Under the pieces are notes generated by a model. The model was not told the origin of the DNA and searched no databases. It saw only the letters and a program-made list of their open reading frames with translations. The position numbers and the translations under genes are program-made. Shown here piece after piece: positions 1 to 64,000 of a DNA stretch of 64,000 nucleotides. Source of the stretch: Caldilinea sp. CFX5 (GTDB lineage Bacteria > Chloroflexota > Anaerolineae > Caldilineales > Caldilineaceae); NCBI GenBank assembly GCA_021405325.1, contig QWII01000072.1, forward strand, positions 1 to 64,000. The letters run 5' to 3'. Each line of letters begins with the position of its first letter. Positions within the stretch are counted from its first letter, which is position 1.

Positions 1-74
1 ATTTTGTTACGCTCGCTCCCAGCGGTGATCAAAGGACGCGGCGCCTATTAGGGCATTCTTCCATCAGTGTAATC

Positions 75-137
75 AGGAGTCCGCAGTCCTTAGTCTGGAC
101 TCTGGACTGCGGACTGCGGACTGCGGACTCTGGACTT
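75..137. repeat. Word-repeat foldback before glycosyltransferase
   Basis: The word GGACTGC recurs in tandem (about 104-127). The segment AGTCCGCAGTCC at 78-89 is its exact complement, matching GGACTGCGGACT at 104-115, so the stretch can fold back on itself. It ends ten bases before the start codon at 147. Bases 1-74 show nothing recognisable. Confidence 0.7.
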
Positions 138-146
138 GAGAATTTC

Positions 147-1352
147 ATGCGGCCACAACGAATCCTCATCTTAATGAGTAACACCGGTGGCGGTCATCGC
201 GCCAGTGCGGAAGCATTAAAAGCCGGCTTTACCCAGTTGTATGGCGAACGTTTTCAGGTGGAGATTATCGATCTGCTGATTGATCACCTGCCGCGACCGC
301 TCAACCTGCTCCCGAACACCTATTCTTTTCTGGTCAATGAAGCGGCCTGGTTCTGGAAATTGCTCTGGAAGACCGGCAATCACCCTATCACCATCCGCCG
401 TCTTTCCACGGTAGTCGCCCATTTGGGGCGGGAATCGGTGGCGCGCACCTTTCTGGCCTATCAACCTGACCTGATTGTCTCCGTCCATCCGCTTGTGCAG
501 GAGTTTACCCTCTATGCCCTGCGGCGGATGAAACGGCGGATTCCCTTTGTCACCGTTGTCACCGATCTGGCGACGGCGCACCCGCTTTGGTTTAACCCCG
601 CGGTGGATGCCTGCTATGTGGCCAGCAAAGAAGCCTACTCGCTCGCTCGGCGGGTGGGGTTGCGCCCCAAGCAACTATACCTCTACGGCTTACCGGTGCG
701 ACCAGCCTTTGCCCAGCCGCCGCCCAATGGCGCAGAATTACGTCAGCGCCTGGGCTTGCAAGCCGATCTGCCGGCGGTTTTGTTGATTAGTGGTGGCGAA
801 GGCGTTGGCCCGGTTGAAGCCATTGCCCGTCAACTCGATGAAACGCTGTCCAAGTCAGGGCAAGCGGTGGGCCAAATGGTGGTTGTTTGTGGGAGGAACG
901 CACGCCTGCGGCAGAAATTAACCAATCACCAATGGCGTATTCCCACCCTGGTGCATGGGTTTATTGAGAATATGCCGGAGTGGATGGCAGCCTGTAACTG
1001 TATTGTCACCAAAGCCGGCCCCGGCACCATTGCCGAAGCGCTGATCAGTGGGCTGCCCATTATCTTAAGCGGCTTTATTCCGGGCCAGGAAGAGGGCAAC
1101 ATTCCCTATGTCTTGCAAAATCAGGTGGGAAGCTATGGTCACTCCCCGCAGGAAATTGCTAACACGGTCCATTATTGGTTTACCGATGGCTGTGACCAAT
1201 TAGCGCAGATGACTATGCGCGCACGTGCGTTGGGGAAACCCCAGGCAACCTTGCAGATTGTCGAGTCGATTGCGCAACTCCTAGAGCTGCAAACACCCCT
1301 TGGTCAAGCAAACCTCAACCTGATGGGCGCTACCAGTCAAGCTCCTGCCTGA
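147..1352 (+). CDS. MGDG-synthase-like glycosyltransferase (GT28 family)
   Basis: This 401-residue protein resembles diacylglycerol glycosyltransferases of the MGDG synthase/UgtP type, which move a sugar from a UDP-sugar onto diacylglycerol at the inner membrane face. The N-terminal acceptor domain opens with the glycine-rich SNTGGGHRASAEAL. The C-terminal GT28 domain (about 200-375) carries SGGEGVG and the donor-site segment TKAGPGTIAEAL near residue 290, followed by PGQEEGN. Length is normal for the bacterial family. There is no signal peptide, as expected for a peripheral membrane enzyme. It stands alone, with a strong hairpin overlapping its stop codon. The lipid substrate is inferred from family membership only; a MurG-like acceptor is less likely because of the MGDG-type N-terminus. 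Confidence 0.82.
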   Translation: MRPQRILILMSNTGGGHRASAEALKAGFTQLYGERFQVEIIDLLIDHLPRPLNLLPNTYSFLVNEAAWFWKLLWKTGNHPITIRRLSTVVAHLGRESVARTFLAYQPDLIVSVHPLVQEFTLYALRRMKRRIPFVTVVTDLATAHPLWFNPAVDACYVASKEAYSLARRVGLRPKQLYLYGLPVRPAFAQPPPNGAELRQRLGLQADLPAVLLISGGEGVGPVEAIARQLDETLSKSGQAVGQMVVVCGRNARLRQKLTNHQWRIPTLVHGFIENMPEWMAACNCIVTKAGPGTIAEALISGLPIILSGFIPGQEEGNIPYVLQNQVGSYGHSPQEIANTVHYWFTDGCDQLAQMTMRARALGKPQATLQIVESIAQLLELQTPLGQANLNLMGATSQAPA

Positions 1353-1393
1353 TGAAAGTTAAAAAATTACGTCGCTTTTTAGCTTTCATCAGG
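1348..1393 (+). terminator. Hairpin overlapping the glycosyltransferase stop
   Basis: The arms CCTGATGAAAG (1348-1358) and CTTTCATCAGG (1383-1393) pair perfectly and extend through an A-run/T-run to about 18 pairs. The stop codon TGA at 1350-1352 is inside the left arm. It probably ends transcription from the glycosyltransferase gene. Confidence 0.7.
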
Positions 1394-1503
1394 CTGGGAG
1401 CCTTGCCCTGTTCATCATTGTGCCATTGTCACTTTGCGCATGCTTGTTGGGGTTGTTCGGCTTGGCTGATGGAAGAGCGCCTGTCACCAGGTGCTCTTCC
1501 GCT

Positions 1504-2247
1504 TTAGCGCAAAGTCTCCATGTTGTGCCGTTGGGGCAGGCAATAACCCTGACCGCGCACGGTGACGACATAGCGGGGATTATCCGGATCCGGTTCAATC
1601 TTGCTGCGCAGCCGGCGCACATGCACCCACAACGATTCGACCGTCCCTTTGCGCACCGGGTCCCAGGCTTTGGCCAGGAGGAAGCCCGGCGAAAGGACAC
1701 GCCCGCGGTTGTTGTAGAGAATGTGCATCAAGCGGTTCTCGGTCGGGGTTAACATGATCTGATCATTGTCCACGACCGCGTATTGCTGGGCAAAGTTAAT
1801 GCGCAGATGATCGTCGATGACTAATTCCGGATCGACCACCTGATCCGACGCCACGCGCAACAGCACGCGACGGACACGGGCCAGCAATTCAGAGAAAGCG
1901 AAGGGCTTCGTGATGTAATCTTCCGCATAGCGGTTCAACCCTTCCACCTTGGTGTTGGTGTCGGAGAGGGCCGAGAGGAAGATAATCGGAATATCACCCA
2001 TGCGGCGCAATTCCGCCGCCACCGCAAAACCATCCATGCCTGGCATCATAATATCCAGAATGACCAGATGGGGCAACCCTTCTTGCTGAACGATCTCCAA
2101 CGCTTCGGTGCCGCTGCCGGCTGCGTAGACTGTGTAGCCTTCGCGTTGCAGGCGCAGGTTGAGCATCAGCCGTGTATCGGCTGCGTCATCCACCACCAAA
2201 ATGCGTTTAGGGTCATTCACCGTGGTTACAGCTTGTTGTTCACTCAT
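1504..2247 (-). CDS. OmpR/PhoB-family response regulator
   Basis: The 247-residue protein has a receiver domain (about 14-130) with the acidic pair D20-D21, the predicted phospho-acceptor D65 in [12 protein letters not shown], and the conserved lysine in YITKPF. A winged-helix DNA-binding domain (about 145-243) ends in the typical [14 protein letters not shown]. The start is supported by AAGGAAG six bases upstream. No histidine kinase lies next to it, so this is an orphan regulator and its signal cannot be read from context. It is divergent from the S41 protease gene across a 785-bp gap holding a duplicated module, which could be its binding site. Confidence 0.93.
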
Positions 2248-3032
2248 TACACACTTCCTTTTTGTTAGATTGACTTTTAACTAAGTTGCGCCGTCAACTG
2301 GTGACCTTACGTTTGGCAGCTCTCAGACCAGCGTTATAAACCGGTAATCGATGGCCACCAGTTAACGTCAACTTGGGAAAAGTAGATGTCCAGGTTCATG
2401 ATGTACTAGCGTTATAGTAAGTTACCCAACTAATCGCAAGGTGCAGCATCTACAATTACCAATTCATTCACACAAATTTATCTGTTCTGTTAATTTTCTA
2501 TGATTGCGCTTTGCGGTACAGAATTAACGTCACAGTGTTAGATGTCTAGGTTAGATGTATGGCAAATTGCATTATTTACATAGACGTTACATTACACTGG
2601 ATAGCAACGATTTTTCTTATCAATTACATTACAATTACCGCCTAAACCATCTATTTTGTAATGAGTCGCTTGGTAAACTGGCGAGAACGCCAGTGTAACC
2701 CCAAGGATAGCAATCAGCCAATGTTTCGCCAACAACATTCTGACTCTGCTATAAGCAAGAACTACTATAAGCAAGAATTGGTAATCATTCGTGATTTGAA
2801 ATTAATTCAGAATATCAAGATAATTATACTACAATAATTGTTGCGTAAACTGTGCTATGCCATACTTTTTAAAGGTTGTTATCGATCGACTAAAAAAGCG
2901 CTAAATTTGCTTACTAGTGCAAAGGCTGGCCTGCCCGTTTACAGTTTTGTTTAGATTATATCAGACATAGGTATGAATTTGTGTTACAAATCGTTACAAA
3001 ATGACTAGTAATGGGCGTAAGGAGTTAACGAA
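2248..3032. other. 785-bp AT-rich divergent intergenic region
   Basis: This gap separates the response regulator (minus) and S41 protease (plus). It is clearly more AT-rich than its surroundings. It contains a two-part module twice: TTAACGTCA (2362-2370) with AGATGTCCAGGTT (2384-2396), and TTAACGTCA (2524-2532) with AGATGTCTAGGTT (2540-2552). AGCGTTATA also occurs twice (2330-2338, 2408-2416). An imperfect inverted repeat spans about 2285-2370. No convincing promoter hexamer pair was found. Confidence 0.5.
2592..2738 (-). CDS. Possible small secreted protein
   Basis: A 48-residue frame starts at an ATG (2738). It has a basic start, a hydrophobic stretch WLIAILGVTLAFSPV resembling a signal peptide, and a short polar tail with two cysteines. 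A TTG start at 2774 would add twelve residues. The ribosome binding site is weak and the region is AT-rich non-coding DNA, so this may be chance. I recognise no family. Confidence 0.2.
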   Translation of the reverse strand: MLLAKHWLIAILGVTLAFSPVYQATHYKIDGLGGNCNVIDKKNRCYPV

Positions 3033-4289
3033 ATGACAACAGAGCTTACCAAAAAGTTTAAAAAGGTAGCCTATATCGGCGCAATTGCGCTTGCCTTTCT
3101 GGTAGGCAACGTCACCGGCTGGTTTGTGCGCCCGGTCATTGCCGCCGATGCACCGCCGGAGTTTGCCGTCTTTTGGGAAGCCTGGGACGTTGTTCTCAAC
3201 AATTTTGTTGATCAAGATAAAATTGACTTTCGCCGGATGACCTACGGCGCCATCCAAGGCATGTTAGATACATTGGGGGACAGCAATCACACGGTCTTCT
3301 TTGACCCGGAGACGGCGCGCCTACAAGCAAGCGCCCTAGAAGGTTCTTTCGAGGGAATCGGCGCCCATGTCTCCATAGAAAATGACCAATTCACCATTAT
3401 CGCCCCCATTCGCGGTTCACCGGCAGAAGCCGCCGGCTTATTGCCCGGTGATGTCATTGTGGCGGTCGATGGCGTTCCCACCGCCGGTCTGCCGGAATGG
3501 GATGTCATTAGCCGCGTTCGTGGCCCTGCCGGCACCGCGGTCGTCCTGACCGTACTGCATCCTGATAGCGAGGAAGCAGTCGAAATTACTGTGCAGCGCG
3601 CTCGCATTGAACTAGAGAGCGTCGCCTGGGCCCGCATTCCTGCCACCAACCTGGCCTATGTCCAAATTACCCAATTTGCCGGGGATACGAATTTTGAATT
3701 GATGCGCACCCTGGAAGCGATTCGTAATGAAGCAACAAACGGTGATGCTATCCAGGGCATCTTACTCGATCTACGTAATAATCCGGGGGGCTATTTGCAT
3801 GAAGCCGTTCGGGTGGGCGGGCAGTTTCTGCCCACTGGGCAAATCGTGTTACATGAACGGAATGCCCAGGGCGAAATCCAAAGCCATAAAGTCTTTGGCA
3901 GCGGGCTGGCGCGTGACCTGCCCATGATCGCCCTCATCAATCAGGGCACCGCCAGCGCTGGTGAAATTCTGGCCGGCGCCTTGCAAGAAAACGAGCGGAG
4001 CAAACTGCTCGGCGAAACCACCTTGGGGACAGGCACCGTTCTTCATCCCTTTACCCTGAGCGACGGCTCCGTTATCCGGTTAGGTGTTACCAATTGGTTG
4101 ACCCCCAAGCTCCACCTGATCAAAAATGAGGGCATCAAACCTGACATCAAAGTGACCCAAAAGGCGTCGGTTCCCTTGATCGACGCAACGACGCTGCAAG
4201 AACTGCCCCAAGACCAACCGGTCCGCACCGAAGATACCCAATTTAATACGGCGCTGCTCTGGTTGCGCTTGGCTACGCTTGGGCAATGA
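3033..4289 (+). CDS. S41-family C-terminal processing peptidase, catalytic Lys replaced
   Basis: The 418-residue protein starts with a membrane anchor or signal segment (about 12-35, ending in PVIAAD). A short helical region, a PDZ domain (about 105-190, [15 protein letters not shown]) and an S41 core follow. The core has [11 protein letters not shown] and [10 protein letters not shown], whose Ser308 fits the nucleophile. Twenty-five residues later, where the general-base lysine of the Ser-Lys dyad (G-K-G) is expected, the sequence is LGTGTVL with Thr333. It may be a pseudo-protease, or use another base. It lies outside the membrane by topology. It is not in an operon; the hairpin at 4291-4335 ends it against convergent nadD. 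The family call is firm, the activity is not. Confidence 0.88.
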
Positions 4290-4290
4290 T

Positions 4291-4335
4291 AACGTGATTC
4301 GTGGCCTTCGACAGGCTCAGGCCACGAATCACGTT
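4291..4335. terminator. Shared bidirectional hairpin, TTCGACAGGCTCA loop
   Basis: Perfect 16-bp arms (4291-4306, 4320-4335; AACGTGATTCGTGGCC) enclose the loop TTCGACAGGCTCA. It follows the S41 stop by one base and covers the stop codon of convergent nadD at 4329-4331, so it can serve both genes. The same loop recurs at 25645 and 26640 on different stems. Confidence 0.75.
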
Positions 4336-4943
4336 CTTTCCTGGTATAACCCATGCTTGCGCATATACGCCTCCACCAGGCGCGGCACCTGATGGCAGAT
4401 AGGGGCGCCGCGCCGGATGCGCTCTTGCAGCGTATGACTGGCAATCTCTAACTCCGGCATATCCAGTAGGACCACCCGTTCACGGAGGCCAGGCAACGCC
4501 GCTTCTAACTGAGGCCAGTCCAATTCAATATCATGGCGAGTCAACACCACGAGCGTACACTGCTGGATCAACCATTGCGGCGCACGCCAATGGGGCAGAT
4601 CGCGCAAGCTGTCCATCCCCATGAGAAAGTATAACTCGGCGGTCGGACCGACCTGCTGGCGCAGTAACTGCACCGTATCATTGGTGTAGTGCGGCCCCGG
4701 TCGATCCACATCAATGCGACTGAGCCACAACCCCGGCATATCAGCAATGGCCAACTCCACCATCTGCAAGCGGTGGGCGACCGGTGTCAGGGCGCGCCCT
4801 TGTTTGTGCGGCGGATCACCAACCGGCGCCAGATAGACGCGATCCAGCCCCAACTGAAAACGCGCCTCTTCGGCCAGGATCAAGTGACCAATGTGAATCG
4901 GGTCGAAGGTGCCGCCAAAAAGGCCGATGCGTTGGGCTGTCAC
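4329..4943 (-). CDS. nadD: Nicotinate-nucleotide adenylyltransferase
   Basis: NadD joins ATP and nicotinate mononucleotide to make deamido-NAD in NAD synthesis. The 204-residue protein has the nucleotidyltransferase signature [15 protein letters not shown] near the N-terminus, with the H-x-G-H motif, and the C-terminal counterpart of ISSTxIR read here as [13 protein letters not shown]. Length is normal. It starts six bases after the obg stop, so the two are almost certainly co-transcribed, a common pairing. The rsfS gene that often follows nadD is absent. The last codons lie in the shared hairpin. Confidence 0.95.
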
Positions 4944-4949
4944 AAGTCC

Positions 4950-6233
4950 TTACTCTCCAAACGCATTCTCAAAGCCCCAGACCAGCTCGACATCGCCAAT
5001 GCGCACCGTATCGCCATCTTGGATGCCGCCATCACGCAAGGCGTCGGCAATGCCCATTGCGCGGAGAATGCGTTGGAAGCGCATCCCGGCTTCGTAATAA
5101 TCCCACTTGGTCATTTGGGCCGTGCGTTCAATGGCTTTGCCTTCCACCCACCAAACATGGTCAGCCACTTTATAGATGGCAAAGGCTTTTTCATCTTCTT
5201 CCGGCGTGATTTCGGGTAAGCCTTCCTCTTCCGGCGCCTCAACCGCCGGCAGCGCGGCTAACATGGCCTGGACGCGGTAGAGCAACTGATCGACATTTTC
5301 CCGCGTCACCGCGCTGATCGCCATCACCGGCTGCCCCTGTTTGGTCATTGCTTCCTCGACCGCCGGCCACACTTCCTGGGCCACCGGCAAGTCGAGTTTG
5401 TTCAGCGCCACCAGTTGCGGTTTCTCGCGCAAGCCGGGGTTGAAGAGATCCAATTCTTGATTGATCACCTCAAAGTCGCCCAACGGATCAGGACTGTCAC
5501 CCCCCAGCAGATGGATGAGGACGCGGGTGCGTTCAATGTGGCGCAGGAATTCCAACCCCAAGCCCACTCCTTCGTGCGCGCCTTCCAGCAGGCCGGGAAT
5601 GTCGATGAACAAAATCTGCTGGTGATTGACCTCAGCCATGCCCAGATTAGGGGTCACGGTGGTAAAGGGATAATCAGCAATCTTGGGTTTGGCGGCGCTT
5701 AGAACACTGAGCAAGGTCGATTTACCGGCATTGGGGACGCCAATGATACCCACATCCGCCACCAATTTCAGTTCTAATGCCAGCCAGCGTTCCTCGCCCT
5801 TTTCGCCATTTTCGGCAACGCGCGGCGCTTTGTTTTGGGCCGACTTAAAGGCCGCATTGCCCCGTCCACCACGGCCCCCGCGCACGATCAGTAGTTCTTG
5901 CCCGGGGCGCGTCAGATCGGCCAAGCGCTCACCGCTCTCAGCATCGTAGACCAGCGTTCCCGGCGGGACAGGCAGGCGTAAATCTTCCCCCATGGCACCG
6001 GTGCGATTGGCGCCGCTGCCATGACCGCCACGTCCTGCTCGATGGTGGATGCCCGTCTGATAGGCGTGCAACGTATTGAGCGCCGGGTCGACCACGAGGT
6101 AGACATGCCCGCCACGCCCGCCATTGCCGCCGTTGGGGCCGCCTCTTGGTACATATTTTTCCCGGCGGAAGGCTATCACCCCATTGCCGCCGTCACCCGC
6201 TTTAACATAGATTTTCGCTTTATCAAAAAACAT
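4950..6233 (-). CDS. obgE: Obg/CgtA GTPase
   Basis: This essential GTPase acts in late 50S ribosome assembly and stress control. The 427-residue protein has the glycine-rich Obg fold (1-157, with [16 protein letters not shown] and repeated GGxGG), a G domain with G1 GVPNAGKST at 165, G3 DIPG and G4 NKLD, and a C-terminal OCT domain (about 350-427), which many Actinobacteria and Chloroflexi share. The start at [16 protein letters not shown] is fixed by family alignment. It leads the obg-nadD operon and is divergent from the LysM gene. Confidence 0.96.
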
Positions 6234-6340
6234 ACCTTACATTGTAAGGGGTGGAACGCAAAAGAGCAAAAATAACATGTATCACTTGACAACAATGGCG
6301 CTAAGGTTGCCGGAAGGGCAATCGCATGGATGAGGATACT

Positions 6341-6368
6341 TTGACAAGCTTGTTTGTTCTGCTACACT
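6341..6368 (+). promoter_or_regulatory. Sigma-70-type promoter for the LysM L,D-transpeptidase gene
   Basis: TTGACA at 6341-6346 and TACACT at 6363-6368 are separated by 16 bases. A transcript would begin near 6375, after the ATG at 6354, so translation must start further downstream. Confidence 0.65.
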
Positions 6369-6425
6369 ATGACCCAGAAGACACACCATATCACGAAAAT
6401 GAATGTAACCCGCAGGAATGAACTT

Positions 6426-8030
6426 ATGGAGCCACAGCGCTTTTCCCAGGATTCTCGCTCTTGTGACAAATTTGTTAAGCTGGCGCTCCCCCTATGCCTT
6501 CTCATCGCTTGCCTACTCTTTCTACCTGGGTCGTGGCGGCTACAACCTGCATTGGCCCAAAGTGATGACACCCCCACCCATACTGTGCAAGCCGGTGAAA
6601 CATTAAGCAGCATTGCCGAACGCTACGGTGTGACCCTAGCCGAGTTGATGACCCTGAACGGCATCACCGACCCCGACGCCATTGTGATCGGCCAGGAATT
6701 GTTGTTGCCGGCAGCCGCCGCTGAACAGCCGCCAGCCACCCCGCTGCCGGTTCATACCGTGGGCGCCGGGGAGACATTGAGCGAAATTGCGCAACAATAC
6801 AATGTTTCCCTCACCCGGCTGATGCTCTTCAATGGCTTGCGCGACGCCAACGCCCTCTACGAAGGACAACGCCTCCGCATTCCGCCGCCGGAGGATGAGG
6901 AAGCGCCAACCCCAACGACGGCGCCGCCGGCAACAGCGCCGCCTGAACCGACAGCCATTGCTACCACAGCTGAATTACCCACAGCGACAGCAACCACGGC
7001 GGAAACTACAGACGACGAAAGCGCGGTTGAGCCAACCGCGGCGCCCGCTGAGCCGGTCGATGTGGCGCGGCTGACCACTTCGCTGAACAGCGTCTACACG
7101 GTCCGTTCCGGCGACACGCTGGCGCGCATCGCCTTGCGCAATGGTGTTGACTTCGACACCTTGCGCCAGTTGAATGGCATTGCCCCGGATGACATTGGCA
7201 ATCTGGCCGCCGGGCAGACGCTCATCCTGCCGGCGACCGGCGCCGATCTGCAAGTGCGCACACAAGAGCGCGAATATGTCGTCGAGCCAGGCGATAGTTT
7301 GGGGTCGATTGCCGCCCAGTTTGATCTAACACTGGCCGATCTATTGACGGCAAACTGGATCACCAACCCGGACAATATTGTGGTCGGGCAACGGCTGGCG
7401 ATTCCCGGGAAGGTGTCGGATGAGGCGTCGGCAAAACAAGTTGGGCCGTTGCGTCGCGGCTATTATTACTATACCGTGCAGCCCGGTGACACTCTCTCAA
7501 CGTTGGCCAATGCCCTGAACACGACCAAACTGGCGATTTTGGAATACAACGGTTTGCCCGATGAAGAGACAGTCTATGCCGGACTGGAAATTCGGGTTCC
7601 CTATGGCCCGCCGGCGCCACCCAACCAACGCCCGCCGACGCCGGCCTCCGGCACCAATTTCCAGGTTAGTTTAAGCCGCCAACAATGTTGGCTCTTCCAG
7701 GGTGATCGCGTTCGCTATTCATGGACCTGTAGCACGGGCTATGGCGAATGGATCACCCGTGTCGGCTCTTTTGCGGTGCAGAGCAAGATCGAAAATGCCA
7801 AGAGCAGCGCCTACCGGCTCGATATGCCCTATTGGCTGGGCATATACAATGTGGGCCAGTATGAAAATGGCATTCACGGGCTGCCGGTTGAGTGGGACAC
7901 TGGCAAAAAGATTTGGGAGCGGCTGATCGGCGAGCCGGCTACCTTTGGCTGTGCCATGCTTGACGATCGCGACGCCGCCATTCTCTTTGCGATGGCCTAC
8001 ATCGGGATGCCGGTGCATATTATTCATTAA
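6426..8030 (+). CDS. Five-LysM L,D-transpeptidase (YkuD domain)
   Basis: The 534-residue protein is exported (hydrophobic LALPLCLLIACLLFLP, then ALAQ) and carries five LysM repeats, each near a Y/H-T-V-x-x-G-[DE]-[ST]-L core. A Pro/Thr-rich linker separates repeats 2 and 3. The C-terminal YkuD domain has IHGLP and ATFGCAMLDD, with the catalytic Cys in place of the usual S-x-G-C context. It should bind peptidoglycan and form 3-3 crosslinks or attach to the wall. The start at 6426 is chosen because CAGGA lies eight bases upstream and the promoter at 6341-6368 excludes the earlier ATG at 6354. It is followed at once by a 19-bp hairpin. Confidence 0.9.
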   Translation: MEPQRFSQDSRSCDKFVKLALPLCLLIACLLFLPGSWRLQPALAQSDDTPTHTVQAGETLSSIAERYGVTLAELMTLNGITDPDAIVIGQELLLPAAAAEQPPATPLPVHTVGAGETLSEIAQQYNVSLTRLMLFNGLRDANALYEGQRLRIPPPEDEEAPTPTTAPPATAPPEPTAIATTAELPTATATTAETTDDESAVEPTAAPAEPVDVARLTTSLNSVYTVRSGDTLARIALRNGVDFDTLRQLNGIAPDDIGNLAAGQTLILPATGADLQVRTQEREYVVEPGDSLGSIAAQFDLTLADLLTANWITNPDNIVVGQRLAIPGKVSDEASAKQVGPLRRGYYYYTVQPGDTLSTLANALNTTKLAILEYNGLPDEETVYAGLEIRVPYGPPAPPNQRPPTPASGTNFQVSLSRQQCWLFQGDRVRYSWTCSTGYGEWITRVGSFAVQSKIENAKSSAYRLDMPYWLGIYNVGQYENGIHGLPVEWDTGKKIWERLIGEPATFGCAMLDDRDAAILFAMAYIGMPVHIIH

Positions 8031-8032
8031 CC

Positions 8033-8072
8033 GATATTGGGTATTGGTCATGAATGACCAATACCCAATATC
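8033..8072. repeat. 19-bp perfect foldback with 2-base loop
   Basis: Arms 8033-8051 and 8054-8072 are exact complements around the loop GA. The words TTGGGTATTGG and CAATACCC repeat inside and just past it. It lies three bases after the LysM gene stop and 20 bases before the next start, and likely acts as a terminator or mRNA 3' stabiliser. Confidence 0.75.
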
Positions 8073-8092
8073 CAATACCCACTGATCGTCTC

Positions 8093-9124
8093 ATGACCAA
8101 TCACCAGATTCTACCCGCCGGCAAATTACCCGCCTCTCTGCTCACTCGCCTGTTGGGCGATTTGCCGACCCATCACCCGCAACTGTTGCTTGGCCCGGCA
8201 GTGGGTGAAGATGCCGCCGTCATTACCTGGGGAAATGATGGCGATCAGCTACTCGTGGCCAAGAGCGACCCCATCACCTTTGCCACGGATGAGATCGGTT
8301 ATTATGCCGTCAATGTCTGCGCCAATGACCTGGCCGTCACCGGCGCGCGCCCGCTCTTTTATTTGCCGACCATTCTGTTGCCGGCGGGCCAGACCGATAT
8401 GGCGTTGGCAGAACGAATCTTTCAACAAATCGGCGCCGCCTGTCGCCGGTTGAGCATTGTGGTGGCCGGTGGTCATAGCGAGATCACACCGGCTGTCACC
8501 CAGCCGGTGGTGGCGGGAACAATGTTGGGCGCCGTTCAGCGGACACAAGTTGTCACCAGCCGGGGTGCCCAGGTGGGTGATCTGGTTCTCATGGCCGGCC
8601 AGGCGCCGGTGGAGGGAGCAAGCATCATTGCCCGCGAGATGGGGCCGCAATTGCGTCAACAAGGGTGGTCGGCAGCAGAGATCGAAGAGGCAGCCAACTA
8701 TCTCTACACGCCGGGAATTAGCGTCTTGCAACCGGCGTTGCTGGCTGCCGAAGCGGGCTTGGTCACGGCGATGCACGATCCAACCGAAGGCGGCGTCGTC
8801 ACCGGCTTGCTGGAATTGGCGGTAGCGGCGGAGGTGGGGCTGGTGGTTGCGCTGGATGCCCTGCCGCTTTCCGATCTGGCTGTGCGTCTGTGCGCCGCTT
8901 TTGGTCTCGACCCGCTAGGGGTGATCGCCTCCGGCGCGCTCCTTGCCACGGCGCCGGCAGCCAACGTTGAGCAGTTGCAGCAACTCTGGCTGACGCATGG
9001 TTGGTCTTCGGCGCAAGTGGGACGCGTGGTTGCCAAAACGGAGGGGATCACCGCCTATCGCCAGGGGCAGCCGACGCCGTTCCCACACTTTGCCGCTGAC
9101 GAGATTACAAAACTTTGGCAGTAA
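8093..9124 (+). CDS. AIR-synthase-related (HypE/PurM-fold) protein
   Basis: The 343-residue protein has the PurM/HypE two-domain ATP-binding fold: GPAVGEDAAVI near the N-terminus, then VCANDLAVTGARPLFYL, and GGHSEITPAV, HDPTEGGVV and GVIASGALL further on. HypE dehydrates a carbamoylated C-terminal cysteine to make the cyanide ligand of NiFe hydrogenase. Here the C-terminus is ITKLWQ with no PRIC motif, and no hyp genes are nearby, so a HypE role is unlikely. The substrate is unknown. The ATG at 8054 lies in the hairpin arm; the second ATG at 8093 is preferred. Confidence 0.8.
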   Translation: MTNHQILPAGKLPASLLTRLLGDLPTHHPQLLLGPAVGEDAAVITWGNDGDQLLVAKSDPITFATDEIGYYAVNVCANDLAVTGARPLFYLPTILLPAGQTDMALAERIFQQIGAACRRLSIVVAGGHSEITPAVTQPVVAGTMLGAVQRTQVVTSRGAQVGDLVLMAGQAPVEGASIIAREMGPQLRQQGWSAAEIEEAANYLYTPGISVLQPALLAAEAGLVTAMHDPTEGGVVTGLLELAVAAEVGLVVALDALPLSDLAVRLCAAFGLDPLGVIASGALLATAPAANVEQLQQLWLTHGWSSAQVGRVVAKTEGITAYRQGQPTPFPHFAADEITKLWQ

Positions 9125-9133
9125 GCTTAATCC

Positions 9134-9188
9134 GCTCACAGCCGGTCCATGACCGGCGTCGGTCGCCGGTCATGGACCGGCTGCGAGC
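9134..9188. repeat. 24-bp foldback with one mismatch
   Basis: Arms 9134-9157 and 9165-9188 pair with a single mismatch around a seven-base loop. The core word is GGTCCATGACCGG. It follows the AIR-synthase-like gene by nine bases. Confidence 0.72.
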
Positions 9189-9225
9189 AAGTTGAAGGAT
9201 TGTTGAAAAATTTACGGGAGTAACT

Positions 9226-10188
9226 ATGTCTCAATCCCAAACCCCGGTTGCCCTCATTGGTGGCGGCGTCATTGGCTTGACGAGCGCCGCCCGTCTGTTG
9301 GAAGCCGGTTTTCCGGTTACGGTGTTTGCCCGCGCCCTGCCGCCTCATACTACCTCCGACATTGCCGCCGCCTTTTGGTCGCCCTCGGCGACGGCGGATC
9401 AGGCCAGGGCGCGCCAGTGGGCGATGACCAGTTTAGCCACTTTTCAACAACTGGCTGCCAATCCGGCATGTGGCATCTTGTTGACTGATCTCTACAGCCT
9501 GGCTGATACCCCGACTGATATGTCTTACATGGCAAGCGGCGGCGCCATGCGCCAAGTGCCGCCCGGCGTCTTTCCGGCGCCCTGGTCGGGCTGGTGCGCT
9601 CCGGCGCCGCGTATCGACGTGCCGATCTACATGCCCTGGCTGTTGGCGCATGTGCAGAGCCTGGGTGGTGAGGTAAAGGTGCAGACCTTGCAAAGCTTAC
9701 ACGAGATTGATCGCACTTATCCCGTCATTGTCAACTGCACGGGGCTGGGCGCCCAAGCCTTAACCGGCGACGCCATGTACCCCATTCGCGGCCAGGTGAT
9801 GAGCGTGCGCAAACCGGCGGGACTCTCGCCGGCCATCATCTACGCCAATGACGCGACGACCACCACCTACATCATCCCCCGCAGCCACGACTGTCTGCTC
9901 GGCGGCACCTATCAATATGGCAACAGCAATGTCGAGGTTGATCCAACCATTGCCGAACAGATTCTGGCGCGCTGCGCCGTCTTTCATCCGGCGTTTGCCC
10001 AACCGGAAATTCTGCAACACAAAGTGGGGTTGCGTCCCGGTCGCCACTTTGTGCGATTGGAACAGGAGCGCTTACCCTCCGGTCAGACAGTTATCCACAA
10101 TTACGGCCACGGATCGGTTGGGCATACGCTCTCATGGGGCTGCGCTGCGGAGGTGGCAAAGCTGGCAACGGTGATCGCCGAAGGGTAA
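9226..10188 (+). CDS. D-amino-acid oxidase (eukaryote-type FAD oxidoreductase)
   Basis: The 320-residue protein oxidatively deaminates D-amino acids to 2-oxo acids, ammonia and peroxide by family analogy. It has the FAD-binding GGGVIGLTSAARLLEAG at residues 9-25, the AAFWSPSA segment, PIRGQVMSV, the substrate-carboxylate arginine context VGLRPGRHFVR, and the C-terminal NYGHGSVGHTLSWGCA. These are DAAO signatures rather than those of DadA or glycine oxidase. It has no signal peptide. GGGAG precedes the start. With an L,D-transpeptidase nearby, peptidoglycan D-Ala recycling is a possible but unproven context. Confidence 0.88.
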   Translation: MSQSQTPVALIGGGVIGLTSAARLLEAGFPVTVFARALPPHTTSDIAAAFWSPSATADQARARQWAMTSLATFQQLAANPACGILLTDLYSLADTPTDMSYMASGGAMRQVPPGVFPAPWSGWCAPAPRIDVPIYMPWLLAHVQSLGGEVKVQTLQSLHEIDRTYPVIVNCTGLGAQALTGDAMYPIRGQVMSVRKPAGLSPAIIYANDATTTTYIIPRSHDCLLGGTYQYGNSNVEVDPTIAEQILARCAVFHPAFAQPEILQHKVGLRPGRHFVRLEQERLPSGQTVIHNYGHGSVGHTLSWGCAAEVAKLATVIAEG

Positions 10189-10203
10189 TCGTCCGTATTT
10201 TTC

Positions 10204-10273
10204 GTCGGGGCGCACCCTTGCGGTCGCCCCGGTTCTCCGGTGAGCTGGGGCGACCGCAAGGGTGCGCCCCGAC
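10204..10273. repeat. 27-bp perfect foldback, GGGGCGCACC family
   Basis: Arms 10204-10230 and 10247-10273 pair perfectly; the arm core is GGGGCGCACCCTTGCGGTCG. The 16-base loop includes CTCCGGTGAGC. A related copy in the opposite orientation lies at 12725-12796. It sits between the oxidase stop and the transporter start. Confidence 0.78.
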
Positions 10274-10277
10274 CGTT

Positions 10278-11186
10278 ATGGGAAACGATCGGATCATGCA
10301 AAAAACACTCACGGGTTCGGCCAATCAGATTGAAGCGGGGCAACTGCCGCTGCTCTTGTTGGTGCTGCTCTTTGACAGTATGCACTTTATCTTTGCGCGT
10401 CTCTTGTTGCCTTATGTCAGCCCTGATATTTCGGCCATGTATGTGATCGGCGTGGCGACGGTGCAAGTGGGGATCTATGGTTGGGTGACCGGACAACTGC
10501 GCCTGGCTGCGCTGCGCGACCACTGGCGCTTCTTTCTTATTATCGGCATTCTGATCGGCATCAGCACTCATCTCGGCTTTGTGGCAGTCGGCTATATTGA
10601 CGCCGGCACGGCGGCCATGCTCAATAAGATCTCAACGGTCTTTAGCGTCGCCTTTGGTCTCTTCTGGCTGCGCGAACGCTTTACCTCCATTCAACTCTTG
10701 GGAACAGCGATTGCCATTATCGGCAGCTTTGTGATCGCGTATCAGCCGGACACGCAGTTGCAATGGGGCGCCTTGTTGATCATCGTCGGCGCCTTCTGCT
10801 ACTCGCTCCACTTTGCCGTGGTCAAGCGGCATGGCGACCAGATTGACTTTCTCAACTTCTTCTTCTACCGTGTCCTGAGTACAACCGTGGTGCTCTTTCT
10901 GTCCGCTGCGGGGCGACAAGTGCTGGCCTGGCCTTCGCTGCAAGGTTGGCTCGTGATTCTGCTGGCGGGAACGTTGGATGTCACCATCAGCCGCATTCTC
11001 TACTATCTGGCGTTGCGCCGGCTGGATATGAGCTTGCTTTCGGTGATCACCACGCTCAGTCCGGTGGCGGCGATTTTGTGGGCGGTGCTGCTCTTTGGCA
11101 CCCAGCCGACAGGTCAGCAGTTACTCGGCGGCCTGGCGATCCTTGTGGGTGTGCTGGTGGTGACGGGGGTGAAGGGGCGCAAGTAA
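10278..11186 (+). CDS. EamA/DMT-family transporter
   Basis: The roughly 302-residue protein has about ten hydrophobic helices and two EamA repeats, typical of drug/metabolite exporters. Recognisable features are LPLLLLVLLFDSMHF at the first helix, the AMLNKISTVFSVAFGLFWLRE boundary of repeat one, and the LSVITTLSPVAAILWAV stretch of repeat two. An upstream in-frame ATG at 10134 would read through the foldback and overlap the oxidase gene, so it is rejected; starts at 10278 or 10296 are both plausible and neither has a good ribosome binding site. The substrate is unknown. Confidence 0.82.
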   Translation: MGNDRIMQKTLTGSANQIEAGQLPLLLLVLLFDSMHFIFARLLLPYVSPDISAMYVIGVATVQVGIYGWVTGQLRLAALRDHWRFFLIIGILIGISTHLGFVAVGYIDAGTAAMLNKISTVFSVAFGLFWLRERFTSIQLLGTAIAIIGSFVIAYQPDTQLQWGALLIIVGAFCYSLHFAVVKRHGDQIDFLNFFFYRVLSTTVVLFLSAAGRQVLAWPSLQGWLVILLAGTLDVTISRILYYLALRRLDMSLLSVITTLSPVAAILWAVLLFGTQPTGQQLLGGLAILVGVLVVTGVKGRK

Positions 11187-11190
11187 CAAC

Positions 11191-11356
11191 AATCGAACGC
11201 GGATTGGGCGGATTTAACGGATACAGGACTTACGCAAGACGCCGGGCACCCTCTGGGTGCCCGGCAGTAATTCGTCTTGCGTAAGTCCTGGGATAAAAGC
11301 GAATCTCATAAAAATCCGCCAAAATCCGCCAAAATCCGCTCGATCCGCGTTCGATT
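11191..11356. repeat. Long foldback interrupted by a miniature element
   Basis: AATCGAACGCGGAT (11191-11204) is matched exactly by its complement at 11343-11356, and pairing continues inward for about 25 bases with two mismatches. The right arm holds three tandem copies of AAAATCCGCC-like words. The left arm is cut at 11223/11224 by a 67-bp element. It lies between convergent transporter and dioxygenase genes. Confidence 0.7.
11224..11290. mobile_element. 67-bp MITE-like element with 5-bp target duplication
   Basis: The ends are perfect 18-bp inverted repeats (11224-11241 and 11273-11290, beginning CAGGACTTACGC). An internal 11-bp hairpin lies at 11241-11265 (GCCGGGCACCC). GGATA flanks both sides (11219-11223, 11291-11295), as expected for a target-site duplication. 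It has no coding capacity and would need a transposase elsewhere. Confidence 0.65.
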
Positions 11357-11371
11357 GCTTTGGTTTGTGAT

Positions 11372-12250
11372 CTACGCGGCCAACGGCAAATTCTCCGGCA
11401 TGTTCTCCAGCCGGGTGAGCCAGTAGTGGACATCAAAGTTGTTATCACCCGTCAGGAAGCGCCACATTTTGACGCGGTTGACCACTTCCAGGCGACCGGA
11501 GGCGTCCTCGAACCAGGGTTCCTGTTTGCCCAGAATGGTCTGAACATCTTCAATGGCGTTGGTCTCGCGGGTGAAGATGGGCTTGTGCTTGCCATGATCG
11601 GACGGCAGATCATCGGTGTTCCAGAGGCGCATCTGGCGCACACGCGGGTTCAAGCGGATCTTGTACATGTAGCGCCGCTGGCTGGTCTTGTTCTGGCGAC
11701 CACAGTGCCAGATGCCATGATGCAGCGCCAACACCGACCCGGCCTTGCAGACCATCGGGATCTGCCCCAGGAAATTTTGGTAGCGGGCAATGTCCATCTC
11801 GTTGATGCGACGGTATTGACTGCCCGGCACCAACAACGTACCGCCCATTTCCAGCGGCACATCGTGGGGGAAGTACATCAGTTGCACATCAAAGTGCATG
11901 CGCGTGTCGATAATGGAGTCGCCGTGCATCCCCTGCGCTTGCCCCTCGTTGGCCTGGCGCACATGGATGGCGTGATGGTCAAAGAGCGGGTCGGGGCCAA
12001 CCAGGCTTTGGATAATGCCCTGGATCTCCGGCATCCGAATCATGCGGCCAAGCGCTGACGGCTCCGGGTAACATTGCGAAAGGGGCGTGCCGGCGGGCGC
12101 AGCTTTGATCGTGCCGGCGTCGATCTCGGCCATGACGGCATCATTGATCGACTGGGGCACCAGTTCATCAAAGCGCAAAAAGCCGCGCGCCACAAAGCTC
12201 GCCATCTGCTTGGAATTTAACAGATGCTTCTTATCAAGCTGTTCAGCCAT
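11372..12250 (-). CDS. Phytanoyl-CoA dioxygenase (PhyH) family protein
   Basis: This 292-residue protein belongs to the Fe(II)/2-oxoglutarate dioxygenases. The metal-binding HxD is seen in MHGDSIID and the distal histidine in LALHHGIWHCG, with the jelly-roll strand GGTLLVPGSQYRR between. The substrate cannot be told; bacterial members hydroxylate varied small molecules. The ATG at 12250 has GGAGGAG six bases upstream and overlaps the end of the 93-residue gene before it by eight bases, so the two are translationally coupled. An upstream in-frame ATG at 12283 is rejected. Confidence 0.85.
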   Translation of the reverse strand: MAEQLDKKHLLNSKQMASFVARGFLRFDELVPQSINDAVMAEIDAGTIKAAPAGTPLSQCYPEPSALGRMIRMPEIQGIIQSLVGPDPLFDHHAIHVRQANEGQAQGMHGDSIIDTRMHFDVQLMYFPHDVPLEMGGTLLVPGSQYRRINEMDIARYQNFLGQIPMVCKAGSVLALHHGIWHCGRQNKTSQRRYMYKIRLNPRVRQMRLWNTDDLPSDHGKHKPIFTRETNAIEDVQTILGKQEPWFEDASGRLEVVNRVKMWRFLTGDNNFDVHYWLTRLENMPENLPLAA

Positions 12251-12524
12251 TGATCTCCTCCAATTGCTCAAAGATAAACTCATACATTTGAAATGAGGTC
12301 GTATACTCCATGTTGGGGTAGGGCGGAATCAATTGGGGAAATTGAATCACCCGCCAGCCGTCGCGCAGCGCGTCCATCCCCGTGCGATAGGGGGGAACGT
12401 CGCTATCGCCGGTGGTGTGATGTTCTTTGCCGGTGCCATCATAGAGCGACCAGCCCTTCACCGGGCTATCCAACGCCGAGTTGGCGAGATAAAGCACCAG
12501 CACCTTTTGGCGTACCTTTGCCAT
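12243..12524 (-). CDS. Small hypothetical protein coupled to PhyH gene
   Basis: The 93-residue soluble protein has no family I recognise. It starts MAKVRQKVLVLYLAN, has a middle rich in Gly/Asp/His and an aromatic-rich C-terminus (VIQFPQLIPPYPN) ending in an acidic helix. CAGGAG precedes the start, and the end overlaps the PhyH start, which supports it being real and co-expressed. A structural or accessory partner of the dioxygenase is possible. The gap behind it (12525-12802) holds only the foldback at 12725. Confidence 0.7.
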   Translation of the reverse strand: MAKVRQKVLVLYLANSALDSPVKGWSLYDGTGKEHHTTGDSDVPPYRTGMDALRDGWRVIQFPQLIPPYPNMEYTTSFQMYEFIFEQLEEING

Positions 12525-12724
12525 TCAACTAACTCCTGTCCTTGTGACTGTGCATAAAATTCATGGGCAACAAACGCCATTATTGTAAACCAAGTTGTGG
12601 AAGTTGCCAACGTGTTGAAAAGGCGGAGGGTGGTTGGTTAGTTGGTTGATTTGATGCGGAAGGTGGATTGCAGGGACACGCTGCCCTCCTTCCGACTTGG
12701 GCAGAGGAGAGCAGCGTGAGATTG

Positions 12725-12796
12725 CGTAGGGGCGCACCTTGCGGTCGCCCTATGCTCGCCGGAGAACGGGGGCGACCGCAAGGGTGCGCCCCTACG
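12725..12796. repeat. Foldback, inverted copy of the GGGGCGCACC family
   Basis: Arms 12725-12750 and 12770-12796 pair with one bulged base. The arm core matches the element at 10204-10273. The loop carries GCTCGCCGGAG, the reverse complement of that element's CTCCGGTGAGC with one change, so the two copies are in opposite orientation. It ends just before the dabA stop. Confidence 0.76.
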
Positions 12797-12802
12797 TTTT
12801 AC

Positions 12803-15169
12803 TTATGCGTTTTGCCAGCCGACATCGGGCGTCAGCCGTTGCACCCGATTGCTTGTGCAATCCAGGGCAAAGAGGCGCACCCACCCATTTTCCACCAGCT
12901 TTTTGACGCCAGGATTGGCGGCCAGAACAGCGTCGATCCGTTCACAGGGCGCTTCCACCACCACCTGCAAGCGCAGCGGCTCATGATACCAACTGCCGTC
13001 AGGCGCCTGTACCGATTGGCGCGCCAGCCCGGTGCGCAAGTCGCCGCCATTGCCCAGCACCACGCCCAAGGAGCCGATACGATTGTGCAGCGCCTTGGTG
13101 CCACAGCCAAACCTCTCGTTATCGACCGTCGAGGCAAAATATTGCAGATTGATCCACGACGCCACCACCATCGGCGCCGTGAGGATCAGGGTCAGGATCG
13201 AATTGTCGGGGTCAGTTGTCCAGTCATAGTCATGCAGGAAGGTGCGCCCTTGCAGATCGACGCCCCGTGTGCGACTGCGCCGGGCCGCGATAAAGGCGGC
13301 GTTGCGCGCCAGCGCCCACTCCGGGCGCACCTCCGACCAATCCTGGGCGCGACGCTTGATGAGTCGGTCAAGCCAACTGCCTGTCGTTTTGCCCAACCCC
13401 AACCCGCCGGCGCGTTCAGCGCGGACCGCCGCCCCGGCTGTCGCTAACCACTGTTCCAGTTGTTGGCGATCCGCCTGGTGACTGGCGGGGATCTGTTCGG
13501 TGTCCAGCAGCGCCACCTCATCAAGCGTCGTATTATGCAACCCCGGCACAAAATAGGTATCCTCAGGAATCATCCAGCCGTGCGCCACCAGCCCGGCGCG
13601 CACATCGGGATCGTTCAGCAACAGCGCGGCCACCCGACTGTTGATCGCGCCACTGTGGCCACCACAAGCGCCACAATCCAACCCGGCGGCATGAGGGTTA
13701 TTGGCGCTGCTGCTGCCATGACCACAGAGCAGAATCAAGCGGGCAAAGCGCTGGCGTAGACCAATGTTTTTGAGAATCCCGGCGGCCATCGCCACCCGGC
13801 TCGCCAGTGGCACGCCGCTGCCCTGCACCACCGGTTGCAGGGTAAAGGGCGCATGGGTTTCATTATCGTCGGCGTTGTGCCGCCACTGCAAGGCGTCGCC
13901 GGCCAGGGTCAGCCCGTAAGCCAGTCCCAGCAATTCGACATAGGTGAAGGTGGCCGGCGTCTGCTGGATCTCTTTGACCACGGCGCTCAGGTTGTTCGGC
14001 GTCGGCGCCAGCGATTGCAACTTCAGCCCCGGTTGCAACAACACCGGACAGCGGGCGCTCTTCACGCCGTTGGCTTCCCAATCGAGACTCACGCCAAAGA
14101 AGCCCGCAAAACCAATGGTCTGGATGGCCGGATGCTGCGCTTCCAGATGACGGCGCAATAGTTCTGAACGGACATCAATGCAGAAGGCGGCTTGCAGAAC
14201 GGGGCGAGCGGCGTTGCTCTCTTCTCTGGGTACCACTTTGATCTTCCCCAGCAACCGGCCGGCATAGCCATCTTCCAGCGCCTCTTGCAAGAGGGCCAGC
14301 ACCGTTTCATCTTCGACCAGAGCGCCGGTGGTGGCACTGGGCAACGGCGTTGTGACCAGCAGCTCAACCAAAGCGGCCTCGCAACAAATCCGCATCGCCA
14401 ACAGATCGGCCAGCGTCGCGGCGGCGGGCGCACCGACGGCCCAACTGGCGCGCCGCCAGTAACAGGCCCAGCCAAAGACGCCGCCTAACAAGCGGTAGAG
14501 ATAGCGGCTGCGCTCGGCCGGCGTCACCGCCAGCCGTTCCAACATGACAGCGATCGCTTCTTCGGCGGTGGCCGGCAGGGTGCGCGCCCAGGCGCGCCAG
14601 CCTGCTAAACCAGTCGCCTCCAGCGAGCGATCCACCTGAGCCGCTTCCCGCCAGGAAGCATAAAGAGCGTTGGTGTCGGCTGTTTTCTTCGCCGCTTGTA
14701 CGCTACACCAGAGCGCGGCATGGCGAATCAGCGTGTTCGACCAGTCGCCGCCGGTGCGCTGATCATAACGTTCGGCAAAGGTCAAGACGCACTTGGTCGG
14801 GCGCATGGGCATGGGCGCGGCGTCGGTCAGCATTGCTGCCAGCGCGGCGGCATCACGTCCGACGCGTGCGGCAGCCTGCGCCAAATCTTGCTGGTCGAAG
14901 GCGCCTTCATGGTAGCGTTGGCGGTAATAGGCTACGCCCGGCAGCAGCCGTCCGCCGATGCCGTCCCAAATTTCTTGCGCCGCCGCCGGCATTGTTTCGC
15001 CGGCAAAGCCTAAAAAGGGATTGACGGCAACGTAATTTGATAGATCCCACAACGGTGGAATGCGGGCGCAGACCGCTTCGATTTCGGTGCGCAAATTCTC
15101 CGGCACGGTTGTTTCTCCGCGGCTTGGGGCGTCTGCTGTCAAAGTCAGCACAGCACTCTCTTTAAGCAT
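12803..15169 (-). CDS. dabA: DabA, zinc-containing subunit of the DAB inorganic-carbon transporter (DUF2309/UPF0753)
   Basis: The 788-residue protein matches DUF2309, the DabA family. DabA resembles a beta-carbonic anhydrase and is thought to hydrate CO2 in one direction, driven by ion flow through DabB, to accumulate bicarbonate. The four zinc-site residues are visible: C330 and D332 in FCIDVRSE, H484 in CGHGSS and C499 in LDCGACGGHSG. The H-to-C spacing of 15 matches the characterised protein. It overlaps the end of dabB by eight bases, so the pair is translationally coupled. No carboxysome or RuBisCO genes are in view, so supply of bicarbonate for anaplerotic reactions is an inference. Confidence 0.93.
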   Translation of the reverse strand: MLKESAVLTLTADAPSRGETTVPENLRTEIEAVCARIPPLWDLSNYVAVNPFLGFAGETMPAAAQEIWDGIGGRLLPGVAYYRQRYHEGAFDQQDLAQAAARVGRDAAALAAMLTDAAPMPMRPTKCVLTFAERYDQRTGGDWSNTLIRHAALWCSVQAAKKTADTNALYASWREAAQVDRSLEATGLAGWRAWARTLPATAEEAIAVMLERLAVTPAERSRYLYRLLGGVFGWACYWRRASWAVGAPAAATLADLLAMRICCEAALVELLVTTPLPSATTGALVEDETVLALLQEALEDGYAGRLLGKIKVVPREESNAARPVLQAAFCIDVRSELLRRHLEAQHPAIQTIGFAGFFGVSLDWEANGVKSARCPVLLQPGLKLQSLAPTPNNLSAVVKEIQQTPATFTYVELLGLAYGLTLAGDALQWRHNADDNETHAPFTLQPVVQGSGVPLASRVAMAAGILKNIGLRQRFARLILLCGHGSSSANNPHAAGLDCGACGGHSGAINSRVAALLLNDPDVRAGLVAHGWMIPEDTYFVPGLHNTTLDEVALLDTEQIPASHQADRQQLEQWLATAGAAVRAERAGGLGLGKTTGSWLDRLIKRRAQDWSEVRPEWALARNAAFIAARRSRTRGVDLQGRTFLHDYDWTTDPDNSILTLILTAPMVVASWINLQYFASTVDNERFGCGTKALHNRIGSLGVVLGNGGDLRTGLARQSVQAPDGSWYHEPLRLQVVVEAPCERIDAVLAANPGVKKLVENGWVRLFALDCTSNRVQRLTPDVGWQNA

Positions 15170-16736
15170 ATTCCACCTCGTTCTTCATCCCCTGCTTGAT
15201 TTCGTTCTTGTTTCCTACTTGAATTCTCTGCTTGATCGGTGAGCTTTCGCCTTTGCCGCTCAGGCTTTGCCAGACAGTTGCCACCAGGCGGTCGGCCAGA
15301 ATGCCGAAATAGAAACCATGTAGTGCATGGATAGCAAAGGCCCGTCCCCTTGGTGTGCGCCGCCAAACCGGTTGCAGGATCTGCACCACCGAGAGCAACA
15401 CAAAGGCCAGCACCGGCAACAGCGCCGCCATCCAGGCCAATGGCCCACTCAACACCGGCGTTGGGCCAACCACCGGTGCGAAGAAGATAGAGGCGCCCTT
15501 ATAGAGCAGAAAGGCCAGCAGCGCCAGGGCAAAGGTGGTCAGCACAGCGTACAGATTGCGGGTCAACGCAGCATCGGCCCCAGTCACCGGCGCCCGGAAA
15601 AAGGTCAACCAGAATTGACCAATCCCCAGCGCTACCAACGTCGTCAGCGCCAGTTCGCCTGGCGAGTGGAAAGGGTTGAAGCTGGTGATCAATGCCGCCA
15701 GCGCCAGCGCCGGCACGGCTACGGCAACCCCTAACAAGCCGTAGCCAAAGGCGCGGCGGGGCGGCTCATGGGCCGGCAGGGTGACAACATCCGGTAGATC
15801 ACCCGTGCGGAAGAATGACCATGCCTTATAAAAACCGTGGCCGACAATGTGCAAAATCGCCGCCGGGAAGACCGCCAACCCCAACTGGATCATCATAAAG
15901 CCCATCTGGCTGACGGTCGACCAGGCCAGGGTGCGTTTGACATTGGTCTGCGCCCACATGGTCAACATGCCGAACGTCATGGTCAACGTACCAACCAGCA
16001 CCAGGAGGGAGAGCGCCACCGGCTCCGTCGCCAGCAGGGGGGCAAAGCGCAGGAGCAAAACGCCGCCGGCGTTGATAATGCCGGCGTGCATGAGCGCCGA
16101 GACGGGGGTGGGCGCCTCCATTGTCTCCGGCAGCCAGCTATGGAAGGGGAATTGGGCCGATTTGGCCAAGGCCGCGTTGACGATCAGTAAGGCTACCACC
16201 GTTGGCGCCCATGACCAGGTGACAGGCGTGTTTACGTTTGCCAGAAAGGTCGGCAGGTCGAGCGTGTTCCAATGCACCCAGATCAAGAAGATTGCCAGCA
16301 AGAGAACAAGATCGCCCAGCCGACTGATCAAAAACTTTTTGCGGGCAGGTCGTTGTGCTTCGGGGCGGTCGCTGTAGAAGGTGAGCAGGCGGTGCAGACC
16401 CATGCTAGTGCAGAACCAGGCGGCAAAGAGCAGCAGTAGGTTGGTCGAAAAGATGAGCAGGTAGGCCATACAGACGGTAAAGAAAAGCCAGCGCAGAAAT
16501 TGGCGCTGGCCCGGCTCGCCATCGAGATAGCGGAGCGAAAAGCCATACGCGGTGATGCCGACGCCGGCCACCAGCAGTGCGATCACAGTACTTAAACGGT
16601 CAATGGTGATCCCCGGCAACCGAATTGCCTCCGGCACAAGCGCCTCGGCCAGCAACAGAACAGCTGAGAGCAATGTGAGTGCGCCGAGAAGCGCCAGCAG
16701 GCTATACTCGACCCACCCTGTCTTTTGGTAGTGCAT
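15162..16736 (-). CDS. dabB: DabB, NuoL/ND5-like membrane subunit of the DAB system
   Basis: The 524-residue membrane protein has about 13 helices and belongs to the complex I NuoL/MrpA proton-translocating family. Recognisable segments are FCTSMGLHRLL, LVNAALAKSAQFPFHSWLP with its membrane lysine, TPVSALMHAGIINAGG and KRTLAWSTVSQMGFMM. The position before dabA and the overlap identify it as DabB rather than a respiratory subunit, since no other nuo or mrp genes are present. It probably couples cation influx to DabA. It is the first gene of the pair; transcription would start within the 498-bp gap upstream. Confidence 0.92.
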   Translation of the reverse strand: MHYQKTGWVEYSLLALLGALTLLSAVLLLAEALVPEAIRLPGITIDRLSTVIALLVAGVGITAYGFSLRYLDGEPGQRQFLRWLFFTVCMAYLLIFSTNLLLLFAAWFCTSMGLHRLLTFYSDRPEAQRPARKKFLISRLGDLVLLLAIFLIWVHWNTLDLPTFLANVNTPVTWSWAPTVVALLIVNAALAKSAQFPFHSWLPETMEAPTPVSALMHAGIINAGGVLLLRFAPLLATEPVALSLLVLVGTLTMTFGMLTMWAQTNVKRTLAWSTVSQMGFMMIQLGLAVFPAAILHIVGHGFYKAWSFFRTGDLPDVVTLPAHEPPRRAFGYGLLGVAVAVPALALAALITSFNPFHSPGELALTTLVALGIGQFWLTFFRAPVTGADAALTRNLYAVLTTFALALLAFLLYKGASIFFAPVVGPTPVLSGPLAWMAALLPVLAFVLLSVVQILQPVWRRTPRGRAFAIHALHGFYFGILADRLVATVWQSLSGKGESSPIKQRIQVGNKNEIKQGMKNEVEYA

Positions 16737-17234
16737 TCATCTTCTCCAAACTTCTTTTTGTATCTTTTTATATCTTTATTCGGAGATAATAACATACTGA
16801 CCACCAATGATACAACTTTCAAAACTAACTTTTGTCAGAATCTGTCGGAAAGCGATAAGACGTATTCGTACTCAGCTCGCGGCCCCCTGTCCTGAAAACA
16901 ACAGGGGTTTTGCAGATTTCAAAGATTTTTCTAAGGTTTTCATCGGCGCAATCTGCGAAATCCCTGTTGTTTTCATCGGCTGTGGTGTATGAAGGCGCAT
17001 AGGTCTCTTCCGAGAAGCGGCGAGAACCGTTCGGTATAACCAAACGTTAACTGCCTCTTCCCGGAAGAGACCCATGCGTTGCACTCGCCACGGCAAATGA
17101 AAATAGCACGCGGCACCCAGTGGGTTCCCGGCTGATTTAGCGAATTTGTACGGATTCTCATCCGCCTTGATCGGCCTGATCGGCTAAATCCCCGTTCTAT
17201 TTTCAGGGCAGGATGGCCGACGCGTAAGCGGAAG
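16737..17234. other. Intergenic region with three consecutive foldbacks upstream of dabB
   Basis: Three imperfect inverted repeats lie in series. First: GAAAACAACAGGG (16894-16906) with its complement at 16962-16974, plus GCAGATT/AATCTGC inside, and GTTTTCATCGGC repeated directly at about 16935 and 16969. Second: GGTCTCTTCC (17002-17011) with GGAAGAGACC (17063-17072). Third: GAAAATAG (17099-17106) with CTATTTTC (17197-17204), enclosing GATTTAGC/GCTAAATC. No gene was found. It may hold the end of the ATPase transcript and the start of the dab transcript. Confidence 0.6.
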
Positions 17235-18683
17235 TCAGGCGGCGCTTTCCGGGTAGAGGACATAGCCTTGCCCGCGCACGGCAAGCAGACGGCGGGGCTG
17301 TTTGGGGTCAACTTCAATCTTTTCGCGAATCCGCTCAATCAATTTTTGCAGCGCACTATCCGAGGGCGCGTCATCGGTCCACAGAGCGCGTTTGATACTC
17401 TCGCGGTCACAGACAACACCGGCATGGGCGGTGAGAAAGGCATAGAGGGCGCCTTCTAAGTGGGTAAAGGCCGGCCCCGGCAAGGCGTGATTGGGATGCG
17501 CCGTGACTGGCTCCGGGGTAGGTGGCGTCGATGCGTGGTTACTGGTCAACTCCGCGGCAACGCCTGGCGTAGCGAGTGCGCTCGTCTGCTGAACAAAACG
17601 CTGCATGACGGTGGCAAAGAGGCGCCAACGTACACCATCCTGCTCCACCACACCCAGGCGGGTGAGCGTAGTCAACAGTGGTGGCGGCTCACCCGCCACC
17701 GCCAGGCCACCGCCGGCCACCCGCTGCACCAACGTTTGCGCCCCGGTGATCTGCCCTAATGCCTGCCAAATCGCTTGGCAGAGGGGCAGCGCGGTGTCAA
17801 AGAGTTGTTGCTCCAACGCTTGTGCGTTGACCGTCGTGCGTGGCAAGGCGACATGGTGTTCATAGAGCAACGCACAGGCCATCGTCAGCAGATCCGGGTG
17901 GCGACCGGCCAACCGCAGGAGTAGGGTCTGCTCCTGGGCACTAAAACGGACAGCGTTCTCGGCGGTTGGACTGCGGGTCATCAACGCTTGAGCCGCCGCC
18001 GGTTCCAGTTGCCCCAAGTAGACCGTGCCGGCAAAGAGATTCCAGAAGGAGGATGACGCCTGCCAGGTGTTTGGCTCGTAAAACTCGTGGAGGGGTCGCG
18101 AGCTGGTCGCGACAAAGGCGACCCGCTCGCCCAGCGTCGGATCTTGGGTCAGGGTGCGCAACAGGCTACCAGTGACGCGCGGCAGACGGGCAATGCCCTC
18201 GGCGTTATCAATCAGCAACAAAACCAGATCCGCCGTAGCGTTGCGAATGGCGTCAGCCATGCTGTGCCAGAGCGTTTGCAGTTGTTCGAGCACTGGGAGA
18301 TCGCTATGGCCCGGATCAGGCGGCAGGGGTTGGACGCCGCTGGCCGTTAATTCCTGCGCCAGCGCCCGGTAGAGATCGCGCCAGAAGTAGAGCGCCCCCT
18401 CCGGGTGATTGCCATCCAGGTCGCTATAGGGGCCGGCATTCACATAGACCGCCAGCACCTGCTGCTTGTCACCAAAACTGAGTTGGCGTTGGGGGACTGG
18501 TAGGTGCGCCTGTTGTTGCAGGTGGTAGAGCAGAGACGTTTTCCCACTGCGCGGCAACCCCACCACTGCACAACATTGCGGTGGTTGCGCCGCCAGTTGC
18601 TGACCAATGGTCGCCACCTGGACGCTGCGACCGAAAAAGGCGGTCGGCGCCAAAATCGGTTTGCGATTACGAAACGGGTTCAT
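17235..18683 (-). CDS. AAA-type ATPase with C-terminal OmpR-like winged helix
   Basis: The 482-residue protein has a P-loop near residue 42 (VVGLPRSGKTSLLYHL) and a Walker B-like VLLLIDNAEG near 155. An alpha-helical middle follows, then a C-terminal Trans_reg_C winged-helix domain (about 400-480) ending ERIREKIEVDPKQPRRLL and GQGYVLY. There is no receiver or membrane segment. The layout resembles STAND/ORC-like regulators in which ATP state controls DNA binding. It is the gene immediately upstream of dabBA on the same strand, so it could regulate inorganic-carbon uptake; that link rests on position only. The start at MNPFRNRKPI is the only good candidate. Confidence 0.8.
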   Translation of the reverse strand: MNPFRNRKPILAPTAFFGRSVQVATIGQQLAAQPPQCCAVVGLPRSGKTSLLYHLQQQAHLPVPQRQLSFGDKQQVLAVYVNAGPYSDLDGNHPEGALYFWRDLYRALAQELTASGVQPLPPDPGHSDLPVLEQLQTLWHSMADAIRNATADLVLLLIDNAEGIARLPRVTGSLLRTLTQDPTLGERVAFVATSSRPLHEFYEPNTWQASSSFWNLFAGTVYLGQLEPAAAQALMTRSPTAENAVRFSAQEQTLLLRLAGRHPDLLTMACALLYEHHVALPRTTVNAQALEQQLFDTALPLCQAIWQALGQITGAQTLVQRVAGGGLAVAGEPPPLLTTLTRLGVVEQDGVRWRLFATVMQRFVQQTSALATPGVAAELTSNHASTPPTPEPVTAHPNHALPGPAFTHLEGALYAFLTAHAGVVCDRESIKRALWTDDAPSDSALQKLIERIREKIEVDPKQPRRLLAVRGQGYVLYPESAA

Positions 18684-18828
18684 GCGGCTCTGGTTCCTCT
18701 ATCGGCACGACTGGCGGCTTACATACCGTCGAGTATAGCAGAGAAGCGTCGTTTTGTCGATAAAGAGACATACAGAGACATGCAGCGATGTGAATCTGTT
18801 GTCAGGATACACTTGTTGAATTTTATCT

Positions 18829-19635
18829 TCATGTTGATAGCTGTAGCCGCTTGCGAAAATGAGCCAACACTTGTTCAAACGCGTCACGGGTGGGATGGCC
18901 GGGGGTGTCATCGTAATGGGCCGTTAACACCGAATGCGCGCCATGGGGAATGCCATGCGGGTTGTCAGGCGAGGAATCGATTTCAATGCCGATAAACCCG
19001 TCGCCCAGTTCGCGGCGCAAGGTGGCAAAACGGTCGGCGGGGACGGCGGGGTCGGCAGTGAAGCGCAAGCCCAGCACCGTGCAACCCATTGCCGAACGCT
19101 CCTTGACGACGCTCAACTCTTGATCCGAAAGCCCAATCGCCGCCCGGCGCGCCGGGCCGATAGGAAAGGGCAACGACGGTTGACTCAACACCGGGGCCAT
19201 CACACTGGGATCGACCATCAACGCCAACGCAAAGCCGCCGGTGAGACACATGCCAATCGCGCCCACCCCTGGCCCGCCGCACTCGGTGTGAACCTGGCGA
19301 CAGAGCGCCCGCAACCACTCCGTCACCGGGCTGGATTGTTTGGTGGCAAAGCAGTAGAACTCATTGCTGATACAAGCGCGTACCATTTGCCCAAGCGCAT
19401 AGCCAGCCGTCATCGGTCTGCCCGGCGTGCCAAAGAGAACCGGCATCACACTGGTAAAGCCGGCGTCCGCCACCCGGCGTGCAAAGTCAGCCACCGGCGG
19501 GGTGATGCCGGGGATCTCATGGATGATGACCACGCCCGGCCCGCTGCCTTTGCGATAGAGCGGCTTTGTTTCCTTTTGATAGGTAAAGCTTCCGCTTGTA
19601 AAGTCAGCAAGGGTATCATGTGTTGGTGTGGTCAT
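18829..19635 (-). CDS. Dienelactone-hydrolase family protein
   Basis: The 268-residue alpha/beta hydrolase carries the DLH nucleophile motif G-x-C-x-G as GMCLTGG, an aspartate in FTADPAVPADR and a C-terminal histidine region (PHGAHSV, TAHYDD). This gives the Cys-Asp-His triad of dienelactone hydrolases. The oxyanion region VVIIHEIPG is also typical. The real substrate is unknown since no chlorocatechol pathway is present. The ATG at 19635 has GGAGCG upstream and lies inside the end of the preceding gene (20-base overlap), so it is coupled to it. Longer in-frame starts up to 19800 run into that gene and are rejected. Confidence 0.82.
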   Translation of the reverse strand: MTTPTHDTLADFTSGSFTYQKETKPLYRKGSGPGVVIIHEIPGITPPVADFARRVADAGFTSVMPVLFGTPGRPMTAGYALGQMVRACISNEFYCFATKQSSPVTEWLRALCRQVHTECGGPGVGAIGMCLTGGFALALMVDPSVMAPVLSQPSLPFPIGPARRAAIGLSDQELSVVKERSAMGCTVLGLRFTADPAVPADRFATLRRELGDGFIGIEIDSSPDNPHGIPHGAHSVLTAHYDDTPGHPTRDAFEQVLAHFRKRLQLST

Positions 19636-20572
19636 TGTTCGCTCCGTCGGTGAGTAAATTGAGTAGCCCTGTTTGAATATCGGCTGGCATGGGGCCATGG
19701 GCGACAATTTGCGGCCATAGGACAAGCGGCGGCTTGGCGATGAGATGTTTCGCCAACCGTAGATTCTGTAAATCATCATAGAGGTAATGTCGCCGTCCAC
19801 AGTGTTGGGCAGCGCACCTCAGGCGGGCAAACGGTTCACAACGTTTCCAATGGCAGGTGCGCCCTAAGTAGGTATTGCGTGGATCGGCCAGAAAAACTTC
19901 GCCGCCACGATTAAACGTCTGGGCATGGCCGGCCAGTTTACGCCCCAGCGCTGCCAGAGGTTCCAGGTCGGCCTCATCGGTGACGGTCACAAGTAGATCG
20001 GTATCATTCGGGTCGGGTTCATCGGTGGTCAGGGAACCGATCAGGGCAATGCGGGTGACGCCGGGCAGTTGACGTGCGGCTTGGACAAAGTGCAGCGTTT
20101 CGGCAATCAGACGCTGGCGCGGTGTCGGTTCGCTGGGGTCGGGCGCAACTGGTTGCCAGGAGGTGTATTCAGCATCAACCCCTTGCTCTTCTAGCCACTC
20201 ACGCGCTCGTTCACGTCGTAGTCCATGAAGAAAGGCAAACCAGCGTTCGCGAATACGACGGTCGTCCTCTAACGCCTCTTTGAAACGGCGAAACGCCCCG
20301 CGCCCTTCGATGGCCCGCGTCAAGCGACTTTGGCAAGCCTGATCGTTCAGGGTTGCGATGAAGGCCACCATATCCCCATACTCTGGGCCGCTATCGACCA
20401 GCGGCAGCCGCAGATGGTGCTCAGGAATGTCGGGAGCAAAATCGCCCAACCGGTCCGGCGCTGACATAGACACCTCCCCCGTTGCGGTATTGAGGAAGGC
20501 GTTGTGTACTTCCATAAAGTGCTGCTCCATCGCATCGGCGACCTCGTCAAGGTTGATTTGTAATTTGGGCAT
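19616..20572 (-). CDS. UPF0158-like domain fused to a nucleotidyltransferase
   Basis: Residues 1-130 of this 318-residue protein resemble the UPF0158 family (INLDEVADAMEQ, acidic middle, then IEGRGAFRRFKEAL and RRIRERWFAF). Residues 155-315 form a minimal nucleotidyltransferase: ALIGSLTTDE at 176-185 followed by D190 and D192 in PNDTDLLV, the G-S...D-x-D signature. The second half also holds several Cys/His residues. The combination suggests modification of a nucleic acid or protein target, but this is not known. AAGGAGGG eight bases before 20572 fixes the start. It leads a two-gene unit with the dienelactone hydrolase. Confidence 0.75.
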   Translation of the reverse strand: MPKLQINLDEVADAMEQHFMEVHNAFLNTATGEVSMSAPDRLGDFAPDIPEHHLRLPLVDSGPEYGDMVAFIATLNDQACQSRLTRAIEGRGAFRRFKEALEDDRRIRERWFAFLHGLRRERAREWLEEQGVDAEYTSWQPVAPDPSEPTPRQRLIAETLHFVQAARQLPGVTRIALIGSLTTDEPDPNDTDLLVTVTDEADLEPLAALGRKLAGHAQTFNRGGEVFLADPRNTYLGRTCHWKRCEPFARLRCAAQHCGRRHYLYDDLQNLRLAKHLIAKPPLVLWPQIVAHGPMPADIQTGLLNLLTDGANNDHTNT

Positions 20573-20634
20573 TGCGTTATCCCTCCTTTCCCCACTCATT
20601 CTTTTTGGTACGCTGTAACCCATTGGCAAGCGGA

Positions 20635-23007
20635 TTACGGCAACGGTTGCAAGATCAGGCGCTCCTCTACGGTGATTTCTGACTGGGCAAGCGGCAGCGA
20701 GTGATAGTCACGATCAATCCAGCCGCGCAGTTGACCGCCATAATGTTTGCTGCCGGGATGACCGGACTGACCAGCCGTGTCCATGCCCCAGACGACTGGC
20801 GGCGAACTGCTCAAATCAGCGATCAGCCGGTAGCTGGCGCCCAGAACCGATTTGTAATTCGCATCGGAGCCGGTGTTGCAAATGGTGAAGGCGCTGCCGC
20901 TGAGGGCATAACCGCCCCGATCCAGCAACTGCGCCAGGTCGCCACGGTTGGACAGGGGATGATGCAGCGTAATCGTGTGAAGGCGACCCCACGTCCATTG
21001 GTGCATCTCTGCGCCCAAGCGCGTCGCCAGTTCAGCCAGCGTCGCCTGGAAGGCGGCAACGATCTGCGCTTTGCGATCACCGACGGCAAACCAACCGGCT
21101 TCATCAGCGGTCAGCAACGCCAGCGCCAACCCGCCGATCACATCCGCCATGAGCGGCGCTGTTTCCGCCGGAAAACGGGCCGCCGCCACCCGCCGGCTCC
21201 ACTGGCGGAAGAAGACTTCAAAGAGCGCGGCCCCTACTTCCTCCGGTTCCATGCCGTAATTCCAGCGTTGCAAGATGGTGGCCGCCGCCTGAATTTGTGG
21301 ATCGTCTACCGGCGCAAGTACTGCCAGCAACAACGGCACCGCCTCAGCGGCCCGCTGCACGCGCGTGTCATAGTGCATACGCACAAAGTCGGCTTGGTCA
21401 AAGTGGCTTTGTGCTTCCAGCATGTGTCGAATCCGCTCGGCGCGATGACCGCTGCTCCAGGTGCCGGAGAGGGGATAGGGGTAGTCGGCGGGGGCGGTGC
21501 GGTTGTTGGCGGTGCGAATCCAGCCTTGCGGCGGATTGGTGAGCGCCGGCATCCCGGCGTAGGGGATCAGCCCTTGCCACTGGTGAGCCGGGTCCCAACC
21601 AGGTCGATAGCCCCGTTCCCAATTGTGGCGAATGGGGATGCGGCCAGAGCATTGATAGCCAATCCCACCGGCGGCGTCAGCAAAGATAAAGCTAAAGGTT
21701 GGTGAGCGCCAGTCGTGGAGGGCGGTGCGGAAGGCGTCACAATTGGCCGTGCGCACAGCGTTGAGCAGCGGCGTGATCTCATCCGAGATGGTCGCTCCCA
21801 GCCAGCGAAAGGCGACCGGGCCGGTGTTCTGGGCCGGCGCTGGCAGGAGTTCATCGACAATGGGACCATTGCGGGAGAAACGGATGGTTTTCATGACTGG
21901 CGCACCACCCCGCACCAGAATTGTTTCGGTGATTTCACGCGCCGGCTCCCATTGCCCGTCGTAGAGAAAGCAACCAGGATGAGCCGGATCAGTCCGTTCC
22001 TGGTAGAGATCGCGTTGTGAGCAGATATTGTTGGTAAAGCCCCAGGCCATCTGTTCGTTGCGCCCCAGCAGGAAGCTTGGCACACCGATGTAGGTTGCGC
22101 CGGTCAGGTTGAAGGAGCCGCCGACCAGATGCGCTTCATACCACCAGGAGAGCGTACCCAAGGGTAAGTGCGGGTCGCTCGCCAGCAATGGCGCGCCGCT
22201 CCGAGTATGATTGCCATCCACCACCCAGTTGTTGCTGCCTATCCCGGCCTCTGGGTCGCCCACCACCCCGCCGACGGCCTCTGATCCCACCGCTGCCGCC
22301 GCGTAAGAGCCGGGCGGCAGAATGCTTTCGTCGCCGGCTTCGGGCAGCAGAAAGGCTTGAAACAGCGCTTCATTGTTGAGGGTGCGGCGCGCCAACTCTG
22401 GCAGGGCAATCACCGGCAAACGCCCAGTCAAATACCAGCGAAATTCATCCCAAACGGCGACCGAATCAATCGGTCGCCACGGCTCCGGCTGGTAGTCCAG
22501 CAGCGCAAACTCAATCGGCAACCGGTCGCGGCTCGCTTCGATCACCAGATTGACACCTTGGGCAAAGGCTTCCAACAGTTGCAACGTTTCTGCCGGTAGT
22601 CGCTTGACCTCCTCAGCCGCAATGCGATTGAGACCGACCGTGCGCGCCAGAAGGTCGAGCGGCAACGCGTCTGCGCCCAAAATTTCCGCCAGCCGACCGT
22701 TGGCCTTGCGGCGCAAATAGTCCAGTTGCCAGAGGCGATCCTGCGCCATCGCCACCCCCAGCCCCAGAAAGAGATCCTGGTCATTGTCGGCAAAGATGTG
22801 GGGGATGCCGTTGGGGTCACGCAGAATGTCTACGGCCGTCGTTACGGTAGCCGGTATTGTCCCGGTCATGGTCGGGACACGGGTAGCGCACTCTGCTTGC
22901 CACCAGGCGAGAAATTCTTCTTGTGTGAGGCCAGCATCGGCGCAAATGGCAGCAATGGACGCGCCAGCGCCCAGCTTTGCTAAAATGGTTTGGGATGATA
23001 ATTGCAT
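20635..23007 (-). CDS. Penicillin-acylase family amidase (Ntn hydrolase)
   Basis: The 790-residue protein matches the penicillin G acylase/acyl-homoserine-lactone acylase family, which self-cleaves into alpha and beta chains. The alpha region holds RDPNGIPHIFADNDQDLFLG and MAQDRLWQLD; the beta chain should begin at Ser258 in GIGSNNWVVDGN, followed by LLASDPHLPL. Instead of a secretion signal, residues 1-45 look like a small helix-turn-helix (ILAKLGAGASIAAICADAGL). A cytoplasmic location is therefore likely, unlike classical members. Neighbours RraA, an M28 peptidase and a hydroxyacid dehydrogenase point to breakdown of amide-linked compounds. The acyl substrate is unknown. Confidence 0.86.
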   Translation of the reverse strand: MQLSSQTILAKLGAGASIAAICADAGLTQEEFLAWWQAECATRVPTMTGTIPATVTTAVDILRDPNGIPHIFADNDQDLFLGLGVAMAQDRLWQLDYLRRKANGRLAEILGADALPLDLLARTVGLNRIAAEEVKRLPAETLQLLEAFAQGVNLVIEASRDRLPIEFALLDYQPEPWRPIDSVAVWDEFRWYLTGRLPVIALPELARRTLNNEALFQAFLLPEAGDESILPPGSYAAAAVGSEAVGGVVGDPEAGIGSNNWVVDGNHTRSGAPLLASDPHLPLGTLSWWYEAHLVGGSFNLTGATYIGVPSFLLGRNEQMAWGFTNNICSQRDLYQERTDPAHPGCFLYDGQWEPAREITETILVRGGAPVMKTIRFSRNGPIVDELLPAPAQNTGPVAFRWLGATISDEITPLLNAVRTANCDAFRTALHDWRSPTFSFIFADAAGGIGYQCSGRIPIRHNWERGYRPGWDPAHQWQGLIPYAGMPALTNPPQGWIRTANNRTAPADYPYPLSGTWSSGHRAERIRHMLEAQSHFDQADFVRMHYDTRVQRAAEAVPLLLAVLAPVDDPQIQAAATILQRWNYGMEPEEVGAALFEVFFRQWSRRVAAARFPAETAPLMADVIGGLALALLTADEAGWFAVGDRKAQIVAAFQATLAELATRLGAEMHQWTWGRLHTITLHHPLSNRGDLAQLLDRGGYALSGSAFTICNTGSDANYKSVLGASYRLIADLSSSPPVVWGMDTAGQSGHPGSKHYGGQLRGWIDRDYHSLPLAQSEITVEERLILQPLP

Positions 23008-23030
23008 GGTTCTGTGTCCTTGCCTAACAT

Positions 23031-23699
23031 CTATCGGCGTTCGCGCATCTTTTGGACGCTAAAGTCCGGTGATTTATAAAAGGCGAAAATGTCCGTCTCC
23101 CGCTGGCGCACTTCCCCCGCCAGCCGCAGAACGTCGGCAGCATATTCGGTGGGGATGCGCACACAACCGTCGCTATCGGCAAAGATCAGATCGCCAGGGC
23201 GAATGCGTAGTTGACCCACCGTAATCGGCGTGTCAATGCGGGTAACATGAAAGACGCCATGCCCCGGCACCGTCCCCCACGCCCACATGGGCAGACCGAC
23301 GCGGCGAATCCCAACTAGATCGCGCACCGTGCCATCGACCAGCGCGCCGACGACGCCAAGCCGGGCGTGAACCGTCGCCATGCCATCGCCAAAGCTCGCA
23401 CCGCGACCCGGTCGCGCATCGACATCTTTCATCACGGCGATGAGCGGTCCTCCTTGCTTTTCGATATAGGCATAATAATCCATCCAATCGAGCGCCGGGG
23501 AGTCGGCATCATTGGTCGTTACTTCGGCAGTGACAGCATAGCCAACGGCTGTGCCTAGCTCTGGTAGCAGGCAACGAATGGTGTGGTCGGTATATTCCTC
23601 GTTGGGCAAGCCCAACTTCTGCACCATTGCATTGAAAATCGTCGCTGAGTCAAATTCACGGAGACCGGTGATGATCGCCGGATCGACGCGCTGTGGCAT
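23031..23699 (-). CDS. RraA-family protein (HMG/CHA aldolase-like)
   Basis: The 222-residue protein belongs to the RraA/dimethylmenaquinone-methyltransferase-like fold. The aldolase features are visible: GDGMATVHARLGV, the catalytic Arg-Asp in VDGTVRDLVGI, and the metal-side ADSDGCVRIP. Members of this layout are usually divalent-metal aldolases acting on 4-hydroxy-4-methyl-2-oxoglutarate or related 2-oxoacids rather than RNase E inhibitors. AAGGAG precedes the start. It is transcribed just ahead of the acylase gene (23 bases), so they likely form one unit. Confidence 0.85.
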   Translation of the reverse strand: MPQRVDPAIITGLREFDSATIFNAMVQKLGLPNEEYTDHTIRCLLPELGTAVGYAVTAEVTTNDADSPALDWMDYYAYIEKQGGPLIAVMKDVDARPGRGASFGDGMATVHARLGVVGALVDGTVRDLVGIRRVGLPMWAWGTVPGHGVFHVTRIDTPITVGQLRIRPGDLIFADSDGCVRIPTEYAADVLRLAGEVRQRETDIFAFYKSPDFSVQKMRERR

Positions 23700-23716
23700 A
23701 TTTTTCTCCTTTATAG

Positions 23717-24155
23717 AAAAAGCCCGTAAAACCCAACGGCTTTAGCCTTGGGATATAAGGGCTTACCAGCGTACTCGCTGGCCGAACGTAGTGAGGTGAG
23801 CTTTAGCTCGACCAAATTCCAACAAAAGACGACAATGTGACCACTTGCTGTTTGCTGGGAATTGTGGTACAATTATACCTGTAGTCGGGTAATTCGATAA
23901 TCAAGATTGCCCATCTACAAAACAAAAGTACCTTGCAAACTGAATCTTGCCGGTTATATCGGGAAATCGTCCGGTGTGTAAAATGTTCAACGACCAAGGG
24001 TTGAAGATAAGCCTTCAACTACCCTGGGAGCCAGGGAAAGTCACGCGACGGGAGATACGAGTCGTGGGGTGCCCTCTGGGCCAGGACGCTCGGCCCTCGA
24101 AAAGTTCCAAGCGACACGCTTGGAAGCCCAACCGCTTTAGCGTTGGGTAGCTCAC
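23717..24155. mobile_element. IS200/IS605-like element or remnant without transposase
   Basis: Both ends carry hairpins of the IS200/IS605 type instead of inverted repeats. On the left, AAGCCC...GGGCTT encloses CCCAACGGCTTTAGCCTTGGG-like stems (23720-23763), followed by CCAGCG/CGCTGG and GAGCTTTAGCTC hairpins. On the right, TTCCAAGCG/CGCTTGGAA is followed by GAAGCCCAACCGCTTTAGCG and TTGGGTAGCTCAC (24123-24154), the typical subterminal RE hairpin. The 440 bases between hold no TnpA or TnpB frame. It is best read as a non-autonomous (MITE/PATE-like) copy; exact ends are uncertain. The rest of the gap (24156-24212) shows nothing. Confidence 0.5.
24016..24154 (+). ncRNA. Candidate omega-RNA-like scaffold at the element's right end
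   Basis: A run of stable hairpins (CCCTGG/CCAGGG at 24021-24036, GGGCC/GGCCC around 24079-24096, TTCCAAGCG/CGCTTGGAA, then the RE hairpin) ends at the likely transposon boundary, where TnpB-associated omega RNAs end and their guide begins. No TnpB is present here, so any activity would need a protein supplied from another copy. Confidence 0.25.
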
Positions 24156-24212
24156 ACCACATCGATTGGATGATGGCAGCACTGGGGTGCGCAGGTGAGC
24201 GAGAGGTATCCC

Positions 24213-25592
24213 CTAAAAGACCCGAATCACCTGACCCCGCTCTGCCTCTAAGCGTTGCCCAACCAGTTCCCGCGTCATCGGGTTGACCGGCCACGCTTCC
24301 GGCGGCAGATGGGAGAGGCGCAAGAGCAAACGGGCCAGTTGACCCACATACTCCTTCAATTCGCGCACATTGACCTTATCAATCGTGTCGCCCGGCTCAT
24401 GGTGAAAATCCGCATCAGGCCGGCGACCGACAAAACGCCAGCGCCATAGATGGGCGGCATCCAAACCGGCGCGCAGAAAGGGGAAATGGTCAGAGGAGGG
24501 GTCGAGTTGCGCCATGACATGACACTTTAGTCCGTCGCCCATTTCATCCAACTGGCTCTGTACCACCTTGCGCAGGTGAGGAAAGGCCAGCACAATCCCC
24601 TTGAGCGGCCCGGTCGAAAGTTCATCAAGGTTGATCGCCAGACGGGGTGGTGGTTCGGGGCCATAGTGTTCTTGCACATAGGCATCGGCCCCTTGCAACT
24701 TTTGCTCTTCGGCGCTAAAGGTGACAAAGCGAATAGTGCGTCCTGGCGTGACGCCCGTCGCCCGCTGTAACTCGGCCAGCACGCGCGCCGTCTCCATCAC
24801 TACCATGATGCCGGAAGTGTTATCATTGCCGCCCGGTGCGCCAAAGACGGTGTCATGGTGACCGCCCAGCAGCAGATGTTCGTTGGGCCAGCGCCGCCCC
24901 CGCAGTTCCGAAACCACGTTCCAGGAGGGCGCTTCGTAAAAGCGGCTTTCGACGACCAACCGTAATTGTTTGCCGGCCCGCGCCCGACTACGTAATAACG
25001 CGCCATCTTCCCGCGAAACCGTGACCGTCGGCAACGGGTGTTCATTCAGGCCGGGATAACGCCAATCGCTGGCACTGTGATATTCCTTCCGGCCCCCCTC
25101 TTTGCGATCCACCACAATGGCGGCCACTGCGCCAGCATCCGCCAACGCCTGCAAACGGTAGGGCAGCGGGACGGGCGCGGTAAAGGGTTCATAGCCCAGT
25201 GCAACAATGGCAATCGCGCCGGGAAGATTCGCCTGTTGTTCAGCCAACTCATGGTCTGTGCCAAAGCCGACATCCACCAACAACCCCGTGATTTGACAGG
25301 GCGGACAGCGCAAAAAAGGCAGAATGTCCACCGCCCGCTCTTCTTCCAGCAGAAAGGCGTCGGCGCCAATATAATCCCAGGTGCTGAGTGTATAGCGCTC
25401 CAACGCCACGTAATTCAATTCGCTCTGGGCAAACTGCTCGTGGATATAATTTACCGTCGCCCACTCCGCCGGGGATGACGACCAGCGCGGCCCAATGCGG
25501 TCACATAGTTCCACCAAATGCTGATTCATCCGCGACCCCGTCCACGCCTCCCCCATCAGCCAGCGGTCGATCGCGCGCCAATCGAGTTCCAT
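24213..25592 (-). CDS. M28-family zinc aminopeptidase with PA-like insert
   Basis: The 459-residue protein is a di-zinc peptidase of family M28. Metal ligands and catalytic residues are visible in LGGHHDTVFGAPGGNDNTSG, SAEEQKLQG, NLDE and HEPGDTIDK; a protease-associated-type domain lies in the N-terminal half (about 125-215). There is no signal peptide, so it probably acts on short peptides or related amides in the cytoplasm. GAGGAGG precedes the ATG at 25592; the upstream in-frame ATG at 25661 falls in the neighbouring foldback and is rejected. It may work with the acylase and RraA genes downstream, although the mobile element now separates them. Confidence 0.87.
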   Translation of the reverse strand: MELDWRAIDRWLMGEAWTGSRMNQHLVELCDRIGPRWSSSPAEWATVNYIHEQFAQSELNYVALERYTLSTWDYIGADAFLLEEERAVDILPFLRCPPCQITGLLVDVGFGTDHELAEQQANLPGAIAIVALGYEPFTAPVPLPYRLQALADAGAVAAIVVDRKEGGRKEYHSASDWRYPGLNEHPLPTVTVSREDGALLRSRARAGKQLRLVVESRFYEAPSWNVVSELRGRRWPNEHLLLGGHHDTVFGAPGGNDNTSGIMVVMETARVLAELQRATGVTPGRTIRFVTFSAEEQKLQGADAYVQEHYGPEPPPRLAINLDELSTGPLKGIVLAFPHLRKVVQSQLDEMGDGLKCHVMAQLDPSSDHFPFLRAGLDAAHLWRWRFVGRRPDADFHHEPGDTIDKVNVRELKEYVGQLARLLLRLSHLPPEAWPVNPMTRELVGQRLEAERGQVIRVF

Positions 25593-25613
25593 CGGTTGCC
25601 TCCTCTTTTGTTG

Positions 25614-25686
25614 GGTGAGTGGGTGATTCGGTGCATCGGTGATTTCGACAGGCTCAATCACCGATGCACCGAATCACCCACTCACC
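25614..25686. repeat. 31-bp perfect foldback, TCGACAGGCTC loop
   Basis: Arms 25614-25644 and 25656-25686 are exact complements around the 11-base loop TCGACAGGCTC. The arm is built of words such as GGTGATTCGGTGCATCGG. The inner end touches the stop codon (25686-25688) of the upstream dehydrogenase gene. Confidence 0.82.
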
Positions 25687-26591
25687 TATTTCCCACTCAC
25701 CGAAATGCCCGTCAACTGTTCAAAGACCTTCACCACCGCCGCATCATCCAACCGGCCATGACCAGAAGCCGACGCGCTCATAAAGAGTTGGTGGGCCAGG
25801 GCGGCGAAGAAGAGGGGGAAGCGCAGTTCTTTGCCGGTCTCCAGCACAATGCCCAGGTCTTTGACCCAAATGTCCACGGCGCTGTGGGGGGTGTAGTCGT
25901 CATTGAGCATATGGGGGACGCGATTTTGGAACATAAAGGAGTTGCCGGCGCTGTTGCAGATCACCTCGTAGATCTGGTGGGGATCCAGCCCGGCACGCAC
26001 GCCAAAGGCCATCGCCTCCGCCGCCAGCGCGATCTGGGAACCGGCCAAAATCTGGTTGACCAATTTCATGGTCGATCCCAGGCCGGGTTCGGTTCCCATG
26101 CGGTAGATGTTGGCCGCCATCGCGGCCAGCACCGGTTGCGCTTTGGCAATGACCTCTTCAGCGCCGCTGACCATGATACTCAATTTACCTTCCGCCGCCC
26201 GTGCCGTGCCGCCGCTGATTGGGGTGTCGAGCATCAGCAAGTCCCGTTCCGCCAACTTTGCGGCCGTTTGCTTGGCAAAGGTCGGGCTGACCGTGCTACA
26301 GACCATCACCACGCTATCTGGCGTCAACGTCGCTGCCGCCGCTCCCTTGCCAAAGAGAACATCGGTCACCTGGTCGGCATTGAGGACAACAATGACCAAC
26401 ACATCAGCGCCACTAGCCGCTTCCGCCACTGTTGTGACCCCCTGACCACCGGCGGTGACAAATTGCGTCACGGCGTTCGGGTTAATATCATACCCCTTCA
26501 CCGCCAACCCGGCGCGCAAGAGGGACTTCGCCATCCCCAAGCCCATCGCGCCCAGGCCGATAAAGCCGACTTGTAAATTTTCTGTTGTCAT
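25686..26591 (-). CDS. 3-hydroxyisobutyrate-dehydrogenase-like NAD(P)-dependent oxidoreductase
   Basis: The 301-residue protein is a beta-hydroxyacid dehydrogenase. It has the dinucleotide motif GFIGLGAMGLGMAKSL near the N-terminus, the substrate motif DTPISGGTARA near residue 120, the catalytic lysine in GSTMKLVNQIL and the cofactor-side KDLGIVLE segment. It reduces or oxidises a short hydroxyacid; whether this is 3-hydroxyisobutyrate, tartronate semialdehyde or another acid cannot be told. AGGA lies upstream of the ATG. Foldbacks bracket it on both sides. Confidence 0.88.
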   Translation of the reverse strand: MTTENLQVGFIGLGAMGLGMAKSLLRAGLAVKGYDINPNAVTQFVTAGGQGVTTVAEAASGADVLVIVVLNADQVTDVLFGKGAAAATLTPDSVVMVCSTVSPTFAKQTAAKLAERDLLMLDTPISGGTARAAEGKLSIMVSGAEEVIAKAQPVLAAMAANIYRMGTEPGLGSTMKLVNQILAGSQIALAAEAMAFGVRAGLDPHQIYEVICNSAGNSFMFQNRVPHMLNDDYTPHSAVDIWVKDLGIVLETGKELRFPLFFAALAHQLFMSASASGHGRLDDAAVVKVFEQLTGISVSGK

Positions 26592-26611
26592 GCTTGTTTA
26601 TCCTGTCACAA

Positions 26612-26678
26612 GTGATTCGTGCTGCGTGATTCGTTCCCTTCGACAAGCTCAGGGAACGAATCACGCAGCACGAATCAC
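26612..26678. repeat. 28-bp perfect foldback, TCGACAAGCTC loop
   Basis: Arms 26612-26639 and 26651-26678 are exact complements around TCGACAAGCTC. The arm words GTGATTCGTG and CTGCGTGATTCG recur at 4291 and 27844. It lies between two same-strand genes. Confidence 0.82.
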
Positions 26679-26681
26679 GCT

Positions 26682-27821
26682 TCATTTTAACCACTGATCC
26701 AACCATGCAAACGCCTCCGCCTGCATCGCCCGGTCAAACTTATGGGGGCCGGGGTAAAAAGAGCAGCGGTAGTGATCGCTGGCCCCGGCTTTGGCGTAGA
26801 CTTCGCCCAGGATAGTGTCGGCGCGCTGCATCTCCGGCAGGGTGAAGAGTTGATCGTCAATGTCATTCAACACCAGCGCCGGTTTGGGGGCGCGTAGACC
26901 GAGGATCTCTGGGTAGTCGAGATCGTGGGGCAGTTGCGGCACGTAGATCATCCAGGTGTGGGTATGGGACTTGTGGAGCAGATAGTCGCGCCAGGTGGTC
27001 ATCATGCCGACACAGACGGCGCAGGCAATGCGGTTGTCGAGGCCGGCCAGAAAGGTGGTGCGCATCCCCCCGCCGGAGAGACCGCAACAGCCAATGCGAC
27101 TGGCATCGACTTCGGGCCGCGCCGCCAGGATATTTAGTGCCTGTTGGTCATCAGTCAACCAGACGCCCGGCCAGGTCGTACCGGCGCAGAAGAGCGACTT
27201 TGCCACAATCGACTCGTGCGCCGCCGCCCATTGGTTATAGCGTTCAATCCCGGCACTGTCGTCCCACGCCGGGTCGGTGGCGCCATTGCGAATCACCTCC
27301 GGCACATCAGCCAGGCGAATACGGCGGCTGGCAAAGGGAAAAGCGTCATGCACCAACACGACATAGCCCCGCTTGGCCAGTTCATTAGCCCAGGCGTTGC
27401 CTTCATAATATTTCGCCTGATGGTTGGCCATGAGCGGATGCTGGTCGTCGCCGCTGCGCGTGATCTTCTCATGGCCGAAAAATTTAACGCCGCCATGACA
27501 ATGCAAGCCGACGATGGCCGGTAATTTGCCGGTGGCATTGGCCGGTTTCAACAGCAGGGCGTGCGTGCGCGGCCCATAGGGCAGTTGCCAGGACAATTCT
27601 TCCATGTCCAGACCATCGTAGGTAAATTGCCGTTCCACCGTCACGGCGGGGGGCGTTTGCACCACCGGCGCAGCCAGCCGGTGCCGCAAGCGATCATGAC
27701 CCGCCGCCCGCCAAAGTTCCAGATCGTCCCAGCGCGGGTTGCGCAACGAAAGTTCGCCGGGGGCATCACTGATCAAGTCGGCAGCCCACGCGCCGTAAGC
27801 GCCGAGCATGTTGGGTTGCAT
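26682..27821 (-). CDS. Alpha/beta hydrolase of the acetylxylan-esterase/ABHD22 type
   Basis: The 379-residue protein has the nucleophile elbow GLSGGGMRTTF, an oxyanion-side GLHCHGG, an aspartate in LNDIDDQLF and the final histidine in YPGPHKFDR. The long N-terminal region and the spacing fit the ABHD22/acetyl-xylan-esterase-related group, which often act on sugar esters. No signal peptide is seen. AAGGAGA precedes the start. Flanking foldbacks suggest a separate transcript end on each side. Confidence 0.82.
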   Translation of the reverse strand: MQPNMLGAYGAWAADLISDAPGELSLRNPRWDDLELWRAAGHDRLRHRLAAPVVQTPPAVTVERQFTYDGLDMEELSWQLPYGPRTHALLLKPANATGKLPAIVGLHCHGGVKFFGHEKITRSGDDQHPLMANHQAKYYEGNAWANELAKRGYVVLVHDAFPFASRRIRLADVPEVIRNGATDPAWDDSAGIERYNQWAAAHESIVAKSLFCAGTTWPGVWLTDDQQALNILAARPEVDASRIGCCGLSGGGMRTTFLAGLDNRIACAVCVGMMTTWRDYLLHKSHTHTWMIYVPQLPHDLDYPEILGLRAPKPALVLNDIDDQLFTLPEMQRADTILGEVYAKAGASDHYRCSFYPGPHKFDRAMQAEAFAWLDQWLK

Positions 27822-27843
27822 GGAATGTCTCCTTTTGTGTTGC

Positions 27844-27968
27844 GTGCTGCGTGATTCGTGTTACGTGAACTAGCTAGCGGGTTTTGGTCGGCTAAAGAAC
27901 CATTTATCCCGCAGTAAGAAAAGACTGAAGTCTTTACTACAGTTCACGCAACACGAATCACGCAGCAC
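27844..27968. repeat. 28-bp foldback with inserted second hairpin
   Basis: Arms 27844-27871 and 27941-27968 pair with one mismatch; the words CTGCGTGATTCGTG match the element at 26612. The 69-base loop contains another hairpin around AAGACTGAAGTCTT (27920-27934), so an older foldback may have received an insertion. Confidence 0.72.
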
Positions 27969-27978
27969 GTATCATGAT

Positions 27979-28662
27979 TCACTCATCCTGCCCCCAATCC
28001 CGGTCGGGGCCGATATAAATCAGCGGCAGGCTGATCAAAGTTACACCATATTTGAGAATGAGATTGAAGAGAAAAATCTCCCAGACGACCGACCAGGGGA
28101 GCAGCCAGCCGAAAGCGCCGACGACAAAGATCGCATTATCGACCGGGATACTGACACTGTTGCTGAGTAGCACCCGTAGCCATTGAAAGCGCCGGGTAAC
28201 ACGGGTGACAAACCAGTGATAGACTTCGGTGTCGAGCAATTCGCTGACCAGTTCCGCCGCAATCGAGGCGAGCGCAATGCGCCAGACCGGGGCCAGGATC
28301 GCCGTGAAGGCGTCGCCCAGCCCCCACGAGGGATCGCTGGGGACGCTGGCGGCCCACATCAGATAGGCGGACATGAGCAGATTGATGACGCCGGCGGTAA
28401 TAATCAAGCTCTGGGCGTTCCGTTTGCCCAACAATTTATGGACGGAATCACGCAGGGTAAAGGTAATCGGATAGATAAAGGTGCCCATATCCACCGCCAG
28501 CCCGGCAACGACGCCGATCTTGAGGCTGGCAATGTCAGAGAGCATCTGCGCCGCGGCATAAGCGGCCACCACAATCACCGCTGCCACTGGGATGACCGTT
28601 GAGATGGCCGTTGGGATGCCTGTGGCGGCTTGTGTGCGGTTTGTCTGGTTTTGTGTATTCAC
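27979..28662 (-). CDS. Queuosine-precursor (preQ0/preQ1) transporter, YhhQ/VUT family
   Basis: The 227-residue membrane protein has about six helices and the YhhQ-family segments VDMGTFIYPITFTLRD, ELVSELLDTEVYHWF and SNSVSIPVDNAIFV. It probably imports 7-cyano-7-deazaguanine or a related queuosine precursor for tRNA modification. A GTG start at 28662 with AAAGGA upstream is preferred; the ATG at 28692 lies before that site. The leader can pair GTTCC with GGAAC around this ribosome binding site. No preQ1 riboswitch consensus was found, and no other queuosine gene is near. Confidence 0.87.
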   Translation of the reverse strand: MNTQNQTNRTQAATGIPTAISTVIPVAAVIVVAAYAAAQMLSDIASLKIGVVAGLAVDMGTFIYPITFTLRDSVHKLLGKRNAQSLIITAGVINLLMSAYLMWAASVPSDPSWGLGDAFTAILAPVWRIALASIAAELVSELLDTEVYHWFVTRVTRRFQWLRVLLSNSVSIPVDNAIFVVGAFGWLLPWSVVWEIFLFNLILKYGVTLISLPLIYIGPDRDWGQDE

Positions 28663-28802
28663 GTTACAATGTTCCTTTAGGTGTGTGTGCAAGGGAACAG
28701 TTGTCTGTCACCATACACACCGGTTGTTTTGGTAAGGCGGGTGGCTGCGACCGCCAGGTAGAAGTATACATCAAAAGCGAACGACGCACCACGATAAAAA
28801 AA

Positions 28803-28859
28803 GAGATTGAGAGATTCAGAGATTGGGAGCAAGCTCCAATCTCTGAATCTCTCAATCTC
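28803..28859. repeat. 27-bp foldback of the GAGATTGAGAGATT word family
   Basis: Arms 28803-28830 and 28833-28859 pair with one extra base in the left arm and a two-base loop. The words GAGATTGAGAGATT recur at 41640 and 62613. It sits in the divergent gap between the transporter and phosphotransferase genes, so it cannot be a simple terminator for either. Confidence 0.8.
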
Positions 28860-28891
28860 CCAATCTCTTACAATTGACGGAGGGTATACCG

Positions 28892-29959
28892 TTGATCGAC
28901 CAACCGACCACTGTACGCGCTGGAGAAGAATTGGATCTACCCCGGTTAGCCAACTATTTGATCCAGCATTTGACTGACGCCAGCGGGCCGCTGGTGGTGG
29001 AGCAATTTCCTAGCGGCTATTCAAATTTAACCTATCTGTTGCGCCTGGGTGAACAGGAACTGGTCCTGCGCCGGCCCCCCTTTGGCGCCAACATCAAATC
29101 GGCGCACGATATGGGACGGGAGTATAAGGTGTTGACCGGGCTGCGGCGGGTCTACAACAAAGTGCCGCGCCCGCTGCTCTATTGTGAAGACGAAGCAGTG
29201 ATCGGCGCCCCCTTTTATGTCATGGAACGGGTGCGCGGCATGGTCTTGCGCGCCCAGCCGCCGCAAGGAGTGGCGTTAACGCCGCCGATCATGACCCGCC
29301 TGTCCGAACAGGCCATCGACACCCTGGCCGAGCTGCATGGCCTGGACGTTGTCGCGGCGGGGCTGGCCGACTTGGGCCGTCCCCAAGGCTACACCGAACG
29401 GCAGATCAGCGGCTGGACGCGCCGCTACCGGGCCGCGCAGACTGATGCAGTTCCCACACTTGAGCAGATCATGCCCTGGCTGGAACAGAACTTACCCGGT
29501 GACAGTGGGGCTGCTCTGATCCACAACGATTACAAGTATGACAACCTGATCCTAGATCCGGCTGATCTAACCAAAGTGATTGCGGTGTTAGACTGGGAAA
29601 TGTGTACGCTCGGCGATCCGTTGATGGATTTGGGGACGACGCTCGGCTACTGGATCGAGGCGAATGATCCGCCGGCGTTGATCGGCATGTTCGGGTTGAC
29701 GGCGCTCCCCGGCAATCTTACCCGGCAGCAGGTGTTGGAACGCTATATGGCCGCCAGCGGACGGGCGGTCAAACAACCGCTCTTTTATTACGTTTATGGC
29801 CTGTTCAAGATTGCCGTCATCATTCAACAAATTTACGCCCGTTACCGTCAGGGCCACACCAAAGACGAGCGCTTTGCAAAACTCGATCAAGTGGTACGCG
29901 ACTGTGGACAGTTAGCGGTGCTGGCGTTGGCGAAAGATCGCATTTCGGGGTTGATGTAG
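28892..29959 (+). CDS. Aminoglycoside-phosphotransferase-fold kinase (ACAD10-like)
   Basis: The 355-residue protein has the APH/choline-kinase fold: a glycine-rich start (EQFPSGYSNLTYLL), LVLRRPPFG, the catalytic HNDYKYDNLILD and the metal-binding LDWEMCTLGDPLMDLG. The sequence is closest in style to the ACAD10/11 kinase domain, which phosphorylates 4-hydroxyacyl-CoAs before beta-oxidation. An acyl-CoA dehydrogenase is present at 62690 but far away. A TTG at 28892 with GGAGGG seven bases upstream is the best start; no ATG fits. Antibiotic resistance is unlikely. Confidence 0.83.
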   Translation: MIDQPTTVRAGEELDLPRLANYLIQHLTDASGPLVVEQFPSGYSNLTYLLRLGEQELVLRRPPFGANIKSAHDMGREYKVLTGLRRVYNKVPRPLLYCEDEAVIGAPFYVMERVRGMVLRAQPPQGVALTPPIMTRLSEQAIDTLAELHGLDVVAAGLADLGRPQGYTERQISGWTRRYRAAQTDAVPTLEQIMPWLEQNLPGDSGAALIHNDYKYDNLILDPADLTKVIAVLDWEMCTLGDPLMDLGTTLGYWIEANDPPALIGMFGLTALPGNLTRQQVLERYMAASGRAVKQPLFYYVYGLFKIAVIIQQIYARYRQGHTKDERFAKLDQVVRDCGQLAVLALAKDRISGLM

Positions 29960-30072
29960 GCCAGCGCCTGTCGTTCACCCAATTCCTGCTGCCTACCAAC
30001 CAACGTACTCATACCCTTTGCCGCAAGAGCGAGGTTCATAAGCTGCGTCTAAGACGCTTGCAAACAATAATA

Positions 30073-30094
30073 CCCCCGTAGGCGCCTACGGGGG
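30073..30094. terminator. Perfect 22-base palindrome between convergent genes
   Basis: CCCCCGTAGGC pairs exactly with GCCTACGGGGG with no loop bases left over, so the tip would open. It lies between the convergent phosphotransferase (stop 29959) and MFS (stop 30166) genes and can end transcription from both sides. Confidence 0.65.
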
Positions 30095-30165
30095 ATTCAT
30101 TTCTATTGCGGGCTTTTTTGTCTCTCCAGCTTTCCAGCCCCGTAAAAAATCCGTTTTCGCGCAAA

Positions 30166-31356
30166 TCAGATGTAATGTTCCCGCGGCCGTAACCACACCC
30201 GATACAGCCCCACACAGACCACCGCCAGCACCGGCGCCACCAGCAGCGCCGTCATTGCCGTCGCCAGCGAACTTTGATCCGCCAAGTAGCCGGTAAACGA
30301 CGCCCCCAACCCCGCCGGCACCCAACCCAGCCCCATCACCAAGCCCGACGCCAGCGCCAGCCGTTGCGGCCAGGCATCATGGGCCAGCAGAATCACCGTC
30401 GGATAGTTCGCGCCCAGAGCAAAACCCACCACGATCAACAAGAGAACTTGCACCCCCGGCGTCGCCCCCAGCCAGAACCAGTAGGCCGGCGCGATCAGCA
30501 GATTCATCACCATCGCCACCGGCCAGACCCCGACCCGATCCGCCACAATCCCGCCCAAGAGGCTGCCGGCCCCCGTGGCAAAGAGAAAGATCGACAACAA
30601 TTGCCCACCCTGCTCCAATGAGCCGCCATTGCTCTGCACCCAGGCCGGCAGGTAGGTGACAAAAGCTACCTGAAACCAGGCGCGCGCCATGGTCCCCAGC
30701 ACAATCAGCAACAGCCCCAGCCCATAGCTCTGCCGACCCGTGAGCGTCGCTTGGGTGTGTGCCGTTGTGGCAAAGGCTGGTGGTCGCTGGGCCTGTTGCA
30801 ACATCAGCAAGCCCATCACCAACGCAATCGGCATCACCATGAGCGCGCTCTGCGTGCCCATGCCGCCCAGCCAAAGCAAAATCCAGGTTGGACTCAGCGC
30901 CGCGCCCAGCGAGCCGCCCACCGAAAAGATCGACATGGCCGTCCCGCGCCGCACACTGCTCTGCCGGGTAAGATTGACCACCCCCGCCGGATGATAGGCC
31001 GCCGATCCCAGACTCGCCAGCGCGATCAATAGCGCCAGCAACCAGAAGTTGGGCGCAAAGCCGACCAACCCCATCAACATCCCCAGCCAGAGAATGCTCA
31101 AGCCAACTACCCGCTCTGCGCCGTAACGTTCCGGCAGAAAACCGAAAAGCGGTTGGAAGGCGGAGGTGATCAAGTTATTCGCCAGCGCTAATAAGCCAAT
31201 CTGGGTGAAACTCAACCCCATTTGCGCCGTCAACAAGGGGTAGAGCACCGGCATAAAGTTGTGACAGAGTTCCAACGTAAAATGACTAAATCCGGCCAGA
31301 TAAACCGGTAGACGCGTTGCGGTAGCGGGGAAGGCGCGATCTAAAATTCTTACCAT
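30166..31356 (-). CDS. MFS transporter resembling fosmidomycin-resistance pump Fsr
   Basis: The 396-residue protein has twelve predicted helices. It shows the Fsr-type signatures HFTLELCHNFMPVLYPLL in the first helix, AAYHPAGVVNLTRQS, and RGTAMSIFSVGGSLGAALSP in helix 4-5. Fsr-like pumps export small drugs such as fosmidomycin by proton antiport; the natural substrate here is unknown. AAGG lies before the ATG. It is a single-gene unit bounded by the palindrome at 30073 and the foldback at 31414. Confidence 0.86.
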   Translation of the reverse strand: MVRILDRAFPATATRLPVYLAGFSHFTLELCHNFMPVLYPLLTAQMGLSFTQIGLLALANNLITSAFQPLFGFLPERYGAERVVGLSILWLGMLMGLVGFAPNFWLLALLIALASLGSAAYHPAGVVNLTRQSSVRRGTAMSIFSVGGSLGAALSPTWILLWLGGMGTQSALMVMPIALVMGLLMLQQAQRPPAFATTAHTQATLTGRQSYGLGLLLIVLGTMARAWFQVAFVTYLPAWVQSNGGSLEQGGQLLSIFLFATGAGSLLGGIVADRVGVWPVAMVMNLLIAPAYWFWLGATPGVQVLLLIVVGFALGANYPTVILLAHDAWPQRLALASGLVMGLGWVPAGLGASFTGYLADQSSLATAMTALLVAPVLAVVCVGLYRVWLRPREHYI

Positions 31357-31413
31357 GGGTATACCTTACTATCATTAATGAGTAAATAGCTTGAACAGCA
31401 GACGAGAATTTTA

Positions 31414-31481
31414 GGTAACACGGATAGGGAGAAACACCGATTTTAATTTTTCTATCCGTGTTCTTCCCTATCCGTGTTACC
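31414..31481. repeat. Foldback of the ACACGGATAGG word family
   Basis: Outer arms 31414-31430 and 31465-31481 pair perfectly (GGTAACACGGATAGGGA), and the inner part continues with mismatches to about 31 pairs. The same words appear at 32659. Confidence 0.72.
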
Positions 31482-31537
31482 TGCTTTGGCTCTGGTCTGT
31501 CCAGGTTTAGGGTAAAAGCGTGGAAAATGCCCTTGAT

Positions 31538-32542
31538 TTAGCTATGCCAAGCTTGGGCCAGCAGTTCCAGGCTGCGCACGCGCTGCTCGATGCCATAGGC
31601 TGCCGTGAAGATCATCAACTCGTTCGCCGCCGTCACGGCGACCAGTTCCTCCAGGTCAGCGAGGACCTCCTCCGGCGTGCCAACGATGCGATTCGTCGGC
31701 ATCTGGCGCGCCAACGGTAGATCGGGGTGGACAGCCGCTTCTTCCGGTGGCAGCAACGGGATAAATTGCCCGCGGCGGATGGCAAAGGTCATCAACTGAC
31801 CGGAGGCGGCCAACCAGGCGGCTTCCTCTGCCGTCGGCGCGACCAGGACATTGGCAGTGACAATCGCATAGGGGCGATCCAGCACCGGCGACGGCGTAAA
31901 GTTCTGGTGATAGAGCGCCAGCGCTTGCAAGGTGCCGCCGGTGTCAAAGTGATGGGCAAAGGCAAAGGGCAAGCCCAACTGGCCGGCCAATTGGGCGCTA
32001 TAGCCGCTGGAGCCGAGCAGCACGATTTCCGGCGTAGATTCCGCCACCGGTGTTGCAGCGAAACGTGTCCACAAGCCATCATTACCGCGCCGGTCGCCCA
32101 GCAACCCCATCAGATCAAGCAGGTAGCGCGGAAATTCGTCTACATTCAACGCCTGTGGTGCACGGCGGAGGGCGACAGCGGTGGCCGGATCGGTGCCGGG
32201 AGCGCGGCCAATGCCCAAGTCGATCCGGCCAGGATGCAGCGCTTCGAGCATGGCAAATTGTTCGGCTACCACTAATGACGGATAATTTGGCAGCATCACC
32301 CCGCCCGACCCGACTTTGATCTTGCTGGTGGAGGCCGCCAGGTGCGCAATCAAGACCGCCGGGTTGGTGCTGGCGACGGTGGGCATGTTGTGATGCTCGG
32401 CCACCCAGAAGCGGGTGTAGCCTAATGCCTCGGCCTGACGGGCCAGGACGGTAGTATCAGCCAGGGCGGTCGCGCTGGTGCCGCCGGCGCTGACAATGGC
32501 TAGATCAAGGACAGAAAGGGGGACGCGGCGCAAAACAGTCAT
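31538..32542 (-). CDS. Luciferase-like (LLM class) flavin-dependent monooxygenase
   Basis: The 334-residue TIM-barrel protein resembles the MsnO8-type bacterial luciferase-like monooxygenases. Features are VPLSVLDLA at the start, GYTRFWVAEHHNMPTVASTNP, IKVGSGGVMLPNYPSLVVAEQF and HPGRIDLGIGRAPGTDP, with the C-terminal GTPEEVLADLEEL. It uses reduced flavin supplied by another enzyme to oxidise an unknown substrate. It is a single gene with foldbacks on both sides. Confidence 0.9.
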   Translation of the reverse strand: MTVLRRVPLSVLDLAIVSAGGTSATALADTTVLARQAEALGYTRFWVAEHHNMPTVASTNPAVLIAHLAASTSKIKVGSGGVMLPNYPSLVVAEQFAMLEALHPGRIDLGIGRAPGTDPATAVALRRAPQALNVDEFPRYLLDLMGLLGDRRGNDGLWTRFAATPVAESTPEIVLLGSSGYSAQLAGQLGLPFAFAHHFDTGGTLQALALYHQNFTPSPVLDRPYAIVTANVLVAPTAEEAAWLAASGQLMTFAIRRGQFIPLLPPEEAAVHPDLPLARQMPTNRIVGTPEEVLADLEELVAVTAANELMIFTAAYGIEQRVRSLELLAQAWHS

Positions 32543-32658
32543 GGGTTTAAGCTCCCTCTACCAATCACAAGGAATTCTGCGCTTAGTATACCATAACCGC
32601 CGGTCGCTGCGTTCTCGGCTTGCCCCAAACGGCAACGGTGCACAAATTGCAAAAAAAT

Positions 32659-32715
32659 AGACACGGATCGGAAGGAACACGAATCATCAATCGGTGTTCC
32701 TTCCTATCCGTGTCT
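32659..32715. repeat. Foldback of the ACACGGATAGG word family
   Basis: Arms about 32659-32683 and 32691-32715 pair with two to three mismatches; the outer word is AGACACGGAT and the inner GGAAGGAACAC. It lies between two minus-strand genes. Confidence 0.7.
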
Positions 32716-32731
32716 GTAAAATTCTACCAGA

Positions 32732-33568
32732 CTATGATGACAACGGCTGTGGCACGAGGATGTCATCGCGCCAGCGTTTGCGGAAGGCCGGGCGCGCAAT
32801 GGCTTCGGGCGATTGCAGGGTCAACCCGCCATCGGCCACCAGGACAATGCCGGTGACAAAGGCGGCTTCGTCGGAGGCGAGGAAGAGGGCGACATTGGCA
32901 ATATCCTCCGGGCGGCCATAGCGGCCCACAGGGTAGAGATCCGTGTTCATCTGGTCTTCCAGCGGGTCTTGTTTCATCGCATCCTGTTGGCGGGCGCCGA
33001 CAATGAGGCCGGGGGCAATGGCGTTGCACCGAATGCCGCTACGACCATATTCCATGGCCAAACTGCGCGTCAAGCCATTCAGACCGGCTTTGGAAGAGCT
33101 ATAGACGCCAAAGCCGGGGTTGGTAATCAGCGAGTTGACCGTTGAGGTGAAGACAATCGAGCCGCCGCCGGCCTTGATCATCGCCGGGATGCAATGTTTG
33201 GCGCCCAGCCACGGCCCCGTGAGCGAAACGGCAATGGCGCGATTCCACTCTTCTTCGGTAAATTCAATCGCCGGTTTGACATAGGCGTGGGCGGCGTTGT
33301 TCATCAAAATGTTGAGCTTGCCAAAATTGTCCAACGCCGCCTGTACTAGCGCCTGCCAGGTGCTGGCCTGGCTGACATCACCGGGGATGGCAATCGCTTC
33401 GCCGCCGATGGCGCGGATTTGCTTCTCGGTTTCAAAGAGTCGTTCCTCATCGGGCAAGGCATTGATCACCACCTTGGCGCCTTCCTGGGCAAAGCGATAG
33501 GCGCTTGTCCCGCCAATGCCACCCCAGCCGGCGCCGGCCACAATAGCAACTTTACCTGCTAAACGCAT
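32732..33568 (-). CDS. Short-chain dehydrogenase/reductase
   Basis: The 278-residue SDR enzyme has a modified dinucleotide motif, VAGAGWGGIGG, in place of T-G-x3-G-I-G, the NNAAH segment, a catalytic serine in VFTSTVNS and the tyrosine-lysine pair in YSSSKAGLNGL. LVADGGLTLQSP is the usual C-terminal segment. The substrate is unknown. GGAGTAAGGA precedes the start, 17 bases after hicA, so it may be read from the hicBA transcript. Confidence 0.9.
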   Translation of the reverse strand: MRLAGKVAIVAGAGWGGIGGTSAYRFAQEGAKVVINALPDEERLFETEKQIRAIGGEAIAIPGDVSQASTWQALVQAALDNFGKLNILMNNAAHAYVKPAIEFTEEEWNRAIAVSLTGPWLGAKHCIPAMIKAGGGSIVFTSTVNSLITNPGFGVYSSSKAGLNGLTRSLAMEYGRSGIRCNAIAPGLIVGARQQDAMKQDPLEDQMNTDLYPVGRYGRPEDIANVALFLASDEAAFVTGIVLVADGGLTLQSPEAIARPAFRKRWRDDILVPQPLSS

Positions 33569-33584
33569 TCCTTACTCCTATCTG

Positions 33585-33818
33585 TTAGCGCACTTGTTCC
33601 AGTAGCGCAAAGTATTCATCGCGTGAGATTTCTGCAGTTTTGAGATTAGTGCGGATAATTGAAACAGGCACTTCGGCATAGGTAGGAATGACTACTGGTC
33701 TAAGGATGCCTGGTTTGACATAGGAGCGATGGCTGCCTTGCTGACGTACAAAACGAAACCCGGCAGCCAGGAAGACTTTTTCCAGTGTCTGCCAGTGTAC
33801 TGTCACCATTTTCGGCAT
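33585..33818 (-). CDS. hicA: HicA-type mRNA interferase toxin
   Basis: The 77-residue protein matches HicA, which cuts mRNA with a double-stranded-RNA-binding fold. The key segment is GFRFVRQQGSHRSYVKPG, with the catalytic histidine in GSHRSY, followed by VVIPTYAEVPVSIIRTNLK. A second ATG three codons in is also possible. It follows hicB by two bases, the less common antitoxin-first order. The pair sits between two SDR genes on the same strand. Confidence 0.92.
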   Translation of the reverse strand: MPKMVTVHWQTLEKVFLAAGFRFVRQQGSHRSYVKPGILRPVVIPTYAEVPVSIIRTNLKTAEISRDEYFALLEQVR

Positions 33819-33820
33819 CT

Positions 33821-34093
33821 TTAATTCCCAACGGTTGCAAAGCGGCGTTCAATTGAAACCCATAAAGGGCTTGCCCAACTTCTTTGTCGTTTTTCGTAGC
33901 CGGCTTCTTCCAAAATTTCAGCCAATGTCCCTACTTCATCTGCAGTTGCCAAAAAAAGCTCAACCGCTTCTGCTAAGGCATGACGAGCCTCTTCCGGTGT
34001 TGCGCCTGAACTCATCACATCAAGCGGCATGGCATGGGCAACAAATTGACCTTTTTCTTGCCAGATCTGAACCGTATATTCGATGTTCATCAC
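33821..34093 (-). CDS. hicB: HicB-type antitoxin
   Basis: The 90-residue protein has the HicB partial RNase-H-like fold (EYTVQIWQEKGQFVAHAMPL, then SSGATPEEARHALAEAVELF). It should neutralise HicA. It lacks a clear C-terminal DNA-binding domain: the tail after the conserved helix is only about 25 residues and ends VSIERRFATVGN. Autoregulation by HicB alone is therefore uncertain. It is the first gene of the pair. Confidence 0.88.
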   Translation of the reverse strand: MMNIEYTVQIWQEKGQFVAHAMPLDVMSSGATPEEARHALAEAVELFLATADEVGTLAEILEEAGYEKRQRSWASPLWVSIERRFATVGN

Positions 34094-34195
34094 TTTTCAC
34101 CTTCCCAATGCAAATCGCATTGCGCAAAGCTTTCCTGGCAATACTTTACCATAGAGCAAAAGGTGAAGCAAGGAGGATCCACCAATCAATTTCAA

Positions 34196-34993
34196 CTACC
34201 ACGCCACCACGCCACCGCAGATGGGAATGCACTGGCCGGTGACATAATCAGAGAGGTCGGTGACGAGAAATTCGACCACTTTGGCGCAATCTTCGGGCAT
34301 CCCCATGCGGCGCAGGGGGATTTGGGGCAGGAGTTTGGCGCGGGTTTCTTCGCTGTCGCGGCCACCGGCGACAGCGCGCGAAGAGAGGATCCAGCCGGGC
34401 GCAATGCAGTTGACATTGATGTTGTACGGCCCCAACTCGGCGGCGAGGACGCGGGTGTAGTGGGCGACGCCGGCTTTGGCGACCTTGTAGGCCATGCCGC
34501 CGCCGCCGTGACCGCTCCACAGCCCAGCCTGGGATGAGACGTTGACAATCTTGCCCGACCGTTGTTCTTTCATGGGGCGGCTGGCAGCCTGACAGCAGAG
34601 AATCGTGCCGGTCAGGTTCAGATCCATGATGTACTGATAGTGGGCCATGTCGGCCTCGGCGGCGGAATTGTTGGGCGGCGTCTTGAGCGCACCGCCGGCA
34701 TTGTTAACCAGAATGTCGATTCGGCCAAAGGTTCCCATCACTTCCTCGAACATGCCATCAACGGCATCCTTGTTCATGACATCGGCGGCAATGCCCAGCG
34801 CGCGACAACCCATTGCCTCGACTTCGGCCATGACGGTCGGCGCCGTCAACTCTTCGTTGTATTCAGCGGCAGCATTGAGATCAATGTCGTTGATCACCAC
34901 ATCCGCGCCCAGGCTGGCGAGATGCAGCACATACGCCCGCCCCAACCCACGCCCGCCGCCCGTGACGACGGCGACTTTACCTTTGAGTTTCAT
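34196..34993 (-). CDS. Short-chain dehydrogenase/reductase
   Basis: The 265-residue classical SDR has VVTGGGRGLGRAYVLHLASLG, the NNAGGAL segment, the catalytic serine in VNVSSQAG and tyrosine-lysine in MAYKVAKAGVAHY. It ends ITGQCIPICGG-like (VTGQCIPICGGVVAW). It is close in length but not in sequence to the SDR at 32732. The substrate is unknown. AAAGGA lies before the ATG. Confidence 0.9.
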   Translation of the reverse strand: MKLKGKVAVVTGGGRGLGRAYVLHLASLGADVVINDIDLNAAAEYNEELTAPTVMAEVEAMGCRALGIAADVMNKDAVDGMFEEVMGTFGRIDILVNNAGGALKTPPNNSAAEADMAHYQYIMDLNLTGTILCCQAASRPMKEQRSGKIVNVSSQAGLWSGHGGGGMAYKVAKAGVAHYTRVLAAELGPYNINVNCIAPGWILSSRAVAGGRDSEETRAKLLPQIPLRRMGMPEDCAKVVEFLVTDLSDYVTGQCIPICGGVVAW

Positions 34994-35066
34994 AAAATTC
35001 CTTTGCTATTCATCAACAGTTAGGATTTCGAATGATGTAGGACTTACACAGCATCCGCGTCTGGCT

Positions 35067-35498
35067 CTACTCAGTGGGTGGGTGACGATTTACGCTAACC
35101 CATACAGCCCGTGCTGAGATCGACAAGGGACGATTCATTTTGAGAATGCCGACAGTTGCACGGCCTACAGGAGTAAGCCCCAGGATTCGTAAACCATCAT
35201 GACTCCACATGAAGTGCTGCTGCCACTGATCTTGGCGAGGGTGAAACAGGGACACAAGATCGTTGTTATGGGGATCAATGGCATGGGTTCGGTCCTGCTT
35301 GGAACCGTTACAGGCAGGGCAAGCTACGCATAAATTCTCTGAACTTGTCTCGCCGCCAAGTATGCGTGGGATGATATGATCCACATGGAAGCGCTGCCCA
35401 GTCAAAACTTCTGCTGCCTGGCAATATTCACAGCGATGCTTGGCGCGGGTACGCACCACTTCATCCAAATGCTTCGGGATCTTCACCGTCATCCTCAC
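35067..35498 (-). CDS. HNH endonuclease
   Basis: The 143-residue protein has an HNH core with zinc knuckle: CEYCQ, then FHVDHIIPRILGG, and SSENLCVACPACNGSKQDRT. The C-terminal part (HPRQDQWQQHF) is typical of the stand-alone group common in cyanobacteria and Chloroflexi. It overlaps the end of the upstream gene by 38 bases, so the two are coupled. Its role, whether in defence, a mobile element or repair, is unknown. The half-site GTAGGACTTACACAGCA lies near 35036, just behind it. Confidence 0.9.
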   Translation of the reverse strand: MRMTVKIPKHLDEVVRTRAKHRCEYCQAAEVLTGQRFHVDHIIPRILGGETSSENLCVACPACNGSKQDRTHAIDPHNNDLVSLFHPRQDQWQQHFMWSHDGLRILGLTPVGRATVGILKMNRPLSISARAVWVSVNRHPPTE

Positions 35499-35916
35499 TG
35501 TTTTTGGGAAGTTGATTTTGATCGGGAAGTTGATGACCCCGTTGGTTTAAGAGTGCTAACGCATGGGCGCGGCGCAAAACCGCAATGTCATACTGTTCTA
35601 AGAGATAGTCAAGTTCCGCTGATTCGGCTTGGGTTAATCGACGTTCCTTGCTGCTTTGGGTAAGCTGGCGCAAGCGGTGCTGTTGCGCAGGCGAAAGCGA
35701 AGATTGGCTTGCCGACCAAAGCGCATCATCCGTAAAGAGAGCCATGGCGGCAATCTCATCGGCAAGATCGGGCGGTAAACCCGGTGGCGCTTGTAGAGTT
35801 GTATCCACGACACTGGCTAACACATCATCAACGGTGCGGTACGTTAACTGAGCGGCGCGTTGTAACCTATGCACCAACAAGTCTGGTAACGTTACTGTAA
35901 TTGTTTGCTCTAGCAT
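35461..35916 (-). CDS. Hypothetical partner of the HNH nuclease
   Basis: The 151-residue soluble protein starts MLEQTITVTLPDLLVHRLQR, which looks like a ribbon-helix-helix or similar DNA-binding start, and continues as mostly helical with Gln/Leu-rich segments (SLSPAQQHRLRQLTQ). The 38-base overlap with the HNH gene suggests a fixed partner, possibly an antitoxin-like or targeting subunit. An upstream ATG at 35943 is also possible. No named family is recognised. Confidence 0.7.
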   Translation of the reverse strand: MLEQTITVTLPDLLVHRLQRAAQLTYRTVDDVLASVVDTTLQAPPGLPPDLADEIAAMALFTDDALWSASQSSLSPAQQHRLRQLTQSSKERRLTQAESAELDYLLEQYDIAVLRRAHALALLNQRGHQLPDQNQLPKNSEDDGEDPEAFG

Positions 35917-36064
35917 CTCGGCACCATTTTCCCCAAGCACCATTTCAGCACACTTTTATAAAGCTATTTGATCGCCTCACTTATTTTCCCTATATCTATG
36001 ATACCGGCGAAAACCCAATTCGTCAACCTTTTTTTTCGACGCTGAGTACCCATCTCCCAAAGAA

Positions 36065-36092
36065 GAACCCCACAGTTCCCTGCGGGGTTCTC
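36065..36092. terminator. Hairpin after the first binding-protein gene
   Basis: AGAACCCCACAG (36065-36076) pairs with CTGCGGGGTTCT (36081-36092) with one mismatch and a four-base loop. It lies 30 bases past the stop of the minus-strand binding-protein gene. Confidence 0.65.
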
Positions 36093-36121
36093 CACAAAAA
36101 TTCGCGTTATCCGCGTTCCAT

Positions 36122-37954
36122 CTACTGTGTCGGCTCCAGATTCACCCAGAGCAGCATGGCGGTGCGGTGCCAGAAGCCTTCGTGGATGTAGTCATTGTCG
36201 GGGCTGGGCCAGTTGGTCCAGTAGGTGGTATTGCGCGGCAGGAGGATCACCGTCTCCACCAACGGAATGTCGGGCAATTCAGGCAGCCAGATCTCCATCG
36301 CCTGGCGGAAGAGATCCTTCAACTTGGGATCATCCTCAGCGAGCGCGGTCATCTGGTCGGTGATGTCGCTCAGTTCCTGGCTGGACCAGCGGTAGTAGTT
36401 GGTTGAAGCCGCTTCGCCGGTCGGTTTGACATGCTTGATGTGATAGAGGCGTTCCAGGGTGGCGTAGGGGTCGCGCATGGAGCCGCCGTGGCCCCAGAGG
36501 AAGGCCAACGCCGAACCGGTCTGGATGCGGGTGACAAAGTCGGCGGGGAGCAGGAAGCTGGCTTCAAAGCCGGCCTTGCGCAGTTGCTCGGTGACAATGG
36601 GCGCTTGCGGTGTGGCCGACGGGTGTTGCGGGAAGGTGATGATCTCAAAGGTGATGCGCTTGCCATCTTTCACCCAGAAACCTTCGCCATCCTTGGTGTA
36701 GCCCTTGCCCTCCATGATTTCGGCAGCCTTATCCAAGTTGAACTCGGTGGTCGGATACTGCTCCAGCAGATCGCTAATGTGATCCATAAAGGGTTGCAGA
36801 CCAGGATAGTTCGGATAGGGCAGCTTGATAGCGGTCGTCGTATTCTTGAAGGCAAACTGGATGATCTCATCGCGGTTGAGCGAATAGCTCATCGCCCAGC
36901 GAATTTCCGGGTCATCAAAGGGGGCGACGGTGGTGTTAAAGCCCAGCCCAATCGGCCACCAGTCGAGGAAGCCATAGGGCGGCTGATCGCTAAAGGTGGT
37001 GATGGCCGGATTTTGGCTCTTGGCCAATTCCATGTTGGTGGCGGTGAAGGAGAAGGCCATGTCGATCTCATTGTTGGTGATCAACTGCACCATGCTGTTC
37101 TCATCCATGCCGGGCAGGAAGACCAACCGTTCAATGCGCGGCAGCTTTTGGAAGCCGGTAGTGGCGCCCCACCAGTCCTGGCGCAGATCCCAGATTTTGC
37201 GCTGGACATCGGTATAAACCAGTTTGTAGGGACCGGTGCAAAGCGGCCAGCCCTTTTCCGGGTCGTAGTTGCCAAAGGTCGAAACATCCTCGACGCCTTC
37301 ATAGACATGGGCCGGCGCAATCGGAATGCCCAGGTCGGCATGGAAGGTCAGCTTGTCAAAGATAAAGCGCGGGTTGGCGCCATTCAGGGTAATCTTGACC
37401 GTGCGTTCATCAACCGCTTCGGCGCTCTTGACCGTATCCACAATTTCGGCAGCCCGCAACAACGTTGGCGTCTCCAGCATCATATTTAATGTAAAGACCA
37501 CATCATTGGACGAGAAGGGCGTGCCATCGCTCCACGCCGCGCCTTCGCGCAGCGTGACGACAACCTCGGTGAAGTCGGCGTTGTACTCATAGCCCTCGGC
37601 CAGCCAGGGGATAAATTCGTCGCCGATCATGTTGTAGTAGAAAAGCCCTTCAACGCAGGCTTGGTAGTAGCCGCTGCGCGAGGTGCCGGGGACATAGGAG
37701 TTGAACAACTCGACATCGGTGAAACCGCCAGGGTGTTCACCACCGAGACCAGCGGCAATCAGCGTGCGATTGCGCGGCACATCAGGAATGCCGGCCGCAG
37801 CGGCGTCGGCGGCAGGAGCAGCGGCTTCCTGCGCCGGCGCGTTGGCGCTTTCAGCGGCGGGTGCGGCTGGACCGGCGGCAGGGGCGCCGCACGCCACCAG
37901 CAACAACGCCAGGATCACCAATAACGCCAGGGGTGTATACCGACCTTTGGTCAT
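36122..37954 (-). CDS. Family-5 solute-binding lipoprotein of ABC importer 1
   Basis: The 610-residue protein has a lipoprotein signal (LALLVILALLLVACGAP, lipid on the Cys), an Ala/Pro-rich linker and an SBP_bac_5 body (GYEYNADFTEVVVTLREG, WSDGTPFSSNDVVFTLNMM). It should capture peptides or oligosaccharides outside the cell and pass them to the permeases at 38440 and 39684. GAGGAGG fixes the ATG at 37954; an upstream ATG at 38074 is rejected. It is transcribed away from the other transporter genes, from a perfect promoter at 38151-38179. Confidence 0.93.
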   Translation of the reverse strand: MTKGRYTPLALLVILALLLVACGAPAAGPAAPAAESANAPAQEAAAPAADAAAAGIPDVPRNRTLIAAGLGGEHPGGFTDVELFNSYVPGTSRSGYYQACVEGLFYYNMIGDEFIPWLAEGYEYNADFTEVVVTLREGAAWSDGTPFSSNDVVFTLNMMLETPTLLRAAEIVDTVKSAEAVDERTVKITLNGANPRFIFDKLTFHADLGIPIAPAHVYEGVEDVSTFGNYDPEKGWPLCTGPYKLVYTDVQRKIWDLRQDWWGATTGFQKLPRIERLVFLPGMDENSMVQLITNNEIDMAFSFTATNMELAKSQNPAITTFSDQPPYGFLDWWPIGLGFNTTVAPFDDPEIRWAMSYSLNRDEIIQFAFKNTTTAIKLPYPNYPGLQPFMDHISDLLEQYPTTEFNLDKAAEIMEGKGYTKDGEGFWVKDGKRITFEIITFPQHPSATPQAPIVTEQLRKAGFEASFLLPADFVTRIQTGSALAFLWGHGGSMRDPYATLERLYHIKHVKPTGEAASTNYYRWSSQELSDITDQMTALAEDDPKLKDLFRQAMEIWLPELPDIPLVETVILLPRNTTYWTNWPSPDNDYIHEGFWHRTAMLLWVNLEPTQ

Positions 37955-38150
37955 AGAGTCCTCCTCAATGTTGATTCTGTCAGAACATGTTTTAGAATTT
38001 GGGATAAATGGGGCTGCTGCTCCGGTAGCCCAGCCTTTTAGCCCTACCTGTGCTGGCCCACGCCATTGGTTCATGCCTCAATCTGCCGGCGGGGAATAGG
38101 CGCAAGCGTTGATTCATAAACCGATGACTTGGGAAGCTTGGAGCGACAAC

Positions 38151-38179
38151 AGTATAGATCAGCCCACGAATCATGTCAA
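38151..38179 (-). promoter_or_regulatory. Consensus promoter for binding-protein gene 1
   Basis: On the minus strand TTGACA (38179-38174) and TATACT (38156-38151) are separated by exactly 17 bases. The transcript would have a leader of about 190 bases before the ATG at 37954. Confidence 0.75.
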
Positions 38180-38243
38180 AATGATATAATCGGTGTAAAA
38201 ATTTATAATTTTTCATAAAGTAATTCGGGCCATTGTGGGCTGT

Positions 38244-38273
38244 TTGACAGGGTTCAAGGCTTTATGGTAGAGT
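38244..38273 (+). promoter_or_regulatory. Promoter for permease/ATPase genes of importer 1
   Basis: TTGACA (38244-38249) and TAGAGT (38268-38273) are 18 bases apart. It is divergent from the binding-protein promoter, 65 bases away, so one regulator could control both. Confidence 0.55.
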
Positions 38274-38439
38274 GATGACAGGCTCCCAATGCCGAAACTG
38301 GTATCCCATATGCTAAAAATGCTGCTGACGAATCCACCGAGGGGTAAGGCGCCCCGATGCCGATGGTGTAAGGGTATCCGCAGCTGTATGCTGATTTGAA
38401 TGCACCAGCAGTACGTCCATAAGTTAATCGAGGGTCTGT
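38274..38439 (+). other. Long 5' leader of importer 1 permease transcript
   Basis: About 160 bases separate the promoter from the ATG at 38440. Short hairpins are possible, for example GGGG/CCCC around 38341-38355 and CTGCTG (near 38323) with CAGCAG (near 38405). I recognise no riboswitch class. Confidence 0.35.
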
Positions 38440-39447
38440 ATGAGTCTGCGTTACTTGCTCAGTCGCTTACTGTTCTTTTTTATTGTGGTTTGGGCCGGGA
38501 TCACCTTGATTTTCTTCTTGCCGCGCCTGGCCCCCGGTCGCGACCCGGTGCGTGAACGCTTGGGGATGATGGCGGCCACCGGCGGGATCAACGCCGAAAG
38601 CATTGAAGCCCTGGCCAAAGCGTATGAAGAAAAGTTTGGGCTGGATCGTCCGCTCTGGCAGCAATATTTGTACTATTTGCGCGATATGGCCCGGCTCGAC
38701 CTGGGCTATTCGCTGGCAAAGTTCCCCACGCGTGTCAGCACCTTGATTGCCCAAGCCATGCCCTGGACGATTGCGCTGCTCAGTGTGTCAACCTTGATCG
38801 CCTTTGCCACCGGCACGTTATTAGGCGGGTTGCTGGCCTGGCAGGGGTCGCCGCGCATTTTGCGTTTTCTCTTGCCGCCGCTCTTTACCTTTTCGTCGAT
38901 TCCCGCCTATCTGTTGGGGCTGATCCTGATCTATGTGCTGGCCTTTCGCCTCAAGTTATTCCCGCTGGGGGGCGGTTCGCGCACGTTGACTTTGCCCACC
39001 TTTACCATTGAATATCTGCTTGAACTAGTCTATCACTCGGTGCTGCCGGCGCTGTCGATTGTGCTGGCGGCGGTCGGCTTCTGGTCGCTCTCCATGCGCG
39101 GGATGATGATTACGGTGGAAGGTGAAGATTATGTGACCCTGGCCGAGGCCAAAGGGCTGCCCAACGGGCGCATCTTCTTCTGGTATGCCATGCGCAACGC
39201 CCTGCTGCCGCAGACCACGGCGCTGGCGTTGTCCCTCGGCACCATTCTCTCCGGTTCGCTGCTGGTGGAGGTGATCTTTGGCTATCCGGGCATCGGGTCG
39301 GTCTTCTTTGGGGCGATTACGGGCTTTGATTACTTTACCATTTATGGCGTGGTCTTCTTTATTGTCGTGACCATTGCGACGACGACGCTGATTCTGGATC
39401 TGATCTATCCGCTGTTGGACCCGCGCATTCGTTACCAAAAATCATGA
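38440..39447 (+). CDS. DppB-type permease of ABC importer 1
   Basis: The 335-residue membrane protein is a BPD_transp_1 permease with about six helices. The N-terminus MSLRYLLSRLLFFFIVVWAG and the ATPase-contact loop (EGEDYVTLAEAKGLPNGRIFF, motif E-A-x3-G) are typical, as is the end LDLIYPLLDPRIRY. It forms the membrane channel with the DppC-type partner at 39684. GAGGG precedes the ATG. A 16-bp foldback separates the two permease genes. Confidence 0.93.
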   Translation: MSLRYLLSRLLFFFIVVWAGITLIFFLPRLAPGRDPVRERLGMMAATGGINAESIEALAKAYEEKFGLDRPLWQQYLYYLRDMARLDLGYSLAKFPTRVSTLIAQAMPWTIALLSVSTLIAFATGTLLGGLLAWQGSPRILRFLLPPLFTFSSIPAYLLGLILIYVLAFRLKLFPLGGGSRTLTLPTFTIEYLLELVYHSVLPALSIVLAAVGFWSLSMRGMMITVEGEDYVTLAEAKGLPNGRIFFWYAMRNALLPQTTALALSLGTILSGSLLVEVIFGYPGIGSVFFGAITGFDYFTIYGVVFFIVVTIATTTLILDLIYPLLDPRIRYQKS

Positions 39448-39549
39448 TACAGGGGCGGGCTGTCGCATGGTCTAGTGGTCGCGTGGTCATCGGAGTCGCA
39501 AGCGTGTTTTGTCAGAGAAATGTTGATTGATTGTTAGCGCCGTCAACTG

Positions 39550-39603
39550 TATCACCGCGAATCATCTCGACGTTATTCGCTAATCCTATGATTCGCGGTG
39601 ATA
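39550..39603. repeat. 16-bp perfect foldback between two permease genes
   Basis: Arms 39550-39565 and 39588-39603 (TATCACCGCGAATCAT) pair perfectly around a 22-base loop. It is inside the transporter operon, not at its end. Confidence 0.75.
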
Positions 39604-39683
39604 GCGGGCAGCCGACCCTATGGCTGAATAGTCACCTTTGACAAAACAATCGTTGAATTTGTTTGAACGTAGGAAGGGTGATT

Positions 39684-40532
39684 GTGGGTAGCTTGCTCTT
39701 TTTTATTCGACGCAACGGGACATTGCTCCTTGGGTTGTTGATTTTGTTGAGTATGGCAGTCCTCTGGTTGATCGGCTATCAGTCGGTGGACATTTCCAAG
39801 GCGGCGCCCCTCTCGGCCGGCCCGGATATGCCTCCTTCGGCTGATTATCCGCTGGGGACGGACAGCGCCGGGCGGCAGATGTTGGCGGTGATGGTTGCCG
39901 GCGGGCCGACCACCTTGAAGATTGGGCTGATTGCCGGCGCGCTGGGCTTGACCATCGGCACGATCTTGGGCTTTACCGCCGGCTATTTTGGCGGGGTGGT
40001 CGATTCAGTCATCCGTACGATGGCGGATGTGACGCTGACGGTGCCGGCGCTGGCGGTGCTGGTGGTGATTGCCTCAGTCATTACCAAGACGCTCAGCCCG
40101 GAGATTCTGGCGTTGATTATCGCTTCGCTGGCCTGGATGTGGCCGACGCGCACCATTCGTTCCCAGGTGTTGACCATGCGCGAACGGGCTTATGTGGAGG
40201 TGGCGCGGCTCAATGGCTTTAACAACTTTGAGATTATCTTTAAGGAGCTGGTGCCCAACTTGTTGCCCTATCTGGCGGCCAGTTTTGTCAGCGCCGTCAG
40301 CGCCGCTGTTCTGGCCGCGATTGGTCTGGAAGTGCTGGGCCTTGGCCCGCAAAGTGAGCCGACCCTGGGCATGACCATCTACTGGGCGCGCTACTATAAT
40401 GCCCTGCCGCGCGGTATGTGGTGGTGGTGGGCGCCGCCGGTGACGGTGATTATTTTGCTCTTCATCGGTCTCTTTATGGTCGCCGCCGGGCTGGATGCCA
40501 TTGCCAATCCACGAGCGCGGCGGACGGCATAA
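39684..40532 (+). CDS. DppC-type permease of ABC importer 1
   Basis: The 282-residue membrane protein has an OppC-like N-terminal helix, PLGTDSAGRQMLAVMVAGGPTTL after the first loop, and the EAA-like coupling loop RAYVEVARLNGFNNFEIIFKE. A GTG at 39684 with AGGAAG seven bases upstream is the best start; an earlier TTG or GTG is possible. It pairs with the DppB-type subunit at 38440. Confidence 0.9.
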   Translation: MGSLLFFIRRNGTLLLGLLILLSMAVLWLIGYQSVDISKAAPLSAGPDMPPSADYPLGTDSAGRQMLAVMVAGGPTTLKIGLIAGALGLTIGTILGFTAGYFGGVVDSVIRTMADVTLTVPALAVLVVIASVITKTLSPEILALIIASLAWMWPTRTIRSQVLTMRERAYVEVARLNGFNNFEIIFKELVPNLLPYLAASFVSAVSAAVLAAIGLEVLGLGPQSEPTLGMTIYWARYYNALPRGMWWWWAPPVTVIILLFIGLFMVAAGLDAIANPRARRTA

Positions 40533-40544
40533 GGAAAACAGCAG

Positions 40545-40619
40545 CACTACAACGGATTCGGAAAGGAACGGATTTGTTAGAAAAAAAACAAACCCGTCCT
40601 TTCCGAATCCGTTGTAGTG
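40545..40619. repeat. Long foldback between permease and ATPase genes
   Basis: Arms about 40545-40577 and 40587-40619 pair with one bulge; the outer word is CACTACAACGGATTCGG, followed by AAAGGA(A)CGG. A short A-rich loop joins them. It lies in the transporter operon. Confidence 0.75.
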
Positions 40620-40673
40620 TTGTCGTACTCAGTAGAAGCGATTACCCTCTTTCTTGAGCTTTGGAAGCAACGT

Positions 40674-41633
40674 ATGACAGATGTATTGCGGGTTGAAGAT
40701 TTACGGGTCCACTATCGCACACCGGCGGGACTGGTGCGGGCGGTGGAAGGGGTTTCGTTTACCCTCAAAAAGGGGGAACGGTTGGGGTTGGTCGGTGAGT
40801 CAGGGTCGGGGAAATCGACCACCGTGTTGGCGCTGCTGCGCATGATCAAGCCGCCGGGGCGGATTGCGGCGGGGCGGGTGCTATTGGGCGACACGGATCT
40901 GTTAAAGCTCTCTGACACGGAAATGCGCGCCGCCCGTTTTGCCCAGATCGCCTTGATTCCCCAGGGTGCGATGAACTCGCTGAACCCGGTGATGCGGATT
41001 AAAAACCAGTTGACGGACACCATCCGCTACCACAATCGCAACGGCAATTTGAGCCAGGCGGCCATTACGACCCACATTCACGAATTGTTGGAGTCGGTGG
41101 GATTAAATCGTCGCGTAGCGGAGATGTACCCTCATGAATTGAGCGGCGGCATGAAACAGCGCGTCTGTATCGCCATGGGCATCTCGCTGCAACCCCAAGT
41201 GATTCTGGCCGATGAGCCGACTAGTGCGCTCGATGTGGTGGTGCAGCGCCAGGTCATGGAGACGCTGGGCAAGGTGCAGGAGGCGATCGGCGCCTCGCTG
41301 ATCCTGGTGGGCCATGATATGGGGTTGATGGCGCAGTTTGTCAACACCATCGGTGTCATGTATGCCGGCAAGCTGGTCGAGGTTGGCCCGGTCAACGATA
41401 TTTTTGAAGAGCCGCTCCATCCCTATACCCAACTGCTCATTGCCAGCCTGCCGTCGCTGGAGGGCAAGGGAGTCTTCCGCGGCATCCCCGGCATCACCCC
41501 CTCGCTGCTCAAACCGCCGCCCGGTTGCGCCTTCCACCCGCGCTGTCCCCGTGTGATGGACCGCTGTCAGACACAGGTCCCGGTGTTGCAGGAAGTGCGG
41601 CCCGGTCGTTGGGTCTCCTGTTTATTGTATTAA
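40674..41633 (+). CDS. DppD-type ATPase of ABC importer 1
   Basis: The 319-residue ATPase has Walker A GESGSGKSTT, signature LSGGMKQR, Walker B VILADEPTSALD and an H-loop histidine in ILVGHDMGL. The C-terminal oligopeptide-type extension PPGCAFHPRCPRVMDRC may bind iron-sulphur in relatives. It pairs with the DppF-type ATPase to drive import. The ATG at 40674 aligns with the family; an upstream ATG at 40617 falls on the foldback and is rejected. Confidence 0.93.
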   Translation: MTDVLRVEDLRVHYRTPAGLVRAVEGVSFTLKKGERLGLVGESGSGKSTTVLALLRMIKPPGRIAAGRVLLGDTDLLKLSDTEMRAARFAQIALIPQGAMNSLNPVMRIKNQLTDTIRYHNRNGNLSQAAITTHIHELLESVGLNRRVAEMYPHELSGGMKQRVCIAMGISLQPQVILADEPTSALDVVVQRQVMETLGKVQEAIGASLILVGHDMGLMAQFVNTIGVMYAGKLVEVGPVNDIFEEPLHPYTQLLIASLPSLEGKGVFRGIPGITPSLLKPPPGCAFHPRCPRVMDRCQTQVPVLQEVRPGRWVSCLLY

Positions 41634-41639
41634 CCTGTT

Positions 41640-41711
41640 TGAGATTGAGAGATAAAGAGATTGAGAGATTTATCTTCTCTAATCTCTCAATCTCTTTATC
41701 TCTCAATCTCA
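41640..41711. repeat. 31-bp perfect foldback, GAGATTGAGAGAT family
   Basis: Arms 41640-41670 and 41681-41711 are exact complements around a ten-base loop. The words AGAGATAAAGAGATTGAGAG match the element at 62613. It is six bases after one ATPase gene and 21 before the next. Confidence 0.85.
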
Positions 41712-41732
41712 CAATCTCTACTAGCAAATCCT

Positions 41733-42725
41733 ATGGCTCCTCTTTTAGAAGCACGCAATGTCAGCAAAATTTTTGGCGGTGGGTTCTTAACGCGCAAACA
41801 GACCATCGCCCTAGAAGCGGCCTCGGTGACAATCGACGATGCGCCCCCCTCGATCACAGCGATTGCCGGCGAGAGCGGCAGCGGTAAAACCACGCTGGCC
41901 CGCCTTTTACTGGGCATTACCACACCGACTGCCGGCGCCATTTTGTACCAAGGCCGCGACCTGCGTCAACTTGACGGGGTGCAATGGCGCACCTTTCGCC
42001 GTGAAGTGCAGGCCGTCTTTCAAGACCCTTTTGAGGTCTACAACCCTTTCTACAAAGTCGATCATGCTTTAACCGCACCGATCAGCAAATTTTTCCCAAA
42101 AGCATCGGGCGCCGAAACACGCCGGATGATGGAAGAGGCGTTGCAAGCGGTCGGTTTGCGCCCGGAAGAGACGCTCGGTCGCTACCCGCACCAGTTGAGC
42201 GGCGGTCAACGGCAGCGCGTCATGGTGGCGCGTGCGCTGCTGCTCAAGCCGCGTGTCATCGTCGCCGATGAACCGGTCTCCATGGTCGATGCCTCGTTGC
42301 GGGCGACGATTTTGGAAAGCTTGCTCAAGGCGCATAAGGCGTTTGGTATTTCGATCATCTACATTACCCATGATCTTACCACCGCCTACCAACTGAGCGA
42401 ACGCATTCTGATGATGTATCGCGGCAATGTAGTCGAGGCGGGGGATGTCGATCTGGTGATCAAAGCGCCGCAGCATCCCTACACCCAACTGCTCATCGAC
42501 TCCATTCCGCTGCCCAACCCCAAACTCCACTGGGGTCAACGGGAGATCCAGGCGCGCCAGAACAGCAGCCAACTGGCCGCTGATAGTTGCCGCTTTGCTG
42601 ACCGTTGCCCGCAGGTGATGGAGGTCTGTCGCAAACAGATGCCGCCGCTCTATCAGACCGATGCGCGGCGGGTGGTAGCTTGTTATTTGTATGACAAAGC
42701 GCCGGTGGCGAAGGAAGAGCAATAG
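41733..42725 (+). CDS. DppF-type ATPase of ABC importer 1
   Basis: The 330-residue ATPase has Walker A GESGSGKTTLARLLLG, signature LSGGQRQRVMVARALLL and Walker B VIVADEPVSMVD, with the oligopeptide-type C-terminal Cys cluster (CRFADRCPQVMEVC). It completes importer 1. The ATG at 41733 aligns with the family; the upstream ATG at 41661 would translate the foldback. The ribosome binding site is weak, so translation may depend on coupling or mRNA structure. Confidence 0.92.
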   Translation: MAPLLEARNVSKIFGGGFLTRKQTIALEAASVTIDDAPPSITAIAGESGSGKTTLARLLLGITTPTAGAILYQGRDLRQLDGVQWRTFRREVQAVFQDPFEVYNPFYKVDHALTAPISKFFPKASGAETRRMMEEALQAVGLRPEETLGRYPHQLSGGQRQRVMVARALLLKPRVIVADEPVSMVDASLRATILESLLKAHKAFGISIIYITHDLTTAYQLSERILMMYRGNVVEAGDVDLVIKAPQHPYTQLLIDSIPLPNPKLHWGQREIQARQNSSQLAADSCRFADRCPQVMEVCRKQMPPLYQTDARRVVACYLYDKAPVAKEEQ

Positions 42726-43666
42726 TCAACCCATCACATCCGGCAGATCATCCTCTACGCTACGTAGGCGGGGAGTGAGGTAGCTTGCCAACGCTATGGC
42801 GATGAGACAGATCCCCATCAATAAAGTCAACAACCCCATCCCTCGCCCAGGGCCACTGCCGATTAGCGGGCCAAGATAATCAGCCGCCACGCCGCCTTCA
42901 CGCATGGCCGGCTCAAAGACGCGATCGGCCAACAGACCGGCAGCCGGGTAAGCGCTGGCTGCAAAGAGCAGAACGATCATTCCTTCGACGCCAAAGACCC
43001 GTCCTTGCACGGCCAGATCGACCTTGCGCTGTTCGAGTGCGCCCATCAAGCTGCCGGCGGTGGCGCCGCCGAACGTTGCCATGAAATGGCCAATGGTCAC
43101 GGCAATGAGGAGGGGCGCCCAGCCGGCCAACAGGAAGCCGACGCCACTGAGCGCAAGCCAACCACAGGCGACGACCATCAAGCGTTTGGGGCCGCCCCAT
43201 GCACTCAAGACAGCACCGCCCCCGTGAGCCGCCCCAATCCGGCCATGCGCACGAGATCGCCTTTGGGCACGAGCAGCGGGATCGACGCGCCGTAGGCTGG
43301 ACCATGAAAAGAACCGAAAATTGCGCCGGCCGTTGTCGCTACGTAAATATGCCAGACGGCTAGATGCTCTGTGAACAACAAGCCGGCCAGTACCAACGTC
43401 ACCAGCGCTTGACCGCTGTCGGCGCCGATCATCACCCAGCGCCGATCCCAGCGGTCCACCAGCGTGCCGGCAACGGGGGCCAGGAGGGCAAAGGGCAGGA
43501 CATAGGTCAACGTGGTGACGGCAAATTGGGTGGTCGAGCCGGTCGTTTGCAAAATCCAAACGCCCAGGGCAAAGCCGCTCAGGCTGGAGCCAAGGCCGGA
43601 GAGCAGTTGACCCAGCCAGAGGGTTAGGAAGGCGCGCAGGGACGTTCCATCGGCTTGTGGTTGCAT
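42726..43666 (-). pseudogene. MFS_3-type exporter with internal deletion and frameshift
   Basis: The first part (43666-43205) encodes the N-terminal half of an MFS transporter (WLGQLLSGLGSSLSGFALGV through HGPAYGASIPLLVPKGDL), then stops after RMAGLGRLTGAVLS. The C-terminal half continues in another frame from about 43235 (AVLSAWGGPKRLMVV to RGMGLLTLLMGI and RLRSVEDDLPDVMG). Compared with intact relatives, roughly 120-130 residues in the middle (about helices 5-8) are missing where the frame changes. AGGAGA precedes the start. The intact MFS gene at 45139 belongs to the same broad class. Confidence 0.82.
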
Positions 43667-43702
43667 GGCATTTTCTCCTATGCTGATAAGGCGCTTCCGC
43701 AT

Positions 43703-43764
43703 CCGCTCATGGCGAGTCCGTGACTCGGCCAGCCTGGTGCGAGTCACGGACTCGCCATGAGCGG
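43703..43764. repeat. 25-bp perfect foldback
   Basis: Arms 43703-43727 and 43740-43764 are exact complements (CCGCTCATGGCGAGTCCGTG at the outer part) around a 12-base loop. It lies between the sigma-factor stop and the broken MFS gene start. Confidence 0.8.
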
Positions 43765-43788
43765 TGCAACTTGATTATTTACGGAGAT

Positions 43789-44991
43789 TTAAGTTTGATG
43801 AACAGCAAGGAGAGAGAGGGTCTGCTGATCAAAAAGAAGGTCAAGTTGATTGGGGCCGTTGCGCTTTTGGTAGCCAACGACCAGGGCCGGCGCACCGGCG
43901 TACTCAAGGTGGCGAAGTGGCATGGTGCAGATACGCTTGTGTTGGCGCCAAAAACTTTGGGCCACCGGGAAGAAAGCGGCAAGCGCTTCCAGATCAACCT
44001 GTTGCCGCCAGCCACAGTAGTGACACTGCGCCCAGCGCCCAAACGCATCGGCTGACACCACTTCGGCAAAACAGGTGGGCAGGTTTGGCGCGCTGACCGC
44101 ATACAACGGCGTCGGTCGCTGACAGCCAAGACAGCGGAGGGTTCCAGCTTGCAAGCCGGTTTGCCAATAGCGGTGGCGCCAATCGTCGGCGCGCGTCAGG
44201 GCGGCGCGATAGCCGTGAAGGCCGGCGAACAGACCATCAACATTGCGTGTGCAACTGTTGAGGCCGCAGGAGCAGCGGAGCATCAATGCCTGGTTGTCAT
44301 TTTGTGGAAAGCGCCCTTGCAAAGCGCGTTCGCCACAACTGCGACACCAGAGCCGGGTCTGCTGCCACTCATCGGCCAGGGCAATGCCCACCCCCAAAGC
44401 AACCGCGTCCGCTTGTAGGTCTGTGGTCAAGATACGACGCAGGGTCAATTTCCCCCGGTGAATGCGCGCTTCTACCGCGCCTTCGCTGATCTGCAATTGC
44501 TGGGCGACTTCGGCTTGGGGAGCTTCGTGGATATAGCGTTCGATCAAAATCGTCCGCGTCAAAGCGGGTAATTGCGCCAGCGCCCGATCCAGCAGGAGGG
44601 TAAGTTCCTGGCGTTCTAATTCGACCTCCAGATCAAACGGAGCGGGGATTTCCGTTAGGTTATCTGTTGCGATAGGATCGTCAATGCCGCCTCTATTGAG
44701 CAAACGATCGGCTGTTTGTTGCTTGCGCAACCAGTAACGGCACAGGTTGCGGGCAATGCCATTCAACCACTGCACCCAGCGCGCCGGATCACGCAGTTGA
44801 TGCGTATTTTGCCAGGCGACCAGCAGCGTTTCTTGGGCTAAATCTTCAGCCAGTGTTGTGTCACCGGTCAACTGGGTGCAGAGACGGACAAGCCGCTGCC
44901 GTTGGGTCAAGAGCGCAGCTTCTATCGTGCGTGTGTCACTTATCTGTGTGCTAATCACATCTACCCCCAGATTTTCCTGGCTTGACGCCAT
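43789..44991 (-). CDS. ECF sigma factor with C-terminal zinc-ribbon domain
   Basis: Residues 33-90 form sigma region 2 (LAEDLAQETLLVAWQNTHQL, WLNGIARNLCRYW) and residues 128-195 region 4 (AQLPALTRTILIERYIHEAP, helix-turn-helix EVAQQLQISEGAVEARIHRG). The extra 200 residues carry four cysteine pairs (WCRSCG, LRCSCG, LRCLGC, CHYCG), likely two zinc ribbons, with an aromatic-rich tail. No anti-sigma gene is next to it, so the tail may act as a built-in sensor or redox switch. A typical ECF factor is about 180-200 residues, so this is twice as long. Confidence 0.86.
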   Translation of the reverse strand: MASSQENLGVDVISTQISDTRTIEAALLTQRQRLVRLCTQLTGDTTLAEDLAQETLLVAWQNTHQLRDPARWVQWLNGIARNLCRYWLRKQQTADRLLNRGGIDDPIATDNLTEIPAPFDLEVELERQELTLLLDRALAQLPALTRTILIERYIHEAPQAEVAQQLQISEGAVEARIHRGKLTLRRILTTDLQADAVALGVGIALADEWQQTRLWCRSCGERALQGRFPQNDNQALMLRCSCGLNSCTRNVDGLFAGLHGYRAALTRADDWRHRYWQTGLQAGTLRCLGCQRPTPLYAVSAPNLPTCFAEVVSADAFGRWAQCHYCGWRQQVDLEALAAFFPVAQSFWRQHKRICTMPLRHLEYAGAPALVVGYQKRNGPNQLDLLFDQQTLSLLAVHQT

Positions 44992-45138
44992 CTATCATCA
45001 TACCATTGATCACTGTCTATTACCATGTGGCGAAAAGGTGCAAAAATCCTACGCGTTTTTTCTGGGGTATGTCTATAAAGAAAGTGCAGAGTGTTTATTT
45101 CAACATGAAGAAAGAAAAAAAGTCAAGTGAGTCAACGG

Positions 45139-46386
45139 TTATCCCTTGAAAACATCGTGCTGCCAGGTGCGGACTGGTGAAAAGAACAACCAGACGACAG
45201 CCAATAGTTCACCACTGGCGGCTAAGAGCAACGTCGTCCGCAAACCCAGCCACTCACCCAGCAGCCCGCCCGCTAACGCGCCCAAGGGAATGAGCGCAGC
45301 CACCGTAAAATCGAGGGTTGCGCTCATCCGTCCCAGCATGTGTTCGGGGGTAATAGTCTGTTGCAGGGAGTCTTTGCTGACATTATAAAAGGTTATGCCG
45401 AAACCGAAGCCAACTTGCGCCAGGGTCAACAGCGCAATAATTACCGGTTGTGGTCCGCGCGCCAAGGGAAAAATAATATCGGCGACAGCCAACAGCAGTA
45501 GCCCCAGGATCATTGTCGACCCCAGGCCAAGACGCCGGACAAGATAGCCCGGCAGCAGGGCGCCGACCAGAAAACCGACGCTGCCGGCGCCAAAGATGAT
45601 GCCAATCCACCACGCTGATAACGCCAGGTTGCGCGTCATGTAGAGCAGATAGATCGCTTCCAGAGCGGCGTTGAAAAAGCTAATGATGGCCGTCGCGATG
45701 GTAATGGCCCAGAGGGTGCGATCTTGATACAACAGCTTGAAACCGGCGCTAATCTCCTGGAAAAAATGCCCATCATCAGCGTGACGTACTGGTGGCGCCT
45801 CCGCTTGACGAATCAGCCCCAGCAACAGCCCTGACAACAGAAAAGAGAGCGCATCCACCAGGATCGCCACCGGCGCCGTGACGACCTGGATCAGCCACCC
45901 CGCCAGCGTTGGGCCAGCAATTTCGGCTGCCGACCGGCTGATCGCTAACCGACTATTGGCTGCGACCAATTGTTCCCGCTGCACGACAGTGGGCAGATAG
46001 GCATGATCGGCAGCGCCAAAGAGCAGACTGAGGATGCCAGTGAAAAAGATCACCCCATAGAGCAACGGCATCTGAAGCAAGCCAACCCAGACCGCCAGCG
46101 GGATCAACAGGAGCAACAGCCCTCGCCCTATGTCAGCCAAGATCAGCAGCGAACGGCGCTTGCGTCGATCCACCCAGACCCCTACCGGCAGGCCAAACAA
46201 CAGCCCCGGCAAAGACCCGGCTACGGCGAGATAGCCCATTTCCACGGGTGTCGCCTGCAGGACAAGCGCAGCCGTTAAGGGCAAGGCCAGAAATGTCACC
46301 TTGGAGCCGATGGCCGAAATGGGGTGGGCGCTCCAGAGCTTGACAAAATCAGGGTTACGCCAGAGGTTGGCTTTGTCTACTGTCAC
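45139..46386 (-). CDS. MFS transporter (MFS_3, macrolide-efflux-like)
   Basis: The 415-residue protein has about twelve helices: LWSAHPISAIGSKVTFLALPL in the first, LLFGLPVGVWVDRRKRRSLLI as the A-motif loop, and GAADHAYLPTVVQREQLVAANS typical of MFS_3. It is intact, unlike the gene at 42726. Drug or siderophore efflux is the usual role; the substrate is unknown. The start is a GTG at 46386 with a weak ribosome binding site. Confidence 0.87.
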   Translation of the reverse strand: MTVDKANLWRNPDFVKLWSAHPISAIGSKVTFLALPLTAALVLQATPVEMGYLAVAGSLPGLLFGLPVGVWVDRRKRRSLLILADIGRGLLLLLIPLAVWVGLLQMPLLYGVIFFTGILSLLFGAADHAYLPTVVQREQLVAANSRLAISRSAAEIAGPTLAGWLIQVVTAPVAILVDALSFLLSGLLLGLIRQAEAPPVRHADDGHFFQEISAGFKLLYQDRTLWAITIATAIISFFNAALEAIYLLYMTRNLALSAWWIGIIFGAGSVGFLVGALLPGYLVRRLGLGSTMILGLLLLAVADIIFPLARGPQPVIIALLTLAQVGFGFGITFYNVSKDSLQQTITPEHMLGRMSATLDFTVAALIPLGALAGGLLGEWLGLRTTLLLAASGELLAVVWLFFSPVRTWQHDVFKG

Positions 46387-46391
46387 CCTTG

Positions 46392-46559
46392 TTAATCCCT
46401 TGTTGCTTCAAGCCTATGATAGAGGTGCTGCACATCATCCTCATAGAGCCATTGCGCCCGTAAGCCGGCCTGCTTTAACGCTTGATGGAGTTGCGCGGAT
46501 AGAGTTGATCTGCCGGCGCCTGAACTGGAGCCGTAAAAGAGAATGAGTTTGTGTTTCAT
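46392..46559 (-). pseudogene. N-terminal fragment of a P-loop kinase
   Basis: A 55-residue frame starts at ATG 46559 with KLILFYGSSSGAGRSTLSAQ, a Walker A-like loop in which Arg replaces the usual Lys, and continues LRAQWLYEDDVQHLYHRLEA before a stop. A complete P-loop kinase would run to 150 residues or more, so this looks like the remaining front of a broken gene. It ends five bases before the MFS start. A functional micro-protein cannot be excluded. Confidence 0.5.
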
Positions 46560-46571
46560 AAAGACAGGCTT

Positions 46572-47096
46572 TCAGGGGTTACTCAGGTCATCTTGCTTAA
46601 ACTCATATATGACCCACTGAACGCCGTCTGCTTCTTGGCGCCCAACTTCGCGGAAACCCACGCGTTCGGCGACGTTGCACGAGGCGCGATTTTCTGCCAT
46701 CACTTTCAGCCATAGATGCTTTAACGAAAGATGCGCTAATGCCCAGGCTGATAAAAGTTTGACTGCGGTCGTCGCTATACCGCGGCCCCGCGCCTGCCTT
46801 GCCAACCAATAACCAACTTCGCCGGTTTGATTCACCTGAGCGGGATCAATATAAAGATTGCCGAGTAGCTCATCGCTGGCTTGATCGGTAATTGCCATAC
46901 AAATAGCGCCATTTGATATGTTAGCAGCGTTGATTGCAACCACAGTCTCTTCGACCGTTAAAGTTTGTTTCTCTGTCGTGAATTGATAAATTAGGTCATC
47001 GCGTGCTTCAACATACCATTTCGCATCAGCAGGTTGCCACGCCCGCAGTCGCACAGCATCCGCTTCGAGAACCAAATCAACGTATGGTCCCTTCAT
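46572..47096 (-). CDS. GNAT acetyltransferase (RimJ/RimL-like)
   Basis: The 174-residue protein has the acetyl-CoA-binding stretch VGYWLARQARGRGIATTAVK and the later ASCNVAERVGFREVGRQ, typical of the RimJ/RimL group, which acetylate N-termini or small amines. GGAGG precedes the ATG. It is 20 bases downstream of the AraC-GNAT gene on the same strand, so the two acetyltransferases may share a transcript. The substrate is unknown. Confidence 0.88.
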   Translation of the reverse strand: MKGPYVDLVLEADAVRLRAWQPADAKWYVEARDDLIYQFTTEKQTLTVEETVVAINAANISNGAICMAITDQASDELLGNLYIDPAQVNQTGEVGYWLARQARGRGIATTAVKLLSAWALAHLSLKHLWLKVMAENRASCNVAERVGFREVGRQEADGVQWVIYEFKQDDLSNP

Positions 47097-47116
47097 ACAA
47101 CCTCCACCTGTAGCAA

Positions 47117-48145
47117 TTATGCTTCATGCACTTTGTCCTGCAATGTGCGCACCAACGTGCGTCGCAATGTGCGGTAGCCTTGGCGTTCATAAAAGCCCAG
47201 CGGCCCCTGGTCAAATTCCCAGCTTTCCAGCCGCAACTCGGTCGCACCCTGGCGGCGTGACCACTCCTCCGCTGCCGCCAGCAGTTGCCGGCCAATCCCT
47301 AATCCCCGCCACGCTTTGTCGACGACCAGCGATTGCAGATAACCATAACGATAAGCCGTGTGTTGGGCGTCGCTCTCATCCTCACGCAGATAGACTTCGG
47401 CCAGCCCGACCACCTGCCCGTTAACCGCAGCCACCCAAATGGCGACATTGACCGCATCGAGCAGCTTGGCCTGGGTCAGTGACAGCCAGGAGGGGCCAAA
47501 ATAATCAAAGTCATCCAACCGTCGCAGGCGATCCGGGACCCCTTGAACGGTAAACGCGTGCAGTTCGTGATAGAGCCGACACAAGGCCGGTAAATCCTGG
47601 CGATGGGCCAGCCGGATTTTTACTGACTCTTTGGTCATCGGTGTGACTCCTTGCACAGGCAACGTCAGTTGGCGGTTACGCACATAGGGTACAATCAGGG
47701 CCGCAACGATCTGGCGCTCCGGGACAACGAGCGGCGGCGCGACATCAACCCCTTTTCCAGGATAAAGCAAATTGGATATGCCAAGCGTTATCCGCTCAAA
47801 AAGCCGGCGCAACCGCTTTTGCATACGGTAGAAGCCCGGACTAACGCCAAATTCCTGTTTGAACGAGCGGGTAAAGGCTTCTTGTGATTGAAACTGGTAA
47901 TCCAAGGCAATATCGAGAATGCGTTTTGATGAGATCGCCAGTTCGCGCGCTGCTTCGGTCAGGCGCCGTTTGCGCAGATAGGCCACGGGTGTAATGCCCG
48001 TCACCGCCAGAAAGAGCCGGCTAAAGTGATAGCGCGAATAGCCGACTGATGCCGCTGCCTCTGTAATGGAGGTCGGCGCCGTCAGGTGATTTTCCAGATG
48101 GGTGATGGCGTGTTTGAGTTGCGGAATGGCGTCGCTTGTATACAT
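47117..48145 (-). CDS. AraC-type regulator fused to a GNAT acetyltransferase
   Basis: The 342-residue protein begins with an AraC/XylS DNA-binding domain (residues 1-100; SITEAAASVGYSRYHFSRLF and IALDYQFQSQEAFTRSFKQE). After a linker, it ends in a GNAT domain (about 178-335; VVDKAWRGLGIGRQLLAAA). In related regulators the second domain is a GyrI-like ligand binder; here it is an enzyme fold. It may sense or modify the effector of its own regulon. ATG 48145 has no ribosome binding site but lies seven bases from a TATACT box, which suggests a leaderless mRNA. Confidence 0.87.
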   Translation of the reverse strand: MYTSDAIPQLKHAITHLENHLTAPTSITEAAASVGYSRYHFSRLFLAVTGITPVAYLRKRRLTEAARELAISSKRILDIALDYQFQSQEAFTRSFKQEFGVSPGFYRMQKRLRRLFERITLGISNLLYPGKGVDVAPPLVVPERQIVAALIVPYVRNRQLTLPVQGVTPMTKESVKIRLAHRQDLPALCRLYHELHAFTVQGVPDRLRRLDDFDYFGPSWLSLTQAKLLDAVNVAIWVAAVNGQVVGLAEVYLREDESDAQHTAYRYGYLQSLVVDKAWRGLGIGRQLLAAAEEWSRRQGATELRLESWEFDQGPLGFYERQGYRTLRRTLVRTLQDKVHEA

Positions 48146-48152
48146 GGCGGGT

Positions 48153-48182
48153 AGTATACCAGAAGGTTGGCGGACTTGTCTT
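48153..48182 (-). promoter_or_regulatory. Promoter giving a leaderless AraC-GNAT transcript
   Basis: On the minus strand, AAGACA (48182-48177) and TATACT (48158-48153) are 18 bases apart. The -10 box ends seven bases before the ATG at 48145, so transcription should start at or next to the start codon. Confidence 0.5.
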
Positions 48183-48213
48183 GATAGGATGTGCGATCTT
48201 GCTGAATTTCGGA

Positions 48214-48242
48214 TTGACAGATTTTTCTCCAAAGACTATACT
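48214..48242 (+). promoter_or_regulatory. Promoter of the Phd/RelE operon
   Basis: TTGACA (48214-48219) and TATACT (48237-48242) are 17 bases apart, an almost perfect sigma-70 promoter. The left operator arm overlaps the -10 box. Confidence 0.78.
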
Positions 48243-48273
48243 TAGCAACCGATGTAGCGTTGAATTGCTAAGT
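48240..48273 (+). promoter_or_regulatory. Palindromic operator of the toxin-antitoxin operon
   Basis: ACTTAGCAA (48240-48248) is repeated as its complement TTGCTAAGT (48265-48273), 25 bases centre to centre. It covers the end of the -10 box and the start region, just where an antitoxin or toxin-antitoxin complex would repress its own operon. Confidence 0.65.
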
Positions 48274-48282
48274 GTGAGGTGT

Positions 48283-48576
48283 ATGATGACAGCAACTGAG
48301 CAAATTGTACCTGTCAGTGATTTTCGGATTCATCAAAGCGAAGTGCTAGACAAGCTAACCAACGGCCCGGTTTATTTAACACAACGTAGTAAGCCAGCAG
48401 CCGTGTTGCTATCAGCTACTTTATGGGATCAGATACTCAACCGTCTGGAAAATCAAGAGGATCTGATTGGCTCCTTGAAGGCGGAGTTAGCGATTGCACA
48501 AGGTAAGTATAAGCCAGAAGCGATCGACTTTGACGCATTGGAGGCGGAGGTAGCAGTCGATGCGCTACCGGCTTAG
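48283..48576 (+). CDS. Phd/YefM-type antitoxin
   Basis: The 97-residue protein has the Phd/YefM N-terminal DNA-binding fold (VSDFRIHQSEVLDKLTNGPV, QRSKPAAVLLS) and a helical C-terminus (LENQEDLIGSLKAELAIAQG) that should wrap the toxin. GAGG lies just upstream; the second ATG at 48286 has better spacing. The end overlaps the toxin gene by 17 bases, so translation is coupled. Operator and promoter upstream fit self-repression. Confidence 0.88.
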   Translation: MMTATEQIVPVSDFRIHQSEVLDKLTNGPVYLTQRSKPAAVLLSATLWDQILNRLENQEDLIGSLKAELAIAQGKYKPEAIDFDALEAEVAVDALPA

Positions 48577-48835
48577 ATGGGGAACGAATGAGGCAAAACA
48601 GAATTATAATCGCCTCCCTTACGCATTAAAGCAACAGTTTCGTGAAGAAATGGAAAACCTACAAGTTGATCCCTATCCGCCTTACTCAGAACGGCTAGAG
48701 CGTGAACTCCATGATCGGCGCAAAATTAAGATTGACGGTTGGCGTTTAGTTTATCGTGTGTACGAAGAAGATTTGTTAGTCCTCATCTTAATGGTACGAC
48801 CGCGCAACCGACGCACGTACTTGAATGTGCCATGA
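48560..48835 (+). CDS. RelE/ParE-superfamily toxin
   Basis: The 91-residue protein has the RelE/ParE fold: YRLRWGTNEAKQNYNRLPYA, then LERELHDRRKIKIDGWRLVY and the C-terminal VLILMVRPRNRRTYL. RelE members cut mRNA on the ribosome, ParE members poison gyrase; several Arg/Lys residues and the C-terminal Tyr favour an RNase but do not prove it. It overlaps the antitoxin gene. Confidence 0.88.
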   Translation: MRYRLRWGTNEAKQNYNRLPYALKQQFREEMENLQVDPYPPYSERLERELHDRRKIKIDGWRLVYRVYEEDLLVLILMVRPRNRRTYLNVP

Positions 48836-48941
48836 TCCAAATAGCAGTTGCGTGTAGCTAAATTATCCTTTCTGACAGTAAAAGGTGTACAATAGCGTAT
48901 AGAAACATCTCTTTTGTCGCATAAGGATAACGATCAGGTCC

Positions 48942-50645
48942 ATGATAGAACCAAGCATTGAGCGTGAAGTAACCGCAACTGAAGAACAAACTACGACCAA
49001 TCCCCCTTCCTCGCCAGCTATACCAACCGCTGCGGAAGCGGACGCCGACGTAACCGCCCTAGACAGAACCGCCGACATAACCGCTACCGTCGCCGATGAG
49101 GGGCTGGATCAAAACGAACTCGACGGGGAGGAGGACGAAGATCAACTCGCTGACGAGGACGCCGCCAACGACGAGGAGGATCTGGTCGAGCCGGAAGATG
49201 CCTTGCCGGAAATCACGCTGGCCGAACTCCCGGCTGCGTTACAAGCCGCTGCCGCCAAGGCCGGCTGGTATAAATTAATGCCGGTGCAGGCCAAAGCGAT
49301 CCCCTATATGCTGGCCGAGCGCGATTTGATGGTGCAATCGCGCACAGGCAGCGGCAAAACCGGCGCGTTCCTACTGCCCATTTTGACCCGTATCAACTCC
49401 AAGCAGGATGTCTGTCAGGCGCTCGTGTTGGTGCCGACGCGCGAACTGGCGCAGCAAGTCGCCAAAGAGGCGGAAACCCTGAGCGCCGGCACGGGGGTGC
49501 GCAGCGTTGCCATCTACGGCGGCGTTAAATATGGCCCGCAGTTGGATGCGCTGAAGAAGGGCGTCCACCTCGTCATCGGCACGCCGGGGCGTATTCTCGA
49601 CCATCTCCTGCGCCGCAATTTGCGCCTGGATGATCTGGCCGTGATGGTCTTTGACGAAGCTGACCGCATGCTCTCGATGGGCTTCTACCCGGATATGCGC
49701 GAGTTGCAACGCTATCTACCCCAACGTAGCCTCAACGCCTACATGTTTTCGGCCACCTACCCCAGCAGCGTCATGCGCCTGGCCTATGAATTTCTCGCCA
49801 ACCCGGAATTTCTCAGCCTGAGCCGGGATAAGGTGCATGTGACCACGGCGGAACACATCTTTTATGTCACGCCAGTGCTAAAGCGCGATCGCAGCCTGAT
49901 TCGGTTGATTGAAATCGAAAACCCGGCCTCGGCTTTTATTTTCTGCAACACCAAGAACACGGTGCATTACGTCGCCACCGTCTTGCAACGCTTTGGCTAT
50001 GACGCCGACGAGATCAGTTCCGACCTGAACCAACAAGACCGCGACCGCGTCCTCAACCGGGTGCGCAACGGCGAATTGCGTTTCCTGGTAGCGACTGATG
50101 TCGCCGCTCGTGGCATCGACATTCCCGAACTCTCCCATGTCTTTCAATACGAGCCGCCGGAAGACCCGGAGTCCTATATCCACCGCGCCGGGCGCACGGC
50201 GCGCGCCGGGGCCACCGGCGTGGTTATCACGCAGATCGAAAACTTTGCCGAACGCATTCAGTTGCAAAGCATTGCCAAACGCTTTAACATCGAGTTCACT
50301 GAGCGCACCTTGCCGACGGAAGAAGATGTCACCGCCTGTGTGGCCGAACGGGTGAGTGTGCTATTGGAAGCCAAGTTGCGCAGCCGTGACAACCTGAAGA
50401 CCGAACGCATGAAACGCTTTATCCCGGCGATTGCTGAGTGGAGCAGCACGGAAGAAGGGCAGGTGCTCCTTGCCATGTTGGTCGATGATTTCTACCAACA
50501 ATCGCTCCACGCCCCACCCCTGCCGCCGGCCGATGCCAAGTTGCCGCAACGCGGCGAGCGCGCCAGTCGCAACCCGCGGCAGGAGGAGCGCAGCGGTAAG
50601 TCAGGACGGCGGGGTGGTCGCCGCCGGCGGTCACGCAATCGGTAA
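48942..50645 (+). CDS. DEAD-box RNA helicase
   Basis: The 567-residue protein has an acidic N-terminal extension of about 95 residues, then a helicase core: LMPVQAKAIPYML, Walker A SRTGSGKT, PTRELAQQ, VFDEADRML, SAT (FSATYPSS), TDVAARGIDIPEL and YIHRAGRTARAG. The C-terminus is Arg/Gly-rich and basic (GRRGGRRRRSRNR), as in helicases that work on structured RNA. A role in hairpin-rich mRNA turnover or ribosome assembly is possible. It stands alone. Confidence 0.94.
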   Translation: MIEPSIEREVTATEEQTTTNPPSSPAIPTAAEADADVTALDRTADITATVADEGLDQNELDGEEDEDQLADEDAANDEEDLVEPEDALPEITLAELPAALQAAAAKAGWYKLMPVQAKAIPYMLAERDLMVQSRTGSGKTGAFLLPILTRINSKQDVCQALVLVPTRELAQQVAKEAETLSAGTGVRSVAIYGGVKYGPQLDALKKGVHLVIGTPGRILDHLLRRNLRLDDLAVMVFDEADRMLSMGFYPDMRELQRYLPQRSLNAYMFSATYPSSVMRLAYEFLANPEFLSLSRDKVHVTTAEHIFYVTPVLKRDRSLIRLIEIENPASAFIFCNTKNTVHYVATVLQRFGYDADEISSDLNQQDRDRVLNRVRNGELRFLVATDVAARGIDIPELSHVFQYEPPEDPESYIHRAGRTARAGATGVVITQIENFAERIQLQSIAKRFNIEFTERTLPTEEDVTACVAERVSVLLEAKLRSRDNLKTERMKRFIPAIAEWSSTEEGQVLLAMLVDDFYQQSLHAPPLPPADAKLPQRGERASRNPRQEERSGKSGRRGGRRRRSRNR

Positions 50646-50700
50646 CGCTGAAAGTAGTAAAGACTTATGGGAGTTAGGAATTTGTTTCGGTAATCGTAGG

Positions 50701-50752
50701 TGCGGTTTGTAACCGCACGGTTCCCAGGGAGCAAGTGCGGTTACAAACCGCA
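50701..50752. repeat. 18-bp perfect foldback downstream of helicase
   Basis: TGCGGTTTGTAACCGCAC (50701-50718) pairs exactly with 50735-50752 around a 16-base loop. Each arm is itself partly palindromic (GCGGTT/AACCGC). Confidence 0.8.
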
Positions 50753-50758
50753 AATGTT

Positions 50759-50792
50759 CATTAGTCTTCGAGGCGCCCTGGGAAGACTAATG
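50759..50792. repeat. 11-bp perfect foldback
   Basis: CATTAGTCTTC (50759-50769) pairs with GAAGACTAATG (50782-50792) around a 12-base GC-rich loop. Confidence 0.65.
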
Positions 50793-50925
50793 AAGGTTAG
50801 TTAATTGTTTCGGTAATCCTTGGAACTTGTCACGCCGGCGGCGATGACCTACAGTTACCGCTTTATTTTCGTAACGTTCATTAGGCTTTACTACAGATCA
50901 TTATTTCCTGAGAAGGGCGAGCCGT

Positions 50926-50989
50926 TCACCACTGGATAGAGAAAGCGCACAGAGGAAAACCTCTGTGCGCTTTCTCTATCCAGTGGTGA
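50926..50989. repeat. 30-bp perfect foldback with AAAA loop
   Basis: Arms 50926-50955 and 50960-50989 are exact complements around AAAA. The inner part reads AGAAAGCGCACAGAGG. It is one of the most stable hairpins in the window. Confidence 0.85.
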
Positions 50990-51042
50990 TTTATTTTCGC
51001 CGCGCTGCTTATCTATCGGACAATCTGATACTTTTTGGCCAT

Positions 51043-51071
51043 TTGACAGCTTTTTCAGGTTATGGCATAGT
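51043..51071 (+). promoter_or_regulatory. Likely promoter for the broken glycosidase-like gene
   Basis: TTGACA (51043-51048) and CATAGT (51066-51071) are 17 bases apart, about 80 bases before the start at 51150. It could also feed the transporter operon that follows. Confidence 0.5.
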
Positions 51072-51149
51072 TTACTCACTGTCCGATCAGAGGATCCATT
51101 ACACACCCTTGCCAAACATGCTATCCTTTTTGCGCCCTGGAGGCTGTTG

Positions 51150-51817
51150 ATGTCTGTCATGCGTATTGCATCGTTACGCCAGCTTTACAACGATGGCAAT
51201 CACAATGCTTTTACCGATCTCTGTCGCTTTGGCGAATCCTATTATCTCACCTTCCGCAGTTGTCCGGAAGGCCATATGATCTTTGCTTCCTCGCGTATTG
51301 TGATCTTACGCAGCCGTGATGCTCAGCAGTGGGAGCAGGTCTACACCAAAGTGAGGATGGCTTGAGTTGGTCACGGGCGGCGCTGGTTCAGGAAGCGTAT
51401 GGTGATGAGACCGCGTTTCTCTTTGAAAATGACGGGCGTGCCGTCGCCGTGGTGCGCGCCGAGGCGGGTAAACCGGCGTGGCTCGCACGCGCTGCGCCAC
51501 CCTACCAACAGTGGACCCACAAAACCCTGGATCGCGCGGTTGGCGGACCGCTGCTGGCGCGTTGGGGCGACCGCTATCTGGTAGGCGGACGCAAAAGCCT
51601 CAACAAACAAGCGCCGGTGACAGCCCTCTACTGGCTGGTGAATGACGAACTGGTCGAAGCGCTGGAACTACCCAGCGGCGGTGACACTTCCTACCCCGGC
51701 TTTGTGGAAATCGCCCCCAATCGCGGCCTGCTCTCCTACTATTCCAGCCACGAAGGCAGCGGGACGAGTCTAGCGCCGTGTCATATTTATCTGGCGGAGT
51801 TAGTGCTTGAAGACTGA
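51150..51817 (+). pseudogene. Sialidase/glycosidase-like gene with internal deletion and frameshift
   Basis: The front (51150-51365) encodes LYNDGNHNAFTDLCRFGESY and YYLTFRSCPEGH...ILRSRDAQQWEQV, typical of the first blades of BNR/sialidase-like beta-propellers, then stops at VYTKVRMA. The remainder continues in another frame from about 51345 (EDGLSWSRAALVQEAYGDET to YPGFVEIAPNRGLLSYYSSH). The join skips roughly 50 residues expected between blades. GGAGG precedes the ATG. It heads a carbohydrate-type ABC operon, so it was probably an enzyme for the imported sugar. Confidence 0.75.
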
Positions 51818-51822
51818 TTAGA

Positions 51823-51878
51823 TGATTGGGTGATTAGGTCATTGCTGCCTACTGCCCAATAACCTAATCACCCAATCA
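51823..51878. repeat. 17-bp perfect foldback before importer 2
   Basis: TGATTGGGTGATTAGGT (51823-51839) pairs exactly with 51862-51878. The GTGATT words resemble those at 25614. Confidence 0.75.
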
Positions 51879-51891
51879 CTAGGAACCAATT

Positions 51892-52878
51892 ATGTTGCTC
51901 TTTATCCTACGTCGTATTCTCATCATGATTCCCACGCTGCTGGCGATTACGGTGGTTTCGTTTGTGATCATCGAGGCGCCGCCGGGGGATTTTATTGATG
52001 TGTATGTTGATCGCATCACGGCGCAGCAACAGACGATTGACCCAAGCGAAGTGGAGGCGTTGCGCGCGCGCTATGGGTTGGGACAGCCGGGCTATGTGCG
52101 CTACTTCCGCTGGTTGGGATCGATTTTGCAGGGTGACTTGGGGCGCTCGCTCGAATGGAATCAGCCCGTCACCAAGTTGATCGCCGACCGCTTGCCCTGG
52201 ACGTTGACAATCTCGCTGCTCTCCTTTGTGCTGGTCTACCTGGTCAGTATCCCGATTGGCCTTTATTCGGCGACCAATCAATATTCGGCGCTGGATTATC
52301 TCTTTAGCCTGATCGGCTTTATTGGGCTGGCGATCCCGAATTTTCTCTTTGCCCTCATTATCTTATGGCTCTATTTTCTAGCAACGGGCGATGTGGCAGT
52401 CGGTCTCTTCTCGGCGGAGTATCAAAATGCGCCGTGGAGCGTGGGCCGGGTGATCGATCTGCTCAAGCACATCTGGATGCCGGCGATCATTGTGGCGCTG
52501 GCCGGCACCGCCGGGTTGATTCGGGTGGTGCGCGCCAATCTGTTGGATGAGCTACGCAAATCGTATGTCATGGTGGCCCGCTCCAAGGGGTTGTCCGAAT
52601 CGAAGTTGCTCTATAAATACCCCTTGCGTACCGCCATGAATCCAGTCGCCAGCACCATCGGGTGGGCGCTGCCGGGGTTGGTTAATGGCGAATTGCTCAC
52701 TTCGCTGGTCTTAGGGTTGCCGACGGTGGCGCCGCTCTTTGTTGGGGCGCTCATGAGCCAGGATATGTTTCTGGCCGGCAGCATCGTTTTGATTTTAAGC
52801 GCGCTCACCCTGATCGGCACCTTGCTTTCCGACATTTTGCTCGCCTGGCTCGATCCGCGGATCCGCGAGGCGATCTAA
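51892..52878 (+). CDS. DppB-type permease of ABC importer 2
   Basis: The 328-residue membrane protein has the OppB-type start MLLFILRRILIMIPTLLAIT, PVTKLIADRLPWTLTISLLS and the EAA-like loop (YVMVARSKGLSESKLLYKYP), ending LLAWLDPRIREAI. AGGAA lies upstream of the ATG. It heads a five-gene importer read in one direction, in contrast to importer 1. Confidence 0.93.
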   Translation: MLLFILRRILIMIPTLLAITVVSFVIIEAPPGDFIDVYVDRITAQQQTIDPSEVEALRARYGLGQPGYVRYFRWLGSILQGDLGRSLEWNQPVTKLIADRLPWTLTISLLSFVLVYLVSIPIGLYSATNQYSALDYLFSLIGFIGLAIPNFLFALIILWLYFLATGDVAVGLFSAEYQNAPWSVGRVIDLLKHIWMPAIIVALAGTAGLIRVVRANLLDELRKSYVMVARSKGLSESKLLYKYPLRTAMNPVASTIGWALPGLVNGELLTSLVLGLPTVAPLFVGALMSQDMFLAGSIVLILSALTLIGTLLSDILLAWLDPRIREAI

Positions 52879-52879
52879 G

Positions 52880-52985
52880 AGCCGGAACACAGAGAGCACA
52901 GAGAATGCACAGAGGACACAGCGTCAGACAATGCTTCGGTTTTTCTCTGGACTCTCTGCGCCGCCTCTGCGTACTCTGTGTCCCA
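52880..52985. repeat. Imperfect foldback of CACAGAG words
   Basis: ACACAGAG-type words on the left (52886-52920) face CTCTGTGT-type words on the right (52948-52982) with several mismatches. The words recur at 60107. It separates the two permease genes. Confidence 0.55.
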
Positions 52986-53007
52986 ATAGTTTGTCATAGG
53001 GTTGATT

Positions 53008-54135
53008 ATGATTGCAGATGAACAACTGTTGCGTCCGCAAACGCAGCTCACAAAGAAAGATGAAAAGTTTCTGGTGGCTTCCCAGTGGCAATTGATCCGC
53101 TGGAAGTTTGCGCGCCATCGCGTGGCGGTCTTGTCGCTAGTGATTCTGATCATCTTCTATGTGGTCGCCGGCTTTGCCGAGTTTTTCGCACCCTATGCCG
53201 CCGATGACTACGACATTGATTATGTCCTGGCCCCGCCCCAGCGTATTCATTGGGTTGATGAAGGGCGCTTCCGTCCCTTTGTCTATGGCTACACCGCCGA
53301 ACTGGACCCCAACACTTTCCGCACCACCTATAAGGTCGATGAGAGCCGCAAGTTTCCCCTGGCCTTTTGGGTCAAGGGAGAGCCGTACAATCTCTTGGGG
53401 TTTGCGGGGGAGCGCCGTCTGTTTGGCGTAGCCGAAGGCAAAGTTCATCTCCTTGGCGCCGATGACCGGGGGCGCGATCTCTTTTCACGCATTATCTATG
53501 GGGCGCGCATCTCCCTGTCGATTGGGTTGGTGGGCATTGCCATTAGTTCGTTGATCGGCGTGGTGATCGGCGGCATCTCCGGTTACTTTGGCGGCGCCAT
53601 TGATATGATCATCCAGCGCGTCATCGAGTTTATCCGCTCCATTCCCACCCTGCCGTTGTGGATGGCGCTGAGTGTGGCCCTGCCGCCGACCTGGAGTATT
53701 GTCCAAGCTTATTTTGGCCTTGTGATCATCCTCTCGCTGGTCGGCTGGACGGGGTTGGCGCGCGTGGTGCGCGGGAAGTTCTTGTCACTACGTGAGGAAG
53801 ATTTTGTCATGGCGGCCCAACTCAACGGCGCCACCGAACGGATTATCATCTTCAAGCATCTGCTGCCCCTCTTCTACAGCCATGTCATCGCCTCGCTCAC
53901 GCTAAGTGTGCCGGGCATGATCCTGGGGGAGACGGCACTCAGTTTTATCGGGTTGGGCTTGCAACCGCCGGCGGTCAGTTGGGGCGTGCTGCTCAAAGAT
54001 TCGCAGAAGATTCGGGTGCTGGCCGAGGCGCCCTGGCTGCTGATTCCGGGGGTCTTTGTCATTATCGCCATTCTGGCCTTTAACTTTGTCGGCGATGGGC
54101 TGCGCGATGCGGCAGATCCGTACGCGACGGTGTAG
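53008..54135 (+). CDS. DppC-type permease of ABC importer 2 with long first loop
   Basis: The 375-residue membrane protein is longer than a normal DppC (about 280-300) because an outside loop of some 110 residues lies between the first and second helices (FFAPYAADDYDIDYVLAPPQ, then FRTTYKVDESRKFPLAFWV to LLGADDRGRDLFSRI). The core has the coupling loop REEDFVMAAQLNGATERIII and the ending DGLRDAADPYATV. The loop may help dock the binding protein. The ATG at 53008 has AGGG six bases upstream. Confidence 0.92.
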   Translation: MIADEQLLRPQTQLTKKDEKFLVASQWQLIRWKFARHRVAVLSLVILIIFYVVAGFAEFFAPYAADDYDIDYVLAPPQRIHWVDEGRFRPFVYGYTAELDPNTFRTTYKVDESRKFPLAFWVKGEPYNLLGFAGERRLFGVAEGKVHLLGADDRGRDLFSRIIYGARISLSIGLVGIAISSLIGVVIGGISGYFGGAIDMIIQRVIEFIRSIPTLPLWMALSVALPPTWSIVQAYFGLVIILSLVGWTGLARVVRGKFLSLREEDFVMAAQLNGATERIIIFKHLLPLFYSHVIASLTLSVPGMILGETALSFIGLGLQPPAVSWGVLLKDSQKIRVLAEAPWLLIPGVFVIIAILAFNFVGDGLRDAADPYATV

Positions 54136-54136
54136 G

Positions 54137-54259
54137 GCTGTCAACGGATTCAGGGAACAGATTGAACGAATTATTGTCTGTAATCCGTTCTCAGCATGGC
54201 ATCGTAGAACGGATTATGCGATGTATCCGCTCAATCCGCTCCCTGAATCCGCTGACAGC
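54137..54259. repeat. Nested foldback between permease and ATPase genes
   Basis: Outer arms 54137-54156 and 54240-54259 pair with one mismatch (GCTGTCAACGGATTCAGGGA). An inner 11-bp pair TAATCCGTTCT/AGAACGGATTA lies at 54181-54191 and 54206-54216. The whole structure fills the gap between genes. Confidence 0.78.
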
Positions 54260-54276
54260 GTTGTGTCCCAAAACGA

Positions 54277-55284
54277 ATGAAAGTCACGATGACCGGTAAC
54301 GACGTTTTACTCAATGTCAAAAATTTAACCACCCATTTCTTCTCCCGCGAAGGCGTCGTCAAAGCCGTCGATGGCGTCAGCTTTGCCGTGCGCCGGGGCG
54401 AGACCTTGGGCATTGCCGGCGAGAGCGGCTGTGGCAAGAGCGTTATGGCCCAGTCGATCCTGCGCATTGTGCCGGGCAACGGGCGCATTGTCGATGGCGA
54501 AATTTCGCTCTATCACAACAATGAGATCATCGACCTGGTCAAGCTCGACTGGCAAGGCCCGCAAATCCGCGCGATTCGCGGCGGCATTATCTCCATGGTC
54601 TTTCAGGAGCCGATGACTTCCTTTAGCATGAATTACACCATCGGCAACCAGATCAGCGAGGTGATCCGGCTACACCAACAGTGCAGCGAAAAGGAGGCGC
54701 GCCAACGGGCCATCGATATTCTGAGCAAAGTGGGGCTGCCCAAACCGGAACAGACGATCGACGCCTACCCCTTTGCCCTAAGCGGCGGGATGCGCCAACG
54801 GGCGATGATCGCGATGGCGCTCTCCTGTCACCCCCGTCTCTTGATCGCCGACGAACCAACCACCGCGCTCGATGTGACGATCCAGGCCCAGGTGCTTGAC
54901 CTGATGAAGGCGTTGCAGCGCGAGTTGGGCATGGCGCTCATTGTCATTACCCATGATCTGGCGGTTATTTCCGAGTTGTGCGACAGCGTGATGATCATGT
55001 ATCTGGGGACGGATGTGGAGAGCGCCCCGGCGCAGGAGCTTTTTCGCAATCCCAAACACCCCTATACGATTGGGTTGCTCAGTTCCGTGCCCAAACTCGG
55101 CGCCGGCAAAACGCAGATTATCGAACCCATTCAAGGCACGGTGCCGACGCCCAGTGAACGCTCTAGCGGCTGTCCGTTCCACCCGCGCTGTCCGCAAGCG
55201 ATCCAGGGGACATGCGATGTCCACTTCCCGCGCCAGGTGGAAGTGGGCGCCGGCCATACAGTGCGCTGTCATCTGTATCCATGA
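54277..55284 (+). CDS. DppD-type ATPase of ABC importer 2
   Basis: The 335-residue ATPase has Walker A GESGCGKSVM, signature LSGGMRQR, Walker B LLIADEPTTALD and the C-terminal CPFHPRCPQAIQGTC cluster. It resembles oligopeptide-type ATPases. It pairs with the ATPase at 55377. Confidence 0.94.
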   Translation: MKVTMTGNDVLLNVKNLTTHFFSREGVVKAVDGVSFAVRRGETLGIAGESGCGKSVMAQSILRIVPGNGRIVDGEISLYHNNEIIDLVKLDWQGPQIRAIRGGIISMVFQEPMTSFSMNYTIGNQISEVIRLHQQCSEKEARQRAIDILSKVGLPKPEQTIDAYPFALSGGMRQRAMIAMALSCHPRLLIADEPTTALDVTIQAQVLDLMKALQRELGMALIVITHDLAVISELCDSVMIMYLGTDVESAPAQELFRNPKHPYTIGLLSSVPKLGAGKTQIIEPIQGTVPTPSERSSGCPFHPRCPQAIQGTCDVHFPRQVEVGAGHTVRCHLYP

Positions 55285-55305
55285 TGTAACTATTCAGCCG
55301 GGAAC

Positions 55306-55323
55306 GCCGCCATCCTTGGCGGC
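55306..55323. repeat. Short GCCGCC/GGCGGC hairpin between ATPase genes
   Basis: GCCGCC (55306-55311) and GGCGGC (55318-55323) pair around ATCCTT. It is shorter than the other foldbacks in the window. Confidence 0.5.
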
Positions 55324-55376
55324 AGGCGGCGGCAAAAATCGATGCCAGAATCGTTACTACGTAATTCAGTAAAGCC

Positions 55377-56420
55377 ATGATCAATCAAGACGCAATTGTT
55401 GAAGTGAAAGACCTGCATAAACACTTTCCTATCCAGCGCGGCTTTTTGCGCCGGGTAGTGGGGCAGGTGAAGGCCGTTGATAATGTTAGCTTCGCCGTGA
55501 AGCGGGGGGAAACGTTGGCTTTGGTGGGCGAAAGCGGCTGTGGCAAGACGACTACAGGTCGTTGCATTCTGCGCGCCATTGAGCCATCCGCCGGCAATAT
55601 TCTCTTTCGCCCTACTGACGCTGAGTCCACTGTGGACTTGACCACGCTGGCCATCCCTGACCTGCGGCAGATGCAGCGGCACATGGGCATGATCTTTCAA
55701 GACCCCTACTCGTCGCTCAACCCGCGCATGACGATTCTGGAGATTATCGGCGAACCATTTCTCAACCGGAAGCTAGTGACGCGCAAGCGTGAACTGGAAG
55801 AGCGGGTGGCGGAACTGCTCCAAAGCGTGCGGCTCGACCCCAGTTACATGCGCCGCTACCCCCATGCCTTTAGCGGCGGTCAGCGCCAGCGCATTGCCAT
55901 TGCCCGCGCCCTGGCGCTCAACCCGCCTTTTGTCGTGGCCGATGAACCGGTCTCGGCGCTCGATGTGTCGGTGCAGGCGCAAATTTTGAGCCTGCTCAAG
56001 GAGTTGCAACGCGAACGCAACTTGACCTATCTCTTTGTCGCCCACAACCTGGCGGTGGTCGAGTATATCAGCGATCGGGTTGCGGTGATGTATGTCGGGC
56101 AGATTGTCGAACTGGGCGAGACGCAGCGGATCTTTGCCCAGCCCAAACATCCCTACACCGAAGCGTTGCTCTCCGCCGTCCCCGTGATCGAGACCGCGCA
56201 CGGCCACAAACGGGAACGCATTGTACTGGCCGGCGACATTGCCGATCCGGCCAATCGCCCCAGTGGTTGCTTCTTTCACCCCCGGTGCAGCTATGTGCAA
56301 GATCGCTGTCGCCGCGAAGAACCGCCCTTGGTGAATGTCGCCCAGACCGGCGAACAACCCCATTTCGCCCGCTGTCACTTTGCCGAGAGCCTGTCCTTAA
56401 AAGGCGTAACACCAAGCTAA
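55377..56420 (+). CDS. DppF-type ATPase of ABC importer 2
   Basis: The 347-residue ATPase has Walker A GESGCGKTTTGR, the Q-loop in FQDPYSSLNPRMT, signature FSGGQRQRIAIARAL, Walker B VVADEPVSALDVS and the C-terminal GCFFHPRCSYVQDRC cluster. It completes the ATPase pair of importer 2. Confidence 0.94.
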   Translation: MINQDAIVEVKDLHKHFPIQRGFLRRVVGQVKAVDNVSFAVKRGETLALVGESGCGKTTTGRCILRAIEPSAGNILFRPTDAESTVDLTTLAIPDLRQMQRHMGMIFQDPYSSLNPRMTILEIIGEPFLNRKLVTRKRELEERVAELLQSVRLDPSYMRRYPHAFSGGQRQRIAIARALALNPPFVVADEPVSALDVSVQAQILSLLKELQRERNLTYLFVAHNLAVVEYISDRVAVMYVGQIVELGETQRIFAQPKHPYTEALLSAVPVIETAHGHKRERIVLAGDIADPANRPSGCFFHPRCSYVQDRCRREEPPLVNVAQTGEQPHFARCHFAESLSLKGVTPS

Positions 56421-56428
56421 CCCGCCCC

Positions 56429-56500
56429 GTAGGGACGCTTGAGTTTAGGGTAGGAACATGGAAAAAATTCTCGAATTTCTTGAAACTCAGGCGTCCCTAC
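56429..56500. repeat. 18-bp foldback between ATPase and binding-protein genes
   Basis: GTAGGGACGCTTGAGTTT (56429-56446) pairs with 56483-56500 with one mismatch; GAAAAAATTC/GAATTTC-like pairing continues in the loop. In-operon position suggests separate handling of the binding-protein mRNA. Confidence 0.75.
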
Positions 56501-56571
56501 AGGACTGGTGAAGATCCTGATCATCGTATGTAATTCATGTTTTGGAGAGCAGATCAACAGGAGGCTACGAG

Positions 56572-58650
56572 ATGAAAACAACGCTGTTTCGTGTACTGAG
56601 TTTGCTCGTGATACTGACCATGCTGGTCAGCGCGTGCGCCGCTCCCGCCGGGCCGGCGGCCAGCGAGGGGGGCGGTGAGCAGGCCGCCGCTCCCGCCGGT
56701 GAGCAACAAGCGGCGGCTCCGGCCGGCGCTATTCTCACCGACAAGCCGGCCGACGCCGGTGAGCGCCCGGTGCAGGCCGATCTGTACAATTCGCCGGCTG
56801 AGTATGAAGCGGCCACCGGCGAAAAGATCGCCGCATTTGGCGAGGCGCCCGAACTAGCCGAGGCCGTCGCTAAGGGCGACTTGCCCCCGGTAGCCGAACG
56901 GTTGCCGGCAGAACCGATTGTCGTCAAGCCGGAGGAGGCCATCGGCAAGTATGGCGGCGCCCTACGCATGGCGATCACCGGCCAGAACGAAAAGACCAAC
57001 GAGGTCGGCACCTGGTGGTCGATGGAGCCGCTGACCATTCACTCGCCCAAAGGGGTGATTGTCCCCAATGTCGCCACCAGTTGGGAATGGTCAGAGGATT
57101 ACAAGACCCTCACCCTCAAGCTGCGCGAAGGCATCAAGTGGAGCGACGGCGTCCCCTTCACCGCCGACGACATCATGTTCTGGTGGCAAGATGTGGTGCT
57201 GAACACCGATCTGACGCCAACACCTCATACGCTGTTAACTCGTGGCGGGCAAGTGGCGGAATTGACCAAAATTGACGATTACACCATTCAATTCGCCTTT
57301 GCCGAACCCTATGCCCTCTTCACCACCTATCTGGGCAGTTGGGGCTTTCCACGCGCCGACCCGACCAGCCACCCCAAGCACTACCTGACCAAGTTCCACC
57401 CCAACTACACCGACGCCGCCGAACTTGAGAAGGCGATGAAAGAACAGAGCTTTGACACCTGGGTCGATTTCTTCAGGAATCAGAGCGCCGTCACCAACCC
57501 GGAGAAGCCAACGATTGCCGCCTGGATCCCCCAGGAGTGGCCGCCGCAGCCGCTCCAGATCCACAAGCGCAACCCCTATTACTGGAAAGTGGACAGCGCC
57601 GGCAATCAACTGCCTTATATCGGTGAAATTCAAAGCACCCGCACCGCCGACCGCCAGGCCACCTTGCTCAAGACCATTGCCGGCGATCTCGACTTTGCGC
57701 GCATGGGCAGCATCGACCTGCCGCTCATGACCGATAACAAGGAGCAGGGCAACTATCGCTTCGCCTATGCCGACTGGATGCCCAATGCCTTCTGTAACAT
57801 CATGTTTAACTACGATAGTCCGGAAGCGGCCAAAAAGACACTCTACAACGACGTGCGCTTCCGTCAGGCGCTTTCGGTGGCGATCAACCGGGAAGAGATT
57901 ATCAAGCTCTTCTACAAAGGGGGCGTCTTCGCCTCACAGGTCGCCCCCTTGCGCGGCGAGCCGTACCACGGCGAATCCGATCTCTTCCAATCCTACGCCC
58001 AATTTGACCCTGAGGTGGCGAATCAAATGCTCGACGAACTGGGTCTCACGGCGCGCGACGCCGAAGGCTTCCGCCTGGCCCCGGACGGCAGCGAACTGTT
58101 GCTCATTGTCTATGTCAATACCTCCTGGCCGGCTGAATGTCCGGAGGTGATGGAAGTGGTGCGCGGCTACTGGGAAGAGATCGGCATCAAGGCCACAATC
58201 ACCCCGGAAGCCGGCGAATTGTGGGGGACGCGTCACAACGCCGGTGAACATGATATGGCCGTGCGTGGCGCACACTTTGGCGGCGGTCCTGTCCACCCGA
58301 CGCTCAACGGCAATACCTTTGCCCTCAGCGGTTGGCAATGGGCGCCGCAATGGGCCAAGTGGCTGGACACCCAGGGCGCCGAAGGTTCTGAACCGCCGGA
58401 TGATGTCAAGCGCATTCGCGAAATTCGCGAACTGGTGATGGGTGAACCGGATGAAGCCAAACGCACGGCGATGTTGCAAGAGGTCTTTGAGATTCACATG
58501 AAGAACCTCTGGTCGGTTGGCATTGTGGTCGATGACCCCAAGTTCGGCCAGTTGACCGTCGTCCACAACCGGCTGCGCAATGTCGTCACCTGGTCCATCG
58601 CCGGCGAGTGGTATCCAGCGGTGCCGGCGCAGTGGTTTATTAATGAATGA
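56572..58650 (+). CDS. Family-5 solute-binding lipoprotein of ABC importer 2
   Basis: The 692-residue protein has a lipoprotein signal (LLVILTMLVSACAAP), a linker and an SBP_bac_5 body (SWEWSEDYKTLTLKLREGIK, WSDGVPFTADDIMFWWQD). It is larger than most peptide-binding members and resembles those for oligosaccharides. A Gfo/Idh dehydrogenase follows and a glycosidase-like gene precedes the operon, which supports a sugar ligand. GGAGG precedes the ATG at 56572; an ATG ten codons earlier is rejected. Confidence 0.93.
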   Translation: MKTTLFRVLSLLVILTMLVSACAAPAGPAASEGGGEQAAAPAGEQQAAAPAGAILTDKPADAGERPVQADLYNSPAEYEAATGEKIAAFGEAPELAEAVAKGDLPPVAERLPAEPIVVKPEEAIGKYGGALRMAITGQNEKTNEVGTWWSMEPLTIHSPKGVIVPNVATSWEWSEDYKTLTLKLREGIKWSDGVPFTADDIMFWWQDVVLNTDLTPTPHTLLTRGGQVAELTKIDDYTIQFAFAEPYALFTTYLGSWGFPRADPTSHPKHYLTKFHPNYTDAAELEKAMKEQSFDTWVDFFRNQSAVTNPEKPTIAAWIPQEWPPQPLQIHKRNPYYWKVDSAGNQLPYIGEIQSTRTADRQATLLKTIAGDLDFARMGSIDLPLMTDNKEQGNYRFAYADWMPNAFCNIMFNYDSPEAAKKTLYNDVRFRQALSVAINREEIIKLFYKGGVFASQVAPLRGEPYHGESDLFQSYAQFDPEVANQMLDELGLTARDAEGFRLAPDGSELLLIVYVNTSWPAECPEVMEVVRGYWEEIGIKATITPEAGELWGTRHNAGEHDMAVRGAHFGGGPVHPTLNGNTFALSGWQWAPQWAKWLDTQGAEGSEPPDDVKRIREIRELVMGEPDEAKRTAMLQEVFEIHMKNLWSVGIVVDDPKFGQLTVVHNRLRNVVTWSIAGEWYPAVPAQWFINE

Positions 58651-58731
58651 CAGGTAAACAGGTAAACAGGTAGACAGGGAATTGTCACCTGTTTACCTGT
58701 CTACCTGTCTACCTGTCTACCTGTCTACCAG
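58649..58731. repeat. Tandem-word foldback (CTGTCTAC)n
   Basis: The left arm repeats CAGGTARACAGG and the right arm repeats CTGTCTAC four to five times, so many pairing registers are possible. It starts at the stop codon of the binding-protein gene. The tandem copies show how these arms may lengthen. Confidence 0.82.
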
Positions 58732-58742
58732 AAAGGTTTTGC

Positions 58743-59828
58743 ATGAAAACTTACCGCGCCGCGGTGATCGGCTGTAGCCGCATGGGTGGCTTTATTGATA
58801 ACGAGGTGGTCGGTTCGCCTAAGGCGGCGTTGCCTTATTCGCACGCGGCAGGCTTTATGGCTTGCCCACGGACGGATCTGATCGCCTGTGCCGATCTGCG
58901 TACCGATGTGATGGCGGAATTTGGCCGGCAATACAACATTCCGCCCGCCGGTCAATATACCGATTACCGGACGCTGATCGACCAGGAACGGCCCGACATG
59001 ATCAGCATTGCCACCCAACCCGAACAGCGCGCCGAGATTACGATTTATGCGGCGGAACATGGCGTCAAAGCCATCTATGCCGAAAAAGCAATGTCGGCGT
59101 CGTTGGGCGAAGCATACGACATGGTGGCGGCGCTGGAACGGCACGGCGTTTTTTTCAACCTGGGCACCAATCGCCGCTGGTCGGTGGCCTATGACCAGAT
59201 GAAGGCGCTGGTCGATAGCGGTGAACTGGGCGCGCTCAAGACCGTGATTATCTACAACAATGGCACCCTCTTTAACACCGGCAGCCACTACATCGATCTG
59301 GTCATGCGGCTCAACAGCGACCAACCGGCGCTCTGGGCGCAGGGCAATCTACGCGCCAAAGATGAGATCTTTGATGGCGACATTCTGCACGAAGACCCGG
59401 TGGGCGAAGGGCTGATCTCTTTTGCCAACGGCGTCACCGGCTACCTGCTGGTCACGCCACGGGGCGGCGATATTGAAGTCATCTGCGAAAACGGCGCGCT
59501 TACCGCTTACAACGATGGCCTGGAATGGCACTTACGTCGCCGCGCCGCCAAAGAGACGCATGGTCACACGGGTCTGGTGACCGCGCCCTTTGCTGAACCG
59601 CCGATTGTCAGCAGTACCTTGCGGCTGATCGAAGACCTGGTTCACGCCCTCGACACTGGTGAACCGACCCGCGGCGGCCCACGCATTTCGCTTGCCAGCA
59701 CCGAATTGATCTTTGCCCTGATCGAGTCGCACCGACGAGGTGGCGCCAAAGTGATGCTGCCGGTGCAAGAACGCGCCTTGCGTCTGCAACGGAGTCGCGG
59801 CCCCAACAAACCGAAATATAGCGTATAA
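58743..59828 (+). CDS. Gfo/Idh/MocA-family dehydrogenase
   Basis: The 361-residue protein has the N-terminal Rossmann motif AAVIGCSRMGGFIDN, the active-site E-K of IYAEKAMSASLGEAYDM and TNRRWSVAYDQMK, with an IDH-type C-terminal domain (GSHYIDLVMRL). Members oxidise sugars, inositols or amino-sugars with NAD(P). It follows the binding protein of importer 2 in the same direction and likely processes the imported compound. AAAGG precedes the ATG. Confidence 0.9.
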   Translation: MKTYRAAVIGCSRMGGFIDNEVVGSPKAALPYSHAAGFMACPRTDLIACADLRTDVMAEFGRQYNIPPAGQYTDYRTLIDQERPDMISIATQPEQRAEITIYAAEHGVKAIYAEKAMSASLGEAYDMVAALERHGVFFNLGTNRRWSVAYDQMKALVDSGELGALKTVIIYNNGTLFNTGSHYIDLVMRLNSDQPALWAQGNLRAKDEIFDGDILHEDPVGEGLISFANGVTGYLLVTPRGGDIEVICENGALTAYNDGLEWHLRRRAAKETHGHTGLVTAPFAEPPIVSSTLRLIEDLVHALDTGEPTRGGPRISLASTELIFALIESHRRGGAKVMLPVQERALRLQRSRGPNKPKYSV

Positions 59829-59838
59829 GGAGGGGTGA

Positions 59839-60063
59839 CTAGCTTGCCGCTTCGCCGATATAGCGAAAGCGGGGCATCGTCACCCCATCCACCACCACCT
59901 CTTCCAAAAACATGGTCAGGGGGCGAATCCAGAGATCGAAGTTGCCGTACAGGGTGCGGTAGACCACGTAGGCTTCTTCGGTCTCACTATGGCGCGCCAC
60001 GCCGATCACGTCGTACTCTTTGCCTTTGTAATGCCGATAGCGGCCGGTTGGGATTGTAGTCAT
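59839..60063 (-). CDS. DUF1653-domain protein
   Basis: The 74-residue protein matches DUF1653 (PTGRYRHYKGKEYDVIGVAR, then VVYRTLYGNFDLWIRPLTMF). The family is small, widespread and of unknown function. AAAGGA seven bases before the ATG at 60063 fixes the start. It converges with the Gfo/Idh gene with only ten bases between. Confidence 0.9.
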   Translation of the reverse strand: MTTIPTGRYRHYKGKEYDVIGVARHSETEEAYVVYRTLYGNFDLWIRPLTMFLEEVVVDGVTMPRFRYIGEAAS

Positions 60064-60093
60064 CCGCAAATCCTTTGCCTATTTTCAAAATTT

Positions 60094-60195
60094 GTAACTA
60101 CCAAGGTACACAGAGATCACCGAGAGGGTACAGAGTTTTTTCTCTTTGTTCTCTGTGGATTCTCCGTGCTCTCTGTGTAACGGCTTAGTAGTTAC
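60094..60195. repeat. Imperfect foldback of CACAGAG words
   Basis: GTAACTAC (60094-60101) pairs with 60188-60195 and TACACAGAG (60107-60115) with CTCTGTGTA (60171-60179). The CACAGAG words match those at 52886. It fills the gap between two minus-strand genes. Confidence 0.65.
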
Positions 60196-60197
60196 CC

Positions 60198-60953
60198 TCA
60201 AACGAATTGTTCCTGATACTTCTGCACCCGCTGCGCAATCGTCGCCACCGGCGCCGTCCAGATGCGGTCGCGCTGGCGGGCGAGATAGGTGCATAGCTCT
60301 TCCAGATCACCCTGCGCCACATGCAAATGGCCGTCATTCACGCCGTGAAAGGTCAGGATTGCCCAGCGGCCTTGCGCCGCCGCCTGTTCCGCCAGCCCCA
60401 CCAACTCCGCCCCGGTCATCCGTTCACAGGGGGTTGACCAGAGATACCAGAGGTCACAATAACGGGGATCATTGGGCCGTTCCCCGCGCCCCCGCCCGGC
60501 GACACAATGTTTTGCCACCACCGGCACATAGCTCTGCCGCGTCGCCCCGCGCCCGACAAAGGGCTGGTAACAGGTGTAGCCATAGGAAGTGGCCGTCTGT
60601 TCGGGGATGACGGCGCTAATGCGGCGACCGGCTTCGACGATTTCTGCTTCAATGTCATCTAATGTCATCTCTTCCAGGCCGCGCCGACCGCTATCGGAGA
60701 TGAAGGCGAAGTTTTTCGAGCAGGGGTGGCTGACGGTGTGGTTGCCGATCTCGTGACCGGTCAAGGCGGCGGCGCGCCAGGGTTGCAATTGCTCCTGGTA
60801 GTTTTCGCGCGGGTTGACATAAAAGGTGGCATGGAGGCCATACTTATCTAACAGGGGAAGCGCAATGTTTAATTGGGAAGGAACGCCGTCGTCAAAGGTT
60901 AAGGAAAGCGCGCCCTGACAAGCATTGGGCCACGGTGTCGTAAGAGCATTCAT
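60198..60953 (-). CDS. Polysaccharide deacetylase family protein (NodB-like)
   Basis: The 251-residue protein has the NodB metal-site aspartates in LSLTFDDGVPS, the two histidines in GNHTVSHPC, and a C-terminal histidine in ILTFHGVNDGH. It should remove N-acetyl groups from a glycan such as peptidoglycan or chitin-like sugars. There is no signal peptide at the preferred start (GAGG upstream of 60953); the in-frame upstream extension to 61013 is not signal-like either. It may therefore act on small sugars in the cytoplasm. Confidence 0.88.
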   Translation of the reverse strand: MNALTTPWPNACQGALSLTFDDGVPSQLNIALPLLDKYGLHATFYVNPRENYQEQLQPWRAAALTGHEIGNHTVSHPCSKNFAFISDSGRRGLEEMTLDDIEAEIVEAGRRISAVIPEQTATSYGYTCYQPFVGRGATRQSYVPVVAKHCVAGRGRGERPNDPRYCDLWYLWSTPCERMTGAELVGLAEQAAAQGRWAILTFHGVNDGHLHVAQGDLEELCTYLARQRDRIWTAPVATIAQRVQKYQEQFV

Positions 60954-61308
60954 AAAAGCGCCTCGGTTGGTTGAAAAGAGAAGTAGACAATGGGTAACGC
61001 GGTTGGTCGGCATCTACCCCGGTTATTATAGCGAGGATTGCGGCAAAAAGCCAACAGCTTTTCCAGAGGGTCTATTTCAACTTCAGCTCACGCTCCCAGT
61101 TCTGCCATGGCGCCGCCGCGGCTAGTCAACTGACCAGGCGACAACTACCCAGATGCCTATGTGCGATAGAGGTAAGTTATGATAAAGTAAATCATCATTT
61201 CAACTTTTCCCCCTTTTAGTCAGGACCAGCGACAAACCCTATAGCCTCTGATCCGGATGACGTGTGTCAATTCCCTTGATGGGTGCCCAAACAAGTGGAG
61301 GTGGACCA
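60954..61308. other. 355-bp gap between divergent genes
   Basis: No gene, foldback or confident promoter was seen. The stretch 61160-61215 is AT-rich and may hold the promoter for the gene at 61309. Confidence 0.4.
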
Positions 61309-61668
61309 ATGAAAATCGTACTGGATCGTGCTTACTGTAATGCGGCGCTCTCCTTTTGCGCCCGCTGTTCGGCCGCGTTTTTCCAGCATCCGTTAGGTAC
61401 CGATCGGCCTTGTGTGGTCGATGTCATTGATGATGGTAACGATGAGTTACTGCACTTTGAAGTCAGGACTGACGGTCGTATCCTCGAATTCGATTTGACA
61501 AAGGAATTGCAGGAAGGGTTAGCCCTCGAAGGGTGGGAATTTTTGGCCGATTTCGAACCTGGCTTTTTCCGCTATGGCGCGGCCCAACGCTGGCGCGACC
61601 TGGCGAAGTTACCCGTGGGACATCACCAACCAATTGATGCCACCAACGTCATGGCGGTAGCGCCATAG
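61309..61668 (+). CDS. Small hypothetical protein with CxxC
   Basis: The 119-residue protein starts MKIVLDRAYCNAALSFCARC, with a Cys-x-x-Cys that could bind metal or be redox-active. The middle is acidic (VVDVIDDGNDELLHFEV), and the end is Trp/Phe-rich. GGAGGTGG lies just before the ATG at 61309. I recognise no family and neighbours give no function. Confidence 0.75.
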   Translation: MKIVLDRAYCNAALSFCARCSAAFFQHPLGTDRPCVVDVIDDGNDELLHFEVRTDGRILEFDLTKELQEGLALEGWEFLADFEPGFFRYGAAQRWRDLAKLPVGHHQPIDATNVMAVAP

Positions 61669-61708
61669 CCCGGCAGCATATTGAGCCGACTGGAACGACC
61701 TTGCGCGG

Positions 61709-61739
61709 CAAACCAGCTTTCTGGCAGAAAGCTGGTTTG
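61709..61739. terminator. 15-bp hairpin between convergent genes
   Basis: CAAACCAGCTTTCTG (61709-61723) pairs exactly with CAGAAAGCTGGTTTG (61725-61739) around a single base, so the tip opens slightly. It lies between convergent genes and likely terminates both. Confidence 0.8.
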
Positions 61740-61748
61740 TGGTTACAC

Positions 61749-62477
61749 TCATTGCACTGTCACCAGCGGCCGCAACTGTTCGAGGGTGCGCGCCCCAATG
61801 CCAGGCGCCCGTTCCAGATCATCCACCGTGGTATAGGGCCGGTTGGCAATGATGGCGGCTGCTTTGCTGGGGCCAATACCGGGCAATGATTCCAGGTCGG
61901 TGGCTGTGGCGGTGTTTAAATTAATCAGGCCGGCGCTTACACCGCTGCTTTGCTCACCAGCAGGGGCGCTGTCGGCGGCAACCCCGGAGACGCCGGTCGG
62001 CGGTTCCGGCGCGATATTGGCGGTTGTGGCAAGACTCGGCACATGCACCTGCGCCCCATCCCACAACGGTTCGGCCTGGTTGACAATGGCGGCGTTGGCT
62101 TCACCTGTAACCCCGCCGGCTGCGGTGATGGCGTCCGCGACCCGCGCCGTTGGTGACAGGCTGTAGATGCCGGTGCGCACAACGGCGCCGCTGACAAAGA
62201 CAATGATCGGCGCCGCCGTGGCGGTCGGCAATGGGGTGGCAGTCGGCGCGGCAGTCGGCGGCGGGTGGAGAACAATGGGGGGCGGATCAACGCGACGCAA
62301 CAGCAGCGTGCTGCCGCCGACCAGCACCAGGGCGGTCAATAGGCCGAGCAAGTAGGAAAAGCCGTGGAAAACGGTTGTTGGTTGGGCGGTAGTGTTTTGT
62401 GCAATAGTTGGCGGCGCCGGGTTTGTTCCGACGATGAACAATGGATCTGTAGGGGCGGATGGCGTTGCCTGTTTCAT
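61749..62477 (-). CDS. comEA: ComEA-like DNA-uptake protein
   Basis: The 242-residue protein has an N-terminal anchor (SYLLGLLTALVLVGGSTLLL), a Thr/Pro-rich linker, an SLBB domain (IIVFVSGAVVRTGIYSL, then ADAITAAGGVTGEANAAIVN) and a C-terminal helix-hairpin-helix pair (INLNTATATDLESLPGIGPS, APGIGARTLEQL). This is the classical ComEA layout for binding DNA outside the membrane. comEC is not in the window, so competence is not shown. Confidence 0.92.
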   Translation of the reverse strand: MKQATPSAPTDPLFIVGTNPAPPTIAQNTTAQPTTVFHGFSYLLGLLTALVLVGGSTLLLRRVDPPPIVLHPPPTAAPTATPLPTATAAPIIVFVSGAVVRTGIYSLSPTARVADAITAAGGVTGEANAAIVNQAEPLWDGAQVHVPSLATTANIAPEPPTGVSGVAADSAPAGEQSSGVSAGLINLNTATATDLESLPGIGPSKAAAIIANRPYTTVDDLERAPGIGARTLEQLRPLVTVQ

Positions 62478-62612
62478 AGCTTGTCTTCATGGTGTAGTTA
62501 ATTGTAAGGTTGGTGAATGCCTCCATCGTAACAAAAAATAAAGCAGCGACAAGCTACAATTGACGGAACTTGGCGCTGCTGAATGTTGGGAGATTGGGAG
62601 ATAAAGTGGTTG

Positions 62613-62683
62613 AGAGATAAAGAGATTGAGAGATTCAGAGATTGGGTAGGATAATCTCTGAATCTCTCAATCTCTTTATCTCT
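62613..62683. repeat. 31-bp perfect foldback, GAGATTGAGAGATT family
   Basis: Arms 62613-62643 and 62653-62683 are exact complements around nine bases. The words AGAGATAAAGAGATTGAGAG match the element at 41640 and the rest resembles 28803. Extra unpaired copies of the word lie to the left (62587-62612). Confidence 0.85.
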
Positions 62684-62689
62684 ATCACA

Positions 62690-63898
62690 TCACGGCGGAT
62701 TTTGAATGGACGCCGCTGCCGTCTGGCGAATCGCCAGTTGACCAAAGAGGACAAGCGCCTGGTCATCGTTCATGGGGTGGCTGAGACCGCCCCGCACATC
62801 GCGATAGTAGCGTTCCAGCGGCAGTTGTTTGGTCATGCTGGCGCCGCCGCCGACGCGCATACAGTGATCGACCGCTTCAATGGCGTTGTTGGTGGCGGTG
62901 AACTTGGCCGCAATGATGGTCGGGCTGAGTTCCAGGCGTTGATCGGGATGGCGTTCCCACAACGCGGCGCTGTGGTAGAGATGGGTTTCAGCCTGGTGGA
63001 TCAAGAGTTCCGCTTGACCCAGCCGCCGTTGGATGCTTTCCAGTTCGGCAATTGGTTTGCCCAAGGCCGTTGGCGTCCGTTCTTGAGCATAGCGGGCCGC
63101 GGTTTGGAGCGCCGCCACCGCGACACCCAGATAAACCGCACTCACCCCTAGCGCGAACCAGGCGTTGGCCTTGCCCTTCTGGTGGGGCTTGTCGGTGGCG
63201 CCGCGGCCCAGGATATAGTGGTTGGGCACAGAGACATCGTGCAACAGAATATCATGGCTGCCGGTGGTGCGCATGCCCATGGCATCCCACGTTTCGACAA
63301 TCTCTATCGCCGGATTAGCCGGCACGAGAAAGCGGGCTACATCTTCGCTGCCGTCATCCAGAACGGCGGGAATGATCATATAGTCGAGGGTGGGACTCAT
63401 GCTGGCAAAGTTTTTGCGGCCATTGAGCAACCAGGCCACTGGCTGATCGCCCCCTTCGTAGATGGGCTTGGCCCGTGTCTTCGGTTTGCCGCCGCGACTA
63501 GGGCTGCCTAGTTCCGGTTCGGTGGCGACGGAGTTGATCATCAGCCCCCGTTCCACGGCGTCGCGGCAAACCTGTGCCAGTAACGCTTCCGGCCAGCCGC
63601 CCGCCTCGAGTGCGCCGCCGATGGTTTGCATGTGCATGGTAACATTGAGCGCCGTGCTGCCGTCACCAATCGCCAGCGCCTCCATTGCCATCACGGTTTC
63701 CAGCAAGCCGGCGCCCCATCCGCCATAGGCTTCCGGGACAATCAAGGAGGGCAGACCGGCGGCGCGTACGTCGGCATAATTTTCAAAAGGAAAAGCGCCG
63801 GTACGGTCATACGCAGCGGCCCGTGCGGCAAAAGTAGCCGCCAGCTTTTGCGCAATGGCGATAAAGCGCTGCTGGCGTTCGGTGTAAGGGTAAAACAT
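62690..63898 (-). CDS. Acyl-CoA dehydrogenase family protein
   Basis: The 402-residue protein has the acyl-CoA dehydrogenase fold: an N-terminal helical domain (VPEAYGGWGAGLLETVMAME), the middle beta domain (WLLNGRKNFASMSP, WDAMGMRTTGSHDILLHDVS) and a C-terminal four-helix domain (YLGVAVAALQTAARYAQERT). The catalytic glutamate site is not clear by eye. The sequence also resembles flavin-dependent monooxygenases and desulphurisation enzymes of this superfamily, so the substrate is open. Confidence 0.88.
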   Translation of the reverse strand: MFYPYTERQQRFIAIAQKLAATFAARAAAYDRTGAFPFENYADVRAAGLPSLIVPEAYGGWGAGLLETVMAMEALAIGDGSTALNVTMHMQTIGGALEAGGWPEALLAQVCRDAVERGLMINSVATEPELGSPSRGGKPKTRAKPIYEGGDQPVAWLLNGRKNFASMSPTLDYMIIPAVLDDGSEDVARFLVPANPAIEIVETWDAMGMRTTGSHDILLHDVSVPNHYILGRGATDKPHQKGKANAWFALGVSAVYLGVAVAALQTAARYAQERTPTALGKPIAELESIQRRLGQAELLIHQAETHLYHSAALWERHPDQRLELSPTIIAAKFTATNNAIEAVDHCMRVGGGASMTKQLPLERYYRDVRGGLSHPMNDDQALVLFGQLAIRQTAAASIQNPP

Positions 63899-64000
63899 AG
63901 GCGACTCCGCTTCGTCTGCGTCAGATACCTACCAAGTCCGCTCCCGCCGGATGTAGCTGGGAGCGGCGTCATTATGATCATTGTAGCACTCTTTACACTT

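Follow-up and report, generated by a model that had tools for sequence, protein, structure and literature searches.

Intergenic hairpins in a Caldilinea contig include a class of palindromes built from 7- or 8-nucleotide words

The window analyzed here is a 64-kb stretch of Caldilinea sp. CFX5 (contig QWII01000072.1, positions 1 to 64,000 of the forward strand), with gene borders taken from a simple codon-model caller made for this analysis instead of curated annotation. It contains an opp operon, no tRNA genes and no Rfam families at gathering score. Its hairpins are a mixture of word palindromes, one REP pair, GTAG-headed hairpins, and plain or terminator-like hairpins. The word class was cut at a lag-7 identity of 0.65 and a score of 14; the arms of its members in the window measure 18-31 bp, and six of the seven have period 8. 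The features are as follows, with no strand assigned unless one is given.

77..130, score-13 foldback (under the class cut of 14) carrying CGGACTG words; by a margin of one base the C-rich arm comes first
8033..8072, word palindrome of period 7 (TATTGGG/TATTGGT), G-rich arm first, 2 nt behind a stop codon
10204..10273, 27-bp palindrome of the GGGGCGCACC family without GTAG head
11187..11371, plus strand, nested foldback with outer CGGATTGGGCGGATT words and inner hairpins GGACTTACGCAAGACG and CCGGGCACCC
12737..12783, REP-like hairpin of the GGGGCGCACC family with a GTAG head in front
25614..25686, perfect 31-bp word palindrome of period 8 (GGTGATTC-like words), loop TCGACAGGCTC, abutting the stop of the minus-strand gene 25686-26591
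26612..26678, perfect palindrome of 28 bp that has CGTGATT words and loop TCGACAAGCTC and sits 3 nt from a stop; its lag-7 identity of 0.57 misses the class cut
27822..27978, minus strand, nested foldback with outer CGTGCTGCGTGATTCGTG words and inner hairpin AGTAAAGACTTCAGTCTTT
28803..28859, word palindrome of period 8 (AGAGATTN) in a divergent gap
31413..31482, foldback with ACACGGAT words
32659..32715, foldback with ACACGGAT words
39550..39603, plain 16-bp hairpin with a loop of 22, oppB/oppC junction
40545..40619, foldback with CAACGGATT words, oppC/oppD junction
41640..41711, perfect 31-bp word palindrome of period 8 (AGAGATTN), oppD/oppF junction, 6 nt behind a stop
43703..43764, perfect 25-bp palindrome with no word iteration
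50701..50752, inverted REP pair including GTAGGTGCGGTTTGTAACCGCAC, second copy without GTAG head
50926..50989, perfect 30-bp palindrome with a 4-nt loop and no 7/8 period
51823..51878, word palindrome of period 8 (TGGGTGATTAGGTCATT), 5 nt behind a stop
52879..53007, plus strand, imperfect foldback with ACACAGAG/GCACAGAG words
54136..54276, plus strand, nested imperfect foldback with ACGGATT words
56429..56500, GTAG-headed foldback (GTAGGGACGCTTGAGTTT)
58649..58725, word palindrome of period 8 (AACAGGTA) overlapping a stop codon
62613..62683, perfect 31-bp word palindrome of period 8 (AGAGATTN), 6 nt behind the stop of the minus-strand gene 62690-63898

The long intergenic foldbacks of the window are confirmed as genuine. 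At score 13 with loops of up to 90 nt, a strong hairpin is present in 26 of the 43 gaps that measure 30 bp or more (tandem 21/32, convergent 4/5, divergent 1/6), compared to 0.0 in shuffles and none of 281 coding pieces; a stricter cut (score 14, loops up to 20 nt) left 19 intergenic hairpins, none in coding DNA and none in two shuffles. A first-pass annotation had located foldbacks at 8033, 10204, 25614, 26612, 41640, 43703, 50926 and 62613, all of which are perfect or nearly so, and between genes of the same operon, where 39550 and 40545 proved to be longer-loop hairpins and 52880, 54137 and 56429 imperfect or nested ones; the foldback it had noted at 28803 is the sole hairpin found in any divergent gap of the window. 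Its broader wording needs trimming: "almost every intergenic gap" becomes the 26 of 43 above, "more than 30" repeats is reached only by including nested imperfect long-loop structures (28 at score 11 or more with loops up to 30 nt, against 0-2 in 10 whole-window dinucleotide shuffles), and absence from coding regions applies to strong hairpins, while weak ones of score 11 lie inside predicted genes at 17657 and 32182 and 3 of the 281 coding pieces reach that score. At the same cut, 200 kb of E. coli K-12 gave 4 intergenic hairpins, none with word iteration by eye; other controls gave 5 in 135 kb of Bacillota-type loci and 0 in 17 kb of Armatimonadota, 26 kb of Halanaerobiales and 21 kb of Caldilineales. 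A plasmid search with four window hairpins returned no match except one of 23 nt in Arthrobacter.

The iteration of short words in the arms, also noticed in the first pass, is real and specific to period 7 or 8 in both the window and its relatives. In a 224-kb intergenic sample made up of the hairpin-rich clade and the window, 78 arrays were found at period 7 and 24 at period 8, with none at 5, 6 or 11 and one to six at 4, 9, 10, 12 and 13; another 52 fell at period 14, twice 7, and 12 at period 15, a single array being tallied under more than one period where it fits. In 1400 kb of coding DNA, 9 arrays had period 7 and 1 had period 8, and shuffles gave 0. The word arrays of the relatives have a basic period of 7 or 8 and hardly any other. 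An inverted partner accompanies 35 of the 78 period-7 and 18 of the 24 period-8 arrays in the rich clade and none of 15 period-7 arrays in the poor clade; under a second definition, mirrored arrays number 71/114 and 1/14, respectively, the clades having been labeled rich or poor after density was seen and 10 of the 21 poor genomes being absent from the Obg tree. Array formation and mirroring are two separable steps: unmirrored arrays are found in the hairpin-poor clade too, and mirrored ones are almost confined to the rich clade. Words overhang the palindrome without side preference (17 vs 15). Related hairpins differ from one another at 11.5% and mismatches within one amount to 7.9% (24 independent pairs, pairs with fewer than two differences excluded); since these values are not far apart, simple decay of palindromes after copying accounts for them about as well as homogenization of the arms does, and the comparison lends little support to concerted arm evolution.

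The arms also have a polarity. The G-rich arm comes first in 41 of 45 word palindromes, in 22 of 25 word clusters (p 1.6e-4) and in all seven word palindromes of the window. A whole-genome pattern search, counting overlapping matches, returned 448 G-first matches in 17/46 genomes versus 32 C-first matches in 2/46; the G-first pattern dominates in 16 of the 17, and one relative, G023, is reversed (9 G-first, 31 C-first). Phylum-wide, the G-first pattern occurred at 7 places in 6 of 400 genomes and the C-first pattern in none of the 400. Unmirrored arrays lack polarity, their sense strand being G-rich in 17 and C-rich in 14. Other hairpins show a weaker G-first bias (126 vs 55), so the word class is not alone in being polar.

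Word palindromes lie within 10 nt behind the upstream stop in 21 of 36 cases against 9.4 expected, and in 10 of 18 against 1.9 when only gaps of at least 150 bp are counted; the corresponding figures are 30/139 (25.9 expected) for other hairpins and 9/20 (5.7 expected) for tandem hairpins of all classes in the window. Word arms hold 81 stop triplets compared to 63 ± 4 after shuffling, and 10 of the 45 arms carry stops in all three frames (1.85 expected), though 13 of the 45 carry none. By gap length, convergent gaps have more hairpins than expected (43 vs 19) and divergent gaps fewer (9 vs 43).

We favor, at about an even chance of being right, the reading that the word class consists of repeat arrays born in DNA, which fold-back template switching has mirrored and which are tolerated after stop codons, and not of conserved RNA signals; the window's remaining hairpins are REP-like, plain or terminator-like. 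Degenerate 7- or 8-nt word arrays, whose existence, period and position are observed, would arise at gene ends, presumably by slippage. Fold-back template switching would then mirror them into palindromes, which would persist only at sites where they do no harm, after stop codons and in convergent gaps. Because a non-triplet period and stop-rich words often give stop codons in several frames, an array entering a gene end could supply a new stop at once. Effects on termination, decay or ribosome release would be secondary; given the placement behind stop codons, such an effect on mRNA is possible. With word iteration real and specific, growth by slippage and template switching, as proposed in the first pass, is plausible, but no single event has been caught, and the mirroring step was never caught between the sister genomes compared. 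At junctions 6 and 8 the arms are rearranged yet matched (by eye), the closest genome pairs having a median protein identity of ~85-91%. Fixed polarity and its reversal in G023 count against plain template switching, which predicts none.

Clearly less probable, though the strongest competitor, is that the hairpins are functional mRNA 3'-end structures, with selection maintaining behind certain genes a hairpin, whatever its sequence, that halts ribosomes or polymerase or keeps exonucleases out. The excess in convergent over divergent gaps and the position directly behind the stop codon agree with this, as does the report that REP elements up to 15 nt from a stop codon stall ribosomes (PMC12306157). 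By eye, sister species have hairpins at matching junctions but with differing sequences, and the like holds for junctions of related genomes; between G029 and G026, three junctions have a hairpin in both, three in G029 only, none in G026 only and 15 in neither (p 0.015). Such recurrence could mean function.

Selection on RNA pairing should favor G-U among mismatches. In sense orientation, word-class mismatches comprise 15 G-U and 15 A-C and those of other hairpins 35 and 34, with no G-U excess in this small sample, which had no positive control; an earlier cut of the count gave 26 and 35. T-runs flank the word class on the 3' side in 4/36 cases and on the 5' side in 3/36, which agrees with the first-pass view that the foldbacks are not just terminators. 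In orthologous opp operons, the hairpin is absent at 7 of 10 junctions (by eye), and the C-D and D-F gaps measure ~2 and 32 nt in G041 compared to 84 and 99 nt in the window. Hairpin density among relatives ranges from 0 to ~30 per 100 kb, with 0-2.5 in 16 sampled genomes of the poor set; in relatives the hairpins come and go. An mRNA role, moreover, needs neither the 7/8 period nor G-first polarity. Having no G-U excess, a word class without a U-tract and orthologous operons that are often hairpin-free, we find selection on RNA pairing unsupported, and the mRNA 3'-end protection or differential operon expression inferred in the first pass is not borne out. Loss of the nuclease SbcD was also considered as an explanation and rejected: SbcD-like matches occur in 43/46 genomes with no clear clade contrast, the misses being G024, G028 and G042, only one over the cut-off.

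Slightly less probable again is an origin as mobile elements, REP/REPIN- or MITE-like miniature transposons that Y1 (RAYT) or other transposases would have dispersed and whose words and loops would since have diverged. Some palindrome families are dispersed or common to deep branches, which speaks for mobility: a GAATAAAGAATAAAGATTGGGTAGA-type arm has 13 sites in G043, and repeats of 70-160 bp occur in G026, G027, G030 and G031. The GTAGGTGCGGTTTGTAACCGCAC of the 50701 pair is identical to the REP beside a Y1_Tnp gene of G029 (locus L205) and close to REPs of G026 and G027. Y1_Tnp is present in 20 of 46 family genomes and in 0/21 of the hairpin-poor set, with 9.6 hairpins per 100 kb where it is present versus 1.4 where it is absent; however, this contrast coincides with a single deep split and is confounded by phylogeny. 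In the rich clade taken alone, Y1 shows no association with word palindromes (14/20 vs 2/5, p 0.31), and G023 and G025 are Y1-free yet rich in word palindromes. Among 16 Y1 loci inspected in relatives, of 71 matches, 15 have no adjoining 7/8-word palindrome and none has one on both sides; the exception is L216, with a two-unit heptamer palindrome on one side ~215 nt from the gene. GTAG-headed palindromes stand at four (L205, L211, L213, L215), and three (L210, L217, L219) have no hairpin. Loops, and often inner arms as well, are specific to each locus. Mobilization of the word class by RAYTs is thus not supported by the inspected loci or the rich-clade comparison.

It is improbable, but conceivable, that a specialized activity, varying among lineages, lays down G-rich words of 7-8 nt at the ends of genes in a telomere-like manner within a bacterial chromosome and also mirrors them by fold-back, its strand rule flipped in G023. 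That the hairpins are ordinary rho-independent terminators is very unlikely: a surplus of A over T in the 5' arm (91 non-periodic hairpins, against 34 with a surplus of T over A) and more frequent T-runs 3' than 5' of other hairpins (22 vs 10 of 139) speak for it, but the word class has no such T-run excess, also lies inside operons, and shows a period and polarity unnecessary for a terminator. Snap-back chimeras from assembly or amplification of metagenomes, conceivable for an apparently uncultured source whose nearest named relatives are MAGs, are the least likely explanation, given the restriction of strong hairpins to gaps, the same period and polarity in many separate assemblies, and a similar pattern in Xanthomonas genomes (PMC4692102).

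Intergenic hairpins, a vague class, split into populations with different properties, and not every one should be read as regulatory RNA. Four regularities can be tested: a period of 7/8, an onset at the stop codon, a leading G-rich arm, and a mirrored form mainly in one clade. The reversed G023 and the array-bearing, unmirrored sister clade offer natural controls for the process from tandem repeat to palindrome.

The Caldilineaceae form is apparently not in print among the open-licence matches listed: a text search for TTCGACAAGCTCAG had no match among open-licence papers, and the listed matches for Caldilinea with palindromes held nothing on such hairpins by title and abstract start. Rho-independent terminators differ in having a U-tract after the stem. 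Degenerate heptamers are known from cyanobacterial STRR sequences, and in the P6b stem of the tRNA-Leu(UAA) intron they are mirrored into a stem, at one intron position as opposed to many gene ends here. Surveys of 40 bacterial genomes found stable intergenic stem-loops concentrated at gene 3' ends and in convergent gaps (PMC1590033, PMC2267715), a placement shared here; their excerpted text describes no 7/8-nt word period or arm polarity.

REP/REPIN elements with RAYTs (PMC2817692, PMC3733652) are likewise intergenic palindromes in inverted pairs, of which the window has one (50701). The word palindromes lack the GTAG/GTGG head, present at 50701 (one copy), 12737 and 56429; their stems, with 18-31-bp arms, are much longer than the 5-13 bp of GTAG families (PMC3733652 Table 1); they have no common element sequence and, with the weak exception of L216, do not flank the inspected Y1 genes. 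Template switching can create and maintain perfect stems in one mutational step (Monttinen and Loytynoja 2022, PMC8794818), similarly needing no selection on pairing, but is described there, in the excerpted text, for RNA genes (microRNA and rRNA loci) and not for tandem-word arrays at bacterial stop codons.

Closest in the consulted literature are the GGGAATC heptamers of Xanthomonas, reported with those of Nostoc (GGGGA(C/T)T) as heptameric G-rich repeats (Rehm et al. 2015, PMC4692102). Both systems have an intergenic 7-nt tandem unit, period 7 dominating in the relatives and period 8 being strong here as well. The Xanthomonas heptamers lie at a mean of 28 nt from the 5' gene versus 160 nt to the next, with few between divergent genes, and the word palindromes are similarly close behind the upstream gene and rare between divergent genes. 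Inverted repeats formed by convergent, G-first site pairs (70 and 75 cases, some overlapping a stop codon) have their counterpart in the 41 G-first palindromes of 45, with G023 as the exception. Unlike the published heptamers, as excerpted, the window arms at 28803, 41640, 58649 and 62613 have no GGG tract and those at 8033, 25614 and 51823 one each, so that most lack the repeated tracts needed for quadruplexes; some relatives do repeat a GGG tract in their words (GGGGATT). The words here are also many and different, perfect window arms reach 31 bp, and the mirrored form, frequent in one clade, is almost missing from the sister clade, with polarity reversed in G023.

Direct scans of the window recovered the foldbacks named in the first-pass annotation. 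Among the 43 gaps that are 30 bp or longer, 26 contained a hairpin with a score of at least 13 and a loop of up to 90 nt, compared to 0.0 in shuffled gaps and 0 of 281 coding pieces. Folding revealed additional nested long-loop structures (e.g. 11187-11371, 27822-27978). Three palindromes (4291-4335, 25614-25686 and 26612-26678) have the loop TCGACARGCTC in common and differ in their arms, as if different word arms had been added to a single core hairpin. The window hairpins are a real, non-random and mixed population. They lie in DNA of 57% G+C, ~83% coding by our gene caller, whose Pfam-named genes include Obg, DabA, a DEAD-box helicase and two oligopeptide ABC operons (38440-42725 and 51892-58650). 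The Obg GTPase is closest to Caldilineales, with 62–68% identity to five named loci (L001-L005) and up to 76% to relatives G038 and G039.

The striking part of this population consists of arrays of 7- or 8-nt words, mirrored and placed behind stop codons, a variation on a known kind. Among 132 arms of at least 16 nt, 38 were periodic at p 0.05 (6.6 expected), with period 7 in 21 and period 8 in 13. A hairpin-independent scan for tandem arrays again returned basic periods of 7 and 8 and hardly any other (4 each at 9 and 10, 0–1 at 4–6 and 11), and such arrays were scarce in coding DNA. Applying a lag identity cut of 0.65 to 248 hairpins from the rich clade (hairpin-dense Caldilineaceae genomes) gave 50 arms, 45 of them with period 7 or 8. 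Of the 46 family genomes, 4 matched a fixed AGAGATTN palindrome pattern and none matched its reversed control.

Position was analyzed for 175 hairpins in gaps. Convergent gaps held 43 (19 expected by length), tandem gaps 123 (113 expected) and divergent gaps 9 (43 expected), and tandem-gap hairpins lay nearer the upstream stop in 97 cases and nearer the next start in 26; this distribution alone is usual for bacterial stem-loops (PMC1590033). In tandem gaps, word palindromes start right at the upstream stop, with a median distance of 5 nt and 21/36 within 10 nt, and 15 of 31 unmirrored rich-clade arrays also lie within 10 nt of it; non-word hairpins in tandem gaps showed no stop-codon preference above chance (30/139 within 10 nt, 25.9 expected). 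Stop triplets were in excess in word arms (81 vs. 63 expected), with 10 of 45 arms closing all three frames and 13 closing none. Several arrays include the gene's own stop codon, suggesting that gene ends were replaced by arrays. The upstream stop codon lies inside a word array at the gene ends of loci L137, L129, L175, L223 and L066.

Hairpin density was compared across 32 family genomes, sampled at 20–460 kb each. In 1543 kb from the 15 genomes bearing Y1_Tnp, a RAYT-type transposase family, 148 hairpins were intergenic and 6 coding; the corresponding numbers were 12 and 3 in 831 kb from the 17 genomes without it, and 21 and 0 in the 64-kb window. A single shuffle of all this DNA gave 3 hairpins. 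Y1_Tnp was found by whole-genome search in 20 of 46 family genomes, all within G022-G046. Because one Obg clade, separate from the other genomes and the window, takes in 11 of 21 hairpin-poor genomes, this contrast is phylogenetically confounded.

Whichever strand is read, 41 of the 45 word palindromes have the G-rich arm in front, and other hairpins showed a weaker bias (126 vs. 55). A single word pattern was then searched, in both G-first and mirrored C-first form, across the whole of each of the 46 family genomes; the G-first pattern gave 448 matches, overlaps included, in 17 genomes and the C-first pattern 32 in 2 genomes, 31 of them in G023; reversed controls gave 0 and 1. The majority polarity was G-first in 16 genomes and C-first in G023. 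The pattern was picked after the family data were seen, and the independent part, a stricter search of 400 genomes drawn from the phylum, is small: G-first in 7 places in 6 genomes, C-first in 0, controls 0 and 3. The reversed control that matched there, twice in G369 and once in G423, is built of TTAGNGG words and is G-first in its own right, so it represents a further palindrome word with the same polarity. GATTGGA-word palindromes in G023 are reversed (31 C-first vs. 9 G-first, e.g. G023:C200:12109-12147), opposite to the 16 other genomes.

With about even confidence, we favor an origin of word palindromes at the DNA level, in which slippage and fold-back switching would create them and tolerance at gene ends would retain them, over RNA function and mobility. 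The G-first polarity and the G023 reversal stay without explanation under this reading.

That the hairpins function in RNA appears unlikely, since mismatches were symmetric between G-U and A-C in the word class and in other hairpins, and the word class lacks a U-tract. The window's three hairpin junctions were inspected by eye in opp orthologues (OppD 69–85% identity), leaving out an unscorable oppC-oppD case (G036) and a fragment without oppB (G031). Of the 10 cases scored, 3 had a hairpin, unrelated in sequence to the window's; opp gaps in G041 measure ~2 and 32 nt vs. 84 and 99 in the window. In the group of relative G029, by eye, most species shown had hairpins at junctions 0, 6, 8, 10 and 11 but not at 7, 9 and 12. 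Scripted pairwise counts (both/first/second/neither), small and all involving G029, were 3/3/0/15 with G026 (p 0.015), 3/0/1/5 with G031 (p 0.048), 1/1/1/3 with G030 and 0/1/0/2 with G027. At some places, then, hairpins are dispensable, and at others they recur.

Mobility as the origin of the word palindromes is rather improbable: GTAG-headed short palindromes (REPs) adjoin Y1 genes in 4 of 16 loci inspected (71 matches in all) and one matches a window hairpin, yet 15 of these loci had no word palindrome and the sole case, L216, has a two-unit heptamer palindrome ~215 nt from the Y1 gene. The matching window feature is:

50701-50752, inverted REP pair, its GTAG-headed copy GTAGGTGCGGTTTGTAACCGCAC identical to the REP that adjoins a G029 Y1_Tnp gene (L205)

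GTAGGTGCGGTTTGTAACCGCAC also resembles REPs in G026 and G027. In family GAATAAAGAATAAAGATTGGGTAGA (G043, L184-L199), an outer word arm of ~25 nt is common to 13 sites. Of 16 loci examined, one of which is from G044, 15 show the palindrome; outer arms are conserved, and some inner arms (L191, L192, L197) are locus-specific with pairing kept. Related hairpins differ at 71/620 positions, little above the mismatch within hairpins (98/1240), so that for such families ready-made palindromes may have been copied and then decayed. Dispersed, MITE-like foldback repeats of 70–160 bp were seen in locus L170; among the matches listed, 8003-8161 occurs at no fewer than 30 places in G026, and 2145-2294, 16-129 and 17687-17758 at several places in G027, G030 and G031. 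The foldback arm (ATAG)AACGCGGATTGGGCGGAT is shared by G034, G043 and G031 (L075, L137, L125, L131, L120, L200, L068, L069), which represent three deep branches in the sample, and the window has a near version at 11187-11371.

The nearest system to the word palindromes in the open-licence papers searched is the heptameric G-rich repeats of Rehm et al. 2015 (PMC4692102), which lie near stop codons, form convergent inverted pairs in Xanthomonas and few such pairs in Nostoc, and are treated there as quadruplex formers. Period, stop codon and convergence are shared; unlike those repeats as discussed there, most window words fail the three-G rule and are unable to form quadruplexes. The shared features may therefore need another explanation, and this is the main conceptual gain.
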